From Bacteroidales bacterium (GTDB lineage: Bacteria; Bacteroidota; Bacteroidia; Bacteroidales; Prolixibacteraceae), in NCBI GenBank assembly GCA_031285325.1, contig JAITWJ010000090.1, forward strand, positions 1-57,975: a stretch of 57,975 nt of DNA. Reading direction: 5' to 3'. The position numbers were made by a program, and so were the translations under genes. Within the stretch, counting starts at the first letter, position 1, and each line of letters begins with the position of its first letter. Of the stretch, positions 1-57,975 are shown piece by piece. Under the pieces are notes generated by a model, which did no database searches, was not told the origin of the DNA, and was given only the letters and a program-made list of their open reading frames with translations.

Positions 1-197
1 AAAGTTGCGCCGTCTGTTTTCCAGTCAATCACCGGCAATTCGGTTGTTTCTACTTGCCAGCCAAATTCTGCCAGCACTTTTTTGGCGTAATCTGTTGCTT
101 TGCGGTTTTCAATACTTCCTACGCGGCGTTCGCCTATTTCTACACACAAAACCTGCATGTGTGATTTGATTTTCTTTGTTAATAATTTCTTGTTCAT
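1..197 (-). CDS. M28-family peptidase, N-terminal fragment (cut by window edge)
   Basis: The gene runs leftward out of the window and only its first 65 codons are visible, starting at an ATG at 197-195. The translation contains GERRVGSIENRKATDYAKK and then FGWQVETTELPVIDW. This matches the N-terminal region of M28 zinc aminopeptidases and their relatives, which open with a 'GER..GS..N..A..Y' stretch before a PA domain. The metal ligands and catalytic residues lie outside the window, so activity cannot be judged. There is no obvious signal peptide in the visible part. The family call is an inference from this short stretch. The decayed VOC gene lies just upstream in the same direction. Confidence 0.55.
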   Translation of the reverse strand, partial: MNKKLLTKKIKSHMQVLCVEIGERRVGSIENRKATDYAKKVLAEFGWQVETTELPVIDWKTDGAT

Positions 198-261
198 ACG
201 ATTAAAATTTAAATTTGACAACTGAAGAACGAAAATCTTTTGCCCACGAAATGGCGTCGGG

Positions 262-411
262 TCACTGTCCGTTTTCTTCGGGGAGGAACGCCATTTTCCC
301 GTTTCCGCAATCCATAATGGATAGCTTTACACCCAAAACGTTTCCGTGAAACGTTACTGCCCAGTCGAAATCAATTGCCGGAATCTCAAAGAATGCTACT
401 AAACTGTTCAT
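262..411 (-). pseudogene. VOC (glyoxalase-fold) protein remnant
   Basis: A 49-codon reading frame begins MNSLVAFFEIPAIDFDWAV and continues to MAFLPEENGQ before a TGA stop. Small VOC-family proteins of about 120 residues usually begin in this way, with DFDRAVKFYE where this one has DFDWAVTFHG. After the TGA the same frame goes on with residues that still resemble the family (AISWAKDF, to about position 229), then the similarity is lost. The frame is therefore interrupted and truncated to under half the usual length. I read it as a decaying gene beside an accessory region. A short translated peptide cannot be excluded. Confidence 0.6.
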
Positions 412-468
412 TTTTACTTTGTTTGATACAATGGATAACTAAAAATTTACTTTGTCAATTTGACGGCA

Positions 469-476
469 CAAAAGTA
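469..476 (-). promoter_or_regulatory. Putative -7 element upstream of the VOC remnant
   Basis: On the minus strand the sequence reads TACTTTTG, which fits the Bacteroidota -7 consensus TAnnTTTG. It lies about 60 bases upstream of the VOC remnant start. No clear TTTG -33 partner is seen. Confidence 0.35.
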
Positions 477-500
477 CAACCGGCTACGGCGACAGGATTG

Positions 501-600
501 TAAAAAACGGACATTTTTCTTTCACGAAAAGTGAAGGGGCTTGTTGAGTTCTTTTGGGAAACAGCCCCAATTTGCCTGAAGTGTTAATTGGGTGATTAAA
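501..600 (+). repeat. Left copy of the 19-bp flank plus degenerate palindrome repeat
   Basis: Positions 501-519 read TAAAAAACGGACATTTTTC, and the identical 19 bases occur at 2408-2426 on the other side of the restriction-modification cassette. Here they are followed by a small inverted repeat (TTCAC, GAAAA, GTGAA at 521-535) and a stretch, GAAGTGTTAATTGGGTGATT, that resembles the spacer of the array at 2463-2585. I read this as an older or partial copy of the same intergenic element. Confidence 0.6.
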
Positions 601-650
601 AGTCATAACAAATACAATAACCTTAAAACACAATGTTCACACAGTTATTA

Positions 651-680
651 TACTCATAGTCCGTTGTATGAAAATCTACA
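651..680 (+). promoter_or_regulatory. C-box operator of the restriction-modification system
   Basis: The sequence TACTCATAGTCCGTTGTATG contains the near-palindrome ACT-CAT-AGT followed by CCGT. This is the typical look of C-boxes bound by controller proteins of type II restriction-modification systems. The right half (TATGAAAATC) is weaker. It overlaps the -33 region of the promoter for the C and R genes, as expected for a site through which C protein first activates and then represses its own operon. Confidence 0.65.
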
Positions 681-694
681 AAGAAGTAATTTTG
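664..694 (+). promoter_or_regulatory. Promoter of the C-R operon
   Basis: A TTG at 664-666, 20 bases of spacer and TAATTTTG at 687-694 fit the Bacteroidota TTTG/TAnnTTTG pattern. Transcription would start close to 701-705, at or just before the first ATG (705). The mRNA is therefore probably leaderless or nearly so, as known for several C-protein genes. No ribosome binding site is visible. Confidence 0.55.
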
Positions 695-704
695 TGTTTT
701 CAAC

Positions 705-929
705 ATGCATATGGATATTAAGGAAAAAATAGGCAAAAGAGTGCGTGAATTACGTACGGCAAAAGGTTTAAGTCAAGAAAAATTTTCGCTTGAATGCGAG
801 CTCGACAGAACTTACATTGCAAGCATAGAGCAAGGCAGACGTAATGTTTCAATAGTGAATATTGAAAAGATTTCTAGTGCTTGTGAAATTTCAGTTTCAG
901 ATTTTTTTAATTCAAATTTGTTCCAATAA
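705..929 (+). CDS. Controller (C) protein of a type II restriction-modification system
   Basis: This is a 74-residue helix-turn-helix protein of the XRE/C-protein class. The helix-turn-helix covers about residues 8-62, with the hallmark GLSQEKFSLECELDRTYIAS and then IEQGRRNVSIVNIEKI, very close to known controller proteins. Such proteins bind C-boxes as dimers. They delay endonuclease expression when a system enters a new host and later hold it at a steady level. The gene has a C-box 25-54 bases upstream and is followed after 2 bases by the endonuclease gene. Two ATGs are possible (705 and 711); the start cannot be fixed because no ribosome binding site is visible. Confidence 0.85.
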   Translation: MHMDIKEKIGKRVRELRTAKGLSQEKFSLECELDRTYIASIEQGRRNVSIVNIEKISSACEISVSDFFNSNLFQ

Positions 930-931
930 TT

Positions 932-1510
932 ATGATAAAAGTTAATGATTTTGTGGTTTTGATTGAAAAAGTCAACGATTTAGAGAAAAATTCGGTTGGT
1001 TTTGTAAAGAAAATTACGGAGAACAAAGCCAACGTATTTTTCATCGGGAAGCTGAAAGGAATTGATATTGATTTGCGAAAAATCAAATTTCTTGACGTAA
1101 CAAAAACAGGAAGACCAAAAGGAACTACGAAAGAATTTTCAACAAAAATTTGCAATGTGTGCCATATTCTCAAACCGATAGAAGAATTTGACGTCAACCA
1201 AAATGCTGTTGCAGGACGAACAAGGCGACCAAGCTGCAAGTATTGCAGAAAAATTATTGACGGTGTTGCTCTAAAATCTGCTGAAAAGAAAAGAATGGAA
1301 GCCCAAAAACCCAAAGTGTTTTTTGTTTGTCCAATATGTAAAAAGGCGTCAATTCCCGGTGTTACCGCGAATCTCGTAATTGACCACAATCACAAAACAG
1401 GAAACGCAAACGAATGGATATGCGACAGCTGCAATACGGGGTTGGGTCGTTTCAAAGATAATATTGAGTTGTTGCAAGAAATAATAGAATATTTGAAAAA
1501 ACATCAGTAA
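932..1510 (+). CDS. Type II restriction endonuclease, Hpy99I-like beta-beta-alpha-metal (HNH) fold
   Basis: This 192-residue protein has the architecture known for Hpy99I. An N-terminal beta-rich part of about 60 residues is followed by two similar zinc-binding repeats, each with two CxxC pairs (C74/C77 with C102/C105; C133/C136 with C164/C167). The second repeat holds the candidate active site: D151-H152 in VIDHNHKTG and N168 in CDSCNTGLG. The spacing from the Asp-His pair to the Asn matches my recollection of the Asp148/His149/Asn165 site of Hpy99I. T4 endonuclease VII shares this fold. The gene overlaps the convergent methyltransferase gene by 7 bases. The recognition site is unknown; Hpy99I cuts CGWCG, but that cannot be transferred without a test. 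Confidence 0.75.
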   Translation: MIKVNDFVVLIEKVNDLEKNSVGFVKKITENKANVFFIGKLKGIDIDLRKIKFLDVTKTGRPKGTTKEFSTKICNVCHILKPIEEFDVNQNAVAGRTRRPSCKYCRKIIDGVALKSAEKKRMEAQKPKVFFVCPICKKASIPGVTANLVIDHNHKTGNANEWICDSCNTGLGRFKDNIELLQEIIEYLKKHQ

Positions 1511-2304
1511 TTTTTAAAAAGTTGCGGAGGCATCATTTTTAATCTTTTGATGGATAAATCGGTATATTCCTTTGATATTTCCATTCCCAAATAATTACGG
1601 TTATTAAATTTTGCCATTTTACAGGTAGTTCCAGAGCCACTCATCGGATCAAAAACCAAATCGCCCTCGTTTGTCCAACTTAAAATATGGTCTTGCGCCA
1701 ACTTCTCAGGGAAAATTGCAGTGTGTTGAAATGCGATTTTATCATTCGTAGAACCGCCTAACCCGACAGCATAGCTCCAAATATTTGTCAATGTTTTTTC
1801 TTGCTTTAATTCGGCAACCACTTTGTTGTTAATTCCATCTGCTTTTTTATTTGCAACCAATTTTTCTATTCCGTGCCGTGCGGTTTTTGTTTTCAGGGGG
1901 TTGAAAACACAAACTTTTTCTTTGGAAAATACGAACATAAATTCGTAGCAGTTCGTGTAGGCGTTTGAACGCATAAATGGCGTATTTTTTTTTTGATAAA
2001 TCATCACATCGTGAACATTAAAGCCTATCTCTTGAAAAAATAAACATTGTTTAAAACTTGTCAAAGTTCTATCTCCATTTTTAATTTTATCGCCAACTAC
2101 CCAAACAACCACTCCACCTTTTTTCATCACGCGATATAATTCTTGTGCAATTTTTTCAAATTCAAAAGAATATCCGTTATAATTTCGCAAGTTATCATAA
2201 GGCGGTGAAGTTACAACTAAATCAATACACTCGCTTGGCAGTTCTTTCATTCCTGCCAAACAGTCAACATTGTAGATATTATTTATTTCGTATTTTCCTA
2301 ACAT
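1504..2304 (-). CDS. Site-specific DNA methyltransferase (SPPY type) of the restriction-modification system
   Basis: This 266-residue protein is a beta-class amino-methyltransferase. Catalytic motif IV (TSPPYDNLRNYNGY, about residues 32-45) comes first, and the S-adenosylmethionine-binding motif I (FDPMSGSGTT, about residue 218) is near the C-terminus. The SPPY tetrapeptide is common in N4-cytosine and some N6-adenine enzymes, so the modified base cannot be decided. It presumably protects the host at the site cut by the neighbouring endonuclease. The gene is convergent to C-R. A TAATTTTG box lies only 5 bases upstream of the ATG, which suggests a leaderless mRNA. No target-recognition domain can be assigned by eye. 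Confidence 0.85.
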   Translation of the reverse strand: MLGKYEINNIYNVDCLAGMKELPSECIDLVVTSPPYDNLRNYNGYSFEFEKIAQELYRVMKKGGVVVWVVGDKIKNGDRTLTSFKQCLFFQEIGFNVHDVMIYQKKNTPFMRSNAYTNCYEFMFVFSKEKVCVFNPLKTKTARHGIEKLVANKKADGINNKVVAELKQEKTLTNIWSYAVGLGGSTNDKIAFQHTAIFPEKLAQDHILSWTNEGDLVFDPMSGSGTTCKMAKFNNRNYLGMEISKEYTDLSIKRLKMMPPQLFKNY

Positions 2305-2308
2305 CAGA

Positions 2309-2316
2309 CAAAATTA
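2309..2316 (-). promoter_or_regulatory. Putative -7 box of the methyltransferase gene
   Basis: The minus strand reads TAATTTTG, fitting TAnnTTTG, and ends 4 bases before the ATG at 2304. Transcription would begin at about the start codon, giving a leaderless mRNA like that proposed for the C gene. No good TTTG -33 element is seen. Confidence 0.4.
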
Positions 2317-2407
2317 TTTTGGACTGTAAAGATAATAATATTTTTTGAATTGATACTTATAATCTACGGGGAATATTTATTGTGGAAAGATAACCATTTT
2401 GATAATA

Positions 2408-2585
2408 TAAAAAACGGACATTTTTCAACTTTAAGGGCGGGAAAGCATTTAATTTGGAATTAGTCCCAAAGTTTGGGAAGTAAAATATTTAATTGGTAAA
2501 TTTCCCCCAAAAATTGGGGAAAGAATATAATTATTTGGGAAGCCGTCCCAAAGTTTGGGACGAAGAAATAATTAATTGGGGCGGG
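2408..2585 (+). repeat. Right 19-bp flank plus 41-bp-period palindrome array
   Basis: The 19-bp sequence at 2408-2426 is identical to 501-519. After one degenerate unit come three palindromes centred at 2471, 2512 and 2553, exactly 41 bp apart. They are TCCCAAA-G-TTTGGGA, an imperfect CCCCAA/TTGGGG version, and GTCCCAAA-G-TTTGGGAC. Units are 2463-2503, 2504-2544 and 2545-2585, with AT-rich spacers that each contain a TTGG. Between units 1 and 2 an outer T-A pair has become C-G, so pairing is kept. The rest of the gap up to 2759 shows nothing I can assign. Confidence 0.8.
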
Positions 2586-2759
2586 TGTCGCTTCAGCAGG
2601 CAACGCTGCGCTCGCCGTGCGGTTGCGGAAGTATGGCTTCTCATGACAAATAATGAAGGAAAAGATTGTCGGAACTGTAACCGGTTTTATTCATACTTCA
2701 AAATTCTTTCCGTGGCTGGCAGATAATGTACGATTAAATAACCTTATCACAGTGCTGTA

Positions 2760-3497
2760 TTAGCAGTCTGTAATATATCTCTCAATTTCTTTTAAAGTTA
2801 TCCGGTTCTCATAAATGGCTTTACCTGTAATTGCACATGGTAATTTCATTTCATTTAGTTTCAATATGTCTTTCATAGATGCTATACCACCACTGGCAAT
2901 GATTTCTATTTCAGGAAACATTTTCATTATTTCGGAATAAAGGTCGAATGCAGGACCGGAAAGCATACCATCACGACTAATATCGGTTGAAATTATTTTT
3001 TTAACTCCTTCTTTATGAAACTCTGAAATAAAATCAATAATCGGCAGTTCGGTAACTTCGAGCCAACCATTTACGGCAATTTTACCATCTTTTGCATCGG
3101 CGCCTAATATAATTTTTTCATTACCATATTTTTCGAGCCACTGCAAAAATGTATCTTTCTCTTTTACTGCTATACTTCCGCCGGTTATCATAGCTGCGCC
3201 AGAGTTAAATGCAATTTCCAAATCGTTATATGATTTCAATCCACCGCTAAAATCAATTACAAGGCTTGTTTTTTTTGCAATGGTTTCGAGTACTTTATAA
3301 TTAACGATGTGTTTTGCTTTTGCCCCATCTAAATCAACCAAATGCAATCGTCTAACCCCGGCAGTTTCGAACATGATGGCCACTTCGAGCGGGTTCTCGT
3401 TATAAATTGTTTTTTTGTTGTAATCGCCTTGTGCAAGCCTGACACACTTTCCCTCAATAATATCTATGGCAGGAATGATCTCTGTTTTTTTTTTCAT
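2760..3497 (-). CDS. hisA: Phosphoribosylformimino-5-aminoimidazole carboxamide ribotide isomerase (histidine synthesis)
   Basis: This 245-residue protein is a full-length HisA (beta/alpha)8 barrel. It catalyses the Amadori rearrangement of ProFAR to PRFAR in cytoplasmic histidine synthesis. Visible landmarks are [15 protein letters not shown] with the first catalytic Asp (D12), GADAKDG with the second (D134), T171-D172 in ISTDISRDG, and the phosphate-binding loops ASGGI and ITGKAIYE. It is the last gene of the leftward pro/arg run, 93 bases after argF'. No other his gene is in the window, so this hisA is separated from the usual his operon. It may be co-transcribed with the pro/arg genes, or it may have its own promoter in the 93-base gap. 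Confidence 0.95.
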
Positions 3498-3590
3498 TTT
3501 TTATAAATTTCATTTTTGTGAAAGCAGAAACAATTGTAATGAGCAATAAATATTACGGTATTTTTAATAATAAATTTTGTGCACAACTTT

Positions 3591-4538
3591 CTAAATATCT
3601 TCCAAAATCATTTTTAATACTGCCTGTGCAGCCACCAAGCGGTTTGCGGCTTGTGGTATAACAATTGAATTTTCGCCGTCAATAACACTGTCGGTTACAA
3701 TAACGTTACGCCTTACAGGTAAGCAGTGCATAAACTTTGCGTTGTTGGTGAGCGCCATTTTTTCGCCGTCAACTGTCCACGAAAAATCTTTTGAAAGTAT
3801 CTGTCCGTAATTTGTATATGACGACCAGTTTTTTGCATAAATAAAATCAGCTCCTTCAAATGCTTTCTTTTGATTGTATTCCACTTTTACATCGCCCATA
3901 AATTCCGGAGCAAGTTCATAACCTTTGGGGTGGGTAACCACTAAATCGTAGTTCGCTTCACGCATCCATTCTACAAACGAATTTGGCACAGCCTGCGGCA
4001 AAACAAATGGGTGTGGCGCCCATGTTAAAACAACTTTGGGCTTTTTTTGAGTTTTGTACTCCTCAATTGTGAGTAAATCGGCAAAACTCTGCAACGGATG
4101 GCGAGTTGACGCTTCCATACTAACAATAGGAACACCGGCATATTTAATAAATTGGTTCAGAATTTTTTCGGAATAATCAGTTTCCCTATCCTGAAATTTT
4201 GCGAAAGAACGTACTCCTATAATATCGCAGTACGAACCAATAACAGGAATAGCTTCTTTCAGGTGTTCAGGTTTGTCTCCATCCATTATTACGCCGAGTT
4301 CCGATTCAAGTTTCCAGCCGTCTTCGTTTACGTTCATAACCATAGTGTTCATGCCTAAATTCATGGCAGCTTTTTGTGTGCTTAAACGGGTACGCAAACT
4401 CGAATTAAAAAATACAAGAACCATGGTTTTATTATGCCCAAGATGCTGATATCCGAATGGGGTTTGCTTTACACTAAAAGCTACATCAAGCGCCTGGCGT
4501 AAATTGGGAATATCTTTAACTGAAATAAAATTTCGCAT
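3591..4538 (-). CDS. argF': N-succinylornithine carbamoyltransferase (arginine synthesis)
   Basis: This 315-residue transcarbamylase belongs to the branch that carbamoylates N-acylated ornithine instead of ornithine. Carbamoyl-phosphate binding is marked by FFNSSLRTRLS in place of the classical STRTR. HPLQSFADLLT and HCLPVRRN are also present. In the Bacteroides fragilis enzyme a proline at position 90 selects N-succinyl-L-ornithine, where the Xanthomonas enzyme has a glutamate and uses N-acetylornithine. Here residue 90 is Pro (DGDKPEHLKEA), which predicts succinylornithine as substrate. The gene follows proA after 19 bases, so proline and arginine steps that both draw on glutamate are together. 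Confidence 0.92.
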   Translation of the reverse strand: MRNFISVKDIPNLRQALDVAFSVKQTPFGYQHLGHNKTMVLVFFNSSLRTRLSTQKAAMNLGMNTMVMNVNEDGWKLESELGVIMDGDKPEHLKEAIPVIGSYCDIIGVRSFAKFQDRETDYSEKILNQFIKYAGVPIVSMEASTRHPLQSFADLLTIEEYKTQKKPKVVLTWAPHPFVLPQAVPNSFVEWMREANYDLVVTHPKGYELAPEFMGDVKVEYNQKKAFEGADFIYAKNWSSYTNYGQILSKDFSWTVDGEKMALTNNAKFMHCLPVRRNVIVTDSVIDGENSIVIPQAANRLVAAQAVLKMILEDI

Positions 4539-4557
4539 TTTTAATTTATTTATATTA

Positions 4558-5814
4558 TTATTTTGATCTTATTTGTCCATGTCCTTCGATAATCCATTTG
4601 TAACTTGTTAATTCTTCAAGTGCCATAGGTCCTCGTGCATGTAATTTCTGTGTGCTGATACCAATCTCGGCTCCTAACCCAAACTGAGAGCCGTCTGTAA
4701 AAGCTGTTGATGCATTAGAATATACAGAAGAAGCATCAATTATTTTTTTGAAATTCTCAATATTTTCAGAGTTCTCTGAAATAATTGCTTCACTATGTTT
4801 CGATGAATATTTATTTATATGATTTATTGCTTCATTAAACGAAGCAACTGTTTTCACAGACATTTTCATAGAAAGGAATTCTGTTCCGAACGACTCATCT
4901 GTTGCATGGAAGAGTAATTTTTCAGGATAATTTCCTTGTAACTTGGAATACGATTTTTCATCGGCATAAATCATAACATTTTCTTCGGAGAGTTTTTTTC
5001 CAAAAACCGGCAATTCGGCCAAGCGGCTTTCATGAATAATTAAACAGTCGAGTGTATTACAAACCGACGGACGGCGTGTTTTTGCATTGAAAATAATTTC
5101 GCAGCCTTTTCCTGCATCACCAAATTCGTCGAAATATGTATGACAAATTCCAGCTCCTGTTTCAATAATAGGAATTGTTGCATTTTCGCGCACAAAATTT
5201 ATTAAAGCTTGGCTTCCACGCGGAATAATCAGGTCGATATACTTACGGGCACGAAGCATTTCGTTGGTTTCTTCGCGTCCGGCAGGCAGTAAAGCAACTG
5301 TATTTTCATCTATGTGATATTTTTTCAGCACATCCCTAATAATTGCTACAATAGCCTGGTTTGAATAAAAAGCATCACTGCCTCCTTTTAGCACGCAGGC
5401 ATTCCCCGATTTCAAACAAAGGGTAAAAACATCGAAAGTAACATTCGGGCGGGCTTCATAAATAATACCTATTACCCCAAATGGCACAGTTATCTTACTT
5501 ATTATTAATCCATTCGGACGAACAGTTTCTTTCAAAACCTTTCCTACCGGACTTTCCATTCGGGCTACATTCCTGATATCAAAAGCAATTCCTTTAATTC
5601 TGTCTTCAGTTAATTTAAGCCTGTCTAATTTAGGATCTTCCTTATCCATGCGGTCTAAATCTTTCTTATTTTCCGCCAAAATGTAAGCAGAATTATTTTC
5701 TGCATGATCTGCAAGCTCAACAAGTAAAGCCTCAATAGTATCATTTTCAACTAAATTCAGTTTTCGTGATGCTTCAAGCACTTTTTGAAGTTGTATTTCA
5801 ATGTTCATATTCAC
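4558..5814 (-). CDS. proA: Glutamate-5-semialdehyde dehydrogenase (proline synthesis)
   Basis: This 418-residue protein is the NADPH-dependent reductase that turns glutamyl-5-phosphate into glutamate-5-semialdehyde. The aldehyde dehydrogenase fold shows [16 protein letters not shown] and [13 protein letters not shown] in the cofactor domain. The active-site cysteine lies in [13 protein letters not shown]. The C-terminal [16 protein letters not shown] is typical of ProA. The length is normal. It begins 3 bases after proB ends, so the two are almost certainly co-transcribed and probably translationally coupled. ProB and ProA act in sequence on an unstable intermediate. Confidence 0.97.
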
Positions 5815-5817
5815 AAT

Positions 5818-6909
5818 TTATTTTTCCATATATAAATAGTCATAATGTATCAATGGTCTTTGTTTTTTGGAATTTGTGTCCGATTTAATTTTATCGGAAC
5901 TGTATTGAGCTTTACCAACACCAACAACATTACCGGTTTCATCAATAATTTTTATTAAATCACCTTTTTTAAATTCGCTTATAATTTCAACTACACCAAC
6001 AGGCAACAGGCTTACTGCCGTATCAGAAACCAGCGCTTTTAACGCTCCTTGGTTTATCATAACCTGTCCTTTTGTAAAACTTTCTGAATATCCGATCCAT
6101 TTTTTTATGCCGCTCGATGGCTTTTTATTTGGCACAAAATAAGTATGCTGAAATTCTTTTTCAAGATCGAGCAGATGTATCAGTACATTTTCAACCGTAC
6201 CATTAGCAATATGAACACCAATTCCGTCGCCGGCCACTTTCCTCGCTATACGCAGTTTAGTATGCATGCCACCACGGCCAAATGTTGACTGCCCTGATGT
6301 TGTTACTACATTTCCGTTCTCAAAATCGTCAAAATCTATTTTTCTTATTAATTCAGCATTTTCTTTTTGCGGATGAATATTATATACACCATTCACATTA
6401 GAAAGAATTATCAATGCTTCCGAGTTTACCATTGAAGCTATTAAGCCCGAAAGTTCATCGTTGTCGGTAAACATGAGTTCTGTAACCGAAATAGTATCAT
6501 TTTCATTTACAATAGGCAGTACTCTATTTTCGAGCAATGTGTTAAAGCAGTTTTTCATGTTCAGGTAGTGAGTGCGGTCAGAAAAATTTTCTTTAGTGGT
6601 TAAAACCTGTGCACAAACCAATCCGTGTTCACTAAAAAAATTGGAATAACGGCTTATAAGTTTTACTTGACCAAGTGCTGCCCACAGTTGGCGCTGCGAC
6701 ACAGCATCTGTTTTTTTTGCAGGTTCAAAAATTGCTCTTCCTGCGGCCACTGCTCCGGAAGAAACCAAAACCACCTCAACTCCATGTTTGTGAAGAAAAG
6801 TAATTTGATCTACTAAATGGGCAATATGCGACACATTCAATGTTCCATCGGGTTTAGTCAAAACATTGCTACCAATTTTTATTGTTATTTTTTTATAGCG
6901 AAACTGCAT
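5818..6909 (-). CDS. proB: Glutamate 5-kinase with PUA domain (proline synthesis)
   Basis: This 363-residue protein phosphorylates glutamate, the committed and usually proline-inhibited step of proline synthesis. The amino acid kinase domain (about residues 1-255) shows KIGSNVLTKPDG, VSSGAVAAGR, NENDTISV and GRGGMHTKLRIARKV. A PUA domain occupies about residues 275-355 (KGQVMINQGALKALV and so on), as in the long E. coli-type enzyme. The gene starts 6 bases after proC and ends 3 bases before proA, in a tight leftward operon. Confidence 0.97.
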   Translation of the reverse strand: MQFRYKKITIKIGSNVLTKPDGTLNVSHIAHLVDQITFLHKHGVEVVLVSSGAVAAGRAIFEPAKKTDAVSQRQLWAALGQVKLISRYSNFFSEHGLVCAQVLTTKENFSDRTHYLNMKNCFNTLLENRVLPIVNENDTISVTELMFTDNDELSGLIASMVNSEALIILSNVNGVYNIHPQKENAELIRKIDFDDFENGNVVTTSGQSTFGRGGMHTKLRIARKVAGDGIGVHIANGTVENVLIHLLDLEKEFQHTYFVPNKKPSSGIKKWIGYSESFTKGQVMINQGALKALVSDTAVSLLPVGVVEIISEFKKGDLIKIIDETGNVVGVGKAQYSSDKIKSDTNSKKQRPLIHYDYLYMEK

Positions 6910-6915
6910 TTTAAA

Positions 6916-7719
6916 CTATTTTCCTTTATTTTCAATTTTACCGTACGATGCCAGTATTCCCTGAATAAGTGACGAACTGAACCCATTGTGTTCCATCTCA
7001 TTTAATCCGGTAATTGTAACCCCGCGCGGAGTTGTAACTTTATCTATTTCAGTTTCGGGATGACAGCCATTCTGTAAAATTAATTCTGTTGCGCCTTTTA
7101 TGGTTTGTGCAGTTATAAACTGAGCCATTTCGGCGCCGAATCCAATTTCAACACCACCTTGCATGGCTGCTCTTATATAACGCAGCGCATAAGCAATTCC
7201 ACACGACGAAAGTACAGTTGCCGCCGCCATTAATTCTTCCGGTATTTCAATTGTTTTACCGAGTTTATTAAACATATCAGTTACAAAAGCCTTATGTTCC
7301 GACACTTTACTATTTGAAGAAATACACGTAAGCGACTCCTGCAAAGCAACAGCTGTGTTTGGCATAACTCTGAAAATTGAGATATTTTCGCCTGCCATTT
7401 TTTCCAAATCGCAAATTTCGACACCGGCTGCAATAGAAATAACAATTTTATCGGGAGTTAGATAAGCTTTTATATTTTTTACCACACTTTCTATATGGTA
7501 CGGTTTTACTGCCAAAATAACTACATCTGCATTCTGTACGGCAATACTGTTGTTTCCGCAGGCAACAACACCAATGTTTTCCATTTTTCTGAGGTTTTTT
7601 TCGCTCGGATCGGATATTAGAACACCAGAAACGGGTATAAATCCCGATTTCAACAAACCGGCAACTATTGCTCCTCCCATATTTCCCACGCCTATTACTG
7701 CAATTTTTTTGTATTTCAT
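6916..7719 (-). CDS. proC: Pyrroline-5-carboxylate reductase (proline synthesis)
   Basis: This 267-residue protein carries out the last step of proline synthesis, NAD(P)H-dependent reduction of pyrroline-5-carboxylate. The N-terminal Rossmann fold shows IAVIGVGNMGGAIVAGLL, followed by VILAVKPYHIE. IFRVMPNTAVAL and the C-terminal VTTPRGVTITGLNEME are ProC signatures. It is the first gene of the leftward proC-proB-proA-argF'-hisA run. The upstream leader may be over 300 bases if the promoter proposed at 8045-8076 is used. That leader contains a repeat and a short remnant reading frame. Confidence 0.96.
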   Translation of the reverse strand: MKYKKIAVIGVGNMGGAIVAGLLKSGFIPVSGVLISDPSEKNLRKMENIGVVACGNNSIAVQNADVVILAVKPYHIESVVKNIKAYLTPDKIVISIAAGVEICDLEKMAGENISIFRVMPNTAVALQESLTCISSNSKVSEHKAFVTDMFNKLGKTIEIPEELMAAATVLSSCGIAYALRYIRAAMQGGVEIGFGAEMAQFITAQTIKGATELILQNGCHPETEIDKVTTPRGVTITGLNEMEHNGFSSSLIQGILASYGKIENKGK

Positions 7720-7738
7720 TTTTGTTATTCTGTTTTTT

Positions 7739-7795
7739 ACCTCTAAATCCCATAAAGGGGACTTTCCTACCTCCTCTTTTAAAGAGGCAGGGGTA
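7739..7795 (+). repeat. GC-rich intergenic repeat (CCCTAAAGGGGACTT-type), copy 1
   Basis: The stretch reads CTCTAAATCCCATAAAGGGG and then ACTTTCC, a gap, CTTTTAAAGAGG and CAGGGG. It is a diverged copy of the repeat at 49621-49688 and, in reverse, 57875-57945. A truncated copy is at 33637-33660. It lies just upstream of proC. Confidence 0.55.
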
Positions 7796-7821
7796 TTTAT
7801 TTTCTAATTAATAACTGACGA

Positions 7822-7935
7822 TTAAACATTAAGGTTTACCACAGCAAAACTGTTTACAAGGTTTACAAAGTCTTCGCAAAACTGGAAGTGCTCGTTGTTG
7901 CGAAAACGGCTAATATATATTTTTCCTATTTTCAT
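7822..7935 (-). pseudogene. Short reading frame, probable DUF6261-type remnant
   Basis: A 37-codon frame starts MKIGKIYISRFRNNEHFQF and ends VNLNV before TAA. The RFRNNEHFQF stretch looks like the N-terminus of a Bacteroidota-specific family of about 230 residues that I know as DUF6261. That assignment is from memory and uncertain. If right, this is the first sixth of such a gene left in the leader of the pro operon. It could instead be a short leader peptide, but it is not rich in proline, arginine or histidine codons. The remaining gap 7936-8257 holds a possible promoter and nothing else recognisable. Confidence 0.4.
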
Positions 7936-8044
7936 GCTTTTGTTTTTAAATTGTTTAATACCGAATTAATGTTTCGAAAGTACCGCAAGTACCACACTGC
8001 GGGTGGAGGGTGGTTTGTTATGTGTACCGGTATTCATTCTGACG

Positions 8045-8076
8045 CTAAGGTATGTTAAAAATAATTGAACGGCAAA
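8045..8076 (-). promoter_or_regulatory. Putative promoter for leftward transcription into the pro operon
   Basis: On the minus strand TTTG (8076-8073), a 20-base spacer and TACCTTAG (8052-8045) match the Bacteroidota promoter with one deviation in the -7 box. It points towards the short remnant frame and proC, with a leader of about 310 bases. Confidence 0.45.
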
Positions 8077-8257
8077 ATTCAAGATATGTTTTGTGCTTCG
8101 CACTACTGTAAAAGGGTTTTTATGATGCAAATTCTAAAATTAAACAAACTACAAGTCAAGAATAATTAATATTTTACAGAACAAAAATAATAATATAACA
8201 GATTTATTTTTTTATTAATTTTGAAATTCGTAAACATTTCAATAAATAACAACGCAT

Positions 8258-9241
8258 TTGGAAAAACAAATTTACCTTGAAGGAGTTGATCCGCTTGAGT
8301 TCTACGGAATCAATAACACGAAGATAAACCTTATTAAAAAACTGTTTCCCAGGATAAACATTGCAGCTCGCGGCCAGTCGCTTTTTGTTCAGGGCGAGGA
8401 AAAGGAAATCGAGTTGTTCGAAAAAAAAATTATTATTATGCTCGGCCATTTTGTTCAGTTTAATATTCTAACTGAAGAAACCATATTTGAAATAATAGAA
8501 TCGGGAGTTTCATCGTTAGAAGACGATGTAGTAACCGGCGAATCCGACATAATTGTTTTCGGTAATTCGGGTAAACCGGTGCGTGCCCGCACACCAAACC
8601 AGCGCTGTCTGGTGGACGAAAGTTTTGAGAATGACCTTATTTTTGCGATAGGCCCCGCCGGAACAGGAAAAACATATACGGCCATTGCATTAGCAGTGAG
8701 GGCACTGAAAAACAAGGAAATAAAGAAAATAATACTAAGCCGTCCGGCAGTAGAAGCAGGTGAGAATCTTGGGTTTTTACCGGGTGACCTGAAAGAAAAG
8801 ATCGACCCTTATTTGCAGCCTCTATACGACGCGCTACAGGATATGATTCACCCAAAAAAGTTAGAAGAGTTTATGAAAGACGGTGTAATACAGATTGCAC
8901 CATTGGCTTTTATGCGTGGAAGAACATTGAGCAACGCCTATGTTATACTTGATGAAGCACAAAATACCACAATAAACCAGTTAAAAATGTTCCTTACTCG
9001 TATGGGACACAACACCAAATTTATTGTTACCGGCGATGTAACACAAATAGACCTACCGCAAAAAAGCCAGTCGGGGCTTCTACATGCACTGAAAATACTG
9101 AAAAAGATAAAATCTATCTCTATCGTACAGTTCAACAAAAAAGATATTGTGCGGCACCCTTTGGTTCGCGATATTGTTGAAGCCTACGAGAAACATACAG
9201 AGGCAAAAATAGCCGGAAGGGCTATTCAAAAAAATGAATAA
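8258..9241 (+). CDS. phoH: PhoH family ATPase
   Basis: This 327-residue protein is a PhoH-type P-loop NTPase. Walker A is GPAGTGKT (132-139) and Walker B is VILDEAQN (229-236), with LSRPAVEAGENLGFLPGD between them. The first 70 residues form the small KH-like N-terminal region seen in PhoH/YbeZ proteins. The family is linked to RNA metabolism and phosphate stress, but its exact role is unsettled. The start is a TTG; the in-frame TAA at 8243-8245 and the family-like N-terminus leave no better choice. The neighbour downstream is purC. Confidence 0.92.
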   Translation: MEKQIYLEGVDPLEFYGINNTKINLIKKLFPRINIAARGQSLFVQGEEKEIELFEKKIIIMLGHFVQFNILTEETIFEIIESGVSSLEDDVVTGESDIIVFGNSGKPVRARTPNQRCLVDESFENDLIFAIGPAGTGKTYTAIALAVRALKNKEIKKIILSRPAVEAGENLGFLPGDLKEKIDPYLQPLYDALQDMIHPKKLEEFMKDGVIQIAPLAFMRGRTLSNAYVILDEAQNTTINQLKMFLTRMGHNTKFIVTGDVTQIDLPQKSQSGLLHALKILKKIKSISIVQFNKKDIVRHPLVRDIVEAYEKHTEAKIAGRAIQKNE

Positions 9242-9356
9242 GAGAAATAAACGTATGAATTACATTACTGTTAACTTAAGAAGAACCGATAAAAACATAT
9301 TTTGCAGGCAAATATCAATAATATATCAGTAACCAAACAAAAACAAACATAATATT

Positions 9357-10316
9357 ATGAGTAACACATTAGTAAAGACAAATTTTAGCTTTCCGGGGCA
9401 AATCGATGTTTATCACGGAAAAGTTCGAGATGTATATAACATTAACAACGATTTGCTGGTAATGGTAGTTTCCGACCGCATTTCGGCATTCGATGTTGTA
9501 CTTCCTAAAGGAATTCCATATAAAGGTCAGGTTTTGAACCAAATTGCCGATAAATTCCTTGACGACACTGCCAACATAGTGCCTAATTGGAAGATTGCTT
9601 CGCCCGATCCTAATGTTATGATAGGACACATGTGCGAGCCGTTTAAGGTTGAAATGGTTATCCGCGGTTACCTTACCGGTCACGCCTGGCGCGAATACAG
9701 TTCAGGAAAAAGAACTCTGTGTGGCGTACCTATGCCCGAAGGGATGAAAGAAAACCAGAAATTTCCGGAACCTATTGTTACACCTACAACAAAAGCTGCC
9801 GAAGGACACGATGAAGATATCTCGCGTGATGAAATTATGAACAGTGGGCTTGTTTACAGGCCCGAATACAAAATGATTGAAAAATATACTCGCCAACTTT
9901 TTCAGCGCGGTACCGAAATTGCTGCTAAAATGGGATTGATTTTAGTTGATACAAAGTATGAATTCGGAAAAAAAGACGGCCGTATCTATCTAATCGACGA
10001 AATACATACACCCGATTCTTCGCGCTACTTTTATGTCGATGGATATGAAGAAAGGCTTGCTAAAAATGAACCACAGAAACAACTTTCAAAAGAATTTGTG
10101 CGTCAGTGGCTTATTGAAAATGGATTCCAGGGGAAAGAAGGGCAAACAGTTCCGGAAATGTCTGAAGAATTTGTGGACTCGGTTTCCGACCGCTATATCG
10201 AACTTTACGAAAATATTACCGGCAACATATTCCAAAAATCTGATGTTACTAATGTCGGAGCCCGTATTGAAAATGCAGTAAATGAATTTTTCAAGAAAAA
10301 TAAAAGAACAAAGTAA
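9357..10316 (+). CDS. purC: Phosphoribosylaminoimidazole-succinocarboxamide synthase (purine synthesis)
   Basis: This 319-residue protein is SAICAR synthase of the longer type. It joins CAIR and aspartate with ATP in purine synthesis. Typical stretches are [11 protein letters not shown] near the N-terminus, [50 protein letters not shown] and [13 protein letters not shown]. It lies 115 bases downstream of phoH in the same direction. No promoter of the consensus type is obvious in the gap. Confidence 0.96.
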
Positions 10317-10354
10317 AATTGATTATTTAATATAAAATCACTAATTCAATAAAA

Positions 10355-10651
10355 ATGAACGATCAGCAACAACCACAAATACCTCCTCCAAATTATTTGG
10401 TATGGGCAATTATAGCAACTGTTTTATGTTGTTTACCATTTGGAATTGTTTCTATTGTATTCGCAGCACAGGTAAATTCAAAATGGGCTGCCGGCGATTT
10501 TACCGGTGCACAAATTTCCAGTAAAAATGCCAAAACATGGGCGTGGGTTTCTTTTGGGGCAGGTTTATTATTTGCAATTGCATATCTAATAATTGTATTT
10601 ATTATTGGTATTGGATTTGCAGATATAGGACTTGATTCTTTTGATGTTTAA
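10355..10651 (+). CDS. CD225/dispanin family small membrane protein
   Basis: This 98-residue protein starts with a short proline- and glutamine-rich tail (MNDQQQPQIPPPN) and has two membrane segments at about 14-37 and 67-90. The sequence YLVWAIIATVLCCLPFGIVS and then VFAAQVNSKWAAGDF.GA is the CD225 pattern. Bacterial members are of unknown function. The gene is followed after 6 bases by a DUF2752 gene, a pairing that suggests the two work together in the membrane. Confidence 0.8.
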   Translation: MNDQQQPQIPPPNYLVWAIIATVLCCLPFGIVSIVFAAQVNSKWAAGDFTGAQISSKNAKTWAWVSFGAGLLFAIAYLIIVFIIGIGFADIGLDSFDV

Positions 10652-10657
10652 CAATTT

Positions 10658-11056
10658 ATGAAAATACTTTTAAGAACAGGACTGCTGACTGTAACTGTTA
10701 CGCTGGCAGTTCTGTTTTTTGTGTTGGACCCGAGTGAGTATGTAATTTTCCCACGTTGCCCGTTTAATATTTTAACCGGATATTATTGCCCTGGGTGTGG
10801 CTCTCAAAGGGCAATCCATAGTCTTTTGCATTTAAATTTTACCGGTGTTGCAGGAAATAATTTTTTATTAATTCCCGCTGTGGCTTTAATTATTTATAGT
10901 TATACATATTCTTTTATTAATCGTTTTTTCGGATTGAAACTTCCCAATATTTTTTACATGAAAAACATGCCGTGGGTAATTTTTTTTGTAATTGGTATTT
11001 TTGGTATTTTACGTAATCTGCCGTATTACCCTTTTTTACTTTTAGCGCCAAATTAA
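10658..11056 (+). CDS. DUF2752 domain membrane protein
   Basis: This 132-residue protein has the DUF2752 signature: a first membrane segment (about 5-23), then FPRCPFNILTGYYCPGCGSQ with paired cysteines and RAIHSLLHLN, and two further membrane segments. The CPGCG motif suggests metal or thiol chemistry, but no function is established. It is in an apparent two-gene operon with the CD225 protein. It ends 15 bases before the end of the convergent SpoIID-type gene. Confidence 0.8.
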   Translation: MKILLRTGLLTVTVTLAVLFFVLDPSEYVIFPRCPFNILTGYYCPGCGSQRAIHSLLHLNFTGVAGNNFLLIPAVALIIYSYTYSFINRFFGLKLPNIFYMKNMPWVIFFVIGIFGILRNLPYYPFLLLAPN

Positions 11057-11071
11057 AAATTATAACGGCAA

Positions 11072-12409
11072 TTAGTAATATTTTTTCAATTCGGCGCCTT
11101 TAAAATAATGGTTCAGGATTTCTATGTAAAAATACCCTTTTTCGCTCATAACCGCTGCCCCCATTTGGCAAAGGCCAACTCCGTGCCCCCAGCCTGCGCC
11201 TGTAAACACAAACTTTTGCGGTATTCCATTTTCAATTTCCAAATAATCAATAACAAAAGCAGAGCTATACAAATGCGATTTTGAAAGCCATTTCCTAATT
11301 TCGAGTTCTTTCCCAATAACGAGCGTTTTTTTTGTTCCTGTAATTTTCAGTTTGCTTAATCGCCCCGAAACACCACGTTCAACAGGTTCCATATTTATTA
11401 TTTCACCAAAATCAATACCCGAACGGGTTTTCAATAATCCTGCAATTTCGTTTTGTGAATATTCAATTTTCCAGCGGAAAAAATCGGTAGTAGTTTGATC
11501 GAATTTTGGAAGTACCTGTTCCAGAATGTTTTTATCGGCAGTATTACAAAATGCCGGAGGTGAGTTTCGTATCCAATTTTCGGCATTGGCTTCATTTCTT
11601 AAATCGAAGTTTGAATTTGTGCTAATGTCGTTATTGTCGATTACTTTTGTAAGATAATCATGTTTTACAGGTTCCCATACATTTTCAAAACTCTCAGTAA
11701 TTCCACCACAACATTTCGAATAACGGGCATCGCATATTTTTTCATCAAACATTAGTACTTCGCCAAAAGTTTCTTCAACAGCTTGTGTTGTTTTACCTGT
11801 TTGCATTTTGGCAACTCCCTGGTAACGCTGGCAATGGTCGTCGGCGCACACATCGAAATTATTATGGTCTTCGCGATTGTACCAACGGATAATTTGCTCT
11901 TCAGTTTCGCAGCAATTTTGATATATGTTACCATCGGTTTGTAACGATTTTGTTTTTTCGATTTGCGCCAGCAGCCAACTCCGCGAAATTACGGCATGGG
12001 CTTTAAGTAAGCTCAACGAACTGGTTTCGCTCATTTCCGAAGAAATTACGCTTTTCAGGTATTCTTCCAGGTCGATAAGGTTTATTGCCCTTACTTTACC
12101 GTTTTCGGGAACCAGTTTTAAACTTCCTCTGAATCGTTGGTTTTCTTGTTGTTCCCAATGGAAATTAACGCCAATGGTTACATTTTTAAGTTCAAAAAAC
12201 GAATTGTTGCCAATAGGTGAAATATGTATTGAACCTGCTTTTTTCTCAGACCCTACTTTATTTTTAATTACAATTTGATTGTTTTGCAATATTGCACGGA
12301 ACTCGCCGCCGTAGAAAGGTGTATTGTTGTATTCAAACGATCCGGCAAGAATAAATTGAAGCTCTTCGCATGCAAGTATTCCTACTTCTATTTTGGGTTG
12401 TGTTTTCAT
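11072..12409 (-). CDS. SpoIID/LytB-domain protein
   Basis: This 445-residue protein contains a SpoIID domain, recognised by YLKSVISSEMSETSSLSLLK (about residues 117-136), AHAVISRSWLLAQI and the C-terminal FTGAGWGHGVGLCQMGA. SpoIID itself is a lytic transglycosylase of Gram-positive spore formers; LytB acts as an amidase enhancer. In Bacteroidota such proteins probably act on peptidoglycan or on remodelled glycans, but this is inferred. No signal peptide is visible with this start. It is co-transcribed with the DUF4922 gene (4-base gap). Confidence 0.8.
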   Translation of the reverse strand: MKTQPKIEVGILACEELQFILAGSFEYNNTPFYGGEFRAILQNNQIVIKNKVGSEKKAGSIHISPIGNNSFFELKNVTIGVNFHWEQQENQRFRGSLKLVPENGKVRAINLIDLEEYLKSVISSEMSETSSLSLLKAHAVISRSWLLAQIEKTKSLQTDGNIYQNCCETEEQIIRWYNREDHNNFDVCADDHCQRYQGVAKMQTGKTTQAVEETFGEVLMFDEKICDARYSKCCGGITESFENVWEPVKHDYLTKVIDNNDISTNSNFDLRNEANAENWIRNSPPAFCNTADKNILEQVLPKFDQTTTDFFRWKIEYSQNEIAGLLKTRSGIDFGEIINMEPVERGVSGRLSKLKITGTKKTLVIGKELEIRKWLSKSHLYSSAFVIDYLEIENGIPQKFVFTGAGWGHGVGLCQMGAAVMSEKGYFYIEILNHYFKGAELKKYY

Positions 12410-12413
12410 TGTA

Positions 12414-13445
12414 TTAGTTTACAGTAATGTTTTTTATTGACTGTACAAGGTTATTATATTTTTCAGAGCCGACAGTTACTTCATTATATATTTCAACAAT
12501 TTCTGTTTTTGTAATTTTATTGAAATCATCTTCGCGGGGTAAAATCAAAATACCTCCAAGTTCAACCGCTGCCGGCCCTATAATAATTTGTTCTTCTCCG
12601 GTTTTGAAAAAGTGCGATGGATGCTGTTTTTCTCTTGGGAAAATTATAATTTTCCATTCATTGTTAATGAAATTACAAATAATATTCATTTTGGGTTCAC
12701 TGTTTGTCTGGTTGCTCAGGCTATAATAAATATATTTAAAATTTTCAATAAGTTGATATTTGTCTGAAGAGAGCAGAATAACAACCTTTCGAAGATAATT
12801 ATTTGATGTGATAATTTTACAATTGTTTTTACAAAAAATTCCGGAAGAATTATCAATAATATTTTCAAACTCATTGTCGATAGGCAATAATCCTGTGTTT
12901 CCTGCCTGGAAATGAATATGATCTGGAGCAGAAGCGCCACATTGCGGACCATTGTAGAAAACGGTGAATCCGGGCAGATTTTGACTTAAGTCGAGCAAAT
13001 CGACAAGGTTTGGAAGTATTTCCTGAGGAGCGTGTTCAATACCCGATATTGTTAAATGTTTTTGAAAAATGGGGTACGGATTGGCAAGAACAAGATATTT
13101 ATTTTGAAACAAAATTCCTTTTTGATCGGGATGAAGATTTTTTACACATAAAAAACATGGGCGGCCGGCAATACTTTTTGCATCGGTTTTAGCTGCCGAC
13201 GAGCGTATTCGTTCAGGATTAAATTGAGCAATTATTTCGAGATGGTTAAAATAGAATGTTTTGGTTTTAAGCTGGTTTAATGCTTCATAATTCCGGGCCG
13301 CAGTTTCCCAAATATTTTTTTGCTGTTCTACAAGTGAAAGCGCTTGATTGTTCAGTGTGTCAACAGCGCCGAATTTTTCGAGTTCTTTTATTGATATTAT
13401 TTTTGTTTTCAATACTATATTTATCTTTTGTGAATTACGAAGCAA
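12414..13445 (-). CDS. DUF4922 protein with GalT/Ap4A-phosphorylase-like HIT motif
   Basis: This protein of up to 343 residues matches DUF4922 of Bacteroidota. It contains a CxxC (RPCFLC, 95-100), LANPYPIFQKHLTI and the HxHxQ motif DHIHFQAG (H176, H178, Q180). This is the nucleotidyl-transfer motif of the GalT/Ap4A phosphorylase branch of the HIT superfamily. It probably transfers or cleaves a nucleoside phosphate on a sugar or dinucleotide; the substrate is unknown. The start is uncertain: the frame opens with TTG at 13445 and a second TTG is at 13412, with no ATG before the conserved part. The downstream partner is the SpoIID-type gene. Confidence 0.75.
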   Translation of the reverse strand: MLRNSQKINIVLKTKIISIKELEKFGAVDTLNNQALSLVEQQKNIWETAARNYEALNQLKTKTFYFNHLEIIAQFNPERIRSSAAKTDAKSIAGRPCFLCVKNLHPDQKGILFQNKYLVLANPYPIFQKHLTISGIEHAPQEILPNLVDLLDLSQNLPGFTVFYNGPQCGASAPDHIHFQAGNTGLLPIDNEFENIIDNSSGIFCKNNCKIITSNNYLRKVVILLSSDKYQLIENFKYIYYSLSNQTNSEPKMNIICNFINNEWKIIIFPREKQHPSHFFKTGEEQIIIGPAAVELGGILILPREDDFNKITKTEIVEIYNEVTVGSEKYNNLVQSIKNITVN

Positions 13446-13464
13446 AGGTATATTGTAATTTTAG

Positions 13465-13530
13465 AAACTGTTTTGAATTTATCGGATATTTTTTTTTGAG
13501 CCACTGAACTGTTTCGTGGTAGTTTCTCAA
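13465..13530 (+). repeat. Solo left end of the AAACTGTTTTGAATTT element (element A)
   Basis: Positions 13465-13480 read AAACTGTTTTGAATTT. They are followed by TATCGGATATTTTTTTTTGA and then GAACTGTTTCGTGG. This matches about 60 bp of the left ends of elements C and D. No matching right end or tandem array is found before coaD, so this is a solo or truncated copy. The following 13531-13630 contains GCGAGCTTGCGAAGCC and AT-rich TGTCAA repeats, also like parts of C and D. Confidence 0.65.
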
Positions 13531-13638
13531 CTCTGAGAAAGTAGTTTTGCACCCGTTTGCGTAATTGCGAGCTTGCGAAGCCAATTGTCAACTGTCAATT
13601 ATCCATATTAACTGTCAATATAAAATTACCTTTGTTTT

Positions 13639-13668
13639 TTTGAATGCATAATTAAAGAATTACTTTTG
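13639..13668 (+). promoter_or_regulatory. Promoter of coaD
   Basis: TTTG (13639-13642), an 18-base spacer and TACTTTTG (13661-13668) match the Bacteroidota vegetative promoter. Transcription would start near 13675, a few bases before the coaD ATG at 13684. This supports that ATG over the upstream in-frame TTG. Confidence 0.65.
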
Positions 13669-13683
13669 AACAAAAGTTTCGAC

Positions 13684-14169
13684 ATGAAAAGAGTTGCAAT
13701 TTTTCCCGGGTCGTTCGATCCTTTTACAGTTGGGCACGAATCTATCGTGAAACGCGCCCTGCCAATATTCGACAGTATTATTATTATGATTGGATCTAAC
13801 GCCAACAAAAAGTCGTTCTTTACAGTCGAGAAACGGCAAAAATGGATTAGTCAGGTTTTTGAAAACGAAAACAAAGTCAGCATTGAAGTTTACGAAGGCC
13901 TCACTATCGACTTCTGCAAAGCCAAAGGAGCAAAATATATTCTGAGAGGTTTACGTACTTCGTCCGACTTCGAGTATGAACGTGCCATAGCTCAAGTCAA
14001 CAAAAAGATGTATCCCGACATTGAAACCGTTTTTTTGCTCACCCTGCCCGAGCACACTCCGGTAAATGCCTCTATTGTTCGAGATATTGTACTCAACGGA
14101 GGCGACGCAAGCATGTTCCTGCCCAAAGGACTTAATATGGATGAATTTAAAATTGAAAACATGAATTAA
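13684..14169 (+). CDS. coaD: Pantetheine-phosphate adenylyltransferase (coenzyme A synthesis)
   Basis: This 161-residue enzyme adenylylates 4'-phosphopantetheine to dephospho-CoA. It has the nucleotidyltransferase HxGH-type motif in FPGSFDPFTVGHESIVKRA, then GLRTSSDFEYERAIAQVN and the C-terminal TPVNASIVRDIV. The ATG at 13684 is chosen; an in-frame TTG 18 bases earlier would fall at or before the predicted transcription start. The gene is convergent with the NUDIX gene, 16 bases apart. Confidence 0.95.
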   Translation: MKRVAIFPGSFDPFTVGHESIVKRALPIFDSIIIMIGSNANKKSFFTVEKRQKWISQVFENENKVSIEVYEGLTIDFCKAKGAKYILRGLRTSSDFEYERAIAQVNKKMYPDIETVFLLTLPEHTPVNASIVRDIVLNGGDASMFLPKGLNMDEFKIENMN

Positions 14170-14185
14170 AACTCAGTACATGTGT

Positions 14186-14806
14186 TCAGGCGCGGTAAAG
14201 CGATATTATCTGTTTTATATTTTCGTGAGTGTTCTCCTCTACCAAATGCAACTCATCTCTGTCCAGCCAGCGTACTTCCGTAATTCCCTCATCCGACTGT
14301 GGAACCCCTAATCCGCTCCCTGAATATTTCATTTCGAACCATACGGTTTCCTTGAAAATATATTCTCCTAACAATTCCGTGTATGGCGATTTATAAATAT
14401 GATATGTCGAAAAAATATTTTTCACAATAGCCAAATCATTTATCCCGCATTCTTCCTCTACCTCACGTATAGCCGTGTTTTCAATAGTTTCGCCGGCATC
14501 GGCCTTCCCTTTTGGCAAATCCCATTTCTCATTCTTGAAAATAAAAAGCAGTTTGCCATTACGCAAAACAACACCGCCCGCTGCCTTAACAAACACAAAC
14601 AACGATTGAAAAAAAAGGAAAAACGACTGCGGATCAGTATGCACAAGAACAATCTCGCACGAGCTGCCCCCGAAAAAACGTTCAAACAACTTTTCAAGAT
14701 CATTCCTCAAAAAACCTTCAACAAAAACCGGACGTGTTTTAAATAATGTTATATTATGCAGATGGGTTATAACTATCAACTTTTCGTTGAAAAAAACTTT
14801 ATACAT
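14186..14806 (-). CDS. NUDIX hydrolase
   Basis: This 206-residue protein has a perfect NUDIX box, G100 to I122 (GKADAGE, seven residues, REVEEECGI). Such enzymes hydrolyse nucleoside diphosphates linked to another moiety, using Mg2+. The N-terminal 70 residues form a separate region (MYKVFFNEKLIVITHL and so on) found in Bacteroidota homologues. The substrate is unknown. The gene is divergent from pyrE, with 29 bases between the start codons, so their promoters must overlap or lie in coding sequence. Confidence 0.9.
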   Translation of the reverse strand: MYKVFFNEKLIVITHLHNITLFKTRPVFVEGFLRNDLEKLFERFFGGSSCEIVLVHTDPQSFFLFFQSLFVFVKAAGGVVLRNGKLLFIFKNEKWDLPKGKADAGETIENTAIREVEEECGINDLAIVKNIFSTYHIYKSPYTELLGEYIFKETVWFEMKYSGSGLGVPQSDEGITEVRWLDRDELHLVEENTHENIKQIISLYRA

Positions 14807-14835
14807 TTACCTTTAATTATAAGTTTGGTAAAGTT

Positions 14836-15474
14836 ATGGAATTAGAAACAATTCAAACAGAAGTCGCTAAAAAATTACTTGAAATAGGAATAATAAAAAT
14901 TCAACCCGACACACCTTTTACTTGGGCATCAGGATGGAAGTCGCCCATTTACTGCGACAACCGTAAAATACTGTCGTATCCGGAAACAAGAAAGTTTATA
15001 TGCAACAAGTTTGTTGAATTAGTAAGCAAAAAATATCCCGAAGCAGGCGTTGTTGCCGGTGTTGCCACAGGAGCTATTGCTCACGGTGTTCTGGTTGCCG
15101 ATAAATTAGAACTTCCGTTTGTTTACGTTCGTTCGTCACCAAAAGGGCACGGTCTCGAAAATATGATTGAAGGCGATTTAAAACCCGGGCAAAAAGTAAT
15201 TATTATTGAAGATCTCGTTTCTACCGGCATAAGCAGCCTGAAAGCCGTTGAAGCCGTTAATACTTTTGGTGGTGAAGTAATTGGAATGGCAGCAATTTTC
15301 AGTTATAATTTTCAGAAAGCTAAAGAAAACTTCACAAAAGCCAAAATCGAACTTACAACATTGAGCCATTATCAGGTTTTAATTGAATTAGCACTTGAAA
15401 TGGGTAAAATTTCGCAGAAACAGGTCGATTCGCTTATGAAATGGAGAATAGACCCTGAAAACTGGGGAAGATAA
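14836..15474 (+). CDS. pyrE: Orotate phosphoribosyltransferase (pyrimidine synthesis)
   Basis: This 212-residue enzyme forms orotidine monophosphate from orotate and PRPP. The PRPP-binding motif is VIIIEDLVSTGISSLKAVEA. TPFTWASGWKSPIYCDNR at the N-terminus and FVYVRSSPKGHG are typical of PyrE. Length is normal. It starts 29 bases from the divergent NUDIX gene. A small palindrome is found 25 bases after the stop codon. Confidence 0.96.
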   Translation: MELETIQTEVAKKLLEIGIIKIQPDTPFTWASGWKSPIYCDNRKILSYPETRKFICNKFVELVSKKYPEAGVVAGVATGAIAHGVLVADKLELPFVYVRSSPKGHGLENMIEGDLKPGQKVIIIEDLVSTGISSLKAVEAVNTFGGEVIGMAAIFSYNFQKAKENFTKAKIELTTLSHYQVLIELALEMGKISQKQVDSLMKWRIDPENWGR

Positions 15475-15499
15475 CATAAATAATTCAGATTGTTTTGAG

Positions 15500-15512
15500 T
15501 TGCCGTCGGCAA
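15500..15512 (+). repeat. Single TTGC-type palindrome after pyrE
   Basis: TTGCCG-T-CGGCAA is a perfect 13-bp inverted repeat, with the outer TTGC/GCAA also seen in the palindromes of elements C and D and before priA. No T-run follows, so it is not a typical terminator. Confidence 0.45.
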
Positions 15513-15648
15513 TTACATGAATAAATCAGCACAGTGTCGGAAAACTGCTTAATATTGAATATACTTTCTCAGAAATAATTTATTACAGTACTTATTCGTG
15601 TAATTAATATCCAAAATCCATATATTTTTTACCATTAATTTTTGAAAT

Positions 15649-16098
15649 ATGAGCCTAAATAAATATGTAAGTCAGGTAAAGACAATACCACACAACGAGC
15701 AGTTAGTTTTTAATTATCTTTCAAATTTTGAAAATCTTTCCACTTATTTTAACACAGGCTTAATTGAAAAAATAGCCCAGCATGTGCCACAGATAAAAAT
15801 CACTGATTTCCAATCAGACCGCGACTCTTGCAAATTAAATATTACAGGATTTGGTATTGCTGAGATAAGAATTGTTAACCGCGAACCTTTTAAAACAATA
15901 AAAGGAGAAAGTTCGGGAAGTGGGCCGCTTAATTTTACGTTCTGGATACAACTACTGCCTGTAGATTCGTTTACTACAAAAATCAGACTTACTCTTCATG
16001 CCGAACTGAATGTGATGATTAAAATGATAATAGGCAGTAAACTGGAGCAGGGAGTTAACCAACTGGCTGAAACTATATCAAAACTTCCTTACAAGTAG
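15649..16098 (+). CDS. SRPBCC-fold (polyketide cyclase-like) protein
   Basis: This 149-residue protein looks like a START/SRPBCC domain. It has an N-terminal strand and helix (VFNYLSNFENLSTYF), a beta-rich middle (CKLNITGFGIAEIRIVNREP) and a long C-terminal helix (LEQGVNQLAETISKLPY). Such domains bind hydrophobic ligands. The ligand and role are unknown. Its position between pyrE and birA gives no strong hint. Confidence 0.65.
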   Translation: MSLNKYVSQVKTIPHNEQLVFNYLSNFENLSTYFNTGLIEKIAQHVPQIKITDFQSDRDSCKLNITGFGIAEIRIVNREPFKTIKGESSGSGPLNFTFWIQLLPVDSFTTKIRLTLHAELNVMIKMIIGSKLEQGVNQLAETISKLPYK

Positions 16099-16124
16099 CG
16101 GGATATATACCTGACAACAACAAT

Positions 16125-16868
16125 TCAGATTACATATTCGATTTCTTTAAACATGTATTCCGAAACTGTGTTGTCTCTGTTTTCGAGTTGCAGTTGTCCA
16201 AATTTGCCAATACCTATTATTCGCGCTTCAAATTCAAGCCCTTCTTTTCTGAATTTTGCCCAGGTATTTTTCCTGAATAACTTATCGAAATATTGCAAAT
16301 TAATCTGATCTGTTTTCTCTTCTTTCAACATTGAATAATACCTAAAAACCAAATCGTAAATTTTAGCTGCAAGTATTTCAATGTCATAATATTTTCCTGT
16401 AATATTTGTAAGCGAAACAGGGTTTGGCGCGTTTGAAATAAATTGTTTCTGGTTCACATTTAAACCTATTCCCAGTACCGAAGAATGCATAGTATGTCCT
16501 TTTACATTGTTTTCTATCAAAATACCGGCTATTTTTTTGTTTCCAATATATAAATCGTTTGGCCACTTTATAGAAACGTTATCAGTTTCATTTCGAAGAA
16601 AATCGGCCAAAGCCAGGCTTGCAATTTTCGAAATCATAAACTGGTTTTCTACTGCCAGAAAACCCGGAAATAAAATAATACTCATTAACACATTTTTCCC
16701 CGACTCACTTTCCCAACTGCTACCGTGCTGCCCCTTCCCTTTTGTTTGATAATATGCCAAAACGACAGTTCCCTCAACTGCCTGTTTCGACACAATTAAA
16801 TTGTTGGCATAATTATTGGCAGAGCATACCTCGTTAAGAATAATAGTATTTTTGCTTATTACTGTCAT
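16125..16868 (-). CDS. birA: Biotin--[acetyl-CoA carboxylase] ligase
   Basis: This 247-residue enzyme activates biotin to biotinyl-AMP and attaches it to biotin carboxyl carrier proteins. The catalytic domain shows QTKGKGQHGSSWESESGKN, the adenylate and biotin loop SIKWPNDLYIGNKKIAGILI and a C-terminal SH3-like part. The N-terminal DNA-binding domain of E. coli BirA is absent, so it is a monofunctional ligase. It is divergent from rsfS, and the gap between them holds a possible structured element at 16902-16981. Confidence 0.93.
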   Translation of the reverse strand: MTVISKNTIILNEVCSANNYANNLIVSKQAVEGTVVLAYYQTKGKGQHGSSWESESGKNVLMSIILFPGFLAVENQFMISKIASLALADFLRNETDNVSIKWPNDLYIGNKKIAGILIENNVKGHTMHSSVLGIGLNVNQKQFISNAPNPVSLTNITGKYYDIEILAAKIYDLVFRYYSMLKEEKTDQINLQYFDKLFRKNTWAKFRKEGLEFEARIIGIGKFGQLQLENRDNTVSEYMFKEIEYVI

Positions 16869-16901
16869 ATTTCAATGATAAAGTTCAAACTATTCCATAC
16901 C

Positions 16902-16981
16902 TTGGGCGGTTGTATATTATTGTGATATGAGAACATACTACAATAATAAGAAATGAAACATTAAAAACGTTATACGCCCAA
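16902..16981. other. Nested inverted repeats between birA and rsfS, possible structured leader
   Basis: An outer pair TTGGGCG (16902-16908) and CGCCCAA (16975-16981) encloses an inner pair TATTATTGT (16915-16923) and ACAATAATA (16940-16948). Inside that lies TATG-AGAA-CATA. As RNA this would be a closed stem containing a long hairpin with an AGAA loop. It begins 34 bases upstream of the birA ATG and 131 bases before rsfS. It could be an RNA leader for either gene or a protein site. I recognise no known riboswitch. Confidence 0.35.
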
Positions 16982-17111
16982 AAATTTGTCTTTTATAATG
17001 TCGATGTTATATAATACTTACCGTATATTATTAATTATTGTGAAATTGGTAATTCAAAGCAACACTGGTATAAATGCAGTAAATATAAAATTTTGGGAAA
17101 CTATTTAATTT

Positions 17112-17483
17112 ATGAACATAGCAGAAAAAGAAACAAAAAAAACAATTGAGGCAATTCTTGAAGGGATAAAAAGGATAAAAGGCCAGGGAATAGCCATAAT
17201 AGATTTAAATACAGTAAATCATACCGAATGTGGATATTTTATAGTATGTCACGGGAACTCCAATACACAGGTTGATGCAATAGCTCACTCGGTTGAAGAA
17301 ACCACTGAAGAAATAACAGGAGAAAAAGTATGGCATAGAGATGGGTACCGCAATGCGATTTGGATTCTGCTGGATTATGGCAACATTATGGTTCATGTTT
17401 TTCAGAAAGATGCAAGATATTTTTATAATTTAGAAGACCTTTGGGCCGATGCCAAAATAACAAAAATTGAAGAAGATAATTAA
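17112..17483 (+). CDS. rsfS: Ribosomal silencing factor RsfS
   Basis: This 123-residue protein is a full-length RsfS/Iojap protein. It binds ribosomal protein uL14 and blocks subunit joining when nutrients are low. Typical stretches are IAIIDLNTVNHTECGYFIVC, EEITGEKVWHRDGYRNAIWI and MVHVFQKDARYFYNLEDLW. It ends 7 bases before the ATG chosen for ftsH, so the two genes form an operon. Confidence 0.93.
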   Translation: MNIAEKETKKTIEAILEGIKRIKGQGIAIIDLNTVNHTECGYFIVCHGNSNTQVDAIAHSVEETTEEITGEKVWHRDGYRNAIWILLDYGNIMVHVFQKDARYFYNLEDLWADAKITKIEEDN

Positions 17484-17490
17484 AACAGAT

Positions 17491-19521
17491 ATGACTGAAA
17501 ACAACAATAAGAATGAGCAAAATACGCCATTCGATCCGGTTAATCCGAACAAAAAAAACAAAAGAACACCAAAATTAAATGCTTACTGGATTTACGGAAT
17601 AGTTGCCATTGTATTCATACTTATTCAGTTTTATTTCAGCAAATCACATGGTCCTGTTGAAACTAACTGGAGTGAGGTAAGATCAACAATGCTCGCTAAC
17701 AGAGATATTGATAGAATTGTTGTAATTAACGAAAAAAAAGCTGATATATACATCAAAAAAGACAAGCTGGACAAGTACGAATCAATGTTCAACGGTAATT
17801 TTCTAAAACCCGCTGAAACAGGTCCGCATTTTACATTTAATATTGGTTCCATAGAAACCTTTGAACGTAACCTTAGCGAAGCACAGGAAAACATACCGGA
17901 TGAAATTTTACCGGAATACAAGGAAGAAAGAAACTGGTTAGGCGAAATGCTATACATTATTGGTCCCTTTATATTGTTTTTTCTGCTTTGGTTTTGGATT
18001 TTCAGAAGAATGAATCGTGGTGCAGGAGGCGCAGGTGGAATTTTTAATGTCGGAAAATCGCAAGCAAGAATATTCGACAAAGACCAAATGGTTTCGACTA
18101 CTTTCAAAGAAGTAGCCGGGTTAACGGAAGCCAAACAAGAAGTCGAAGAAATTGTAGAATTTTTGAAAAGTCCTGCAAAATACACAAAACTTGGTGGGAA
18201 AATACCGAAAGGAGCACTGCTTGTTGGTCCTCCCGGAACAGGAAAAACTCTACTTGCCAAAGCAGTGGCAGGTGAAGCAAACGTTCCATTTTTTTCCATG
18301 TCCGGATCTGATTTTGTTGAAATGTTTGTAGGAGTTGGCGCTTCACGCGTTCGCGATCTTTTCAAACAAGCCAAAGAAAAAGCCCCGTGTATTGTTTTTA
18401 TCGATGAAATTGATGCCATTGGCCGTGCACGCGGACGAAACCCAAATTTTGGCTCGAATGATGAACGTGAAAACACACTGAACCAGCTTCTTACCGAAAT
18501 GGATGGTTTCGACACAAACAGCGGAGTAATAATACTTGCCGCTACCAATCGTGCTGATATACTCGACCGCGCGTTAATGCGTGCCGGACGTTTTGACCGC
18601 CAGATTAATGTTGAACTTCCAGATTTAAACGAACGATCTGAAATTTTTAACGTGCATTTACGTCCGCTTAAACTAAGCGAAGAAGTAAAAGTTGATTTCC
18701 TATCGAAACAAACACCTGGTTTTTCGGGTGCCGATATTGCTAATGTATGTAATGAAGCTGCGTTGATTGCTGCCCGTCGCAATAGAGAAGCTGTTACAAA
18801 ACAGGATTTTCTTGATGCCGTTGACCGTATTGTTGGCGGACTTGAAAAGAAAAATAAAATAATATCAATAAACGAAAAAGAAACTATTGCATACCATGAA
18901 GCAGGTCATGCAACCATAAGTTGGTTACTCGAACACGCACATCCTTTAGTTAAAGTTACCATTGTTCCGCGTGGGAAAGCACTTGGGGCTGCATGGTACC
19001 TTCCCGAAGAACGTTCGATTACTACTAAAGAACAACTTCTCGATGAAATGTGTTCTGCATTGGGAGGCCGTGCTGCCGAACAACTAATTTTCAAACGTGT
19101 TTCGTCGGGTGCGCAAAATGACCTTGAAAGAATTACCAAACAGGCTTATGCAATGGTGAGTATTTTCGGGATGAGCGATAAAGTTGGAAATGTAAGTTAT
19201 TATGACTCTTCAGGCCAATCAGATTATTCTTTCACAAAACCTTACAGTGAAAAAACAGCAGAACTTATTGACGAAGAAGTTAAAATAATTATCGACACAC
19301 AATACAACAGAGCAATAAAAATTCTGGAAGAGAACAAAGATGGCCATGAGAAACTGGCTAATCTTCTACTGGAAAGAGAGGTTATTTTTAGCGAAGATTT
19401 AGAAAATATATTTGGGAAACGCCCTTGGCACAAAGAAAAAGGCTTAGTAGCTCCCGAAAATGGCGATGATAAATATACCGAGAATCGAAAAGAAAATTTA
19501 AGCGAAGAAAATATTATCTGA
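17491..19521 (+). CDS. ftsH: ATP-dependent zinc metalloprotease FtsH
   Basis: This 676-residue membrane protease degrades misfolded membrane proteins and short-lived regulators. It has a cytoplasmic N-tail, a membrane segment at about 31-50, a periplasmic domain, a second membrane segment at about 153-172, and the AAA domain with Walker A GPPGTGKT (246-253) and Walker [12 protein letters not shown]. The pore loop [14 protein letters not shown], the second region of homology [21 protein letters not shown] and the zinc site HEAGH (about residue 470) follow. The ATG at 17491 is chosen; an in-frame TTG at 17467 lies inside rsfS and has no support. Confidence 0.97.
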
Positions 19522-19589
19522 ATACTATTACATTCTGCACAACGATAATAAATACATCGAACAATAGTGGGATTAATCCAAGTTTCGAA

Positions 19590-20174
19590 CTAATTTATTT
19601 TTTTCAGAAAAATCAACCCATAAATAACGAGAAAATAAAAAACAATCGGAATAAAAAAATCTATAACACTTAACAAGTCTTTTGCGATTAAAATTTTTGT
19701 GGTATAAATTATTGATATTAAAACAAAAACTAAAAGTGTTCTTATAATTGAATACTTAACCTTGCGAAACAGCATAACCGATAATACAAGCCAGGTTATA
19801 CTTACTGCAAACAATAACATACTTTCGGCCAAGTTATTGTCGAAAAATTGAATTAATCCCGTCATTCCGAGAATGACACCGGAAATTATTAACACGCGAA
19901 TAATACTTTTACTAATTTTTTTTCGCTGAATTTCATTTTCTATAACAGGAAAAAACGTATTCTTTAACTGTTTTACTCTGAATTCTTCAGCAAAAATATC
20001 TTGTTCCGAATTAATAATTCCGCGTTTTATTGCTTCTTCAACTGCAATATTAACTGCTTCCGGCTGATAGTAACTTCTCATTTTAAGGATATTGATTAAT
20101 TCAGAATCAGAATATCCAGGAATCAAAGTTCTAAAATCAGGTTTATTTATAAAACCTTTTGATTTTTTCGACAT
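19590..20174 (-). CDS. Conserved membrane protein of unknown function
   Basis: A soluble N-terminal part of about 100 residues contains SDSELINILKMRSYYQPEAV and AVEEAIKRGII, a helical repeat-like pattern I have seen in Bacteroidota proteins. It is followed by four predicted membrane segments at about 105-125, 128-148, 153-172 and 178-192. I do not recognise a functional domain. The ATG at 20174 is preceded by AAAGG at a suitable distance and is preferred to an in-frame GTG at 20192. With the ATG the protein has 194 residues. It stands alone, convergent with ftsH and divergent from the alcohol dehydrogenase gene. Confidence 0.7.
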   Translation of the reverse strand: MSKKSKGFINKPDFRTLIPGYSDSELINILKMRSYYQPEAVNIAVEEAIKRGIINSEQDIFAEEFRVKQLKNTFFPVIENEIQRKKISKSIIRVLIISGVILGMTGLIQFFDNNLAESMLLFAVSITWLVLSVMLFRKVKYSIIRTLLVFVLISIIYTTKILIAKDLLSVIDFFIPIVFYFLVIYGLIFLKKIN

Positions 20175-20242
20175 TTTAAATACCTTTAACACTCAAATAT
20201 TTTTTTAAATTATTAAGTATTCAAAAATAAAAATTTTAAGGT

Positions 20243-21397
20243 ATGTATAATTTTAAATATAAAAACCCGACTAAAATTATTTTCGGGAAAGGCACAATTT
20301 CGAATGTAGCAAACGAAATTCCGGCAAAAGCGAAAATATTAATGACTTATGGTGGTGGTAGTATTAAAAAAACAGGTGTTTACAACCAAGTTAAAAATGC
20401 ATTAAAAAATTTCGAATTATTCGAATTTGGAGGAATTGAGCCAAATCCGCATTATGAAACTTGTATGAAAGCTGTTGAAGTGGCTAAAAAGGAAAAAATT
20501 GATTTTCTGCTTTCTGTTGGCGGAGGTTCGGTTTTAGATGCAACTAAGTTGATTGCAGCAGGTACTTTGTACAAAAATGGTGATCCTTGGAAAATTCTGT
20601 CAGAAAAAGACAGAATTACAGATGCTTTACCAATTGGCGCTATTCTTACCTTGCCGGCAACAGGTTCGGAAATGAACGGGAATGCTGTTATAACCAAAAA
20701 TGCGACACAAGAAAAACTTGCCTTTGGTTCTCCTAAAGTAATGCCCCAGTTTTCAATTCTCGATCCGGAGTGTGTTTTCACGCTACCCGACAGACAAGTA
20801 GCCAATGGTATTGCGGATGCTTTTGCACACGTAATGGAACAATATCTCACTTTTCCTGTAAATTCGCCTATTCAGGATCGGTTTGCTGAGAGTATTTTAA
20901 TTACCCTTATTGAAGAAGGCCCAAAAGTTTTGGCAAACCGCAGTGATTATGAGGCTGCTGCAAATCTTATGTGGAGTGCTACAATGGCTCTTAATGGGTT
21001 AATTGCAGTTGGAGTCCCGCAAGATTGGACGACACACGATATTGGCCACGAACTCACCGCTTTTTGCGGAATCGACCATGCAAGAACATTGGCGGTAGTT
21101 TTTCCGGGAGTTATGAATATGAAAAGAGATAACAAAAAAGACAAAATAATTCAGTATGGTAAACGTATCTGGGGAATTAATAAGGGTACAGATAACGAAA
21201 TAATAGACCTGACGATTCAAAAAACAATAGATTTTTTTGAATCATTGGGCATACGTACCAAATTGTCCGATTATGATGTTTCAGAACATATTATTGAACG
21301 AATAATGAACCGTTTCAAAGAGCGTGGCACTAAAATGGGAGAAAATACTGATATTGACTATATTGAAACAGGTGCAATTTTAAAAAGCAGGTTATAA
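20243..21397 (+). CDS. Iron-containing alcohol dehydrogenase (butanol dehydrogenase type)
   Basis: This 384-residue enzyme of the group III alcohol dehydrogenases reduces aldehydes with NAD(P)H. The cofactor region is LLSVGGGSVLDATKLIAAG. The metal site includes the region ANGIADAFAHVMEQYL and the HDIGHELTAFCGIDHARTLA motif. The overall sequence is of the YqhD/BdhA type, which accepts a range of aldehydes, so the physiological substrate is unclear; fermentation or aldehyde detoxification is likely. A strong hairpin terminator follows. Confidence 0.9.
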   Translation: MYNFKYKNPTKIIFGKGTISNVANEIPAKAKILMTYGGGSIKKTGVYNQVKNALKNFELFEFGGIEPNPHYETCMKAVEVAKKEKIDFLLSVGGGSVLDATKLIAAGTLYKNGDPWKILSEKDRITDALPIGAILTLPATGSEMNGNAVITKNATQEKLAFGSPKVMPQFSILDPECVFTLPDRQVANGIADAFAHVMEQYLTFPVNSPIQDRFAESILITLIEEGPKVLANRSDYEAAANLMWSATMALNGLIAVGVPQDWTTHDIGHELTAFCGIDHARTLAVVFPGVMNMKRDNKKDKIIQYGKRIWGINKGTDNEIIDLTIQKTIDFFESLGIRTKLSDYDVSEHIIERIMNRFKERGTKMGENTDIDYIETGAILKSRL

Positions 21398-21416
21398 ATA
21401 ATTGTCCTATTTTCAG

Positions 21417-21450
21417 GGAAAAAGCTAAATTGTTGAATTTAGCTTTTTCC
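21417..21450. terminator. Bidirectional terminator between the alcohol dehydrogenase and OmpA-type genes
   Basis: A perfect 15-bp stem (GGAAAAAGCTAAATT with its complement) encloses the loop GTTG. A and T runs on either side let it work in both directions between the two convergent genes. Confidence 0.85.
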
Positions 21451-21458
21451 TTGTTATT

Positions 21459-22166
21459 CTATTTTAGAGTACCTGCTTCAGCTTGCTGTATCATATTTTC
21501 GTTGGCAGTAATAAATACTTCAACTCGGCGGTTAAGAGCACGGCCTTCGACGGTTGAATTGTCGGCAACGGGTTCGTCATAAGCTTTTCCTTCAGTAGTT
21601 AAACGAAGTCTGCTGATTTCATTGTCAACCAAAAATTTTGCAACTGATTCTGCTCTTTCGTTCGAAAGTTTCACATTAACATCGCGCGAACCGGTATTGT
21701 CGGTGTGCCCGTAAATAGTAACATCGGTTTCAGAATTTGTTTTCAGTGAATTGGCAAATTTCATCAACGACTCCCGCGAAACAGTATTCAGGTTACTTCT
21801 TCCTGTATCGAATAAAATCCCACTGTCGAAAGTAACTTTAATGGCCTTTAAGTTGTTTGCGTCGGTTACGGTTTCAACCTGAGCGCCTTCAATTTGTTCC
21901 AATTCGGCTTTATGTTTGTCCATTCGATTGCCAATAAGAACGCCGGCTCCAGCGCCAACAACTCCACCAACAGCAGCGCCAACAACAGCACCTTTTTCTT
22001 TGCCTATCAAAGCACCAATTCCTGCCCCAATCAACACTCCACCTGCACCGCCTATTACACCGCCTTTGGTTTTATCGCTGGTTGAAGCCCACTTAGAACC
22101 AGAACAGCCAGCAATAATAATTGAGCAGTTTAACAACATTGCTACAAAAAAGTTAAGTTTTTTCAT
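21459..22166 (-). CDS. OmpA-family lipoprotein with glycine zipper
   Basis: This 235-residue protein has a lipoprotein signal (lipobox IIAGC, Cys21). It is followed by a glycine-zipper stretch at about 35-80 (GGVIGGAGGVLIGAGIGALI and more) and a C-terminal OmpA-like peptidoglycan-binding domain at about 110-225. That domain carries TIYGHTDNTGSRDVNVKLSN and the closing LNRRVEVFI. It probably anchors the outer membrane to peptidoglycan, like YiaD. The lipid anchor and the binding residues are visible; the role is inferred from the family. Confidence 0.9.
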   Translation of the reverse strand: MKKLNFFVAMLLNCSIIIAGCSGSKWASTSDKTKGGVIGGAGGVLIGAGIGALIGKEKGAVVGAAVGGVVGAGAGVLIGNRMDKHKAELEQIEGAQVETVTDANNLKAIKVTFDSGILFDTGRSNLNTVSRESLMKFANSLKTNSETDVTIYGHTDNTGSRDVNVKLSNERAESVAKFLVDNEISRLRLTTEGKAYDEPVADNSTVEGRALNRRVEVFITANENMIQQAEAGTLK

Positions 22167-22360
22167 TTTTTTTATTTAAATATTATATTCAACAAAAATA
22201 CATAAAACTAAATATCCAATTTTCTAAAGTGAAACTACCGGAAATAACTTTCGCTTGCTCACACAATAACCGACAAAATAAAAACTACACAAATTTCACG
22301 GCAAAGTTAAATGATTTTTCTTGAACTTTACTTCAAACTTCCGGGTTAAAACTTTTTCTC

Positions 22361-22368
22361 TATTTTTG
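22361..22368 (+). promoter_or_regulatory. Putative -7 box of ffh
   Basis: TATTTTTG matches TAnnTTTG and lies 28 bases upstream of the ffh ATG at 22397. A good -33 TTTG is not visible. Confidence 0.4.
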
Positions 22369-22396
22369 TAATTCATTTTGAAAAAAATAAATACGC

Positions 22397-23737
22397 ATGT
22401 TTGATAATTTAAGCGATAAGTTGGAAAGGTCTTTTAAACTGTTAAAAGGCGAAGGTAAAATAACTGAGATAAATGTTGCAGAAACGTTAAAAGATATTCG
22501 TCGTGCACTTCTTGATGCTGATGTTAATTTTAAAATTGCCAAAAAATTTACCGACGATGTAAAAGAAAAAGCACTTGGGCAAGCAGTTTTAACCGCTGTT
22601 AAACCAGGACAATTGATGGTAAAAATAGTTAAGGATGAGCTTGCAGCATTAATGGGAGGGAAATTTACCGACATTAATCTTACAGGTAAACCAACAATAA
22701 TTTTGATATCAGGTTTACAGGGGTCGGGTAAAACCACATTTTCGGGTAAATTGGCAAATATGCTGAAAAGTAAAAAAGGCCGTCATCCACTGTTAGTTGC
22801 CGGCGACGTTTACAGGCCGGCTGCTATCGAGCAGTTAAAAATATTAGCAGGCCAGATTAATGCTCCTGTTTACACCGAAGAAGGCAATATGAATCCTGTA
22901 CAAATTGCCCAGAATGCCGTTAAAGAAGCGAAAAACAAAGGTTACGATGTAGTAATAATAGATACCGCAGGCCGTTTGGCAATTGACGAGCAGATGATGG
23001 ATGAAATTGTTGCTATAAAAAAAGCAGTTGTTCCGCAAGAAATCCTTTTCGTGGTAGATTCCATGACAGGACAAGATGCCGTAAATACTGCCAGGGAATT
23101 TAACGACAGGCTCGACATAAACGGTGTTGTTCTTACAAAACTTGATGGCGATACGCGTGGCGGAGCGGCGCTTTCCATACGTGCGGTGGTTGAAAAACCG
23201 ATAAAATTTATAGGTACAGGCGAAAAAATGGAAGCAATAGATGTTTTCCACCCCGACCGTATGGCCGACCGTATTCTTGGTATGGGAGACATTGTTTCGC
23301 TGGTTGAAAAAGCACAGGAACAGTTCGATGCCGAAGAAGCTAAAATACTTCAAAGAAAACTGGCAAAAAATACATTCAATTTTAATGATTTCCTGAAACA
23401 AATAAATCAGATTAAAAAAATGGGGAACCTGAAAGATGTGGCCTCATTGATACCGGGAATGGGTAAAGCGCTTAAAGATATGGATTTTGACGACGATTCT
23501 TTTAAATATATTGAAGCCATAATTTATTCGATGACAAACGAGGAACGCGAAAATCCTTCTGTTATTAACGGAAGCCGCAGAAAAAGAATTGCTAATGGTT
23601 CGGGAACCGATGTTCAGGAAATAAACCGGCTGTTGAAACAGTTTGGTGAAACCCGCAAAATGATGAAAATGGCTTCGAGCGGTAAAAATATGCAACGCGC
23701 CATGAGCAGTATTATGCAAAAAGGCAGAAGTTATTAA
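22397..23737 (+). CDS. ffh: Signal recognition particle protein
   Basis: This 446-residue GTPase binds SRP RNA and the signal sequences of nascent membrane proteins and delivers them to FtsY. The N domain is followed by the G domain with GLQGSGKTTFSGKLA, DVYRPAAIEQL, DTAGRLAIDEQMM and TKLDGDTRGGAALS. The C-terminal M domain carries the RNA-binding region (SMTNEERENPSVINGSRRKR). Length and order are normal. folD follows 53 bases later in the same direction. Confidence 0.97.
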   Translation: MFDNLSDKLERSFKLLKGEGKITEINVAETLKDIRRALLDADVNFKIAKKFTDDVKEKALGQAVLTAVKPGQLMVKIVKDELAALMGGKFTDINLTGKPTIILISGLQGSGKTTFSGKLANMLKSKKGRHPLLVAGDVYRPAAIEQLKILAGQINAPVYTEEGNMNPVQIAQNAVKEAKNKGYDVVIIDTAGRLAIDEQMMDEIVAIKKAVVPQEILFVVDSMTGQDAVNTAREFNDRLDINGVVLTKLDGDTRGGAALSIRAVVEKPIKFIGTGEKMEAIDVFHPDRMADRILGMGDIVSLVEKAQEQFDAEEAKILQRKLAKNTFNFNDFLKQINQIKKMGNLKDVASLIPGMGKALKDMDFDDDSFKYIEAIIYSMTNEERENPSVINGSRRKRIANGSGTDVQEINRLLKQFGETRKMMKMASSGKNMQRAMSSIMQKGRSY

Positions 23738-23790
23738 GCTATTCCGATTAACACAGAAAAAGAAAATTGAAAACCCAAAAAACTACATAA

Positions 23791-24666
23791 ATGATACTGA
23801 TTGACGGTAAAAAAATAGCAGCTGAAATTAAACGGGAAATAGCAGTTGAAGTAAAAAATATTATAGAAAACGGAGGGAAACGCCCGCATTTAGCCGCCAT
23901 TCTGGTTGGGCACGACGGCGGCAGCGAAACTTATGTTGACTATAAAATTAAAGACTGCGAAGAAGTTGGTTTCACATCTTCTCTTGTAAGGTACGAAGAC
24001 AATGTTGCGGAAGAAGAATTGCTCGCAAAAATTCAAGAATTAAATAATAACGATGATATTGACGGATTTATTGTACAGCTTCCGTTACCCAAACATATAT
24101 CCGAACAAAAAGTAATAGAAACCATTGATCCTAAAAAAGACGTAGATGGATTTCATCCGGTAAATGTAGGACGAATGGTTATCGGACTGCCATCATTTAT
24201 ATCAGCCACTCCTTTCGGCATTGTAGAACTGATAAAACGCTACAACATTGAAACCAGCGGCAAAAACTGCGTAATTTTAGGCCGCAGCAATATTGTAGGC
24301 CGCCCTATGAGCGTTCTGATGTCGCAAAAATCAATTAACGCTACGGTAACAGTTGTTCACAGCCAAACAAAAAACATGGAAGAAATTTGCCGTAATGCAG
24401 ATATTTTAATTGCCGCAATAGGAGTTCCCGAATTTGTAAAGGGGAACATGGTTAAAGAAGGCGCAGTACTTATAGACGTTGGCACTACCCGCGTACCGTC
24501 AGCAGAAACGAAATCGGGATTTAAACTGAAAGGAGATGTTTTGTTTAGCGAAGTTGCCCATAAATGTTCATATATTTCGCCGGTTCCGGGAGGCGTTGGC
24601 CCCATGACGAGGGTAGCCCTGCTCAACAACACATTGCTTTCAGCAAAAAAAACAATTTATTGCTGA
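23791..24666 (+). CDS. folD: Methylenetetrahydrofolate dehydrogenase/cyclohydrolase
   Basis: This 291-residue bifunctional enzyme interconverts 5,10-methylene-, methenyl- and 10-formyl-tetrahydrofolate, supplying one-carbon units for purines and formyl-methionine. The substrate region shows [14 protein letters not shown] with the catalytic Lys. [31 protein letters not shown] for the cofactor, and [18 protein letters not shown] near the end complete the pattern. It is probably co-transcribed with ffh. Downstream lies the AT-rich 42-bp tandem repeat. Confidence 0.97.
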
Positions 24667-24730
24667 ACACTATCCAAAGATAAAACCTGTTAAATTGAAA
24701 ATCTGATATGAATAATATTATTATTCATAC

Positions 24731-24960
24731 GGAATAGCGTATATTCTATATTGAATAATGCATATTCTTGACAGAATACTGTATATTCTATATGGATTTA
24801 TGAATATTCTTAATGGAATTACGTATATTATATATTGATTATTGCATATTCTTCATGGAATACTGTATATTCTATATATATTTATGAATATTCTTGATGA
24901 AATTATGTATATTCTATATTGATTATCGTATATTATTCATTGGATATGCATTATTATACA
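24731..24960. repeat. AT-rich tandem repeat, 42-bp period made of two 21-bp halves
   Basis: Units begin at 24731, 24773, 24815, 24857 and 24899, exactly 42 bp apart, with a partial sixth at 24941. Each unit has two related 21-bp halves, for example GGAATACTGTATATTCTATA and GGATTTATGAATATTCTTAA. The halves contain small inverted repeats (GAATA/TATTC, GAATATTC). It fills the gap between the convergent folD and POT transporter genes. The rest of the gap (24667-24730, 24961-24987) shows only an AATAATATTATT palindrome at 24711-24722. Confidence 0.85.
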
Positions 24961-24987
24961 CAAAATTAATGTATTCCTTAACGGAAA

Positions 24988-26712
24988 TCATTCTTTTTTG
25001 ATACCGGCGTTCACATACCTGTTATAAACATCCTTTAGCCATGGCAATATCAAGGCTATTATGAGGAATGCACCGGCTGTTAATACTGCGTTTGTAAGGA
25101 AAAAATTAGACTTGTTCTCGAACATGTCCCACATTCCCGACAAAACCCCCGACAGTTTATTACCAATTGAAGTTGACAGGAACCATCCCCCCATCATAAG
25201 AGCCGCAATGCGTTTTGGTGCAAGTTTCGACACCAGCGAGAGCCCCATAGGGCTTAGGCAAAGTTCTCCAACGGTTAGCACTCCGTAAACACCAAACAAC
25301 CAGCCCACAGAGGCTTTTTCAGATCCGTTATCACAAAATATTGCGGCTGCTACCATAACTAACCACGACAAAACGGATACCAGCATTCCAAGCGCTATTT
25401 TGCCGGGGGTGGCCGGTTCTTTGCCCCTGCGGCGCAATAAGCTAAAACAGGCTACAACCAGCGGGGTGAGTATAACTACAAAAAACGGATTTATAGAAGC
25501 CTGGAGTTCGGTAGGCCACAAGTACAGTTTCCCGTAACCCGACAAATCGCCGTCTTTTACAGCATCCCATTCCGCATCGTTCAGGTCGGCAGGCTTGCCG
25601 GCAATATTCCCTTTGGGAAATTCCTTATTATAATTATCGAAATAATAGCTCGGACTGCTTGTAGTCCCACGGTCTTCTCCATGCAGTCCGGTTAATTGCG
25701 TTTCTCTGTTAATGGTTGAAACTTCTTCTATACCGGCAATGTTAGAAATAACCTTTTCCATAGCCGGGCTTAATTCTCTGTCGGTATTGTTTCTTGCCCA
25801 ATAAGTAAGCGCCGATCCATTCTGGTGAAAAACCGCCCAGAAAATAATCACTGCGGCAAATATCGACAGAAGAGCGGCAATCGGTTCCTTTTCTTCGGCA
25901 GAAGCTTTTCTCCATGTATTGAAAAAGAAATACAGTACCGGTAAACAGAAAAACAGGAAAGCATCGTTTGAATCGGAACCGAAAATATCACCCGGAATAA
26001 GCCATCCCGCCGCAGCCATTGCAAATGCCGGAAAGAACAGAATGTTCATTATTTTTAACAGCGAAACATCATTTTTAGTTGGCGGCGATATTTTATCAGC
26101 CTCTCTTATCTCCGGAACCCTCCAGTTACCTATGGCAAAAAACACCAAGCCGGTAAACATACCGATACCTGCAGCAACAAACGCCCATCCCCACCCGTAA
26201 GTTAAACGAAGCCAGGCAGCCACGAAGTTACATACAAAGGCCCCTATGTTAATTCCCATGTAAAATATATTGTATCCGGAATCTTTAAGATGTTCGTATT
26301 CCGGTTTTTCATACAGCCTGCCCAGTAATACCGATATGTTGGGTTTGAACATGCCGTTCCCGATTATAATAAGCAACAGCGACATGTAAAAGAAAATTCC
26401 ACCTCCGGGTATGGCCAATCCGATATATCCTGCAGCCATAAGAGCCCCTCCAATGTATATAGATAAACGGTAACCCAAATAACGGTCGGCAAGCAAACCT
26501 CCAAAAAATGGAGTAAGATATACTAAAGCGAGGTACGTTCCGTAAATATCGGCAGCTTCCATATTTGTCATACCAAGTCCGGCAAATTTGTCGGATTCGG
26601 GAGCAATCATGTATAATGTGAATATACCCAGCATGAGGTAATACCCGAATCGTTCCCACATTTCAGTAAAAAAAAGAGGTATCAAACCTTTAGGATGTTT
26701 ATTTTTTATCAT
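24988..26712 (-). CDS. Proton-dependent oligopeptide transporter (POT family)
   Basis: This 574-residue inner membrane protein takes up di- or tripeptides with protons. The N-terminal half shows the POT signatures LFFTEMWERFGYYLMLGIFT with the conserved ExxER-like segment, and FFGGLLADRYLGYR. FYMGINIGAFVCNFVAAWL is also typical. A soluble insertion of about 90 residues (about 325-410) sits between membrane segments, as in many Bacteroidota members. The gene is convergent with folD and divergent from the radical SAM gene. Confidence 0.92.
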   Translation of the reverse strand: MIKNKHPKGLIPLFFTEMWERFGYYLMLGIFTLYMIAPESDKFAGLGMTNMEAADIYGTYLALVYLTPFFGGLLADRYLGYRLSIYIGGALMAAGYIGLAIPGGGIFFYMSLLLIIIGNGMFKPNISVLLGRLYEKPEYEHLKDSGYNIFYMGINIGAFVCNFVAAWLRLTYGWGWAFVAAGIGMFTGLVFFAIGNWRVPEIREADKISPPTKNDVSLLKIMNILFFPAFAMAAAGWLIPGDIFGSDSNDAFLFFCLPVLYFFFNTWRKASAEEKEPIAALLSIFAAVIIFWAVFHQNGSALTYWARNNTDRELSPAMEKVISNIAGIEEVSTINRETQLTGLHGEDRGTTSSPSYYFDNYNKEFPKGNIAGKPADLNDAEWDAVKDGDLSGYGKLYLWPTELQASINPFFVVILTPLVVACFSLLRRRGKEPATPGKIALGMLVSVLSWLVMVAAAIFCDNGSEKASVGWLFGVYGVLTVGELCLSPMGLSLVSKLAPKRIAALMMGGWFLSTSIGNKLSGVLSGMWDMFENKSNFFLTNAVLTAGAFLIIALILPWLKDVYNRYVNAGIKKE

Positions 26713-26913
26713 TGTCTTGAGGAATTTATAAGCAATTCAACTTAATTACACACTTAAAGTCAATAAATATAGAAATATGTTGCGTATTCCGTTCTTCCAA
26801 ATATAAAATAAATTATTATTACAGATAAAGAATATTATCTAACCGGTTTAAATAACTTTATTTTTACTGATTGAAAACGTATTTATAATACTCGACAAAT
26901 ACCAAACTAAACC

Positions 26914-28041
26914 ATGGCAACATTAATAACTGACGATTTTCAGGTATTTATAAAACCTGTTGGAGCAAACTGCAATTTAAAATGCAGTTACTGTTATTAT
27001 TTGGGTAAAGGTTATATTTCTGATAAAGGAACAACATTAATTATTAGTGATGAAACGCTGGAAAAATGTATAAAACAGCATTTTGAGGCTTCATCCGGAC
27101 ATACTGTTTTGTTTACATGGCATGGAGGAGAACCATTGCTGGCAGGTATTAATTTTTATGAAAAAGTGTTGTTATTACAGAAAAAACATTTGCCAAAGGG
27201 TAAAAATTTTTTGAATGGCATTCAAACCAACGGCACATTGATAACAAAAGAATGGTGTGAGTTTTTCGCCGCCAACAAATTTGCAGTCGGAATAAGTATT
27301 GACGGCCCGGAAGTTTTTCACAACGCCATGCGCCATACTTCAGATAAGGCAGGAAGTTTTGAGAAAACACTGAATGGCTGCCTGTTGCTCCGCGAATATG
27401 GCGTAAATCCGGAAATTCTGTGTGTTGTAAATTCTTATAATGTAAAATATCCATTGATTGTTTATGATTTCTTCAAAATGCTTGGAGTAGATTATATCAC
27501 TTTTTTACCACTGATCGAAAAAAATAATAAATCAGCATCTGTTCCGGCATTGGAGTTTGGGCTTTTTTTATCTGCTGTTTTTGATGAATGGCTAAAATCT
27601 GATATTGGCTCTGTTAAAATTCAAATTTTTGAAGAAGCGTTACGCACAGCGTTTAATCAGGAACATTCGCTGTGTATTTTCAGGGAACGCTGCGGAAGTG
27701 TTCCGGTTATTGAACATAACGGCGATTTTTATTCATGCGATCATTTTGTTGAAAAAAACCGGCCGCTTGGCAATATAAACGAACATTCTTTGGTTCATTT
27801 TTTGAAACATCCCATACAAAAAGCATTTGGCGATATAAAATTGAATACCCTGCCGCAGTACTGTATCGAATGCGAAGTGAGGAATATGTGCAATGGCGAA
27901 TGCCCAAAAAACAGATTTATTAAATCGCCGGACGGAGAGCCGGGCTTAAATTATCTGTGCGAAGGCTATAAGTATTTTTTCAATCACTGTAAGCCGTTTA
28001 TTAATTCGGTATCAGAGGTTTGGAAAACAGATAATAAATAA
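26914..28041 (+). CDS. Radical SAM/SPASM protein, anaerobic sulfatase-maturating enzyme type
   Basis: This 375-residue protein has the radical SAM cluster motif CNLKCSYC near the N-terminus, then FTWHGGEPLLAG and GISIDGP. A C-terminal SPASM region contains many cysteines (YSCDHFV, CIECEVRNMCNGECPKNR). These features match anSME enzymes, which oxidise an active-site Cys or Ser of sulfatases to formylglycine without oxygen. No sulfatase gene is near, so the target must be elsewhere or the enzyme may modify another protein. It is divergent from the POT gene. Element B begins 57 bases after its end. Confidence 0.85.
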   Translation: MATLITDDFQVFIKPVGANCNLKCSYCYYLGKGYISDKGTTLIISDETLEKCIKQHFEASSGHTVLFTWHGGEPLLAGINFYEKVLLLQKKHLPKGKNFLNGIQTNGTLITKEWCEFFAANKFAVGISIDGPEVFHNAMRHTSDKAGSFEKTLNGCLLLREYGVNPEILCVVNSYNVKYPLIVYDFFKMLGVDYITFLPLIEKNNKSASVPALEFGLFLSAVFDEWLKSDIGSVKIQIFEEALRTAFNQEHSLCIFRERCGSVPVIEHNGDFYSCDHFVEKNRPLGNINEHSLVHFLKHPIQKAFGDIKLNTLPQYCIECEVRNMCNGECPKNRFIKSPDGEPGLNYLCEGYKYFFNHCKPFINSVSEVWKTDNK

Positions 28042-28098
28042 TACTGCATAATGAATATTTATTATGTTTTGCACACAAAATTTGCCCTCGCAAATAAG

Positions 28099-28357
28099 AA
28101 ACTGTTTCTAATTTGTCAAATAAGTTTCCGGAAGTTCCCGCTACCCTGCCCGACCCCTCGGGGAACCTTTCGGGAGTTTCCGCTACCATGTTCGAGCCCT
28201 CGGGGAGCCTTTCGGGAAGTTCCGCTACCCTACCCGACCCCTCAGGGAACCTTTCGGAAGTTCCCGCTACCATGTTCGAGCCCTCGGGGAGCCTTTCGGG
28301 AGTTTCCGCTACCTGTTTCGAGGGTAAAACATTTGTCAGGTAAATTCAAAACAGTTT
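28099..28357. repeat. Element B: inverted-terminal-repeat element with a 42-bp GC-rich palindrome array
   Basis: The left end reads AAACTGTTTCTAATTTGTC and the right end AAATTCAAAACAGTTT (28342-28357), an imperfect terminal inverted repeat. Inside, four units of 42 bp start at 28139, 28181, 28223 and 28265, with an 84-bp super-period. Units 1 and 3 carry CCCGACCCCTC.GGG; units 2 and 4 carry TTCGAGCCCTCGGGG. Each has a short inverted repeat. Because 42 is divisible by 3, several frames are open across it. The rest of the gap to priA (28358-28517) shows nothing I can assign. Confidence 0.85.
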
Positions 28358-28517
28358 CTAACATGTGAAATCAATGTTACACTATTTTAACATATTCTCG
28401 GCACTACCATTAATTTGACACATATAAATACCTCGTATTATTAAATTCTCTTAAATCTGCAATTAATTGGTAAAATTTTTATTCGCTAAATTAAGGTATC
28501 TCGTTTTTTGAGTTACA

Positions 28518-28532
28518 TTGCGTTAAACGCAA
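28518..28532 (+). promoter_or_regulatory. Perfect palindrome just upstream of priA
   Basis: TTGCGTT-A-AACGCAA is a 15-bp perfect inverted repeat ending 10 bases before the priA ATG. It could be an operator or a hairpin over the ribosome binding region. It shares the outer TTGC/GCAA with the palindromes of elements C and D. Confidence 0.4.
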
Positions 28533-28542
28533 CAAGTGTTTA

Positions 28543-31011
28543 ATGCCAGAGGTTTTTGCTGAAGTTATACTGCCACTTTCGCTGCACACCACGTTTACGT
28601 ATAAAGTGCCGTCGTTTCTTGAATGTAAAATTCAGGCAGGGCAATGCGTAATCGTACAGTTTGGAGCAAAAAAATTCTATACAGCGCTGGTTGTTTCACT
28701 TTCCGAAAAAAAGCCTGAATATGTTAATGTTAAAGAAGTTGTACAAATACTGTATGAATCGCCAATTGTACTTCCCAGAAACATGGAACTATGGCGCTGG
28801 ATAGCCCGATATTACTGCTGTACATTAGGTGATATATTCAGAGTTGCTTTACCATCGGGTTTAAAATTGGAACACCAGTCGAAAATAATTCCAACCGAGC
28901 TGTACTCTATTGATAATTTATCTAAAAGAGAACTGTTTTTTATAAAAAACATCAATAATATTACTTCAGTTGCCGAACTTCAGAAAAAACTAAAAAATGA
29001 ATTTTCTTATTCAACATTAAAATCGCTTTTTAAAAAAGGGCTCATCCAAATTGAAGAAAAAATTGACATCCGGTATAAACCCAAAACCGAAACATTTGTA
29101 AAATTCCATCCCGACATAATAAATGGAGAAATAATAAATGAAACCATTGAGAAACTTGGACGGTCAAAAAAACAACAAGCGTTTTTAATCCATTTTTGCA
29201 ATGCTACCAGAGCTTTTAAGCCTGGGCATAAAGATTCTATCGCACAAAATGAATTGTTTAGTAAAAACGATTTTAATTTATCTATACTGAAAGAGTTAGT
29301 AAAGAAGAATATTTTGACTCGGTTTCAGAAAAATGTTTTACATATCAAAGAAGATGAACCCGAACAGATAAATTTAAATTTACTTAACCCTTATCAAGAA
29401 AAAGCCTTAGTCGAAATAAAAAAATCGTTTTGCGAGAAGCATGTAACTCTTATTCATGGCATCACAGCCAGTGGCAAAACCGAGATTTACATGCACCTGA
29501 TTGATGAAATTTTAAAATCAGGCAAACAGGCTTTGTACCTTGTACCCGAAATTTCACTGACTACACAAATTATTAGACGGCTTAAAAATGTTTTTGGGAA
29601 TAAAGTAGGTGTATATCATTCAAAACTTAATAGCCATGAGCGTGTTGAAGTTTGGGAAAAAGTATTGCAGTTTCAAACTGAGCAAAAAAAAGGATACCAG
29701 ATAATTTTAGGTACTCGTTCGGCTGTTTTTTTGCCTTTTTCAAATTTAGGTATTATAATAGTTGACGAAGAACACGAAAATTCGTTTAAACAATTCGATC
29801 CCGCCCCACGCTACAATGCCCGCGATATAGCCATAGTTATGTCTTTACAAAACAATGCAAAAGTTTTGCTGGGATCGGCAACACCTTCGTTCGAATCATA
29901 TTATAATGCCACTACAGGAAAATATGGTTTGGTAAACCTTAATAAAAGACATTCAGAAGTTGAACCGCCAAAAATTTTGATTGCCGATGTAAAACGCACC
30001 TACAAACGAAAGGAAATGCACTCGGTACTTACTCCTGAGCTTTTCGAACTTACTGAAAAGGCACTGAACAACAACGAACAGGTTATTTTTTTCCAAAATC
30101 GCCGTGGCTACTCGCCTTTTGTAGAGTGTTTTACATGTGGATGGATACCAAAATGCAAAAATTGCGATGTAAGTTTAACATATCATAAATACAAAAACAG
30201 GCTAACTTGTCATTATTGCGGGTTTAGCTCAACATTTTCGGGTACCTGCGATAACTGCGGATTACCCGAAATTAAGGCATATGGTTTTGGCACCGAAAAA
30301 ATTGAAGATGAATTGAAACCTGTTTTCCCAAATGCACGAATTGCCCGCATGGATTTGGATACCACACATACAAAAAATGCGTTAGATAAAATAATTCACA
30401 ACATAGAACACAAAAATACAGACATCCTGATAGGTACTCAAATGATAACTAAAGGATTAGATTTTGAGCACGTAAACCTTGTCGGAATATTAAACGCCGA
30501 TAACATGCTAAATTTTCCTGATTTCAGGGCACATGAACGGGCTTTTCAACTTATACTTCAGGTTAGCGGCCGAGCCGGGCGAAGGCAAAACCGAGGGAAA
30601 GTTGTTATTCAAACTTCACAGCCAAAACATCCGTTGATCCAAGCAATACAAACACAGGACTATGTCAAAATTTTCAATATGTTAATAGAAGAACGGAAAT
30701 TGTTTAATTATCCACCGTTTTTCAGGCTTATAAAAATAGTGATGAAACACAAAAATATTGACATATTAACCAAAGCATCGGAACATTTGGCAAGTATGCT
30801 GAAGAAAAACGACAGTTTTATATTACTTGGACCTGAATTTCCATTAATAAATAAAATTAAACTTTGGTACAACATGGAAATATGGTTGAAAATTGACAGA
30901 AATAAAAAACTTGATGAATTAAAACAGTTTATTATACAATGTGTAATGAAAACTAAAAAAGAACCGAATAATAACGCTTGCGTAATAAATATTGATGTTG
31001 ATCCTTTATAA
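28543..31011 (+). CDS. priA: Primosomal protein N' (replication restart helicase)
   Basis: This 822-residue 3'-to-5' DNA helicase reloads the replisome at stalled forks. An N-terminal 3'-DNA-binding domain (FAEVILPLSLHTTFTYKVP) is followed by helicase motifs: Walker A GITASGKTEIY, the DEEH box in IIVDEEHENSFKQ, and LLGSATPSFESY. A zinc-binding insertion carries CFTCGWIPKCKNC, CHYCG and CDNCG. GTQMITKGLDFEHVNLVGIL and VSGRAGRR close the helicase core. Length is normal. A palindrome sits in front of the start codon. Confidence 0.96.
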   Translation: MPEVFAEVILPLSLHTTFTYKVPSFLECKIQAGQCVIVQFGAKKFYTALVVSLSEKKPEYVNVKEVVQILYESPIVLPRNMELWRWIARYYCCTLGDIFRVALPSGLKLEHQSKIIPTELYSIDNLSKRELFFIKNINNITSVAELQKKLKNEFSYSTLKSLFKKGLIQIEEKIDIRYKPKTETFVKFHPDIINGEIINETIEKLGRSKKQQAFLIHFCNATRAFKPGHKDSIAQNELFSKNDFNLSILKELVKKNILTRFQKNVLHIKEDEPEQINLNLLNPYQEKALVEIKKSFCEKHVTLIHGITASGKTEIYMHLIDEILKSGKQALYLVPEISLTTQIIRRLKNVFGNKVGVYHSKLNSHERVEVWEKVLQFQTEQKKGYQIILGTRSAVFLPFSNLGIIIVDEEHENSFKQFDPAPRYNARDIAIVMSLQNNAKVLLGSATPSFESYYNATTGKYGLVNLNKRHSEVEPPKILIADVKRTYKRKEMHSVLTPELFELTEKALNNNEQVIFFQNRRGYSPFVECFTCGWIPKCKNCDVSLTYHKYKNRLTCHYCGFSSTFSGTCDNCGLPEIKAYGFGTEKIEDELKPVFPNARIARMDLDTTHTKNALDKIIHNIEHKNTDILIGTQMITKGLDFEHVNLVGILNADNMLNFPDFRAHERAFQLILQVSGRAGRRQNRGKVVIQTSQPKHPLIQAIQTQDYVKIFNMLIEERKLFNYPPFFRLIKIVMKHKNIDILTKASEHLASMLKKNDSFILLGPEFPLINKIKLWYNMEIWLKIDRNKKLDELKQFIIQCVMKTKKEPNNNACVINIDVDPL

Positions 31012-31178
31012 TACAGGCAAAGAAATTCAAAAAAAGCAATTATTTTTACAAAATATTTACATCAAAAAACCTGATGAATTGTAAAATTTTTAAGTTTTTT
31101 TATATGCTCAAATCCAGACTATTATTGTTTCAAAATATATCAAAAAATAAAAACGCAAAGATATTTAAGCTAAATTAT

Positions 31179-31186
31179 TAACTTTG
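31179..31186 (+). promoter_or_regulatory. Putative -7 box of the parA-parB operon
   Basis: TAACTTTG matches TAnnTTTG and lies 22 bases upstream of the parA ATG at 31208. A -33 TTTG at the right distance is not evident. Confidence 0.4.
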
Positions 31187-31207
31187 AAAGCATTCTAAAT
31201 AACACCA

Positions 31208-32011
31208 ATGGGAAAAATAATTTCGCTGGCAAATCAAAAAGGTGGAGTTGGCAAAACCACCACCACTATTAACTTGGCAGCCAGCCTTGCTGTTCTTGAA
31301 AAAAAAGTACTGATTATTGACGCCGACCCACAAGCCAATACCACATCGGGACTTGGGTTCGATGTAAAAAACGTACAATCGAGTATTTACGAATGTATTG
31401 TTGAAGACGTCGATACCGAAAAAGTTATTTTGAAAACAGAAATTGAAAACCTTGATATTATTCCTTCGCATATTGATTTGGTAGGTGCCGAAATTGAAAT
31501 TTTAAACTTACCAAACCGCGAAAAAGTATTAAAAAATTCAATATGGAAACTCAAAAGTATCTATGATTTTATTTTTATTGACTGTTCGCCCTCGTTAGGA
31601 TTAATTACCGTTAATGCACTTACCGCATCTGATTCGGTAATAATACCTGTTCAATGTGAATATTTTGCACTTGAAGGATTGGGCAAACTGCTAAACACAA
31701 TAAAAATTATTCAAAACCGGTTGAACCCTACTCTCGAAATAGAAGGATTTCTGCTCACCATGTACGATTCGAGGTTAAACTTATCGAATCAGGTTTACGA
31801 GGAAGTAAAGCAGCATTTCCAAGATATGGTTTTTGAAACTGTAATTCAGCGTAATGTAAAATTAAGTGAAGCTCCAAGTTATGGAAAACCGGTTGTATTG
31901 TACGACGCCAGTTCGAAAGGTGCCATAAGTTACATGAATTTGGCACGCGAAATTATGCAGCGTAACAAAATGACAAAAATATCGAAAGAAGAAAATATAG
32001 TTATTTTTTAA
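31208..32011 (+). CDS. parA: Chromosome-partitioning ATPase ParA/Soj
   Basis: This 267-residue protein is a deviant Walker ATPase. It has NQKGGVGKTTTTINLAASLA at residues 8-27, IIDADPQANTTSGLG and FIFIDCSPSLGLITVNAL. ATP-bound dimers bind DNA non-specifically and, together with ParB, move the origin region of the chromosome. There is no N-terminal helix-turn-helix, so it is the small chromosomal type. parB starts 10 bases after its stop. Confidence 0.96.
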   Translation: MGKIISLANQKGGVGKTTTTINLAASLAVLEKKVLIIDADPQANTTSGLGFDVKNVQSSIYECIVEDVDTEKVILKTEIENLDIIPSHIDLVGAEIEILNLPNREKVLKNSIWKLKSIYDFIFIDCSPSLGLITVNALTASDSVIIPVQCEYFALEGLGKLLNTIKIIQNRLNPTLEIEGFLLTMYDSRLNLSNQVYEEVKQHFQDMVFETVIQRNVKLSEAPSYGKPVVLYDASSKGAISYMNLAREIMQRNKMTKISKEENIVIF

Positions 32012-32020
32012 ATAATATTT

Positions 32021-32881
32021 ATGGTAAAAAGGAATGTATTAGGCAGAGGACTTGGAGCACTTATAGATGATGCAGAAAAAATTCAAAGTGCCAGCATAAA
32101 CGAAATAGAACTTAATAAAATTGAGGCTAATCCATTTCAGCCCAGATCTAATTTCGATAAAGAAACTTTAGAAGAACTGGCCGCATCTATCCGCGAAATT
32201 GGCCTTATTCAACCAATTACGCTTAGAAAGATTAACAATGAAAAATACCAGATAATAGCGGGTGAACGCCGTTTCAGGGCAGCTCATATTGCTGGATTAA
32301 AATCGATTCCTGCATACATAAGAAAAGCCAATGACGATGGTATGCTTGAAATTGCACTCGTAGAAAACATACAACGCGAAAATTTAGATGCTATTGAAAT
32401 TGCTGTAAGTTACCAGCGATTGATGGATGAACTTGAATTCACACAAGAGGAATTAAGCGTTAGGATAGGAAAGAAACGCTCTACAATAGCAAATTATACA
32501 CGTTTATTAAAACTTCCGGCTGTTATACAGAAAGGTTTGCGCGAAAAGGCAATATCTATGGGACATGCACGCGCAATTATAAACATTGATAATGAAGACA
32601 CTCAGAAAATGATCTATACCCAAATTTTAAGATATGGATTCTCTGTAAGGAAAGTTGAAGAAATTGTACGTGATTTAAACAGCGACGAACAGAAAAACAA
32701 TAAGTTGAAAAAAGAAAAGTTACCAAATGAATATCAAGAAATAAAAAAACAACTTGGTGAAATTTTCAATTCGCATATTGGTTTCTCAATGAACGACAAA
32801 GGCAAAGGTAAAATCGTTATTACGTTTAAATCGCCCGAGGAGTTGGGGAAAATTGTTAAAATAATTGAAAACAAGAATTAA
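32021..32881 (+). CDS. parB: Chromosome-partitioning protein ParB/Spo0J
   Basis: This 286-residue protein shows the ParB order. The N-terminal CTP-binding domain has ANPFQPRSNFDKETLEELA and IAGERRFRAAHIAGLKSIP (GERRFRA is the nucleotide motif). Then come VENIQRENLDAIEIA, a helix-turn-helix (FTQEELSVRIGKKRSTIANY) and a C-terminal dimerisation region. It loads on parS sites and spreads by CTP-dependent sliding. No full consensus parS (TGTTTCACGTGAAACA) was found in the window. It is followed after 57 bases by the DUF5683 gene. Confidence 0.96.
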   Translation: MVKRNVLGRGLGALIDDAEKIQSASINEIELNKIEANPFQPRSNFDKETLEELAASIREIGLIQPITLRKINNEKYQIIAGERRFRAAHIAGLKSIPAYIRKANDDGMLEIALVENIQRENLDAIEIAVSYQRLMDELEFTQEELSVRIGKKRSTIANYTRLLKLPAVIQKGLREKAISMGHARAIINIDNEDTQKMIYTQILRYGFSVRKVEEIVRDLNSDEQKNNKLKKEKLPNEYQEIKKQLGEIFNSHIGFSMNDKGKGKIVITFKSPEELGKIVKIIENKN

Positions 32882-32938
32882 ACATGGCCTTATTTGATTG
32901 TTGTCAGGTTGTAAACTTCTATTTTTGGCTAAAAAAAA

Positions 32939-33559
32939 GTGAGGGCAGTTAAAATATTTAAATACTTTTTCTTTCTGATATTTTTGTTGGTTACAAACAA
33001 AGGCCTGCATGCACAGATAGTTGATGCCGATACTACGGCAGTGGTCGTAAAAAATATAAATACAGAAAAAATACATTCACCCAGTAAGGCAGCTAAATAT
33101 TCAACCATATTACCAGGGCTGGGACAAGCATACAATAAAAAATATTGGAAAATACCTTTAGTTTACATTGGTTTTGGTACAATTGGCTATTTCACTAATT
33201 GGAACAACAACCAATATAAATTCATGAAAACATGTTATATCCACCTTAATGACAGTGATGAAACTACAACAGATTACCTGAAATTAAAAGGAACTGATAG
33301 GTTCAATTTTAATAACGAGAGTGATGTTAAATATGTAAATTCAATAATAATAAAACGGCAGGCTGTTTTTAAGAGGAGCCGCGACTTGCTTATTATAAGC
33401 ATGTTTGCCTTTTATGCATTAAATATTATAGATGCAAGTGTTGATGCACACCTATTTAATTTCGACATAGGAGACGACTTAACTATGGATTGGCAGCCGT
33501 CAATGTATAATATCAACAAAGAACCGGCATATTGTATTAATTTTTCTTTAAAGTTCTAA
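32939..33559 (+). CDS. DUF5683 membrane or envelope protein
   Basis: This 206-residue protein opens with a hydrophobic signal (about 7-25, FKYFFFLIFLLVTNKGLHAQ), suggesting export. The conserved part SKAAKYSTILPGLGQAYNKK followed by YWKIPLVYIGFGTIGYF is the DUF5683 signature. It probably contains two further hydrophobic segments. The function is unknown. In Bacteroidota it commonly follows parAB and precedes a LysM transglycosylase. Here that order is interrupted by element C and a lipoprotein gene. The start is a GTG at 32939, with no better ATG. Element C begins 1 base after its TAA. Confidence 0.85.
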   Translation: MRAVKIFKYFFFLIFLLVTNKGLHAQIVDADTTAVVVKNINTEKIHSPSKAAKYSTILPGLGQAYNKKYWKIPLVYIGFGTIGYFTNWNNNQYKFMKTCYIHLNDSDETTTDYLKLKGTDRFNFNNESDVKYVNSIIIKRQAVFKRSRDLLIISMFAFYALNIIDASVDAHLFNFDIGDDLTMDWQPSMYNINKEPAYCINFSLKF

Positions 33560-33560
33560 G

Positions 33561-33986
33561 AATCTGTTTTGAATTTACCTGATAAGTTTTTTTTGACTCC
33601 CTCCACGAACTGTTTCACGATTGACACTTGACAGTTATTAACCCCTAAATCCCCTGAAAAGTAATTGACAGTTAATTAACAATATCAATTGTCCATTATA
33701 AATGATCAATTATTAGGGGACAGAAGGTGATTTCTTTCATATTAAGTTAATTTACATATTTATATTTAGTGATTTTTGTTGTTGCTAAGGCTTAGCAAGC
33801 CGTGAATCGTGCGATTTGGTTGTTGCTAAAGTTTAGCAAGCGGTGAATCGTATGATTTGGTTGTTGCTAAGGCTTAGCAAGTCGTAATCCGTGTAGTTTG
33901 GCTGTTACCGTCATCTTTGTGGGGGCAATGCACGAAGCAATCCGGAGCAATTATCTTTCACTGTTTCCTGAAATTCAAAACAGTTT
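33561..33986. repeat. Element C: inverted-terminal-repeat element with a 41-bp palindrome array
   Basis: The left end AATCTGTTTTGAATTTACC and right end AAATTCAAAACAGTTT (33971-33986) form a 15/16-matched terminal inverted repeat. The inner left part GAACTGTTTCACG is shared with elements A and D. A truncated copy of the CCCTAAATCCCC repeat lies at 33637-33660. Three 41-bp units start at 33782, 33823 and 33864, each opening with a 17-bp palindrome. Unit 1 is TTGCTAAG-G-CTTAGCAA; unit 2 is TTGCTAAA-G-TTTAGCAA, a compensated change. The tail CCGTCATCTTTG is shared with element D. Confidence 0.88.
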
Positions 33987-34023
33987 ATAAAAGAACAAAA
34001 TTCCTTTTTTAATTTAATGTTGT

Positions 34024-34031
34024 TAACTTTG
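34024..34031 (+). promoter_or_regulatory. Putative -7 box before the lipoprotein gene
   Basis: TAACTTTG matches TAnnTTTG, 44 bases upstream of the preferred ATG at 34076. The same octamer precedes parA. No clear -33 element is seen. Confidence 0.35.
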
Positions 34032-34075
34032 AAAGAAATATCTCAATGTTTCAAACACTTTTAAATTATAGTAAC

Positions 34076-34672
34076 ATGAATAGATTTTTAATAAAACAAG
34101 TAACATTTTGTATTGCATGTATGTTGTTTATGGTTTTTTTGAGTTGTGATAAACAAAATGATTCTGCTGAACTTGTTGGTGAAAACACGACAGAATCAAA
34201 CAAAGTAATAGAAAATATATCTGGCACATTACGTTATTACGAAGAAGTAAATATGTGGAGTATTATTCATTTTATTCCGGGAACAATTGATTCGGAAGAA
34301 ATCTATTTAATCAGAGACATACCAAACAATGAATTTTCTTTTGAGGAAGGTAAACGAGTATTTGTAAGTGGGTTGTGTTATAAAATATCTGATCAAGAAG
34401 TTTTGGATTTAACAATAAATAAAAAGATAGTTTTCCATGCAGGAATAGATGATTTGTATTATATCAATGTAACTGATTTATATGATCAGATTCTAATTGA
34501 TGATGGGCCATTGATTGATCCGGAATTAAAGAATACAAGATATGTACTTCAAGCAATCAGTTTACTGTTACCATTTCTGGCAATAATGGAGTTTCGAAAA
34601 CTCAAAACAATTATTCAGGCAACAGTTTTACGATACCTGCAAGCAGTTTTAGCGACGGGACTTATTCTGTAA
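34076..34672 (+). CDS. Putative lipoprotein with an out-of-frame C-terminus
   Basis: Starting at the ATG at 34076 the protein begins MNRFLIKQVTFCIACMLFMV and has a lipobox ending FLSC, so it is probably a lipoprotein. An in-frame ATG at 34046 would only put a tail before the signal. A middle part of about 120 residues (SGTLRYYEEVNMWSIIHFIP and onward) looks like a small beta-rich domain of unknown family. After about position 34515 the frame becomes implausible (LLLPFLAIMEFRKLKTII). At the same place another frame gives a natural-looking C-terminal domain. A frameshift is the simplest reading. A terminator hairpin follows at 34755. Confidence 0.55.
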   Translation: MNRFLIKQVTFCIACMLFMVFLSCDKQNDSAELVGENTTESNKVIENISGTLRYYEEVNMWSIIHFIPGTIDSEEIYLIRDIPNNEFSFEEGKRVFVSGLCYKISDQEVLDLTINKKIVFHAGIDDLYYINVTDLYDQILIDDGPLIDPELKNTRYVLQAISLLLPFLAIMEFRKLKTIIQATVLRYLQAVLATGLIL

Positions 34673-34725
34673 AAATAAGTAACGGCAAAATAAACGAAAC
34701 CAGGCAACTCACAATAAAACGATAG
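34519..34725 (+). pseudogene. Frame-shifted C-terminal part of the lipoprotein gene
   Basis: In a different frame from the N-terminal part, 68 codons run open from 34519 to the TAG at 34723-34725. The translation contains SNQFTVTISGNNGVSKTQ, then NSFTIPASSFSDGTYSVKIS and ends LTIKR. The alternating polar and hydrophobic residues and the DGTYSVKI close resemble secreted beta-sandwich C-terminal domains of Bacteroidota. This suggests that the full gene once encoded, or with a corrected base would encode, about 215 residues. Confidence 0.6.
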
Positions 34726-34754
34726 AAAAATAAAGTACAGATATATTTAATCAA

Positions 34755-34800
34755 TTAACCTTTCATGGTTTTCATTAAAACCATGAAAGGTTAATTTTTT
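34755..34800 (+). terminator. Strong rho-independent terminator
   Basis: A perfect 18-bp stem (34755-34772 with 34777-34794) has a 4-base loop (CATT) and is followed by TTTTTT. It ends the lipoprotein transcript before the transglycosylase gene. Confidence 0.88.
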
Positions 34801-34879
34801 GTTACTTAGTCTTAAATATCACTCGATAAAATGAGCATCTATTTAATATTACTGTTTAATTTTAAACAAGCACTAAAAC

Positions 34880-36478
34880 ATGAATAAATTCATCATAACA
34901 TTCATATTTTCTCTTTTCATTTCGGTTAATATAGGTAAGACACAAGACATCAGTTCATTGATAATATTACCGGGCGACTCAATTGTAGATATCGAGTTTG
35001 CTATGCCTGATATAGAAGAACCTTTAATTGAAGACGAAAATCTTGATGTTTTTTTTTCAGAAATGATGGATTCAATGGTAAATTCATGGTTTATCGACAA
35101 TATTCTCAACGGTAATACTGAAATAAATCAGACAGGAACTTTCCCTAAAGACTTGCCCGACTCAATTTACATACAACGTTTACAAAAAACCCAACAAGTT
35201 ATCAGTCTTTCATATAATAACATAGTGAAGAATCTGATACGAATGTACTCCGAACAACGCCGTGACCAAGTTGAAATCATGCTTGGTTTATCGTCATACT
35301 ATTTTCCACTGTTCGAGGAAATACTCGACAAATATAATCTTCCACTTGAACTTAAATACCTTCCTGTAATCGAATCGGCTTTAAATCCGAAAGCTATGTC
35401 TAGGGCCGGAGCAAACGGCTTGTGGCAGTTCATTTATAGTACAGGCAGAAATATGGATCTTAAAATAACAAGTTTTATAGACGAACGTTGCGATCCTGTA
35501 AAATCAACTGATGCAGCAGCTCGTTACCTGAAATCATTGTACGAAAAATATAACGATTGGCATCTAACTCTTGCAGCATACAACTGTGGTCCCGGAAATG
35601 TTGACCGCGCTATTCAACGTTCAGGAAACAAAACCGGTTACTGGGACATTTACTATCGCCTTCCACGCGAAACGCGCGGTTACGTACCGGCTTATATAGC
35701 GGCAACTTATATAATGAACTACTACAAGGAGCACTATTTAATACCTCGTGTACCAAAAATTACACTCGTTTCAGATACCGTACATGTTGCCGACTATATT
35801 CATTTCGACCAGATTGCGGCAACACTTGGCATGGAAAAAGAAGAACTGCGTTCGCTCAACCCAATGTACCGGCGCGATGTTATACCAGCAAGAACTAATG
35901 AAACTTATCCTTTAGTACTTCCGCAAGAGAAAATTTCAGAATTTATCTATAACGATACAATAATATTTGCCTGGGAACGCGATAAATATTTCCCAAATAA
36001 TATGCTGGTACAACCAACAGAAAATTTAGCTAACTATGTCCCTGTTGACGTGAAAGGGAAAGCCATAATTAGCTACACAGTTCAGCAAGGTGATAATGTA
36101 GGGTATATTTCTTCGTGGTTTAATGTTCGTACCTCCGATCTCAATTACTGGAACAACATTAGTAGAAATCTTATACGTGCAGGACAAAAACTCGTAATTT
36201 ATGTACCGGAAAACCAAAAAGAGAAATACGAAAAGGTTAATTCAATGACATTTGCCCAGAAACAGGAAATGATTGGAAAATCGATATCTGTTGCAACAAA
36301 AACAAATCTCCCAGACCCAAATTACGAATATTACACCGTTAAAAAAGGAGATACTCTTTGGGATATTGCTGAAAAATATGCCGGTATATCAAGTAACGAA
36401 ATTATGCAACTTAATAACCTTAAAGACGGCCGTGGTTTATATATTGGGCAGCAGATAAAAATAAAACGCAAAGGCTAA
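34880..36478 (+). CDS. MltD-like lytic transglycosylase with LysM domains
   Basis: This 532-residue protein has a signal peptide (about 1-21). Its SLT domain at about 140-300 has the catalytic Glu165 in YLPVIESALNP, GANGLWQFIYSTGR and LAAYNCGPGNVDRAI. Two C-terminal LysM repeats lie at about 395-440 and 486-530 (YYTVKKGDTLWDIAEKYAGI), which bind peptidoglycan. It cleaves glycan strands to 1,6-anhydro-muramyl ends in the periplasm. It is the normal follower of DUF5683 in related genomes. Confidence 0.92.
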   Translation: MNKFIITFIFSLFISVNIGKTQDISSLIILPGDSIVDIEFAMPDIEEPLIEDENLDVFFSEMMDSMVNSWFIDNILNGNTEINQTGTFPKDLPDSIYIQRLQKTQQVISLSYNNIVKNLIRMYSEQRRDQVEIMLGLSSYYFPLFEEILDKYNLPLELKYLPVIESALNPKAMSRAGANGLWQFIYSTGRNMDLKITSFIDERCDPVKSTDAAARYLKSLYEKYNDWHLTLAAYNCGPGNVDRAIQRSGNKTGYWDIYYRLPRETRGYVPAYIAATYIMNYYKEHYLIPRVPKITLVSDTVHVADYIHFDQIAATLGMEKEELRSLNPMYRRDVIPARTNETYPLVLPQEKISEFIYNDTIIFAWERDKYFPNNMLVQPTENLANYVPVDVKGKAIISYTVQQGDNVGYISSWFNVRTSDLNYWNNISRNLIRAGQKLVIYVPENQKEKYEKVNSMTFAQKQEMIGKSISVATKTNLPDPNYEYYTVKKGDTLWDIAEKYAGISSNEIMQLNNLKDGRGLYIGQQIKIKRKG

Positions 36479-36757
36479 TAGAGATACATCCACTTCATTT
36501 TCAACACACAAGTTAGGCAACAAATGTTTTGCTTTGTTACTCGCATTATACTGTTTATTGACGATACAACAAAGATACAATTTCGTTTAAGAAAACTTTA
36601 AATGTATAGTTCCTTAATTTTTTAATCAGTCAGCAGAAAAAAACAAATATATTATTGGAAATATCAGAAGATAAATATTTATTTGCTGTGGTATATAAAA
36701 TATGAGTATTGACAATTAACATAACAAAATTCAAATAACTAACTCTTATCAAAAAAT

Positions 36758-37159
36758 ATGGCGCTTGTAAATAAACCAAGAATAATAAAAGATTACAACA
36801 AATTAGATAAAGCCCTCCAAGAACAAATAAAACTCGTTTACGCTGATGGTTTTGCAGATCGTCTTATTCATTTCTTCGATAAAGACGGCATAAAAGTATC
36901 GGCACTACCATTTGAAACAGAAAACAACTACTACATGCTACGCATGACAAAAAATGAAGCAACCAAAATTGTCAATGAAGATGATGATTTTGACGATGAT
37001 GGTTTATTGAAAAATGAAGTCAGGCAGGATTATGAAGGTAAATATGCTGATTTGGAGTATATTGCCGGTCAAATTTCGGAAGACAATGATTTTGATGAAG
37101 TTGATAATGACACAGATGATGATGAAATTGATGGAGATATAGAAGACGATGATTATTAA
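36758..37159 (+). CDS. Conserved Bacteroidota protein with acidic C-terminus
   Basis: This 133-residue protein starts MALVNKPRIIKDYNKLDKAL and contains LIHFFDKDGIKVSALPFETE and YYMLRMTKNEATKIV. The rest is strongly acidic, with runs such as DDDFDDDG and a final stretch of mostly Asp and Glu (about 110-133). I recognise this as a protein conserved in Bacteroidota, sometimes labelled DNA primase without good reason. No domain of known function is visible. It could be a nucleic-acid mimic or a chaperone-like partner, but that is speculation. The 279-base gap before it shows only AT-rich sequence. Confidence 0.7.
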   Translation: MALVNKPRIIKDYNKLDKALQEQIKLVYADGFADRLIHFFDKDGIKVSALPFETENNYYMLRMTKNEATKIVNEDDDFDDDGLLKNEVRQDYEGKYADLEYIAGQISEDNDFDEVDNDTDDDEIDGDIEDDDY

Positions 37160-37225
37160 TCCTTAAAAATATTTTTCTAAATCTCATGCATTTTTTGTTT
37201 TGCAAAGGTTACATGTATTCTTTTG

Positions 37226-38623
37226 TCAGTTGTTATTTTTGTTTCTTGCCAATGAAGCAAAAACTCCTAAGACAGAAAGTATTGCAAACGCCAAGAAACC
37301 TATCTTGATTGCTGACATTAAACTATGATAATTCTCTGGAATTATTGATTCTCTTCCTATATAAAGTGATAGAAGCATCATTGCAATGCCCATGCTCATC
37401 ATTTGGCCAATCATTCTCATAGTACCAAGTATTCCAGAGGCTACTCCGAGGTACTTTTTTTCGACCGAACTCATAATTGCATTAGAATTTGGAGAAGAAA
37501 ACAGTCCAAATCCCGCTCCAAGTATAACAAAAAGAGTAATAATGTAAGCTATATGTGTATTCTCGTTGAGGAAACAAAGCAATATAAGCCCCAAAGAGAT
37601 TACTCCCATACCTATAGATGCTATTATACCAGGATTCTTTTGATCCGAAAGTCGGCCTGCGACAGGCGATAGTAACATCATTGCTACAGGCTGAGAAATC
37701 ATTACCAATCCTGCTGTTTTGGCATCAAAGCCTTTAAGATACTGTAAATAAAGACTTATAAAAAATCCTATTGCGTTTGTAGCCGAATAATTTATAAGGG
37801 CTGCTATTGACGAAAAAGCAAATACCCTGTTTCTGATAACAAGCCCAAACTCAAAAACAGGATTGCTTACTCTAAGTTCAATGAACATGAATAAAAACGC
37901 CAACAATAATCCGGCTGTAAGAAATATCCATCCGGCAATGGTTGGAAGTATTGAGAATCCATACATAAATGCAAACAAAGCAAGGCCATATACTACAGAG
38001 CCTTTCCAATCATATTTTTCGTCGGCAGCATCTGCCCATTCGGTTTTTATTTTCCGTTTTATCAGAACAAATGATATTATACCTAATGGTACAAGAAAAA
38101 CAAAAATGCTCCTCCATCCAAAATGCTGAGTAAGCAGGCCTCCTATAACAGGACCTAACGATAAACCAAGGTATGTAGCCATTACATTAAAGCCCATTGC
38201 CCTTCCTCTTTCACCCAATTTAAAAACTGCAGTAATAATGGCCATGCTTGTTCCGAAAATCATAGCACTTGATAATCCCTGAATAATTCTGAAAAAAATC
38301 AGAACTGTAATATTCCACGAAAAAACGATAAGAAATGTAGAAACTATAAATAAAAGTATTCCGTATGAAAAGATCTTTTTCCGCCCGATAATATCACCGA
38401 GCTTTCCGAACAAAAGAAGAAAAATTGCCGAAGTAAGAATATAACTGCTCATAATCCATCCCATTTCAACAGCATCGGCATTAAATTCTTTTCCGATAGC
38501 CGGCAAAGCCAAATTAACGGCAGATCCTAAAAATGGAGTAAGGAATGCAGTAAATGACGTAACTGCAAGTACCGATCTCTTAAATGATTTTTCTTCACCT
38601 GAAATTTGAGTTATGACATTCAT
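37226..38623 (-). CDS. MFS drug/proton antiporter of the 14-helix (DHA2) type
   Basis: This 465-residue membrane protein of the major facilitator superfamily has FLGSAVNLALPAIGKEF near the N-terminus. The motif A loop GKLGDIIGRKKIFSYG and motif C GPVIGGLLTQHFGWRSIF mark an exporter. The length and about 14 hydrophobic segments point to the EmrB/QacA group. The substrate is unknown. It starts 8 bases after dtd ends, so the two are probably one transcript. Confidence 0.88.
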   Translation of the reverse strand: MNVITQISGEEKSFKRSVLAVTSFTAFLTPFLGSAVNLALPAIGKEFNADAVEMGWIMSSYILTSAIFLLLFGKLGDIIGRKKIFSYGILLFIVSTFLIVFSWNITVLIFFRIIQGLSSAMIFGTSMAIITAVFKLGERGRAMGFNVMATYLGLSLGPVIGGLLTQHFGWRSIFVFLVPLGIISFVLIKRKIKTEWADAADEKYDWKGSVVYGLALFAFMYGFSILPTIAGWIFLTAGLLLAFLFMFIELRVSNPVFEFGLVIRNRVFAFSSIAALINYSATNAIGFFISLYLQYLKGFDAKTAGLVMISQPVAMMLLSPVAGRLSDQKNPGIIASIGMGVISLGLILLCFLNENTHIAYIITLFVILGAGFGLFSSPNSNAIMSSVEKKYLGVASGILGTMRMIGQMMSMGIAMMLLSLYIGRESIIPENYHSLMSAIKIGFLAFAILSVLGVFASLARNKNNN

Positions 38624-38631
38624 AAAACATT

Positions 38632-39084
38632 TTATTCCTTTTCTTTCGTGTCAATTATTATCGTAACGGGGCCATCATTTATAAGTTCAACCTTCATAAT
38701 TGCTCCAAAAACGCCTGTACTTGTTTTTCTCCCAAGTATTTCTTCTGTTTTTTGAACAAATTTTTCGTATATCGGAATTGCAAAATCTGATTTTGATGCA
38801 CGAATGTAAGAAGGCCTATTACCTTTTTTGGTACTGGCATATAAAGTAAACTGACTAACTATTAGGACATCTCCACCGATATCTTGAACAGACAGATTCA
38901 TAACTCCATTTTTATCGTCAAAAATACGGAGTTGTAGCATTTTTTTTACCAACCAATCTATATCGTCATCGGTATCGGTGTTTTCAATACCAAGCAAAAT
39001 AAGCAACCCTTTCCCAATTGAAGAAATCTGTTTTTTTTCAACAGTAACCGAAGCCTGCAAAACTTTCTGTATTACAATTCTCAT
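38632..39084 (-). CDS. dtd: D-aminoacyl-tRNA deacylase
   Basis: This 150-residue enzyme removes D-amino acids, and glycine from tRNA-Ala, from mischarged tRNAs. The family motifs are GGDVLIVSQFTLYASTKKGN (SQFTL active-site region) and the C-terminal NDGPVTIII with the Gly-cisPro element. Length is normal. It lies between trpS and the MFS gene, transcribed leftward. Confidence 0.95.
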   Translation of the reverse strand: MRIVIQKVLQASVTVEKKQISSIGKGLLILLGIENTDTDDDIDWLVKKMLQLRIFDDKNGVMNLSVQDIGGDVLIVSQFTLYASTKKGNRPSYIRASKSDFAIPIYEKFVQKTEEILGRKTSTGVFGAIMKVELINDGPVTIIIDTKEKE

Positions 39085-39242
39085 TACTTAATATTCTATG
39101 CAAATAAAAACAACATTACTTCTTTTCCGCTTATTCGTTTTTTAAAATATTTTGGGTAAAACCTGAAAATTTCAACCAATGCATATTTGAATATGTTTTG
39201 AATTTGTTGTTTTAATCGAGAAAGACGAATAATAAACACATT

Positions 39243-40244
39243 TTAAAACAGTTTTTTAAAACCTACAACTTCCTTTACTTCACGTAAAGTTTTCGAAGCT
39301 GAAGCCCTCGCTTTTTCTGCTCCTAATTTTGCAACCTTTGACAAATATTCATTATCTTTCAGTATTTCAATAATACGGTTGCGAATAGGTTCAGTAAAAG
39401 ATATTATATCGTCGGCCAATTGTTTTTTCATATCGCCGTAACGTATTTCACATTTATTATAAAGTTCATTGAAATGCGCAACCACTTCCGGTTTTGAAAC
39501 AGCTTCCATTAGAGTGTACAGATTACATATTGTTTCCGGTTTTTCCTGGTTCATTTCGGTTGGTCCAGAATCAGTAACCGCACGCATTACTTTTTTACGA
39601 ATTTCTTTCGGATCGTCGTACAAATTAATGGCATTCCCTTCTGATTTCCCCATTTTGCCACTACCGTCAAGTCCGGGTATTTTAATCATATCTTTTCCGT
39701 TGAAAGTATAAGGTTTTGGTATAGGAAATACTTCCTTTTTATACATACTGTTGAAACGAACGGCAAATTTCCGTGCCATTTCAAGGTGTTGTTCTTGGTC
39801 TTTCCCAACAGGAACAAAATTTGCCTTATGAATAATAATATCTGCAGCCATCAAAACCGGATAAGTTAACAAACCGACATTCAGGTTATCGGGTTGTTGT
39901 CGTGCTTTTTCCTTAAATGAGGTTGTTCTTTCCAATTCACCCAAGTAAGCATTCATGTTCAGTATTGTGTATAACTCAGTTACTTCGGGAACATCGCTCT
40001 GTATAAAAATGGTTGCCTTTTCAGGATCAATTCCACATGCTATATATTCAGCCAATACCTGTTTCACTCCGGTCTGAAGACTCTCAGGTGTTGGATGTGT
40101 AGTCAACGAATGTATGTCGGCAATAAAAAAGAAACAGTTAAAATCATCCTGCATTCGCACAAAATTACACACTGCACCAAAATAATTTCCCAGATGCAAG
40201 TATCCTGTAGGGCGAATACCGCTTAATACTGTTGGTTTGTTCAT
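39243..40244 (-). CDS. trpS: Tryptophanyl-tRNA synthetase
   Basis: This 333-residue class I synthetase charges tRNA-Trp. The HIGH-type motif is in SGIRPTGYLHLGNYFGAV and the KMSKS-type motif is GKMGKSEGNAI. VPVGKDQEQHLEMARKFAVR is typical of TrpRS. Length is normal for bacteria. It is 158 bases upstream of dtd, and 95 bases downstream of the MATE gene, all leftward. Confidence 0.97.
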   Translation of the reverse strand: MNKPTVLSGIRPTGYLHLGNYFGAVCNFVRMQDDFNCFFFIADIHSLTTHPTPESLQTGVKQVLAEYIACGIDPEKATIFIQSDVPEVTELYTILNMNAYLGELERTTSFKEKARQQPDNLNVGLLTYPVLMAADIIIHKANFVPVGKDQEQHLEMARKFAVRFNSMYKKEVFPIPKPYTFNGKDMIKIPGLDGSGKMGKSEGNAINLYDDPKEIRKKVMRAVTDSGPTEMNQEKPETICNLYTLMEAVSKPEVVAHFNELYNKCEIRYGDMKKQLADDIISFTEPIRNRIIEILKDNEYLSKVAKLGAEKARASASKTLREVKEVVGFKKLF

Positions 40245-40339
40245 TATTTATTTCTTATTATAATAGATATACTGCAAAAATATATTTTCATCCGGAAAAT
40301 GACGTGATAAGAAAGTCTGATATTTAAAATTTAATAGAA

Positions 40340-41671
40340 TTATATTTCCTTTTTTGTCCAGTGGTTTGTTCGTAAATACAATATACTAAGTACGCCGAGT
40401 ACAATCTGGTAAACATTTTCGGAACACCATATAATTTCAACACGATTGTGAAATTTTATGGCAAAGTAATAAACCGAAGCAAGATAGCACACTATGGCAA
40501 AAGTTTCTACAAAAAGAGCTATCATTGTGTTTCCGGTTGCCGAAATTACAGAAAATATAGTCCATGCTACAGATGACAAAATATTGGCAATACCAACTAC
40601 ATAAAATGCTTTAAATCCTATTTCTACCAACTCAATATTATCTGTATAAAGCGACATAATACCTCTTGCAGATACGAGAGTAGGAATGAATGCAATTATT
40701 GAAGTTATCAAACACAAAACAGTTACTCTTCTAATAATTCGAAAAACATAACGCCGTTGTTTCGCTCCTATGGCATTACTAACCAGCGTACTCACAGCAG
40801 AGCCATACGCCCACAGTGGACAAATGGCAAGAATATAATAACTTCGAATAATATTGCTTGCTGCAAGATTTTTTTCTCCTGTTTTCTCAATAATTACGAA
40901 AAATAAAAACCAGCTACTCAAAGATAAAAGATTTTGCAACATGGTAAAAACAGACAAACTCATTGTTTGTGAAATTACTTTCAATTGAGGGTTCTTGAAT
41001 GTAAACATATTGTATTTCGCAAGGTTTATTTTCTTTACTATGATATAAATAAAATAAGCGAAACCAACAACTTCGGCAAAAACACTGGCTAAAGCAGCTC
41101 CCTCAATACCCATTTTGGGAAACCCAAACTTACCGAAAATAAGAAGATAATCTAATATAAAATTTGTTCCAGCAACAATAAAAGCTCCAATACTGATATA
41201 TCTTGTAAACTGTACACCAACGAAAAACGAGCGCATTACTACACATCCCAAAGCGAAAAACAGAGTAAAGACCCTAATATCAAGATAACGCATGGCAGCG
41301 TCCAATATTTCCTCCGAATTCAACATAAACCCCAATATGTTTCTTGAGAAAATAAATGAGATAACAATTACTGCCACAGAAAATACCCAAACCAAATAGA
41401 GACTATTTTCAAAAATACCGCCTATTTTGTCATATTTTTTTTCACCGTTGCGGCGTGCAATTAATATTTGTGTTCCGGTACCAAGTCCCATTCCAACAAC
41501 AAACATGATTACATAAAACGTACCCGCTATTGCCGAAGCGGCGAGGTCTAAATCGCTCACATGGCCTAAAAACGCAGTGTCAATAACACCTACAATATTT
41601 TCAGCAAGTAAACCAATTATTAGTGGCCATGAAACAGACCAAATTCTTCTGTAAGAAGGTAACGATGACAT
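40340..41671 (-). CDS. MATE family efflux transporter
   Basis: This protein of about 443 residues and about 12 membrane segments belongs to the MATE (NorM/DinF) group. It has WPLIIGLLAENIVGVIDTAF and GHVSDLDLAASAIAG near the N-terminus, and GLGTGTQILIARRNGEKKYD. It exports cationic drugs or metabolites with Na+ or H+. The ATG at 41671 (MSSLPSYRRIW) is preferred because the 16 residues before it, back to 41719, do not fit the family N-terminus. It follows the Idh-like gene in the same direction. Confidence 0.85.
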   Translation of the reverse strand: MSSLPSYRRIWSVSWPLIIGLLAENIVGVIDTAFLGHVSDLDLAASAIAGTFYVIMFVVGMGLGTGTQILIARRNGEKKYDKIGGIFENSLYLVWVFSVAVIVISFIFSRNILGFMLNSEEILDAAMRYLDIRVFTLFFALGCVVMRSFFVGVQFTRYISIGAFIVAGTNFILDYLLIFGKFGFPKMGIEGAALASVFAEVVGFAYFIYIIVKKINLAKYNMFTFKNPQLKVISQTMSLSVFTMLQNLLSLSSWFLFFVIIEKTGEKNLAASNIIRSYYILAICPLWAYGSAVSTLVSNAIGAKQRRYVFRIIRRVTVLCLITSIIAFIPTLVSARGIMSLYTDNIELVEIGFKAFYVVGIANILSSVAWTIFSVISATGNTMIALFVETFAIVCYLASVYYFAIKFHNRVEIIWCSENVYQIVLGVLSILYLRTNHWTKKEI

Positions 41672-41749
41672 TATTTGAATTTGAGGCGCGATTTTACAAA
41701 AAATATGTAAATTCAGCAATTGTTTAACTGGAAATTCACAGGATAATTT

Positions 41750-42613
41750 CTACAATGAAAACTGTGATATTTTTTTGTTTATTTTTTGAACGACATTAAG
41801 AACAGCCAAGTAGTCTTCTATACTATTAAGCTGTTTGCATTTTTTTATGATCGTGTTAATAAAATAGTCCGGTTCATTAACTGCATAAACTGAATCAATA
41901 GTAAAAGGAATACTGTTATTCAGATAAATTTCATTGGCAAAGTCAAGAATAACAAACATACCAGAGGAATAAACCTTAATTTTAAATTTATTGAACTGGG
42001 GCATTTTTCCGTAATTCAGCGTTACAACTGAAGCATCATCATATTCGAGCCTCACATTATTGAAATTAGAATCGGCCTGTTCTGAACTAAAAGCAACAGC
42101 TTCAATTTTTTTTGGACTTTTCCCAACAACCCCCAGAAGCACAAAAAGCAGCGAAACAAGAGTATTGTCAGCTATTATTTCCGACGATATACACGCAATA
42201 TCGATATATGCAGGATTAATTAAGTGCTGACTAAGCCATTGAATGGCAGGATTAAAACACAAAAGATTTGTTACCTGAATAACAGACCTTGATTCGTTAG
42301 ACAGTTTTATAAGCTGTAAACATTCTTCAACGGTCAAATTAAGGTATTCAACAATAAAAATATGCTTCGATTTTTTAACAATATCACATAACAACTGAAA
42401 CGTATGTTTCGATGAATTATCAATAATAATTACATCGACAAGTTCAATCAATTCATTCCTGTTTATTTCAGGAATTTGATAATGAAAACTGTTTAAACTA
42501 TCGTTAGCACCAATTGACGCTTTCCCTATAATATTTATATCCGGATTCCTCTGAAATTTTTTAACATGAGGCTCCAGTATTTCTGTTTTTCCTATTAAAC
42601 CAATATTCAACAT
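41750..42613 (-). CDS. Gfo/Idh/MocA-like oxidoreductase, divergent
   Basis: This 287-residue protein begins MLNIGLIGKTEILEPHVKKF, a Rossmann-fold start. VDVIIIDNSSKHTFQLLCDI and IFIVEYLNLTVEECLQLIKL follow at the places where Gfo/Idh/MocA enzymes have their dinucleotide and EKP regions. The classical EKP is replaced by VEYL, so catalysis as a dehydrogenase is doubtful. The C-terminal half has the beta-rich pattern of the family. The substrate is unknown. It is divergent from pcm. Confidence 0.65.
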   Translation of the reverse strand: MLNIGLIGKTEILEPHVKKFQRNPDINIIGKASIGANDSLNSFHYQIPEINRNELIELVDVIIIDNSSKHTFQLLCDIVKKSKHIFIVEYLNLTVEECLQLIKLSNESRSVIQVTNLLCFNPAIQWLSQHLINPAYIDIACISSEIIADNTLVSLLFVLLGVVGKSPKKIEAVAFSSEQADSNFNNVRLEYDDASVVTLNYGKMPQFNKFKIKVYSSGMFVILDFANEIYLNNSIPFTIDSVYAVNEPDYFINTIIKKCKQLNSIEDYLAVLNVVQKINKKISQFSL

Positions 42614-42751
42614 ATTACAAATATAAAACTCAAATCAACCCCAATATCTTGTATTTTTATATTTTATCAACTTTGGGTGTTAATATTTGGGAAATTTTTA
42701 TCATATTGAGGTTTCTTTGCAAAAATTATTCTTGTTGCATAAATTATAGAT

Positions 42752-43405
42752 ATGAATTTGAACAACGGATTGCGTTATGAAGGAATGCGAAAGAAGTTGG
42801 TTGACGGCTTAAAAATAAAAGGAATTCGAAACGAAAAAGTTGTGGAAGCAATTCGGAAAGTTCCAAGGCATTTGTTTATGGAGAGCACTTTTATTAATTT
42901 TGCATATAAAGACCAAGCTTTTCCTATTGGTGCTGGGCAAACAATATCGCAACCATATACTGTAGCTTTTCAAACACAACTTCTTCAAGTAAAAAAAAAT
43001 GATAAAATCCTCGAAATTGGTACTGGTTCAGGTTATCAAACGGCTGTTTTGTGTGAACTGGGAGCAAAAGTCTTTACAGTTGAAAGACAAAAAGAACTAT
43101 ATGTCAAGGCTCAGGGTTTTTTACCGGAAATAGGATATAATCCGGCTTGCTTCTTTGGCGATGGCTACAAAGGGTTACCGGCTTTTGCTCCATTCGACAA
43201 AATCCTGGTTACTGCTGGTGCTCCAACTGTTCCCGAAAATTTTAAACAACAACTTAAAATAGGAGGCAGATTGGTTATTCCAGTAGGCAACGAAAAACAT
43301 CAAGATATGTTATTGATTATAAGAACAACGGAAGAAGACTATAAAATAGAAAAATGTGGAAGTTTTGTTTTTGTACCTTTGTTGAGTGGAACTGTTAATT
43401 TCTAA
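42752..43405 (+). CDS. pcm: Protein-L-isoaspartate O-methyltransferase
   Basis: This 217-residue enzyme methylates L-isoaspartyl residues in aged proteins, starting their repair. IRKVPRHLFMESTFINFAYK, FPIGAGQTISQPYTVAFQTQ and the S-adenosylmethionine motif LEIGTGSGYQTAVLCELG are present, as is DKILVTAGAPTVPENF. Length is normal. The MBL hydrolase gene starts 4 bases after its stop, so they form an operon. Confidence 0.95.
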   Translation: MNLNNGLRYEGMRKKLVDGLKIKGIRNEKVVEAIRKVPRHLFMESTFINFAYKDQAFPIGAGQTISQPYTVAFQTQLLQVKKNDKILEIGTGSGYQTAVLCELGAKVFTVERQKELYVKAQGFLPEIGYNPACFFGDGYKGLPAFAPFDKILVTAGAPTVPENFKQQLKIGGRLVIPVGNEKHQDMLLIIRTTEEDYKIEKCGSFVFVPLLSGTVNF

Positions 43406-43409
43406 CCTT

Positions 43410-44054
43410 ATGATTACAATTAAAAAATTTGTTGTAAACCCAATCGACGAAAATTCTTTTGTTATATCCGACAGTACAGGCGAATGTGTTTTCATCGACC
43501 CCGGTTTTTATTATGATAAAGAATTATCTGAAATCAGTAATTATATAACTATAAACAATTTAAATCCGGTAAAAATTTTAAGTACTCATTGTCATTTCGA
43601 CCATATTATGGGAGTTGAATTTATACGTGAAAAATACAAAATACCATTTCAGGTACATAAAGACGACACATTTTTGATTGAACGGGCAATTAAACAAGCG
43701 AACATGTTTGGATGTAAAATGAATCCTTTAAAACCTGTTGATTCATTTATTGAAGAAGGCGATAAAGTATCATTTGGCAACACCGAACTCGAAATAATTC
43801 ACGTTCCTGGGCATTCTCCGGGGCATTTAATTTTTTACAACAGTGATGAAAACTTCATAATTGCCGGCGATGTACTATTTCGCGGCAGCATCGGGCGTAC
43901 CGATTTGCCTGGTGGAAGTGGAAATTACAATGACCTTATTTCTAATATAAAAAATAAAATGTTTTCTCTTCCGGATGAAACAAAAGTTTACTGTGGGCAC
44001 GGCCATGAAACCACTATAGGTTTTGAAAAAAATACAAATCCGTTTTTTAACTAA
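43410..44054 (+). CDS. MBL-fold hydrolase, glyoxalase II-like
   Basis: This 214-residue protein has the metallo-beta-lactamase zinc motif THCHFDHIMG. Further ligands lie in VPGHSPGHLIFY and AGDVLFRGSIGRTDL, and the closing motif is YCGHGHETTIGFEK. It probably hydrolyses a thioester or a related bond. Homologues are annotated as hydroxyacylglutathione hydrolase-like, but the true substrate is unknown. The ATG at 43410 is chosen; an in-frame GTG at 43386 lies inside pcm. Confidence 0.88.
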   Translation: MITIKKFVVNPIDENSFVISDSTGECVFIDPGFYYDKELSEISNYITINNLNPVKILSTHCHFDHIMGVEFIREKYKIPFQVHKDDTFLIERAIKQANMFGCKMNPLKPVDSFIEEGDKVSFGNTELEIIHVPGHSPGHLIFYNSDENFIIAGDVLFRGSIGRTDLPGGSGNYNDLISNIKNKMFSLPDETKVYCGHGHETTIGFEKNTNPFFN

Positions 44055-44139
44055 CTTTGAATTAATTATTGTAAATATTTTTTCTGACTTTTACACGTTT
44101 TTTAAAATTGCATAAAATTCAAATATTAAATATCATAAA

Positions 44140-47022
44140 ATGCTATACGATAATTTTGCAAACAGGCATATTGGGCCAAGAGAGAACGAAATAAATGAAA
44201 TGCTTAAATTAATCGGGGTTTCAACTCTCAATGAATTAATAGAACAAACAGTTCCTGCCGGTATAAGATTACACGAACCATTAAAATTACAGGATGTATT
44301 GACTGAACGACAGTATTACCGTAAAATTTTGAGTATTGCCGCCAAAAATAAAGTATTCAATACGTATATCGGAATGGGATACTATGACACAATTACTCCT
44401 GCAGTTATCATACGTAATGTATTTGAAAATCCTGTATGGTACACTTCATACACACCTTATCAGGCCGAAATTTCTCAAGGTCGCCTCGAAGCGCTGTTAA
44501 ATTACCAAACCATGATTTGCGAACTTACAGGGATGGAAATTGCAAATGCATCGCTGCTTGACGAAGCAACTGCCGCTGCTGAGGCTATGGTGATGATGAT
44601 GAACCTGCGTACAAAGCAAATGATAAAAAACGAAGTGAATGTAGTTTTAGTCGATGAAAAAATATGGCCACAAACTCACGATGTTTTAAGAACACGCGCA
44701 TTCCCACTTGGAATCGAGCTACGTATTCAGGCAAGGGAAAATTTTGAATTTACCAATGATATTTTTGGCATTATTGTACAATACCCAAATTCTGACGGTG
44801 AAATTACTGATTATTCCGATTTGGTTAAAACAGCCCATGAAAAAGAAATAAAAGTTGCCGTAGCTACCGATTTACTTTCATTGGCAATTTTAATTCCGCC
44901 AGGGGAATGGGATGCTGATATTGTTTTTGGAAACAGTCAGCGCTTTGGTATCCCGATGGGCTACGGGGGTCCACACGCAGCTTTTTTTGCTACACGCGAT
45001 GAGTTTAAACGAAGTATGCCGGGGAGAATTATAGGTGTTTCCAAAGATGTTCATGGGAACAAGGCATTACGTATGGCACTTCAAATACGCGAACAACATA
45101 TTAAACGCGAAAAAGCCACTTCAAATATATGTACAGCACAGGCATTACTTGCAACAATGGCAGGTTTTTTTGGCGTATATCATGGACAAGAAGGAATTAA
45201 AAACATTGCTTCGCGCATTCACAATATTGCAGCATTTTTAGCAATTGAAATTGAAAAATTGGGGTACAAACAACTGAATACACATTTTTTCGATACAATA
45301 CGGTTTTCGCTCCCAAAATACGTGAAGAGTAAAGATATCATACGGCTTTCACTCGAATTTGAAATAAATTTCAGGTACTTTGAAAACGGTGAAATTGGTA
45401 TTAGTATCGACGAAACAACAAACATCGAAAATATTGCATTGATACTTGAAGTTTTTGCAAAAGTGGCCAATAAAAACCGGCATACAATCAGTGAGTATCC
45501 CAAATACTATTCAATTGATAAAAAATTTGCACGCACTTCGGCATTTATGAAACAAGAAGTCTTCAACAAATACAGATCAGAAACCGACATATTACGGTAT
45601 ATAAAAAACTTGGAACATAAAGATATTTCTCTTACTCATTCGATGATACCTCTTGGTTCGTGTACAATGAAACTAAGCGCCGCATTGGAAATGATTCCTC
45701 TTAGTTGGATTGAATTTAATGGCATTCACCCTTTTGTACCTAAAAATCAAGCATGTGGTTACCATGAAATTATTGAAGAACTAAGGCATGATTTGGCTGA
45801 AATTACAGGTATGGCAGATGTTAGTTTAATGCCTAATTCGGGTGCTGCCGGCGAATATGCAGGTTTAATGGTAATTCAGGCATACCATATAAGCAAGGGA
45901 GAAGGACATCGCAATACTGTATTAATTCCTTCATCGGCACATGGCACCAACCCTGCAAGCGCAGTAATGGCAGGGTTGAAAACAGTTGTGGTTGCCTGCA
46001 ACGAAAAAGGTAATATTGATTTGGAAGATATTAAACTGAAAGCCGAAAAATATAAAGATACATTATCGTCATTAATGATTACATATCCCTCAACGCATGG
46101 TGTTTTTGAATCATCTGTTATTGATATATGTGATGTTATTCACAAAAATGGCGGACAGGTTTATATGGATGGCGCCAATATGAATGCTCAGGTTGGCTTA
46201 ACTTCACCGAAAATTATCGGTGCCGATGTTTGTCATCTTAACCTTCATAAAACATTTGCAATTCCGCATGGTGGCGGCGGCCCTGGAGTTGGGCCTATTG
46301 CTGTTGCCGGTCATCTCGTTGGTTTTTTACCCTCGCATTCGGTTATTAACAACGGACATACAGGTGTGAATACTGTTTCTGCAGCTCCGTGGGGCAGTGC
46401 TTCAATTTTGGCCGTAACCTACGGATATATTAAAATGATGGGCGCACATGGCTTAACCAAAGCAACAAAACTTGCCATTTTGAATGCAAATTACATTGCA
46501 AAAGCACTTGAAAAAAATTTTGGAGTTTTATACACCGGCAAACAAGGGCGTATTGCTCACGAAATGATACTCGAATGTAAGCATTTTAAAACGACTTCGG
46601 GAATTACCGAAGAAGATATTGCCAAAAGGTTAATGGATTATGGGTTTCATGCTCCTACTCTTTCGTTTCCGGTTCGTGGAACTTTAATGGTTGAACCAAC
46701 AGAAAGCGAATCGAAAGCTGAACTCGACAGATTTATTGACGCCATGAATTCAATTTATAATGAAATAAAGGAAATTGAAGAAAACATAGCAGACAAATTA
46801 GATAATGTTTTAAAAAATGCACCTCACACCACTGAAGTTGTTTGCGCCGACAAATGGGAACATTCTTATTCGAGAGAAAAAGCAGCATTCCCTTTAGAAT
46901 GGGTTAAAGAAAACAAATATTGGGTACCGGTAAGCCGAATTGACAACGCCTGGGGAGACAGAAACCTGATTTGTACCTGTGGTACGCCTGAAGAATATAA
47001 ACAATTAATTAAACAAGAATAA
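44140..47022 (+). CDS. gcvP: Glycine dehydrogenase (P protein of the glycine cleavage system)
   Basis: This 960-residue pyridoxal-phosphate enzyme decarboxylates glycine and passes the aminomethyl group to the H protein. It is the fused form, with both the N-terminal and C-terminal halves that some bacteria encode separately. FANRHIGPRENEINEMLKLI opens it. The PLP lysine is in HLNLHKTFAIPHGGGGPG. The gcvT and gcvH genes are not in the window. No glycine riboswitch is seen in the 85-base gap upstream. ispE starts 15 bases downstream. Confidence 0.97.
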   Translation: MLYDNFANRHIGPRENEINEMLKLIGVSTLNELIEQTVPAGIRLHEPLKLQDVLTERQYYRKILSIAAKNKVFNTYIGMGYYDTITPAVIIRNVFENPVWYTSYTPYQAEISQGRLEALLNYQTMICELTGMEIANASLLDEATAAAEAMVMMMNLRTKQMIKNEVNVVLVDEKIWPQTHDVLRTRAFPLGIELRIQARENFEFTNDIFGIIVQYPNSDGEITDYSDLVKTAHEKEIKVAVATDLLSLAILIPPGEWDADIVFGNSQRFGIPMGYGGPHAAFFATRDEFKRSMPGRIIGVSKDVHGNKALRMALQIREQHIKREKATSNICTAQALLATMAGFFGVYHGQEGIKNIASRIHNIAAFLAIEIEKLGYKQLNTHFFDTIRFSLPKYVKSKDIIRLSLEFEINFRYFENGEIGISIDETTNIENIALILEVFAKVANKNRHTISEYPKYYSIDKKFARTSAFMKQEVFNKYRSETDILRYIKNLEHKDISLTHSMIPLGSCTMKLSAALEMIPLSWIEFNGIHPFVPKNQACGYHEIIEELRHDLAEITGMADVSLMPNSGAAGEYAGLMVIQAYHISKGEGHRNTVLIPSSAHGTNPASAVMAGLKTVVVACNEKGNIDLEDIKLKAEKYKDTLSSLMITYPSTHGVFESSVIDICDVIHKNGGQVYMDGANMNAQVGLTSPKIIGADVCHLNLHKTFAIPHGGGGPGVGPIAVAGHLVGFLPSHSVINNGHTGVNTVSAAPWGSASILAVTYGYIKMMGAHGLTKATKLAILNANYIAKALEKNFGVLYTGKQGRIAHEMILECKHFKTTSGITEEDIAKRLMDYGFHAPTLSFPVRGTLMVEPTESESKAELDRFIDAMNSIYNEIKEIEENIADKLDNVLKNAPHTTEVVCADKWEHSYSREKAAFPLEWVKENKYWVPVSRIDNAWGDRNLICTCGTPEEYKQLIKQE

Positions 47023-47037
47023 TTCATTCTGTAATAT

Positions 47038-47844
47038 ATGATTGTTTTTCCGAACGCGAAAATAAATATCGGACTGAATGTGGTGTCAAAACGTTGTGAC
47101 GGTTATCATAACATAGAAACTGTATTTTATCCGCTAAAATTGTATGATGTGCTTGAGTTTGTTGTTGCAGAAAAAACCGAACTTTCAGTAACAGGTATTA
47201 AAATTGATGAAAACCCAGACAATAACCTTGTTTTAAAAGCATATCGAGTTTTAAAAAAACATTTCAATCTTCCTGAAATAAAATTTCATTTACAAAAAAA
47301 CATACCATTTTGCGCTGGTTTGGGGGGTGGTTCGTCCGATGCGGCATTTACGCTTAAGGCTTTAAATTTATTTTTAAACCTCGGTATCTCTGAAGAAAAA
47401 TTAAAAGATTACGCAACAATGGCAGGAGCCGATTGCCCTTTTTTTATTGAAAACAAACCGGCTTTTGCAACAGAAACGGGCAATAAATTAACGCCTGTAA
47501 ATATAGAACTTGCACAGTACAAAATAGTAATTCTAAAACCTCCTGTAGAAGTAAGTACTCTCAATGCATACAAAAATATTTCTCCTGTAAAACCAGATTT
47601 CAATTTAAAAAATTTGTGCAATTTACCTGTTGAAAAATGGAAAGAAACCGTTACCAACGATTTCGAAAAATATGTTTTTAGAGTTTTTCCTGTAGTTCGG
47701 GAGTTAAAAGAAAAACTTTATGAAGCGGGAGCATTATATGCATCTATGTCTGGCAGCGGCTCTGCTGTTTACGGTATTTTTAGCCGTTTACCGGTAAATT
47801 TCGAAAAACTTATACCCAAAGGTATTTTAATTTATCAGGTATAA
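47038..47844 (+). CDS. ispE: 4-diphosphocytidyl-2-C-methyl-D-erythritol kinase (isoprenoid synthesis)
   Basis: This 268-residue GHMP kinase phosphorylates CDP-ME in the MEP pathway. FPNAKINIGLNVVSKRCDGY at the start carries the catalytic-site Lys and N. The ATP loop is PFCAGLGGGSSDAAFTL and the third GHMP motif is ASMSGSGSAVYGIF. Length is normal. It follows gcvP after 15 bases and was probably transcribed with it. Confidence 0.96.
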   Translation: MIVFPNAKINIGLNVVSKRCDGYHNIETVFYPLKLYDVLEFVVAEKTELSVTGIKIDENPDNNLVLKAYRVLKKHFNLPEIKFHLQKNIPFCAGLGGGSSDAAFTLKALNLFLNLGISEEKLKDYATMAGADCPFFIENKPAFATETGNKLTPVNIELAQYKIVILKPPVEVSTLNAYKNISPVKPDFNLKNLCNLPVEKWKETVTNDFEKYVFRVFPVVRELKEKLYEAGALYASMSGSGSAVYGIFSRLPVNFEKLIPKGILIYQV

Positions 47845-47923
47845 AACGTTTGGTTAATTTGATTCTTTTTATTTCGTGCTTTTTTGTTTCTTTATGAATC
47901 TAAATTCAATAAAAAGTAAGTAA

Positions 47924-49126
47924 ATGCTGCAATTAAAAGTACCACTAATTATTACTGTTTTTACTTGTATTTCATTTTTGGGATTATCTCAACCGTTTCA
48001 ACTTTCCGAAAATGCTGAAATAAGTGTTCTGACTTGTGCTCCCGGTAACGAAGTTTACTCAGTTTATGGGCATTCTGCTTTTCGTGTAAAAGATACTCTA
48101 TATAATTACGACATGGTTTTCAACTATGGAATTTTCGATTTCAGCACGCCAAATTTTGTGTACAGATTTGCTGCAGGGCAAACCGATTATTTATTAGGAG
48201 CAAATAAATTCGATGTTTTTCTTGATAGTTATATTCATGAAAACAGAAGTATTTTCGAGCAGGTTCTAAATTTAACACATACCTCAAAACAAAAGATTTT
48301 TGAATTTCTGATTTGGAATGCACAACCCGAAAACCGTGTTTACAGGTATAATTTCTTTTTTGACAATTGTGCTTCTCGAATACGCGACGTAATTGAACAA
48401 CAGATTGAAACCAAAGTGGTTTTCACGAATCAACCTGAAGAGTCAAAAACCTTCCGTCAACTTATAAAAATTTATCACTCGAAGTTATTATGGCTGAACT
48501 TTGGAGTTGATTTGGTAGTATCGGCGCCGGCAGACAAAATTGCTTCTGTTTCCGAAGAAATGTTTCTACCTGATTATGTAATGAAACATTTTTCAACTGC
48601 AACAATTAACACACACGAAGGAGAAAAACCTTTAGTAAAATCTTCGCAAGTGATTTTTCAGGCGGCGCAAACAGATTTCAAAAGTTTAAAAATTATAAGC
48701 CCGTTTTCCATATTTGGGCTATTGTTTCTATTTGTACTTTCAATTTCTGTTTGGCAACTAATAAAAGGCAAAATTTCTGCCTGGCCAGATTATTTGGTTT
48801 ATAGTATTACCGGATTAACAGGAACAATAATGTTGTGGTTTGTTTTATTTTCCGAACATCCGGCAATGAGTCCTAATTACAACATAATGTGGGCTGTTCC
48901 TGTGAATATTGTTTTCGCCATTTTGTGGAAAGTAAAGAAATGGCGCCCAAAACTTCAATATTATCACGTAATAATTTCGTGTTGGCTTATTTTGTTTATG
49001 TTAACCGAATTGTTTTTACCACAGAAATTTCATCCGGTACATATTCTTTTTGTTTTTATGATTTTAAGCCGTTCAATTTTGTACAGTATCTTTATTTTTA
49101 AAAAGAAACCATTAAATTATTTATGA
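47924..49126 (+). CDS. DUF4105 membrane protein
   Basis: This 400-residue protein has a signal peptide (about 1-22). A DUF4105 domain at about 30-215 shows VLTCAPGNEVYSVYGHSAFR and YNFFFDNCASRIRDVIE, with conserved His and Cys residues suggesting a hydrolase-like active site. Four or five C-terminal membrane segments lie at about 262-395. The domain is presumably periplasmic. The function is not established. Element D starts 14 bases after its stop. Confidence 0.85.
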   Translation: MLQLKVPLIITVFTCISFLGLSQPFQLSENAEISVLTCAPGNEVYSVYGHSAFRVKDTLYNYDMVFNYGIFDFSTPNFVYRFAAGQTDYLLGANKFDVFLDSYIHENRSIFEQVLNLTHTSKQKIFEFLIWNAQPENRVYRYNFFFDNCASRIRDVIEQQIETKVVFTNQPEESKTFRQLIKIYHSKLLWLNFGVDLVVSAPADKIASVSEEMFLPDYVMKHFSTATINTHEGEKPLVKSSQVIFQAAQTDFKSLKIISPFSIFGLLFLFVLSISVWQLIKGKISAWPDYLVYSITGLTGTIMLWFVLFSEHPAMSPNYNIMWAVPVNIVFAILWKVKKWRPKLQYYHVIISCWLILFMLTELFLPQKFHPVHILFVFMILSRSILYSIFIFKKKPLNYL

Positions 49127-49140
49127 AACACGAAAAAATA

Positions 49141-49736
49141 AAACTGTTTTGAATTTACCGGACAGGTTTTTTTTGACCCCCCTTCCATGAACTGTTTCGC
49201 GGTGGTTTCACACACGCCGGAACGCCGGTGTAAAACTCGAAGTGCCCTGCGTTTTGCAGGTTGTGCAAATTGATTTTTACCCTTTTCATTGGTTTTAGAT
49301 TTTATTGTTATAGGTAAATTTTGCTTTTTGGTGTTTGCATCGTTGATGCAAGGGGTAAAATCATCGTTTTGGCATTTGCATCGCTGATGCAAGAGGTAAA
49401 ATCATCATTTTGGCATTTGCATCGCTGATGCAAGGGGTAAAATCATCGTTTTGGCATTTACATCGCTGATGCAAGGGGCAAAATCATCGTTTTGATGTTT
49501 GCATCGTTGATGCAAGGGGTAAAATCGTCATTTTAGTCATTGTATCCCTGCCGTCATCTTTGCAAACTGCGAGATTGCGAAGCGGGAAGTAATCCATAGC
49601 AATTAATAATTGATAGTTATTTACTCCTGAATCCCCCGAAAGGGACTTCGCCACCCAACTGTTCCCCTTTAGGGGAGCGGGGGGTAATTATCAATACTAA
49701 TTGTCTGTCTGTGTTTTCTGAAATTCAAAACAGTTT
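49141..49736. repeat. Element D: inverted-terminal-repeat element with five 41-bp palindrome units
   Basis: The left end AAACTGTTTTGAATTT (49141-49156) and right end AAATTCAAAACAGTTT (49721-49736) are exact 16-bp inverted repeats. Five 41-bp units start at 49334, 49375, 49416, 49457 and 49498; each opens with TTTGCATC, GCT or GTT, and GATGCAA, followed by about 24 bp ending in TTTTGG. Downstream lie CCGTCATCTTTG and GCGAAGCGGGAAGTAATCC, then a copy of the GC-rich repeat (49621-49688). No credible gene is present in the whole gap. Confidence 0.9.
49621..49688 (+). repeat. GC-rich intergenic repeat, copy inside element D
   Basis: The stretch reads TTACTCCTGAATCCCCCGAA, AGGGACTT, then CACCCAACTGTTCCCCTTTA and GGGGAGCGGGGGG. 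It matches the reverse complement of 57875-57945 over most of its length and, more loosely, 7739-7795. It is nested within the right part of element D. Confidence 0.65.
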
Positions 49737-49800
49737 CTTAATGTTATCGAAAAAAACAGAAACTATTTATTGTACATTTTTATTCCTTTAACGAAACCTT

Positions 49801-49808
49801 TATATTTG
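49801..49808 (+). promoter_or_regulatory. Putative -7 box of mutS
   Basis: TATATTTG matches TAnnTTTG perfectly and ends 20 bases before the proposed TTG start of mutS. The -33 region has only a T-run. Confidence 0.45.
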
Positions 49809-49828
49809 TTTTTATTGCAAATAAAAAT

Positions 49829-52447
49829 TTGACAGATTCTAAAAAATATGTTGAAACGCCTTTAATGAAGCAGTATTACGACATTAAAGACAAGCATCCT
49901 GACGCAGTGCTGCTGTTCAGGGTGGGAGATTTTTATGAAACTTTTGGTGAAGATGCCATAAAAACATCTGAAATTTTGGGAATTACCCTAACACGCAGGG
50001 CTAATGGTGCAGCAAGTTATGTCGAATTAGCCGGATTTCCCCATCACGCACTTGATACTTATTTGCCCAAATTAGTCAGGGCAGGACAGCGAGTTGCCAT
50101 TTGCGATCAACTTGAAGACCCAAAATTCGCAAAAAAAATTGTAAAGCGTGGAATTACCGAATTGGTTACACCCGGGGTTTCCATAAATGATAATATTCTT
50201 GAAAATCGTGAGAATAATTTTCTCGCTTCAGTACATTTCGATAAAAAAATGGCCGGTATAGCCTTTATCGATATTTCAACCGGCGAATTTTTAACCGCCC
50301 AGGGAAATTATGAATACATCAACAAACTGCTTAGCTCCTTTCAACCAAAAGAAGTCCTGTTTCAGCGAGGCAAAGGGAAAGAATTCGGTGAGATATTCGG
50401 AAACAAATACTACACCTACAACCTCGAAGATTGGATTTATACCATTGATGCATCAACAGACAGACTGCTGCGCCATTTTGAAACCTCATCGTTAAAAGGT
50501 TACGGCATACAGGATATGCAGTTTGCAATAATTGCCTCAGGTGCAGCTTTGCATTACTTAGACATTACCCAACACAGCCGTTTAAACCATATTACCAGCC
50601 TCAGCAGGATTGAAGAAGACCATTACGTTTGGTTAGACCGCTTTACCATTCGTAATCTCGAACTCTTTTCGCCTTTACATGAAAGCGGGAAATCGCTTAT
50701 ACAAGTAATTGACAAAACAATTTTGCCTATGGGGTCGCGCCTGTTAAAACGCTGGATGGCGCTGCCCATTAAAGATATTGAACCATTAAACGACAGACTT
50801 AATGTGGTTGAATTCTTTATAAAACATACCGAAATAAGAGAAAATTTGGAGGAACACCTCAGGCAGATCGGCGATTTGGAACGCCTGGTTTCAAAAGTTG
50901 CAGTAGGAAGAATAAATCCTCGCGAAATTGTACAGTTGAAAAATGCGCTGAACGCAATTGTACCTATAAAAGAACTTTCTTCAAAAACAGGAAATGAAAC
51001 GCTGAAACGTTTTGCCGAACAACTAAATCCATGCGACATAATACGTAAAAAAATTCAAATAGAAATTGTTCCCAATCCTCCGTCTGCTCTTAATAAAGGA
51101 AAAACAATAGCTCAAGGCATTTTGGATGAATTAGATAATTTGAGAGAAATTGTTTATTCGGGTAAAGACTTTTTAGCAAAAATACAAAAACGGGAAAGCG
51201 AACGTTGCGGAATCCCTTCACTTAAAATTAGCTATAACAATGTTTTTGGCTATTACATAGAGGTTCGGAATACACACAAAGATAAAGTTCCAGACGATTG
51301 GATTAGAAAACAGACCCTGGTTAACGCCGAGCGGTATATTACAGAAGAACTTAAAGAATACGAATCGAAGATTATCGGTGCCGAAGAAAAAATATTGGCG
51401 CTTGAAACAAAAATTTTTAACGACTTGGTTTTTGCACTTTCCGATTACATTGCCACTATTCAGTTAAATTCAAGCATCTTGGCGCAAATAGACTGTTTAC
51501 TGTCGTTCTCGAAATGCGCACTTGCTTATGGTTATTTTAGGCCGGAAGTGAACGACTCTAATATTATCGACATAAAAAATGGCCGCCACCCGGTAATTGA
51601 ACATCAAATTCCTATTGGAGAGTCATACATTTCAAACGATGTTTATTTAGATCAGGACAATCAGCAGATTATAATTATTACAGGGCCAAATATGGCCGGA
51701 AAATCGTCGCTTTTACGGCAAACAGCATTGATTGTACTTTTAGCGCAAATGGGAAGCTTTGTTCCGGCTGAAGTTGCAAAAGTAGGATTTGTCGATAAAA
51801 TTTTCACACGAGTAGGCGCATCAGATAATATCTCGTTAGGCGAATCAACTTTTATGGTAGAAATGAACGAAGCTGCCAGCATACTAAACAATGTTTCCAA
51901 TCGAAGCCTGATTCTTTTTGATGAACTTGGCCGCGGAACCTCAACTTACGATGGAATATCAATTGCATGGTCGGTAGTTGAATACCTTCACGAACATCCA
52001 AAAGTTAAAGCTAAAATATTGTTTGCTACACATTATCACGAACTTAATGAGTTAGAAAGTAATTTCGCAAGAGTGAAAAACTATAACGTTTCCATAAAAG
52101 AAGTAGATAATAAAATAATTTTTATGCGCAAACTGGTTCGTGGTGGCAGTAACCATAGTTTTGGAATTCATGTTGCCGGAATGGCCGGAATGCCTAAATC
52201 AGTAATTCGCCGTGCCGAACAAATTCTTAAAAAACTCGAAGAAGGAAAAGGAAAAGATAAACTTGCAAAACCACTAATAGAAATCAGCGAAAAAAGAGAA
52301 GGAATACAACTCAGTTTTTTCCAATTAGACGACCCAGTTTTAAAACAGATACGCGATGAAATTTCAAATCTCGACATAAACAACCTAACCCCTATTGAAG
52401 CTTTAAACAAACTTAACGAAATTAAAAAACTTACCGGAATAAAATAA
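49829..52447 (+). CDS. mutS: DNA mismatch repair protein MutS
   Basis: This 872-residue protein recognises base mismatches and starts repair. The mismatch-binding domain holds the FYE motif in [20 protein letters not shown]. The C-terminal ATPase has Walker [19 protein letters not shown], Walker [21 protein letters not shown] and [11 protein letters not shown]. The start is a TTG; the residues after it ([11 protein letters not shown]) are conserved in MutS, so a start at the later ATG (13th codon) is less likely. The gene lies directly after element D. Confidence 0.96.
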
Positions 52448-52469
52448 ATCACTCATTTTGTTTTAATTT

Positions 52470-52500
52470 TTTGCATTAAAAAAAAATAGCCATATATTTG
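52470..52500 (+). promoter_or_regulatory. Consensus promoter of the tRNA cluster
   Basis: TTTG (52470-52473), a 19-base spacer and TATATTTG (52493-52500) match the Bacteroidota vegetative promoter exactly. The first tRNA begins 37 bases downstream. Confidence 0.8.
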
Positions 52501-52536
52501 CAGCGTTTTTTACAACAAACGTTCTGTATAATAAAA

Positions 52537-52610
<74 letters not shown>

Positions 52611-52631
52611 TCTTTTGTTTGTTTTAAGGAT

Positions 52632-52715
52632 GCCCAGGTGGTGGAATGGTAGACACGTTGGACTTAAAATCCAATGAACATTATGTTCGTGGGGGTTCAA
52701 GTCCCCCCCCGGGTA
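52632..52715 (+). tRNA. tRNA-Leu(TAA)
   Basis: An 84-base class II tRNA. The anticodon stem is TTGGA/TCCAA with loop CTTAAAA (anticodon TAA, leucine), and the long variable arm is GAACATTATGTTC. The D arm is GTGGAATGGTAGACAC and the T arm GGGGGTTCAAGTCCCCC. The acceptor stem GCCCAGG pairs with CCCGGGT, which leaves a G1-U72 wobble and an A-C mismatch at the fifth pair. No CCA is encoded. Confidence 0.95.
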
Positions 52716-52722
52716 CTTTAAT

Positions 52723-52833
<111 letters not shown>

Positions 52834-52874
52834 GTCCGTATTTTCGAGTTTATTTTGCTTTCCGTTATGCCTGT

Positions 52875-53948
52875 TTATACTACTTCGTCATATAGTTTTT
52901 TCAAAAGATCACGGGATACATACTCGTTATTGTCTGTCTTGAACAAATGGGGTGGGAACGCCATATACTCAAGCCGAGATATAGCCTCGTCATTAGTTCC
53001 TTCTTTCAGCCGAATATCCTTCAATTCGAGGTTGTTGAATAAGTCGGCGTTTAGGTACAGCTCCCGTGTTTTGGGTGTTGAGAGTGAGCCGAATGAATTA
53101 AAAAACAGCAGCACCAATTCGTACTTAGACAGTTGCGCTCGGAATATCTTCGAGTAGTTTTTCGGCGAATTGAACTCGGAAGCCATCTCCAAAATGTAGT
53201 ATGCATTTCTGAAATATGTGCCGAGTTGGTTTTTGTATGGAGCGAAACAATGATCAGCGACTTTTGCACAGGCTTCAGCAACCGGCTTCGGATTGCCCTG
53301 CTCAAAATAAACCTTTATCGCATTCAGGCATAGATAATCATAGGCGTTCAGATGCACCGGATAAGTCTCGATATGTCCTCCGTGTGTATGAAAGGAATCT
53401 TCTTTATAGATGTTGTCGATGGCTGTGGCCAATGGACCGAATGTCATCGCCCATTGTATTTTCGACATTTTTGGAGGAATAATCCTTTTTGTGAACTCCT
53501 CTCTTGCAAAGTTCTTCGGGATTGTCCTACGGATTTCCAAGTAGAAAGTGTTATACAACTCAACAAAAATCTGTCGATATGTCTTTTCGGGCGTACAAAA
53601 CTCATCGTATGGAGTTATTTCCCATTGTTGCTGGTCTTTATCGTATATCCAATCGATTCGTTTCACTCGCAAGGCATCCCGATATGAAATGAAAATTTTC
53701 AACAGTTCAAAGAACACCGATCTATCCTCGCTGTCAAGAGACTGCTGCTTGGTTTGGCGTAGCGTAAAAAGTACTCCCACAAACGCGATCAATCCTGCAA
53801 TCGCACCCAACAATTCTCCGAATTCACCCCAATTTAAAGTCCTGTCGATTTGGGTAAAATACAGCACCAATATAACCACTATAATTAACACAGAGATTGT
53901 GGCGACCCAGACGAGCCAATCCTTCAAGTATTTTTTCCTTACCTCCAT
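52875..53948 (-). CDS. Putative phage abortive-infection protein (putAbiC-like)
   Basis: This 357-residue protein has two N-terminal membrane segments (about 11-31 and 42-63, the second being GEFGELLGAIAGLIAFVGVL), then LRQTKQQ and a soluble domain. RSVFFELLKIFISYRDAL follows the membrane part and LGTYFRNAYYILEMAS lies at about 242-257. This layout and the GxYFRNxYYIL motif match the family named putative phage abortive infection protein (putAbiC). Members are thought to kill or arrest an infected cell, but the mechanism is unknown. The gene ends 80 bases from a tRNA-Gly gene, a common landing site for acquired DNA, and points back towards it. Confidence 0.6.
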   Translation of the reverse strand: MEVRKKYLKDWLVWVATISVLIIVVILVLYFTQIDRTLNWGEFGELLGAIAGLIAFVGVLFTLRQTKQQSLDSEDRSVFFELLKIFISYRDALRVKRIDWIYDKDQQQWEITPYDEFCTPEKTYRQIFVELYNTFYLEIRRTIPKNFAREEFTKRIIPPKMSKIQWAMTFGPLATAIDNIYKEDSFHTHGGHIETYPVHLNAYDYLCLNAIKVYFEQGNPKPVAEACAKVADHCFAPYKNQLGTYFRNAYYILEMASEFNSPKNYSKIFRAQLSKYELVLLFFNSFGSLSTPKTRELYLNADLFNNLELKDIRLKEGTNDEAISRLEYMAFPPHLFKTDNNEYVSRDLLKKLYDEVV

Positions 53949-54492
53949 AGGACATCGGTTTTTTCAAGTTCGAAAGTACAAATTTATTGCAATAATTGAA
54001 CATTTCAATAGCGATTATAAATGATACATTAGCGAGATGTGAAAGTACATGGCAGGAGTACATAAAAGACCTTCTGAATGCAAAGAGAGTGATCGACAAG
54101 TTCGACAAGGTGCAATTTTCGGTTTGTACAGCCATTTCCGTGACCGTTACTCCTACCCAGCTGACTGTCGCGCCGGTTTCCATCGCCGGTTTTTGACAAT
54201 CATGCGCACAATGATTAAATCTCAATTAGCAGAAAGCACAATCATGCGAACAGGTGAGGCGCCGAACGCACAAGGATATTGTCCTAAGCTCTCGGAGGGC
54301 AATATCTCACGGGAGATTATGAAATTCAGAACGTTATTAAGCTAACGTCACACGATAAAAGCAATATTATTATGTCGTATTAGCATAAAACAGAAAATAT
54401 TCCGTACGTATTATAAATAAATTTTTACGTTTCGTGAATGTTGTAAAAATACCTTAGATTTACACCGTAAAGAAGTATAAGAAGAACAAAAA
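53949..54492. other. Gap without a recognisable gene
   Basis: This 544-base stretch has more mixed base composition in its middle (54040-54310) than neighbouring gaps. Short frames are open on both strands there but have no recognisable motifs or clear starts. One frame (53996-54196) contains ESTWQEYIKDLLNAKR, which could be a remnant of a lost gene. I see no integrase, transposase or direct repeat of a tRNA end. The last 130 bases are AT-rich and lead into the SMR gene. Confidence 0.4.
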
Positions 54493-54819
54493 ATGGATTG
54501 GATTATTTTAATTATTGCAGGTTTTTTTGAAGTAGCATTTGCTTTTTGTTTGGGGAAAACCAAAATAACTACCGGAAATGAAATGTATGCCTGGTATTTA
54601 GGATTTTTAGCTGCTCTCAGCATTAGTATGATACTGCTTATTAAGGCCACCAAAACATTGCCAGTAGGCACGGCTTATGCAGTATGGACAGGAATTGGGG
54701 CTACAGGAACAGTTTTAATAGGAATTACGGTGTTTAAGGAACCGGCCACCGTTTTGCGATTATTTTTTCTTGCCACTTTAATTTTATCTATTATCGGATT
54801 AAAAATAGTTTCTGCCTAA
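54493..54819 (+). CDS. Small multidrug resistance (SMR) transporter, SugE/Gdx-like
   Basis: This 108-residue protein has four membrane helices and the conserved membrane Glu13 in MDWIILIIAGFFEVAFAFCL. TLPVGTAYAVWTGIGATGTV is the SMR signature. The sequence is nearest to the SugE/Gdx branch, whose best-known members export guanidinium; some members export quaternary ammonium compounds. I saw no guanidine riboswitch in the leader, so the substrate is open. A bidirectional terminator separates it from the convergent sugar transporter gene. Confidence 0.88.
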   Translation: MDWIILIIAGFFEVAFAFCLGKTKITTGNEMYAWYLGFLAALSISMILLIKATKTLPVGTAYAVWTGIGATGTVLIGITVFKEPATVLRLFFLATLILSIIGLKIVSA

Positions 54820-54825
54820 AAAACT

Positions 54826-54867
54826 AACCGCACCTCAAAAGTTGTACATAATTTTAGAGGTGCGGTT
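54826..54867. terminator. Bidirectional terminator between the SMR and sugar porter genes
   Basis: AACCGCACCTC (54826-54836) and GAGGTGCGGTT (54857-54867) form an 11-bp perfect stem, extended by AAAA/TTTT with one bulged A. The loop is about 11 bases. It lies between two convergent genes. Confidence 0.7.
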
Positions 54868-54922
54868 TAACCCCATATTTATTCTTATAAGTACAAATAC
54901 AGGGAAGTAATGTCACACAATA

Positions 54923-56305
54923 TTATTTCTTACTCCATAACTGTTCCATTTCTTCCAACGTTTTTCCTTTGGTTTCGGGAACCATTCTCCAAACAAAAAT
55001 AAACGAAAGAATACTCATGGCTCCATAAAAACAATACGTTAATCCGCTGCTAAACTCCATCATTGCAGGATAAGTTGACGAAATAAAATAGTTTGCCGCC
55101 CATTGTGCTGCAACGGCAACGGCAACGGCTTTTCCTCTTATTTTATTAGGGAATAATTCTGAAATGTAAACCCAGCAAATTGGCCCCCACGACATCATAA
55201 ACGATGCAGTGTAAATAATTATAAATACAAGAGTGCTTATTCCTATAATTTTCAGGAAAGCCAGCGTACCTATAGCAAACATACCAAATGCCATACCTAT
55301 GGAACCTATCATTAATAAGGGTTTTCTTCCTAATTTATCGACAGTGGCAATTGCAACACATGTGAAAACTACATTTATTAGACCCATAACTACTGTTTGC
55401 AGCATTGAAGCATCTTTTGCTGCCCCCATGCTTTCGAAAATACGAGGCGCATAGTACAATGCAACATTAATACCAACAAATTGCTGAAAAATGGAGAGTA
55501 AAATGCCTATAATAATTACAATTTTCCCGTAAGAAAACAATTTTGTAGATGATTTTTCAACACTGTTTTTAATCTCATTGAAAATAATTTTAGCTTTCTC
55601 TGTGCCGTTAATACGTGTTAAAATATTCAATGCTTTTGAGTCTTTATTCTTCAATGCCAAATAACGTGGCGTTTCAGGAACAAAAAAGAGCAAAATTCCA
55701 AATATGGCTGCCGGTATAGCTTCAGACATAAACATTCTTCTCCAGCCAACGGTGTTAATCCATTCTATAGTTTGCCCGTTGGCAATACCCCAGTTTATGA
55801 AATAAACTACCAACATTCCGAATATAATTGCAAACTGGTTTAATGAAACCAAACGGCCCCGTATATCGGCAGGCGCAATTTCGCCAATGTACATGGGGCT
55901 TACTGCCGAAGCTAAACCTACACCTATACCGCCAATTATCCGGTAAAAATTAAACATGTACAAAAGGGCGTACGTTGGTTCGTTTTTTGTGAAAAATAAA
56001 AACTCAGGTTCACCTGAACCCAGTGCCGAAACAAAAAGTAATATGGCTGCAAAGAACATAGTGTTTTTACGACCGAATCTTGATGCAAGAAGCCCCGAAA
56101 CAGCGCCGCCGATAATACAGCCTATTAAGGCACTTGATATGGTTGCCCCATGAGCAAGAGAACTTAATCCGAGACTGCTGATAAGGTAAGCCTGTATTGA
56201 TTTTTCGGCTCCAGATATAACGGCGGTGTCATAACCAAACAGAAGGCCACCTAAAGTGGCAACTAAAGTTATAACAACAATATAAAGTGAATTTCTTTCT
56301 TTCAT
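54923..56305 (-). CDS. xylE: Sugar porter family MFS transporter, xylose/proton symporter type
   Basis: This 460-residue, 12-helix transporter has the sugar porter signatures GGLLFGYDTAVISGAEKSIQ, RFGRKNTMFF, GEIAPADIRGRLVSLNQFAI, VPETPRYL and the final VPETKGKTLEEMEQLW. These match XylE/GLUT-like proton symporters. Its ATG shares one base with the xylA stop codon (TAATG on the minus strand), so the two are translationally coupled. This makes xylose the likely substrate. Confidence 0.9.
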   Translation of the reverse strand: MKERNSLYIVVITLVATLGGLLFGYDTAVISGAEKSIQAYLISSLGLSSLAHGATISSALIGCIIGGAVSGLLASRFGRKNTMFFAAILLFVSALGSGEPEFLFFTKNEPTYALLYMFNFYRIIGGIGVGLASAVSPMYIGEIAPADIRGRLVSLNQFAIIFGMLVVYFINWGIANGQTIEWINTVGWRRMFMSEAIPAAIFGILLFFVPETPRYLALKNKDSKALNILTRINGTEKAKIIFNEIKNSVEKSSTKLFSYGKIVIIIGILLSIFQQFVGINVALYYAPRIFESMGAAKDASMLQTVVMGLINVVFTCVAIATVDKLGRKPLLMIGSIGMAFGMFAIGTLAFLKIIGISTLVFIIIYTASFMMSWGPICWVYISELFPNKIRGKAVAVAVAAQWAANYFISSTYPAMMEFSSGLTYCFYGAMSILSFIFVWRMVPETKGKTLEEMEQLWSKK

Positions 56306-57630
56306 TAAATGTACCAGTTAATAAGTTGTTCGAGCAATTCCTGTTTACCGCTTATTTGTTTTGGTTCGCCAACTTCTTTGGCAATTTCGTGTAAAACTTC
56401 CAGTGAAAGTTTTCCTGCTTCGAATTCGGCGCCTTTTCCTGAGTCGTAAGAATCGTACCGTTTTTTACGCATTTCAAGATATGGTGATTCGTTCAGAATT
56501 TTATCTGCAATAACCAATGAGCGTGCAAAAACATCCATTCCGCCGATGTGGGCAATGAATATATCTTCCAAATCGGTTGAATTTCTGCGGGTTTTTGCAT
56601 CAAAGTTTATACCGCCGTCAACAAAACCGCCTGCCTGTACAATTTCGAGCATTGCTTCGGTGGTTTCGTAAATGTTTGTCGGAAATTCGTCGGTATCCCA
56701 TCCGTTTTGGTAATCGCCTTTATTTGCGTCAATAGATCCGAGCATGCATGTGTCGGCGGCCATTCTTAAATCGTGTGCAAAGGTATGGCCTGCCAGTGTG
56801 GCGTGGTTAACTTCGATGTTCAGTTTAAAATCGTTTTCCAGCCCGTTTGCTTTCAGGAATCCTATTACTGTTTGTGCATCGTAATCGTATTGGTGTTTTG
56901 TTGGTTCCATTGGTTTTGGCTCGATAAGGAAAGTTCCTTTAAATCCGGCTTTACGTCCGTAATCGCGCGCCATGCGCAGGAATTGCCCGAGATGTGCCAA
57001 TTCGCGTTTTGTGTTGGTATTATGCAGGCTCATGTAACCTTCGCGTCCGCCCCAGAAAACGTAACCTGTGCCTCCAAGCGCTATGGTTGCATCAATAGCG
57101 TTTTTTACCTGAACGGCGGCGTTTGCCAAAACGTTAAAGTCGGGGTTTGTTGATGCTCCGTTCATGTAGCGTGGAGCAGAGAATACGTTGGCTGTTCCCC
57201 AAAGCAGTTTAACACCCGATTCGGCTTGTTTTTCTTTTGCGTATTCTACCATTTTTTCCAGCCGTTTCTCTATTTCGAATACTGAACCTTCGCCAACAAG
57301 GTCAACATCGTGAAAGCAGTAGAACGGAATATTCATTTTTGTGATGAATTCAAAAGCTGCATCCATTCTTTCTTTGGCGGCGCTCATTGCGTCTGAGGCG
57401 CCGTCCCACGGGAAGAGGTGTGTTCCGGGGCCGAACGGGTCGCCGCCGGTGCCGCAGAATGTATGCCAGTATGCAACAGCAAAACGAAGGTAATCTTTCA
57501 TCGTTTTGCCGCCTATAACCTTGTTTTCGTCGTACCATTTGAATGATAACGGGTTTCTTGAGTCGGGGCCTTCGTATTTTATTTGGCCGATACCGTTAAA
57601 ATACTCTTTGTTTCCTTTTAATACTTTCAT
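56305..57630 (-). CDS. xylA: Xylose isomerase
   Basis: This 441-residue enzyme converts D-xylose to D-xylulose. Landmarks are [20 protein letters not shown], the catalytic pair H107/D110 in [18 protein letters not shown] and the metal and substrate region [17 protein letters not shown]. The length is that of group II isomerases. It is the first gene of a leftward operon with the xylose transporter. A xylulokinase gene is not in the window but may lie to the right. Confidence 0.97.
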
Positions 57631-57801
57631 AAATAATTGATTATTTTAAAATGATTATTGAATTAATTAAATCGATGCAAGGCTTGCAGTGGCAGGGGTC
57701 AGGTTATAAATGGGGTTAAGCATTATGTTTTTATTTTCCTAACCTTGCCGCGTTATGGCGGTGTTGTATTTATTGTTTTACATATTGTTAATTGTTGACC
57801 G

Positions 57802-57833
57802 TAAATGTACGGATATGTTTTTGAATATCCAAA
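57802..57833 (-). promoter_or_regulatory. Putative promoter of the xylA-xylE operon
   Basis: On the minus strand TTTG (57833-57830), a 20-base spacer and TACATTTA (57809-57802) match the Bacteroidota promoter with one deviation at the last base of the -7 box. The leader to the xylA ATG would be about 165 bases. It overlaps the inverted repeat GGATATGTTTTTGAATATCC (57811-57830; GGATAT and ATATCC arms), a possible operator. Confidence 0.5.
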
Positions 57834-57874
57834 TTTATTAAAGTAATTGACAATGGACAATTGATAATTGACAG

Positions 57875-57945
57875 TTACCCCGCCCACTAAAGGGTGGAGC
57901 AGTTGAGCGGGAAAGTACTCTTCGGGGGATTCGGGGGTGAATAAC
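57875..57945 (-). repeat. GC-rich intergenic repeat, reverse-oriented copy
   Basis: Read on the minus strand it gives ATTCACCCCCGAATCCCCCG, AAGAGTACTTTCCCGCTCAA, CTGCTCCACCCTTTAG and TGGGCGGGG. It parallels the copy at 49621-49688. It is flanked on the left by AT-rich TTGACAATGGACAATTGATA, similar to sequence near elements A and C. The rest of 57631-57975 holds only the xylA leader and promoter. Confidence 0.6.
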
Positions 57946-57975
57946 AATTACCCGCCGGCCGCTGTTTATTATTAA

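Follow-up and report, generated by a model that had tools for sequence, protein, structure and literature searches.

What are the tandem arrays of short palindromes found in this window, i.e., the whole 57,975-nt contig that was analysed, and to what do they belong? An earlier note on the DNA had described such arrays at four positions as one dispersed class with covarying palindromes, and had offered an RNA hairpin, a symmetric protein site or self-templated repair of the arms as explanations. We re-examined the arrays in the window, in the rest of the genome and in wider sets of genomes.

Arrays in the window

Direct reading of the letters confirmed arrays at all four positions. Palindrome centres were read at 2471, 2512 and 2553 in the leftmost array; 41-bp units run from 33782 and, five in number, from 49335, and 42-bp units fill the array between the radical SAM gene and priA. 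When TRF was run on the window it recovered three of the four, with periods of 41, 41 and 42. The array at 2463 was missing from the TRF list; it matches arrays of the same type on contigs C45, C99 and C102. TRF also gave a fifth array, the AT-rich one of Table 1, which the earlier note had not listed. The paired changes pointed out earlier are present, namely C2505-G2519 and the change of TTGCTAAG/CTTAGCAA to TTGCTAAA/TTTAGCAA, and the spacers of the arrays at 33782 and 49334 are related, as had been claimed, making both arrays one family. In an Rfam scan of the window only three tRNAs exceeded the gathering score, and the arrays matched no Rfam family.

Table 1. Repeat arrays and associated features in the window. 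The strand given for the array at 33769 is the direction in which a downstream DUF6261 gene would sit.
Feature	Coordinates	Strand	Basis or remark
Array, CCCAAA/TTTGGG type, pitch about 41 bp, apparent orphan	2463..2585		Contig C45 carries the same type before a 106-aa gene
AT-rich array, period 21/42/84, apparent orphan between folD and POT transporter	24706..24940		TRF
42-bp array, apparent orphan between radical SAM gene and priA	28125..28322	+	Direct reading, TRF
41-bp TTGC array, TTGCTAA stem, apparent orphan directly past parA-parB-DUF5683	33769..33906	-	Direct reading, TRF
41-bp TTGC array, TTGCATC stem, five units, between Lnb-domain gene and mutS	49326..49534	-	Direct reading, TRF
44-aa ORF immediately past the 49326 array, remainder of gene missing	49155..49289	-	By eye resembles a DUF6261 start (MKRVKINLHNLQNAGHFEF)
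MITE-like unit enclosing the 28125 array	28097..28359		Inverted ends 28097-28114 (+), 28342-28359 (-)
MITE-like unit enclosing the 33769 array	33559..33988		Inverted ends 33559-33576 (+), 33971-33988 (-)
MITE-like unit enclosing the 49326 array	49139..49738		Inverted ends 49139-49156 (+), 49721-49738 (-)

The array class in the genome

The genome amounts to 2.16 Mb in 149 contigs, with a completeness rating of 96.7%, and the window is its contig C139. Judged by ParB, the nearest named relatives belong to Maribellus (Prolixibacteraceae), with three records at 72-73% identity. In a 584-kb sample of the genome, consisting of the window and L009-L048, TRF found 36 arrays >=70 bp long, whose smallest periods were 42 (12 arrays), 41 (10), 21 (10), 20 (2), 23 (1) and 35 (1), so that 32 of the 36 have a smallest period of 21, 41 or 42. 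All but two (34/36) were free of overlap with any ORF of at least 150 aa, such ORFs making up 78% of the sample. The genome scan that the earlier note had proposed thus yielded further arrays in number, and their periods support its claim of a single dispersed class that keeps to a pitch of 41-42 bp.

The dominant family consists of a 17-bp palindrome, TTGC-N9-GCAA, and a 24-bp spacer, giving a 41-bp pitch. Over the whole genome, 90 pairs of TTGC-N9-GCAA were found at any gap of 8-38 bases, versus none for the reversed-pattern control, and the gap was exactly 24 in 88 of the 90 pairs, no step limit having been imposed. The TTGC collection used below holds 27 arrays with 144 units, 119 of them from this genome and the others from genomes G038 and G623; with a collector that admitted steps of 40-42, the step was exactly 41 in 115 of 117 cases and 42 in the other two.

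Genes that follow the arrays

When the arrays were turned to one orientation, a start codon was seen to follow several of them. The gene on contig C6 is intact and encodes a 245-aa member of DUF6261 (PF19775, E 1.8e-34). With the C6 protein as query, four full-length copies and three fragments were found in the genome. Each of the four intact DUF6261 genes has an upstream array, and the four arrays are of four sequence types. Four proteins of this genome and a G038 protein scored over the PF19775 gathering score, with E values from 1.7e-29 to 5.4e-37.

A second small protein family follows arrays as well. The type of array seen at 2463 precedes, on contig C45, a 106-aa protein that had no significant Pfam match. 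The family, of about 105 aa, has four members in this genome and one in genome G042; upstream arrays of period 21/41/42 accompany three of the four own copies (C45, C62 and C29), and TRF found no array at the C58 copy or at the G042 member. The arrays, then, belong to genes: they make up the upstream portion of genes from DUF6261 and from this second small family. The earlier note was right about the array class and missed its association with both families.

The arrays in the window could be assigned by eye to types found before such genes. The array at 24706 is of the type that precedes the second-family gene on C62, the array at 28125 is of the type ahead of the intact C69 copy of DUF6261, and those at 33769 and 49326 are of the TTGC type, as at contigs C6 and C117. 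On the gene side of the 33769 array there was no frame of at least 22 aa resembling a DUF6261 start.

Inverted ends and duplicated units

Many arrays of this genome lie between inverted ends. The end sequence GAAACTGTTTTGAATTT, at up to 2 mismatches, had 115 matches in the genome, versus 4 for its reversed control. Inverted ends were present on both sides of 9 of the 36 arrays (0.34% for random places) and on one side of 4 of the 36 (3.9%), and three of the window's arrays are among those bracketed. Copies without a working gene are scattered through the genome, many of them within MITE-like ends, and the arrays of the window look like copies of that kind, i.e., orphans of array-and-gene units, three of them within such ends.

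Duplication was also seen in other genomes. G034 carries two copies, 98% identical, of a 1.24-kb array-and-gene unit that terminates with the stop codon; inverted ends were not evident for this duplicated unit. G038 has two copies of a six-unit array, of which only one precedes the DUF6261 gene.

DUF6261 genes in relatives, order and phylum

DUF6261 was found in 27 of 61 genomes. From these a set of 70 genes was taken, made up of 30 loci (the C69 gene of this genome included) and 40 further genes that stood high in the ranking; those with lower scores were excluded. TRF gave an upstream array for 46 of the 70, with smallest periods of 42 (26), 41 (16), 20 (2), 22 (1) and 23 (1). Downstream arrays were present in 6 of the 70; three are of 42 bp, all in a 225-aa subfamily, MILT-NLSGL, whose six members all lack an upstream array. 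In the order, the family was present in 25 of 247 genomes, and 28 new loci gave 17 upstream arrays, with smallest periods of 41 (13), 42 (3) and 43 (1). A period row of 41-43 was present for all 63 upstream TRF arrays (46 from relatives and 17 from the order).

Thirty-five genes remained without a TRF array, of which three were dropped (two of less than 215 aa and one with a short flank). For the other 32 we used a lag test, in which the best self-match among lags 25-69 was taken for the 600 bp upstream and for the gene's first 600 bp. The best lag was 41-43 upstream of 21 of the 32 genes, versus 1 of 32 for gene bodies. In the phylum, the family was present in 12 of 395 genomes, 11 of them over the cut-off. 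The phylum set comprised 18 new loci, Prevotella nigrescens NZ_CP082843.1 and two unverified phage-labelled gut contigs; a lag of 41 or 42 was found upstream of 20 of these 21 genes, three of which have uncertain starts (L254, L259 and L274), and in none of the 21 gene bodies. Overall, 104 of 116 DUF6261 genes tested have upstream periodicity of 41-43 bp, versus 1 of 53 gene bodies in the same lag test; related genes are counted singly, so 104/116 is not a probability, but the sets span many families. The 12 genes without the lag include all six members of the MILT-NLSGL subfamily.

The distance from array end to start codon has a median of 191 bp (38-550), and arrays have a median of 4.5 copies (range 1.9-17.4). 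Between DUF6261 subfamilies the array sequences are unrelated; pitch and place are conserved, as are dyads in many arrays. The correlation between protein and array was 0.169, not above every shuffle (0.191), and around the arrays no promoter motif was enriched beyond a weak excess (TAnnTTTG was counted). As to the TTGC family, its pattern was matched in the order sample by four genomes, all of them among the 25 with DUF6261; in the phylum sample, two other genomes gave single, non-pairing matches and are without DUF6261. In sum, the pair of array and gene recurs across the phylum, with unrelated array sequences at the same pitch and in the same place.

The DUF6261 protein

An AF2 model built with 49 aligned members was all-helical, with a mean pLDDT of 91.8 and a pTM of 0.62. 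A Foldseek search with this model gave no match at E <=0.001 in PDB or BFVD, and the structure and family searches together gave little information: no known fold or defence family accounted for DUF6261, and neither a match to a known toxin nor a likeness to a recombinase was seen. The proteins are mostly acidic (pI <=6.5 in 85 of 95), which is not typical of nucleic-acid binders. Among the 40 closest pairs listed, dN/dS was 0.07-0.28, which shows that the gene is under purifying selection.

Pairing in the stems

Among TTGC arrays the inner three pairs of the stem vary, for example CAC/GTG, GCA/TGC, GGA/TCC, CGA/TCG, AGA/TCT, TAA/TTA, ATC/GAT and ACA/TGT. The inner positions were complementary in 101 of 111 cells, these being from 37 distinct TTGC units with perfect outer arms, which are not independent of one another and represent many stem types; over 5000 shuffles the mean was 39 and the highest value 61. 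The covariation of the palindromes that the earlier note had claimed therefore stands as an excess over the shuffles. Outer bases of the TTGC units are fixed in sequence, and inner bases only in pairing.

Pairing of the inner stems without a fixed sequence is better explained by hairpins or by self-templated correction than by a plain symmetric protein site. A protein reading the outer bases would need no inner pairing, and the four intact DUF6261 genes are fewer than the stem types, which likewise argues against a plain site. Among the earlier explanations the plain protein site is thus the less favoured, and the wobble counts given below bear no signature of a sense RNA.

Dyads were also sought in the 63 upstream arrays. 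The longest stem averaged 4.1 pairs, versus 1.6 in shuffles, and reached p <=0.05 in 17 of the 63; the consensus of 21 of the 63 was without a stem of at least 5 pairs. A second dyad 18.6-21.6 bp from the first was found in 35% of the 63, versus 14% in column shuffles. RNA folding gave mean z values of -3.2 in the gene sense and -3.1 in the antisense, with values below -2 in 31/49 and 35/49, respectively. The pairing of the arms looks to be maintained.

How the unit might work

We are highly confident of the two-part unit itself, a 41-42-bp repeat array, often palindromic, followed by a small-protein gene that is mostly DUF6261 (PF19775). For its mechanism we tentatively favour phased hairpins acting in cis. 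Each repeat unit would work as a hairpin or cruciform in which pairing matters rather than sequence. The pitch would correspond to four turns of DNA and the frequent half-pitch dyads to two. The array would be a phased platform that sets the expression of the neighbouring gene or engages its product; the form read may be double-stranded DNA, single-stranded DNA or a transcript. The fixed pitch, the dyads at half pitch, the strand symmetry and the pairing without sequence all fit such a platform. Against it speak the arrays whose consensus has no stem of at least 5 pairs or whose stems do not beat shuffles, the 12 genes without the lag, the acidity of the protein, the protein-array correlation that shuffles can exceed and the want of a promoter motif beyond a weak excess. 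It is quite possible, short of probable, that DUF6261 and its phased array are an undescribed phylum-wide system in which the protein acts with a nucleic-acid array whose geometry (pitch and pairing), and not its sequence, is recognised. Such a system might be a new module, built on RNA or ssDNA, for regulation, defence or toxin-antitoxin action, and a second small family would use the same array design.

Three other explanations were weighed. Transcribed arrays, perhaps cut to 41-42-nt hairpins, might supply RNAs that bind and restrain the downstream protein in the way of a type III antitoxin. The arrangement (repeats followed by a solitary gene), the unit length and the copy number resemble those of the ToxIN family (excerpts of PMC5086642), G034 has duplicated array and gene as one unit, and loops of 3-4 bases occur in 28 of 42 distinct stems versus 28% in shuffles. 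Nevertheless, among the 28 stems with small loops there are 12 that might be perfect palindromes of greater length; G-U among the non-standard pairs of the gene-sense strand is not above A-C (51 vs 64), and at TTGC pairs 7/11 and 8/10 A-C is the more frequent; the gap before the start codon is long and variable (median and range above); and DUF6261, modelled as all-helical, had no match to a known toxin in the searches run. We regard an RNA partner of this sort as somewhat unlikely.

The arrays might instead have no function of their own, tandem duplication and hairpin-templated correction (template switching) making and keeping the palindromes, and the arrays riding with a mobile or multicopy gene. 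Entire inner stems do switch within an array while the spacers remain alike, array length shifts fast (298 vs 731 bp at L153 and L169, whose proteins are 97% identical), and the 115 end matches speak for MITE-like dispersal. Such a process does not account for the single pitch across unrelated sequences, or for arrays standing ahead of one gene family yet missing from gene bodies, and we think it unlikely. It is improbable, further, that the arrays serve to move the unit, either as hairpin ends in single strands or as substrates, as with REPs and RAYT transposases. The two copies of the six-unit array in G038, one without the gene, and of the array-and-gene unit in G034 would agree with mobility of this kind, but this genome, the richest in arrays, lacks a Y1_Tnp match, its inverted ends better explain movement, and DUF6261 has no likeness to recombinases. 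Were any of these rivals true, the unit would become a variant of that rival's kind.

The upstream array gives DUF6261, a family of no known function, a testable partner and with it a route to the role of the protein. Array sequence turns over freely and the pitch, often with the pairing of the arms, is retained; it is unusual for a bacterial non-coding element that what is conserved seems to be its geometry. Further, a class of dispersed tandem repeats in such genomes can be explained as leftovers of array-and-gene units.

Comparison with known systems

The partner genes are members of DUF6261 (PF19775), above the curated cut-off, and in what a literature search found the upstream arrays of these genes are undescribed, which is not proof of absence. 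A CRISPR array was rejected, since the spacers are alike within arrays and not unique. The many arrays of this genome that sit between terminal inverted repeats resemble MITEs, but most places examined have arrays with genes and without such ends.

REP/BIME elements with RAYT, and CGTC REPs, are likewise clustered and dispersed intergenic palindromes. The arrays here differ in their strict head-to-tail pitch of 41-42 bp and in their linkage to a gene that is not a transposase. Further, Y1_Tnp (RAYT) had no match in this genome (G000), whereas 10 of 12 genomes searched have one. REP palindromes are defined by a GTAG or CGTC tag at one end (excerpts of PMC3733652), and the TTGC units read have neither tag.

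Type III toxin-antitoxin systems (ToxIN, AbiQ, CptIN) also have tandem short repeats ahead of a solitary protein gene, with similar unit length and copy number. DUF6261 units differ from them, as far as tested, in having another protein, a longer and variable gap and a larger turnover of repeat sequence. ToxN is of another fold than the all-helical model of DUF6261. Repeats of the ToxIN family are 34-36 nt in 2.8-5.5 copies, according to excerpts of PMC5086642. AbiF/Abi_2 is also among the closest systems: as described in PMC12373285, a toxic protein is held back by an RNA with two repeated motifs. DUF6261 had no match to AbiF/Abi_2 in the Pfam and PADLOC scans run. We call the unit of DUF6261 gene and array new: its protein belongs to no known kind, and nor does its fixed-pitch array.

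Duplicated DUF6261 genes and the position of their arrays

One genome, G034, holds two copies of a unit made up of an array of 41-42-bp, often palindromic repeats and the small-protein gene downstream of it. The two copies are 98% identical and their right border is the stop codon; inverted ends were not evident at either copy. The pair suggests that the unit may have some means of moving. In G645, 12.9 kb surrounding a DUF6261 (PF19775) gene are identical in contigs C1 and C7 (L248 and L249), which reflects either duplication of a large region or an error of assembly. At least 14 DUF6261 matches were found in each of G511, G522, G612 and G621, and the true copy number in these genomes may be higher. 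In Prevotella nigrescens the annotated start of the DUF6261 gene falls within the gene's own 41-bp array, and this start was probably called too early. None of the six genes of the 225-aa MILT-NLSGL subfamily of DUF6261 has an upstream array; in three of them a 42-bp array lies 156-203 bp downstream of the gene.

Features located in the window and in extracted loci
Feature	Locus	Coordinates
Array+gene unit, copy one (gene orientation)	L241	6297-7538
Array+gene unit, copy two (gene orientation)	L242	6245-7483
P. nigrescens (NZ_CP082843.1) 41-bp array	L274	2212-2394
P. nigrescens annotated DUF6261 CDS	L274	2327-3280
Genes of the MILT-NLSGL subfamily	L161, L185, L196	
Second-family member	L009	768-1088
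Other second-family members	L237, L238, L239, L240	
Lone end sequence AGAAACTGTTTTGAATTT	window	13463-13480
tRNA cluster Gly(GCC)-Leu(TAA)-Gly(GCC)	window	52537-52798

A second family of small proteins

Arrays also lie upstream of three of the four copies of a second gene family in the window's own genome, which at 2.16 Mb is rated 96.7% complete, versus 2.9-7.8 Mb for the 36 genomes labelled as the same genus. The proteins are basic (pI 9.5-9.8 for three own-genome members), about 105 aa long, and in the members read end in WKE[FY]GI-AKR at the C-terminus. The one member scanned gave no significant Pfam match.

End sequences and interspersed repeats

TRF reported no array near the lone copy of the end sequence, the inverted-end motif of the MITE-like units that bracket some arrays. 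Array flanks are crowded with short interspersed repeats, as at L099 and L105, and such repeats also occur at window 57845-57873. Those near arrays are runs resembling CAATTGACAGTTGATAATT, together with palindromes of the form CACTGCGAG...CGAAGCA that bear a putative likeness to CGTC REPs.
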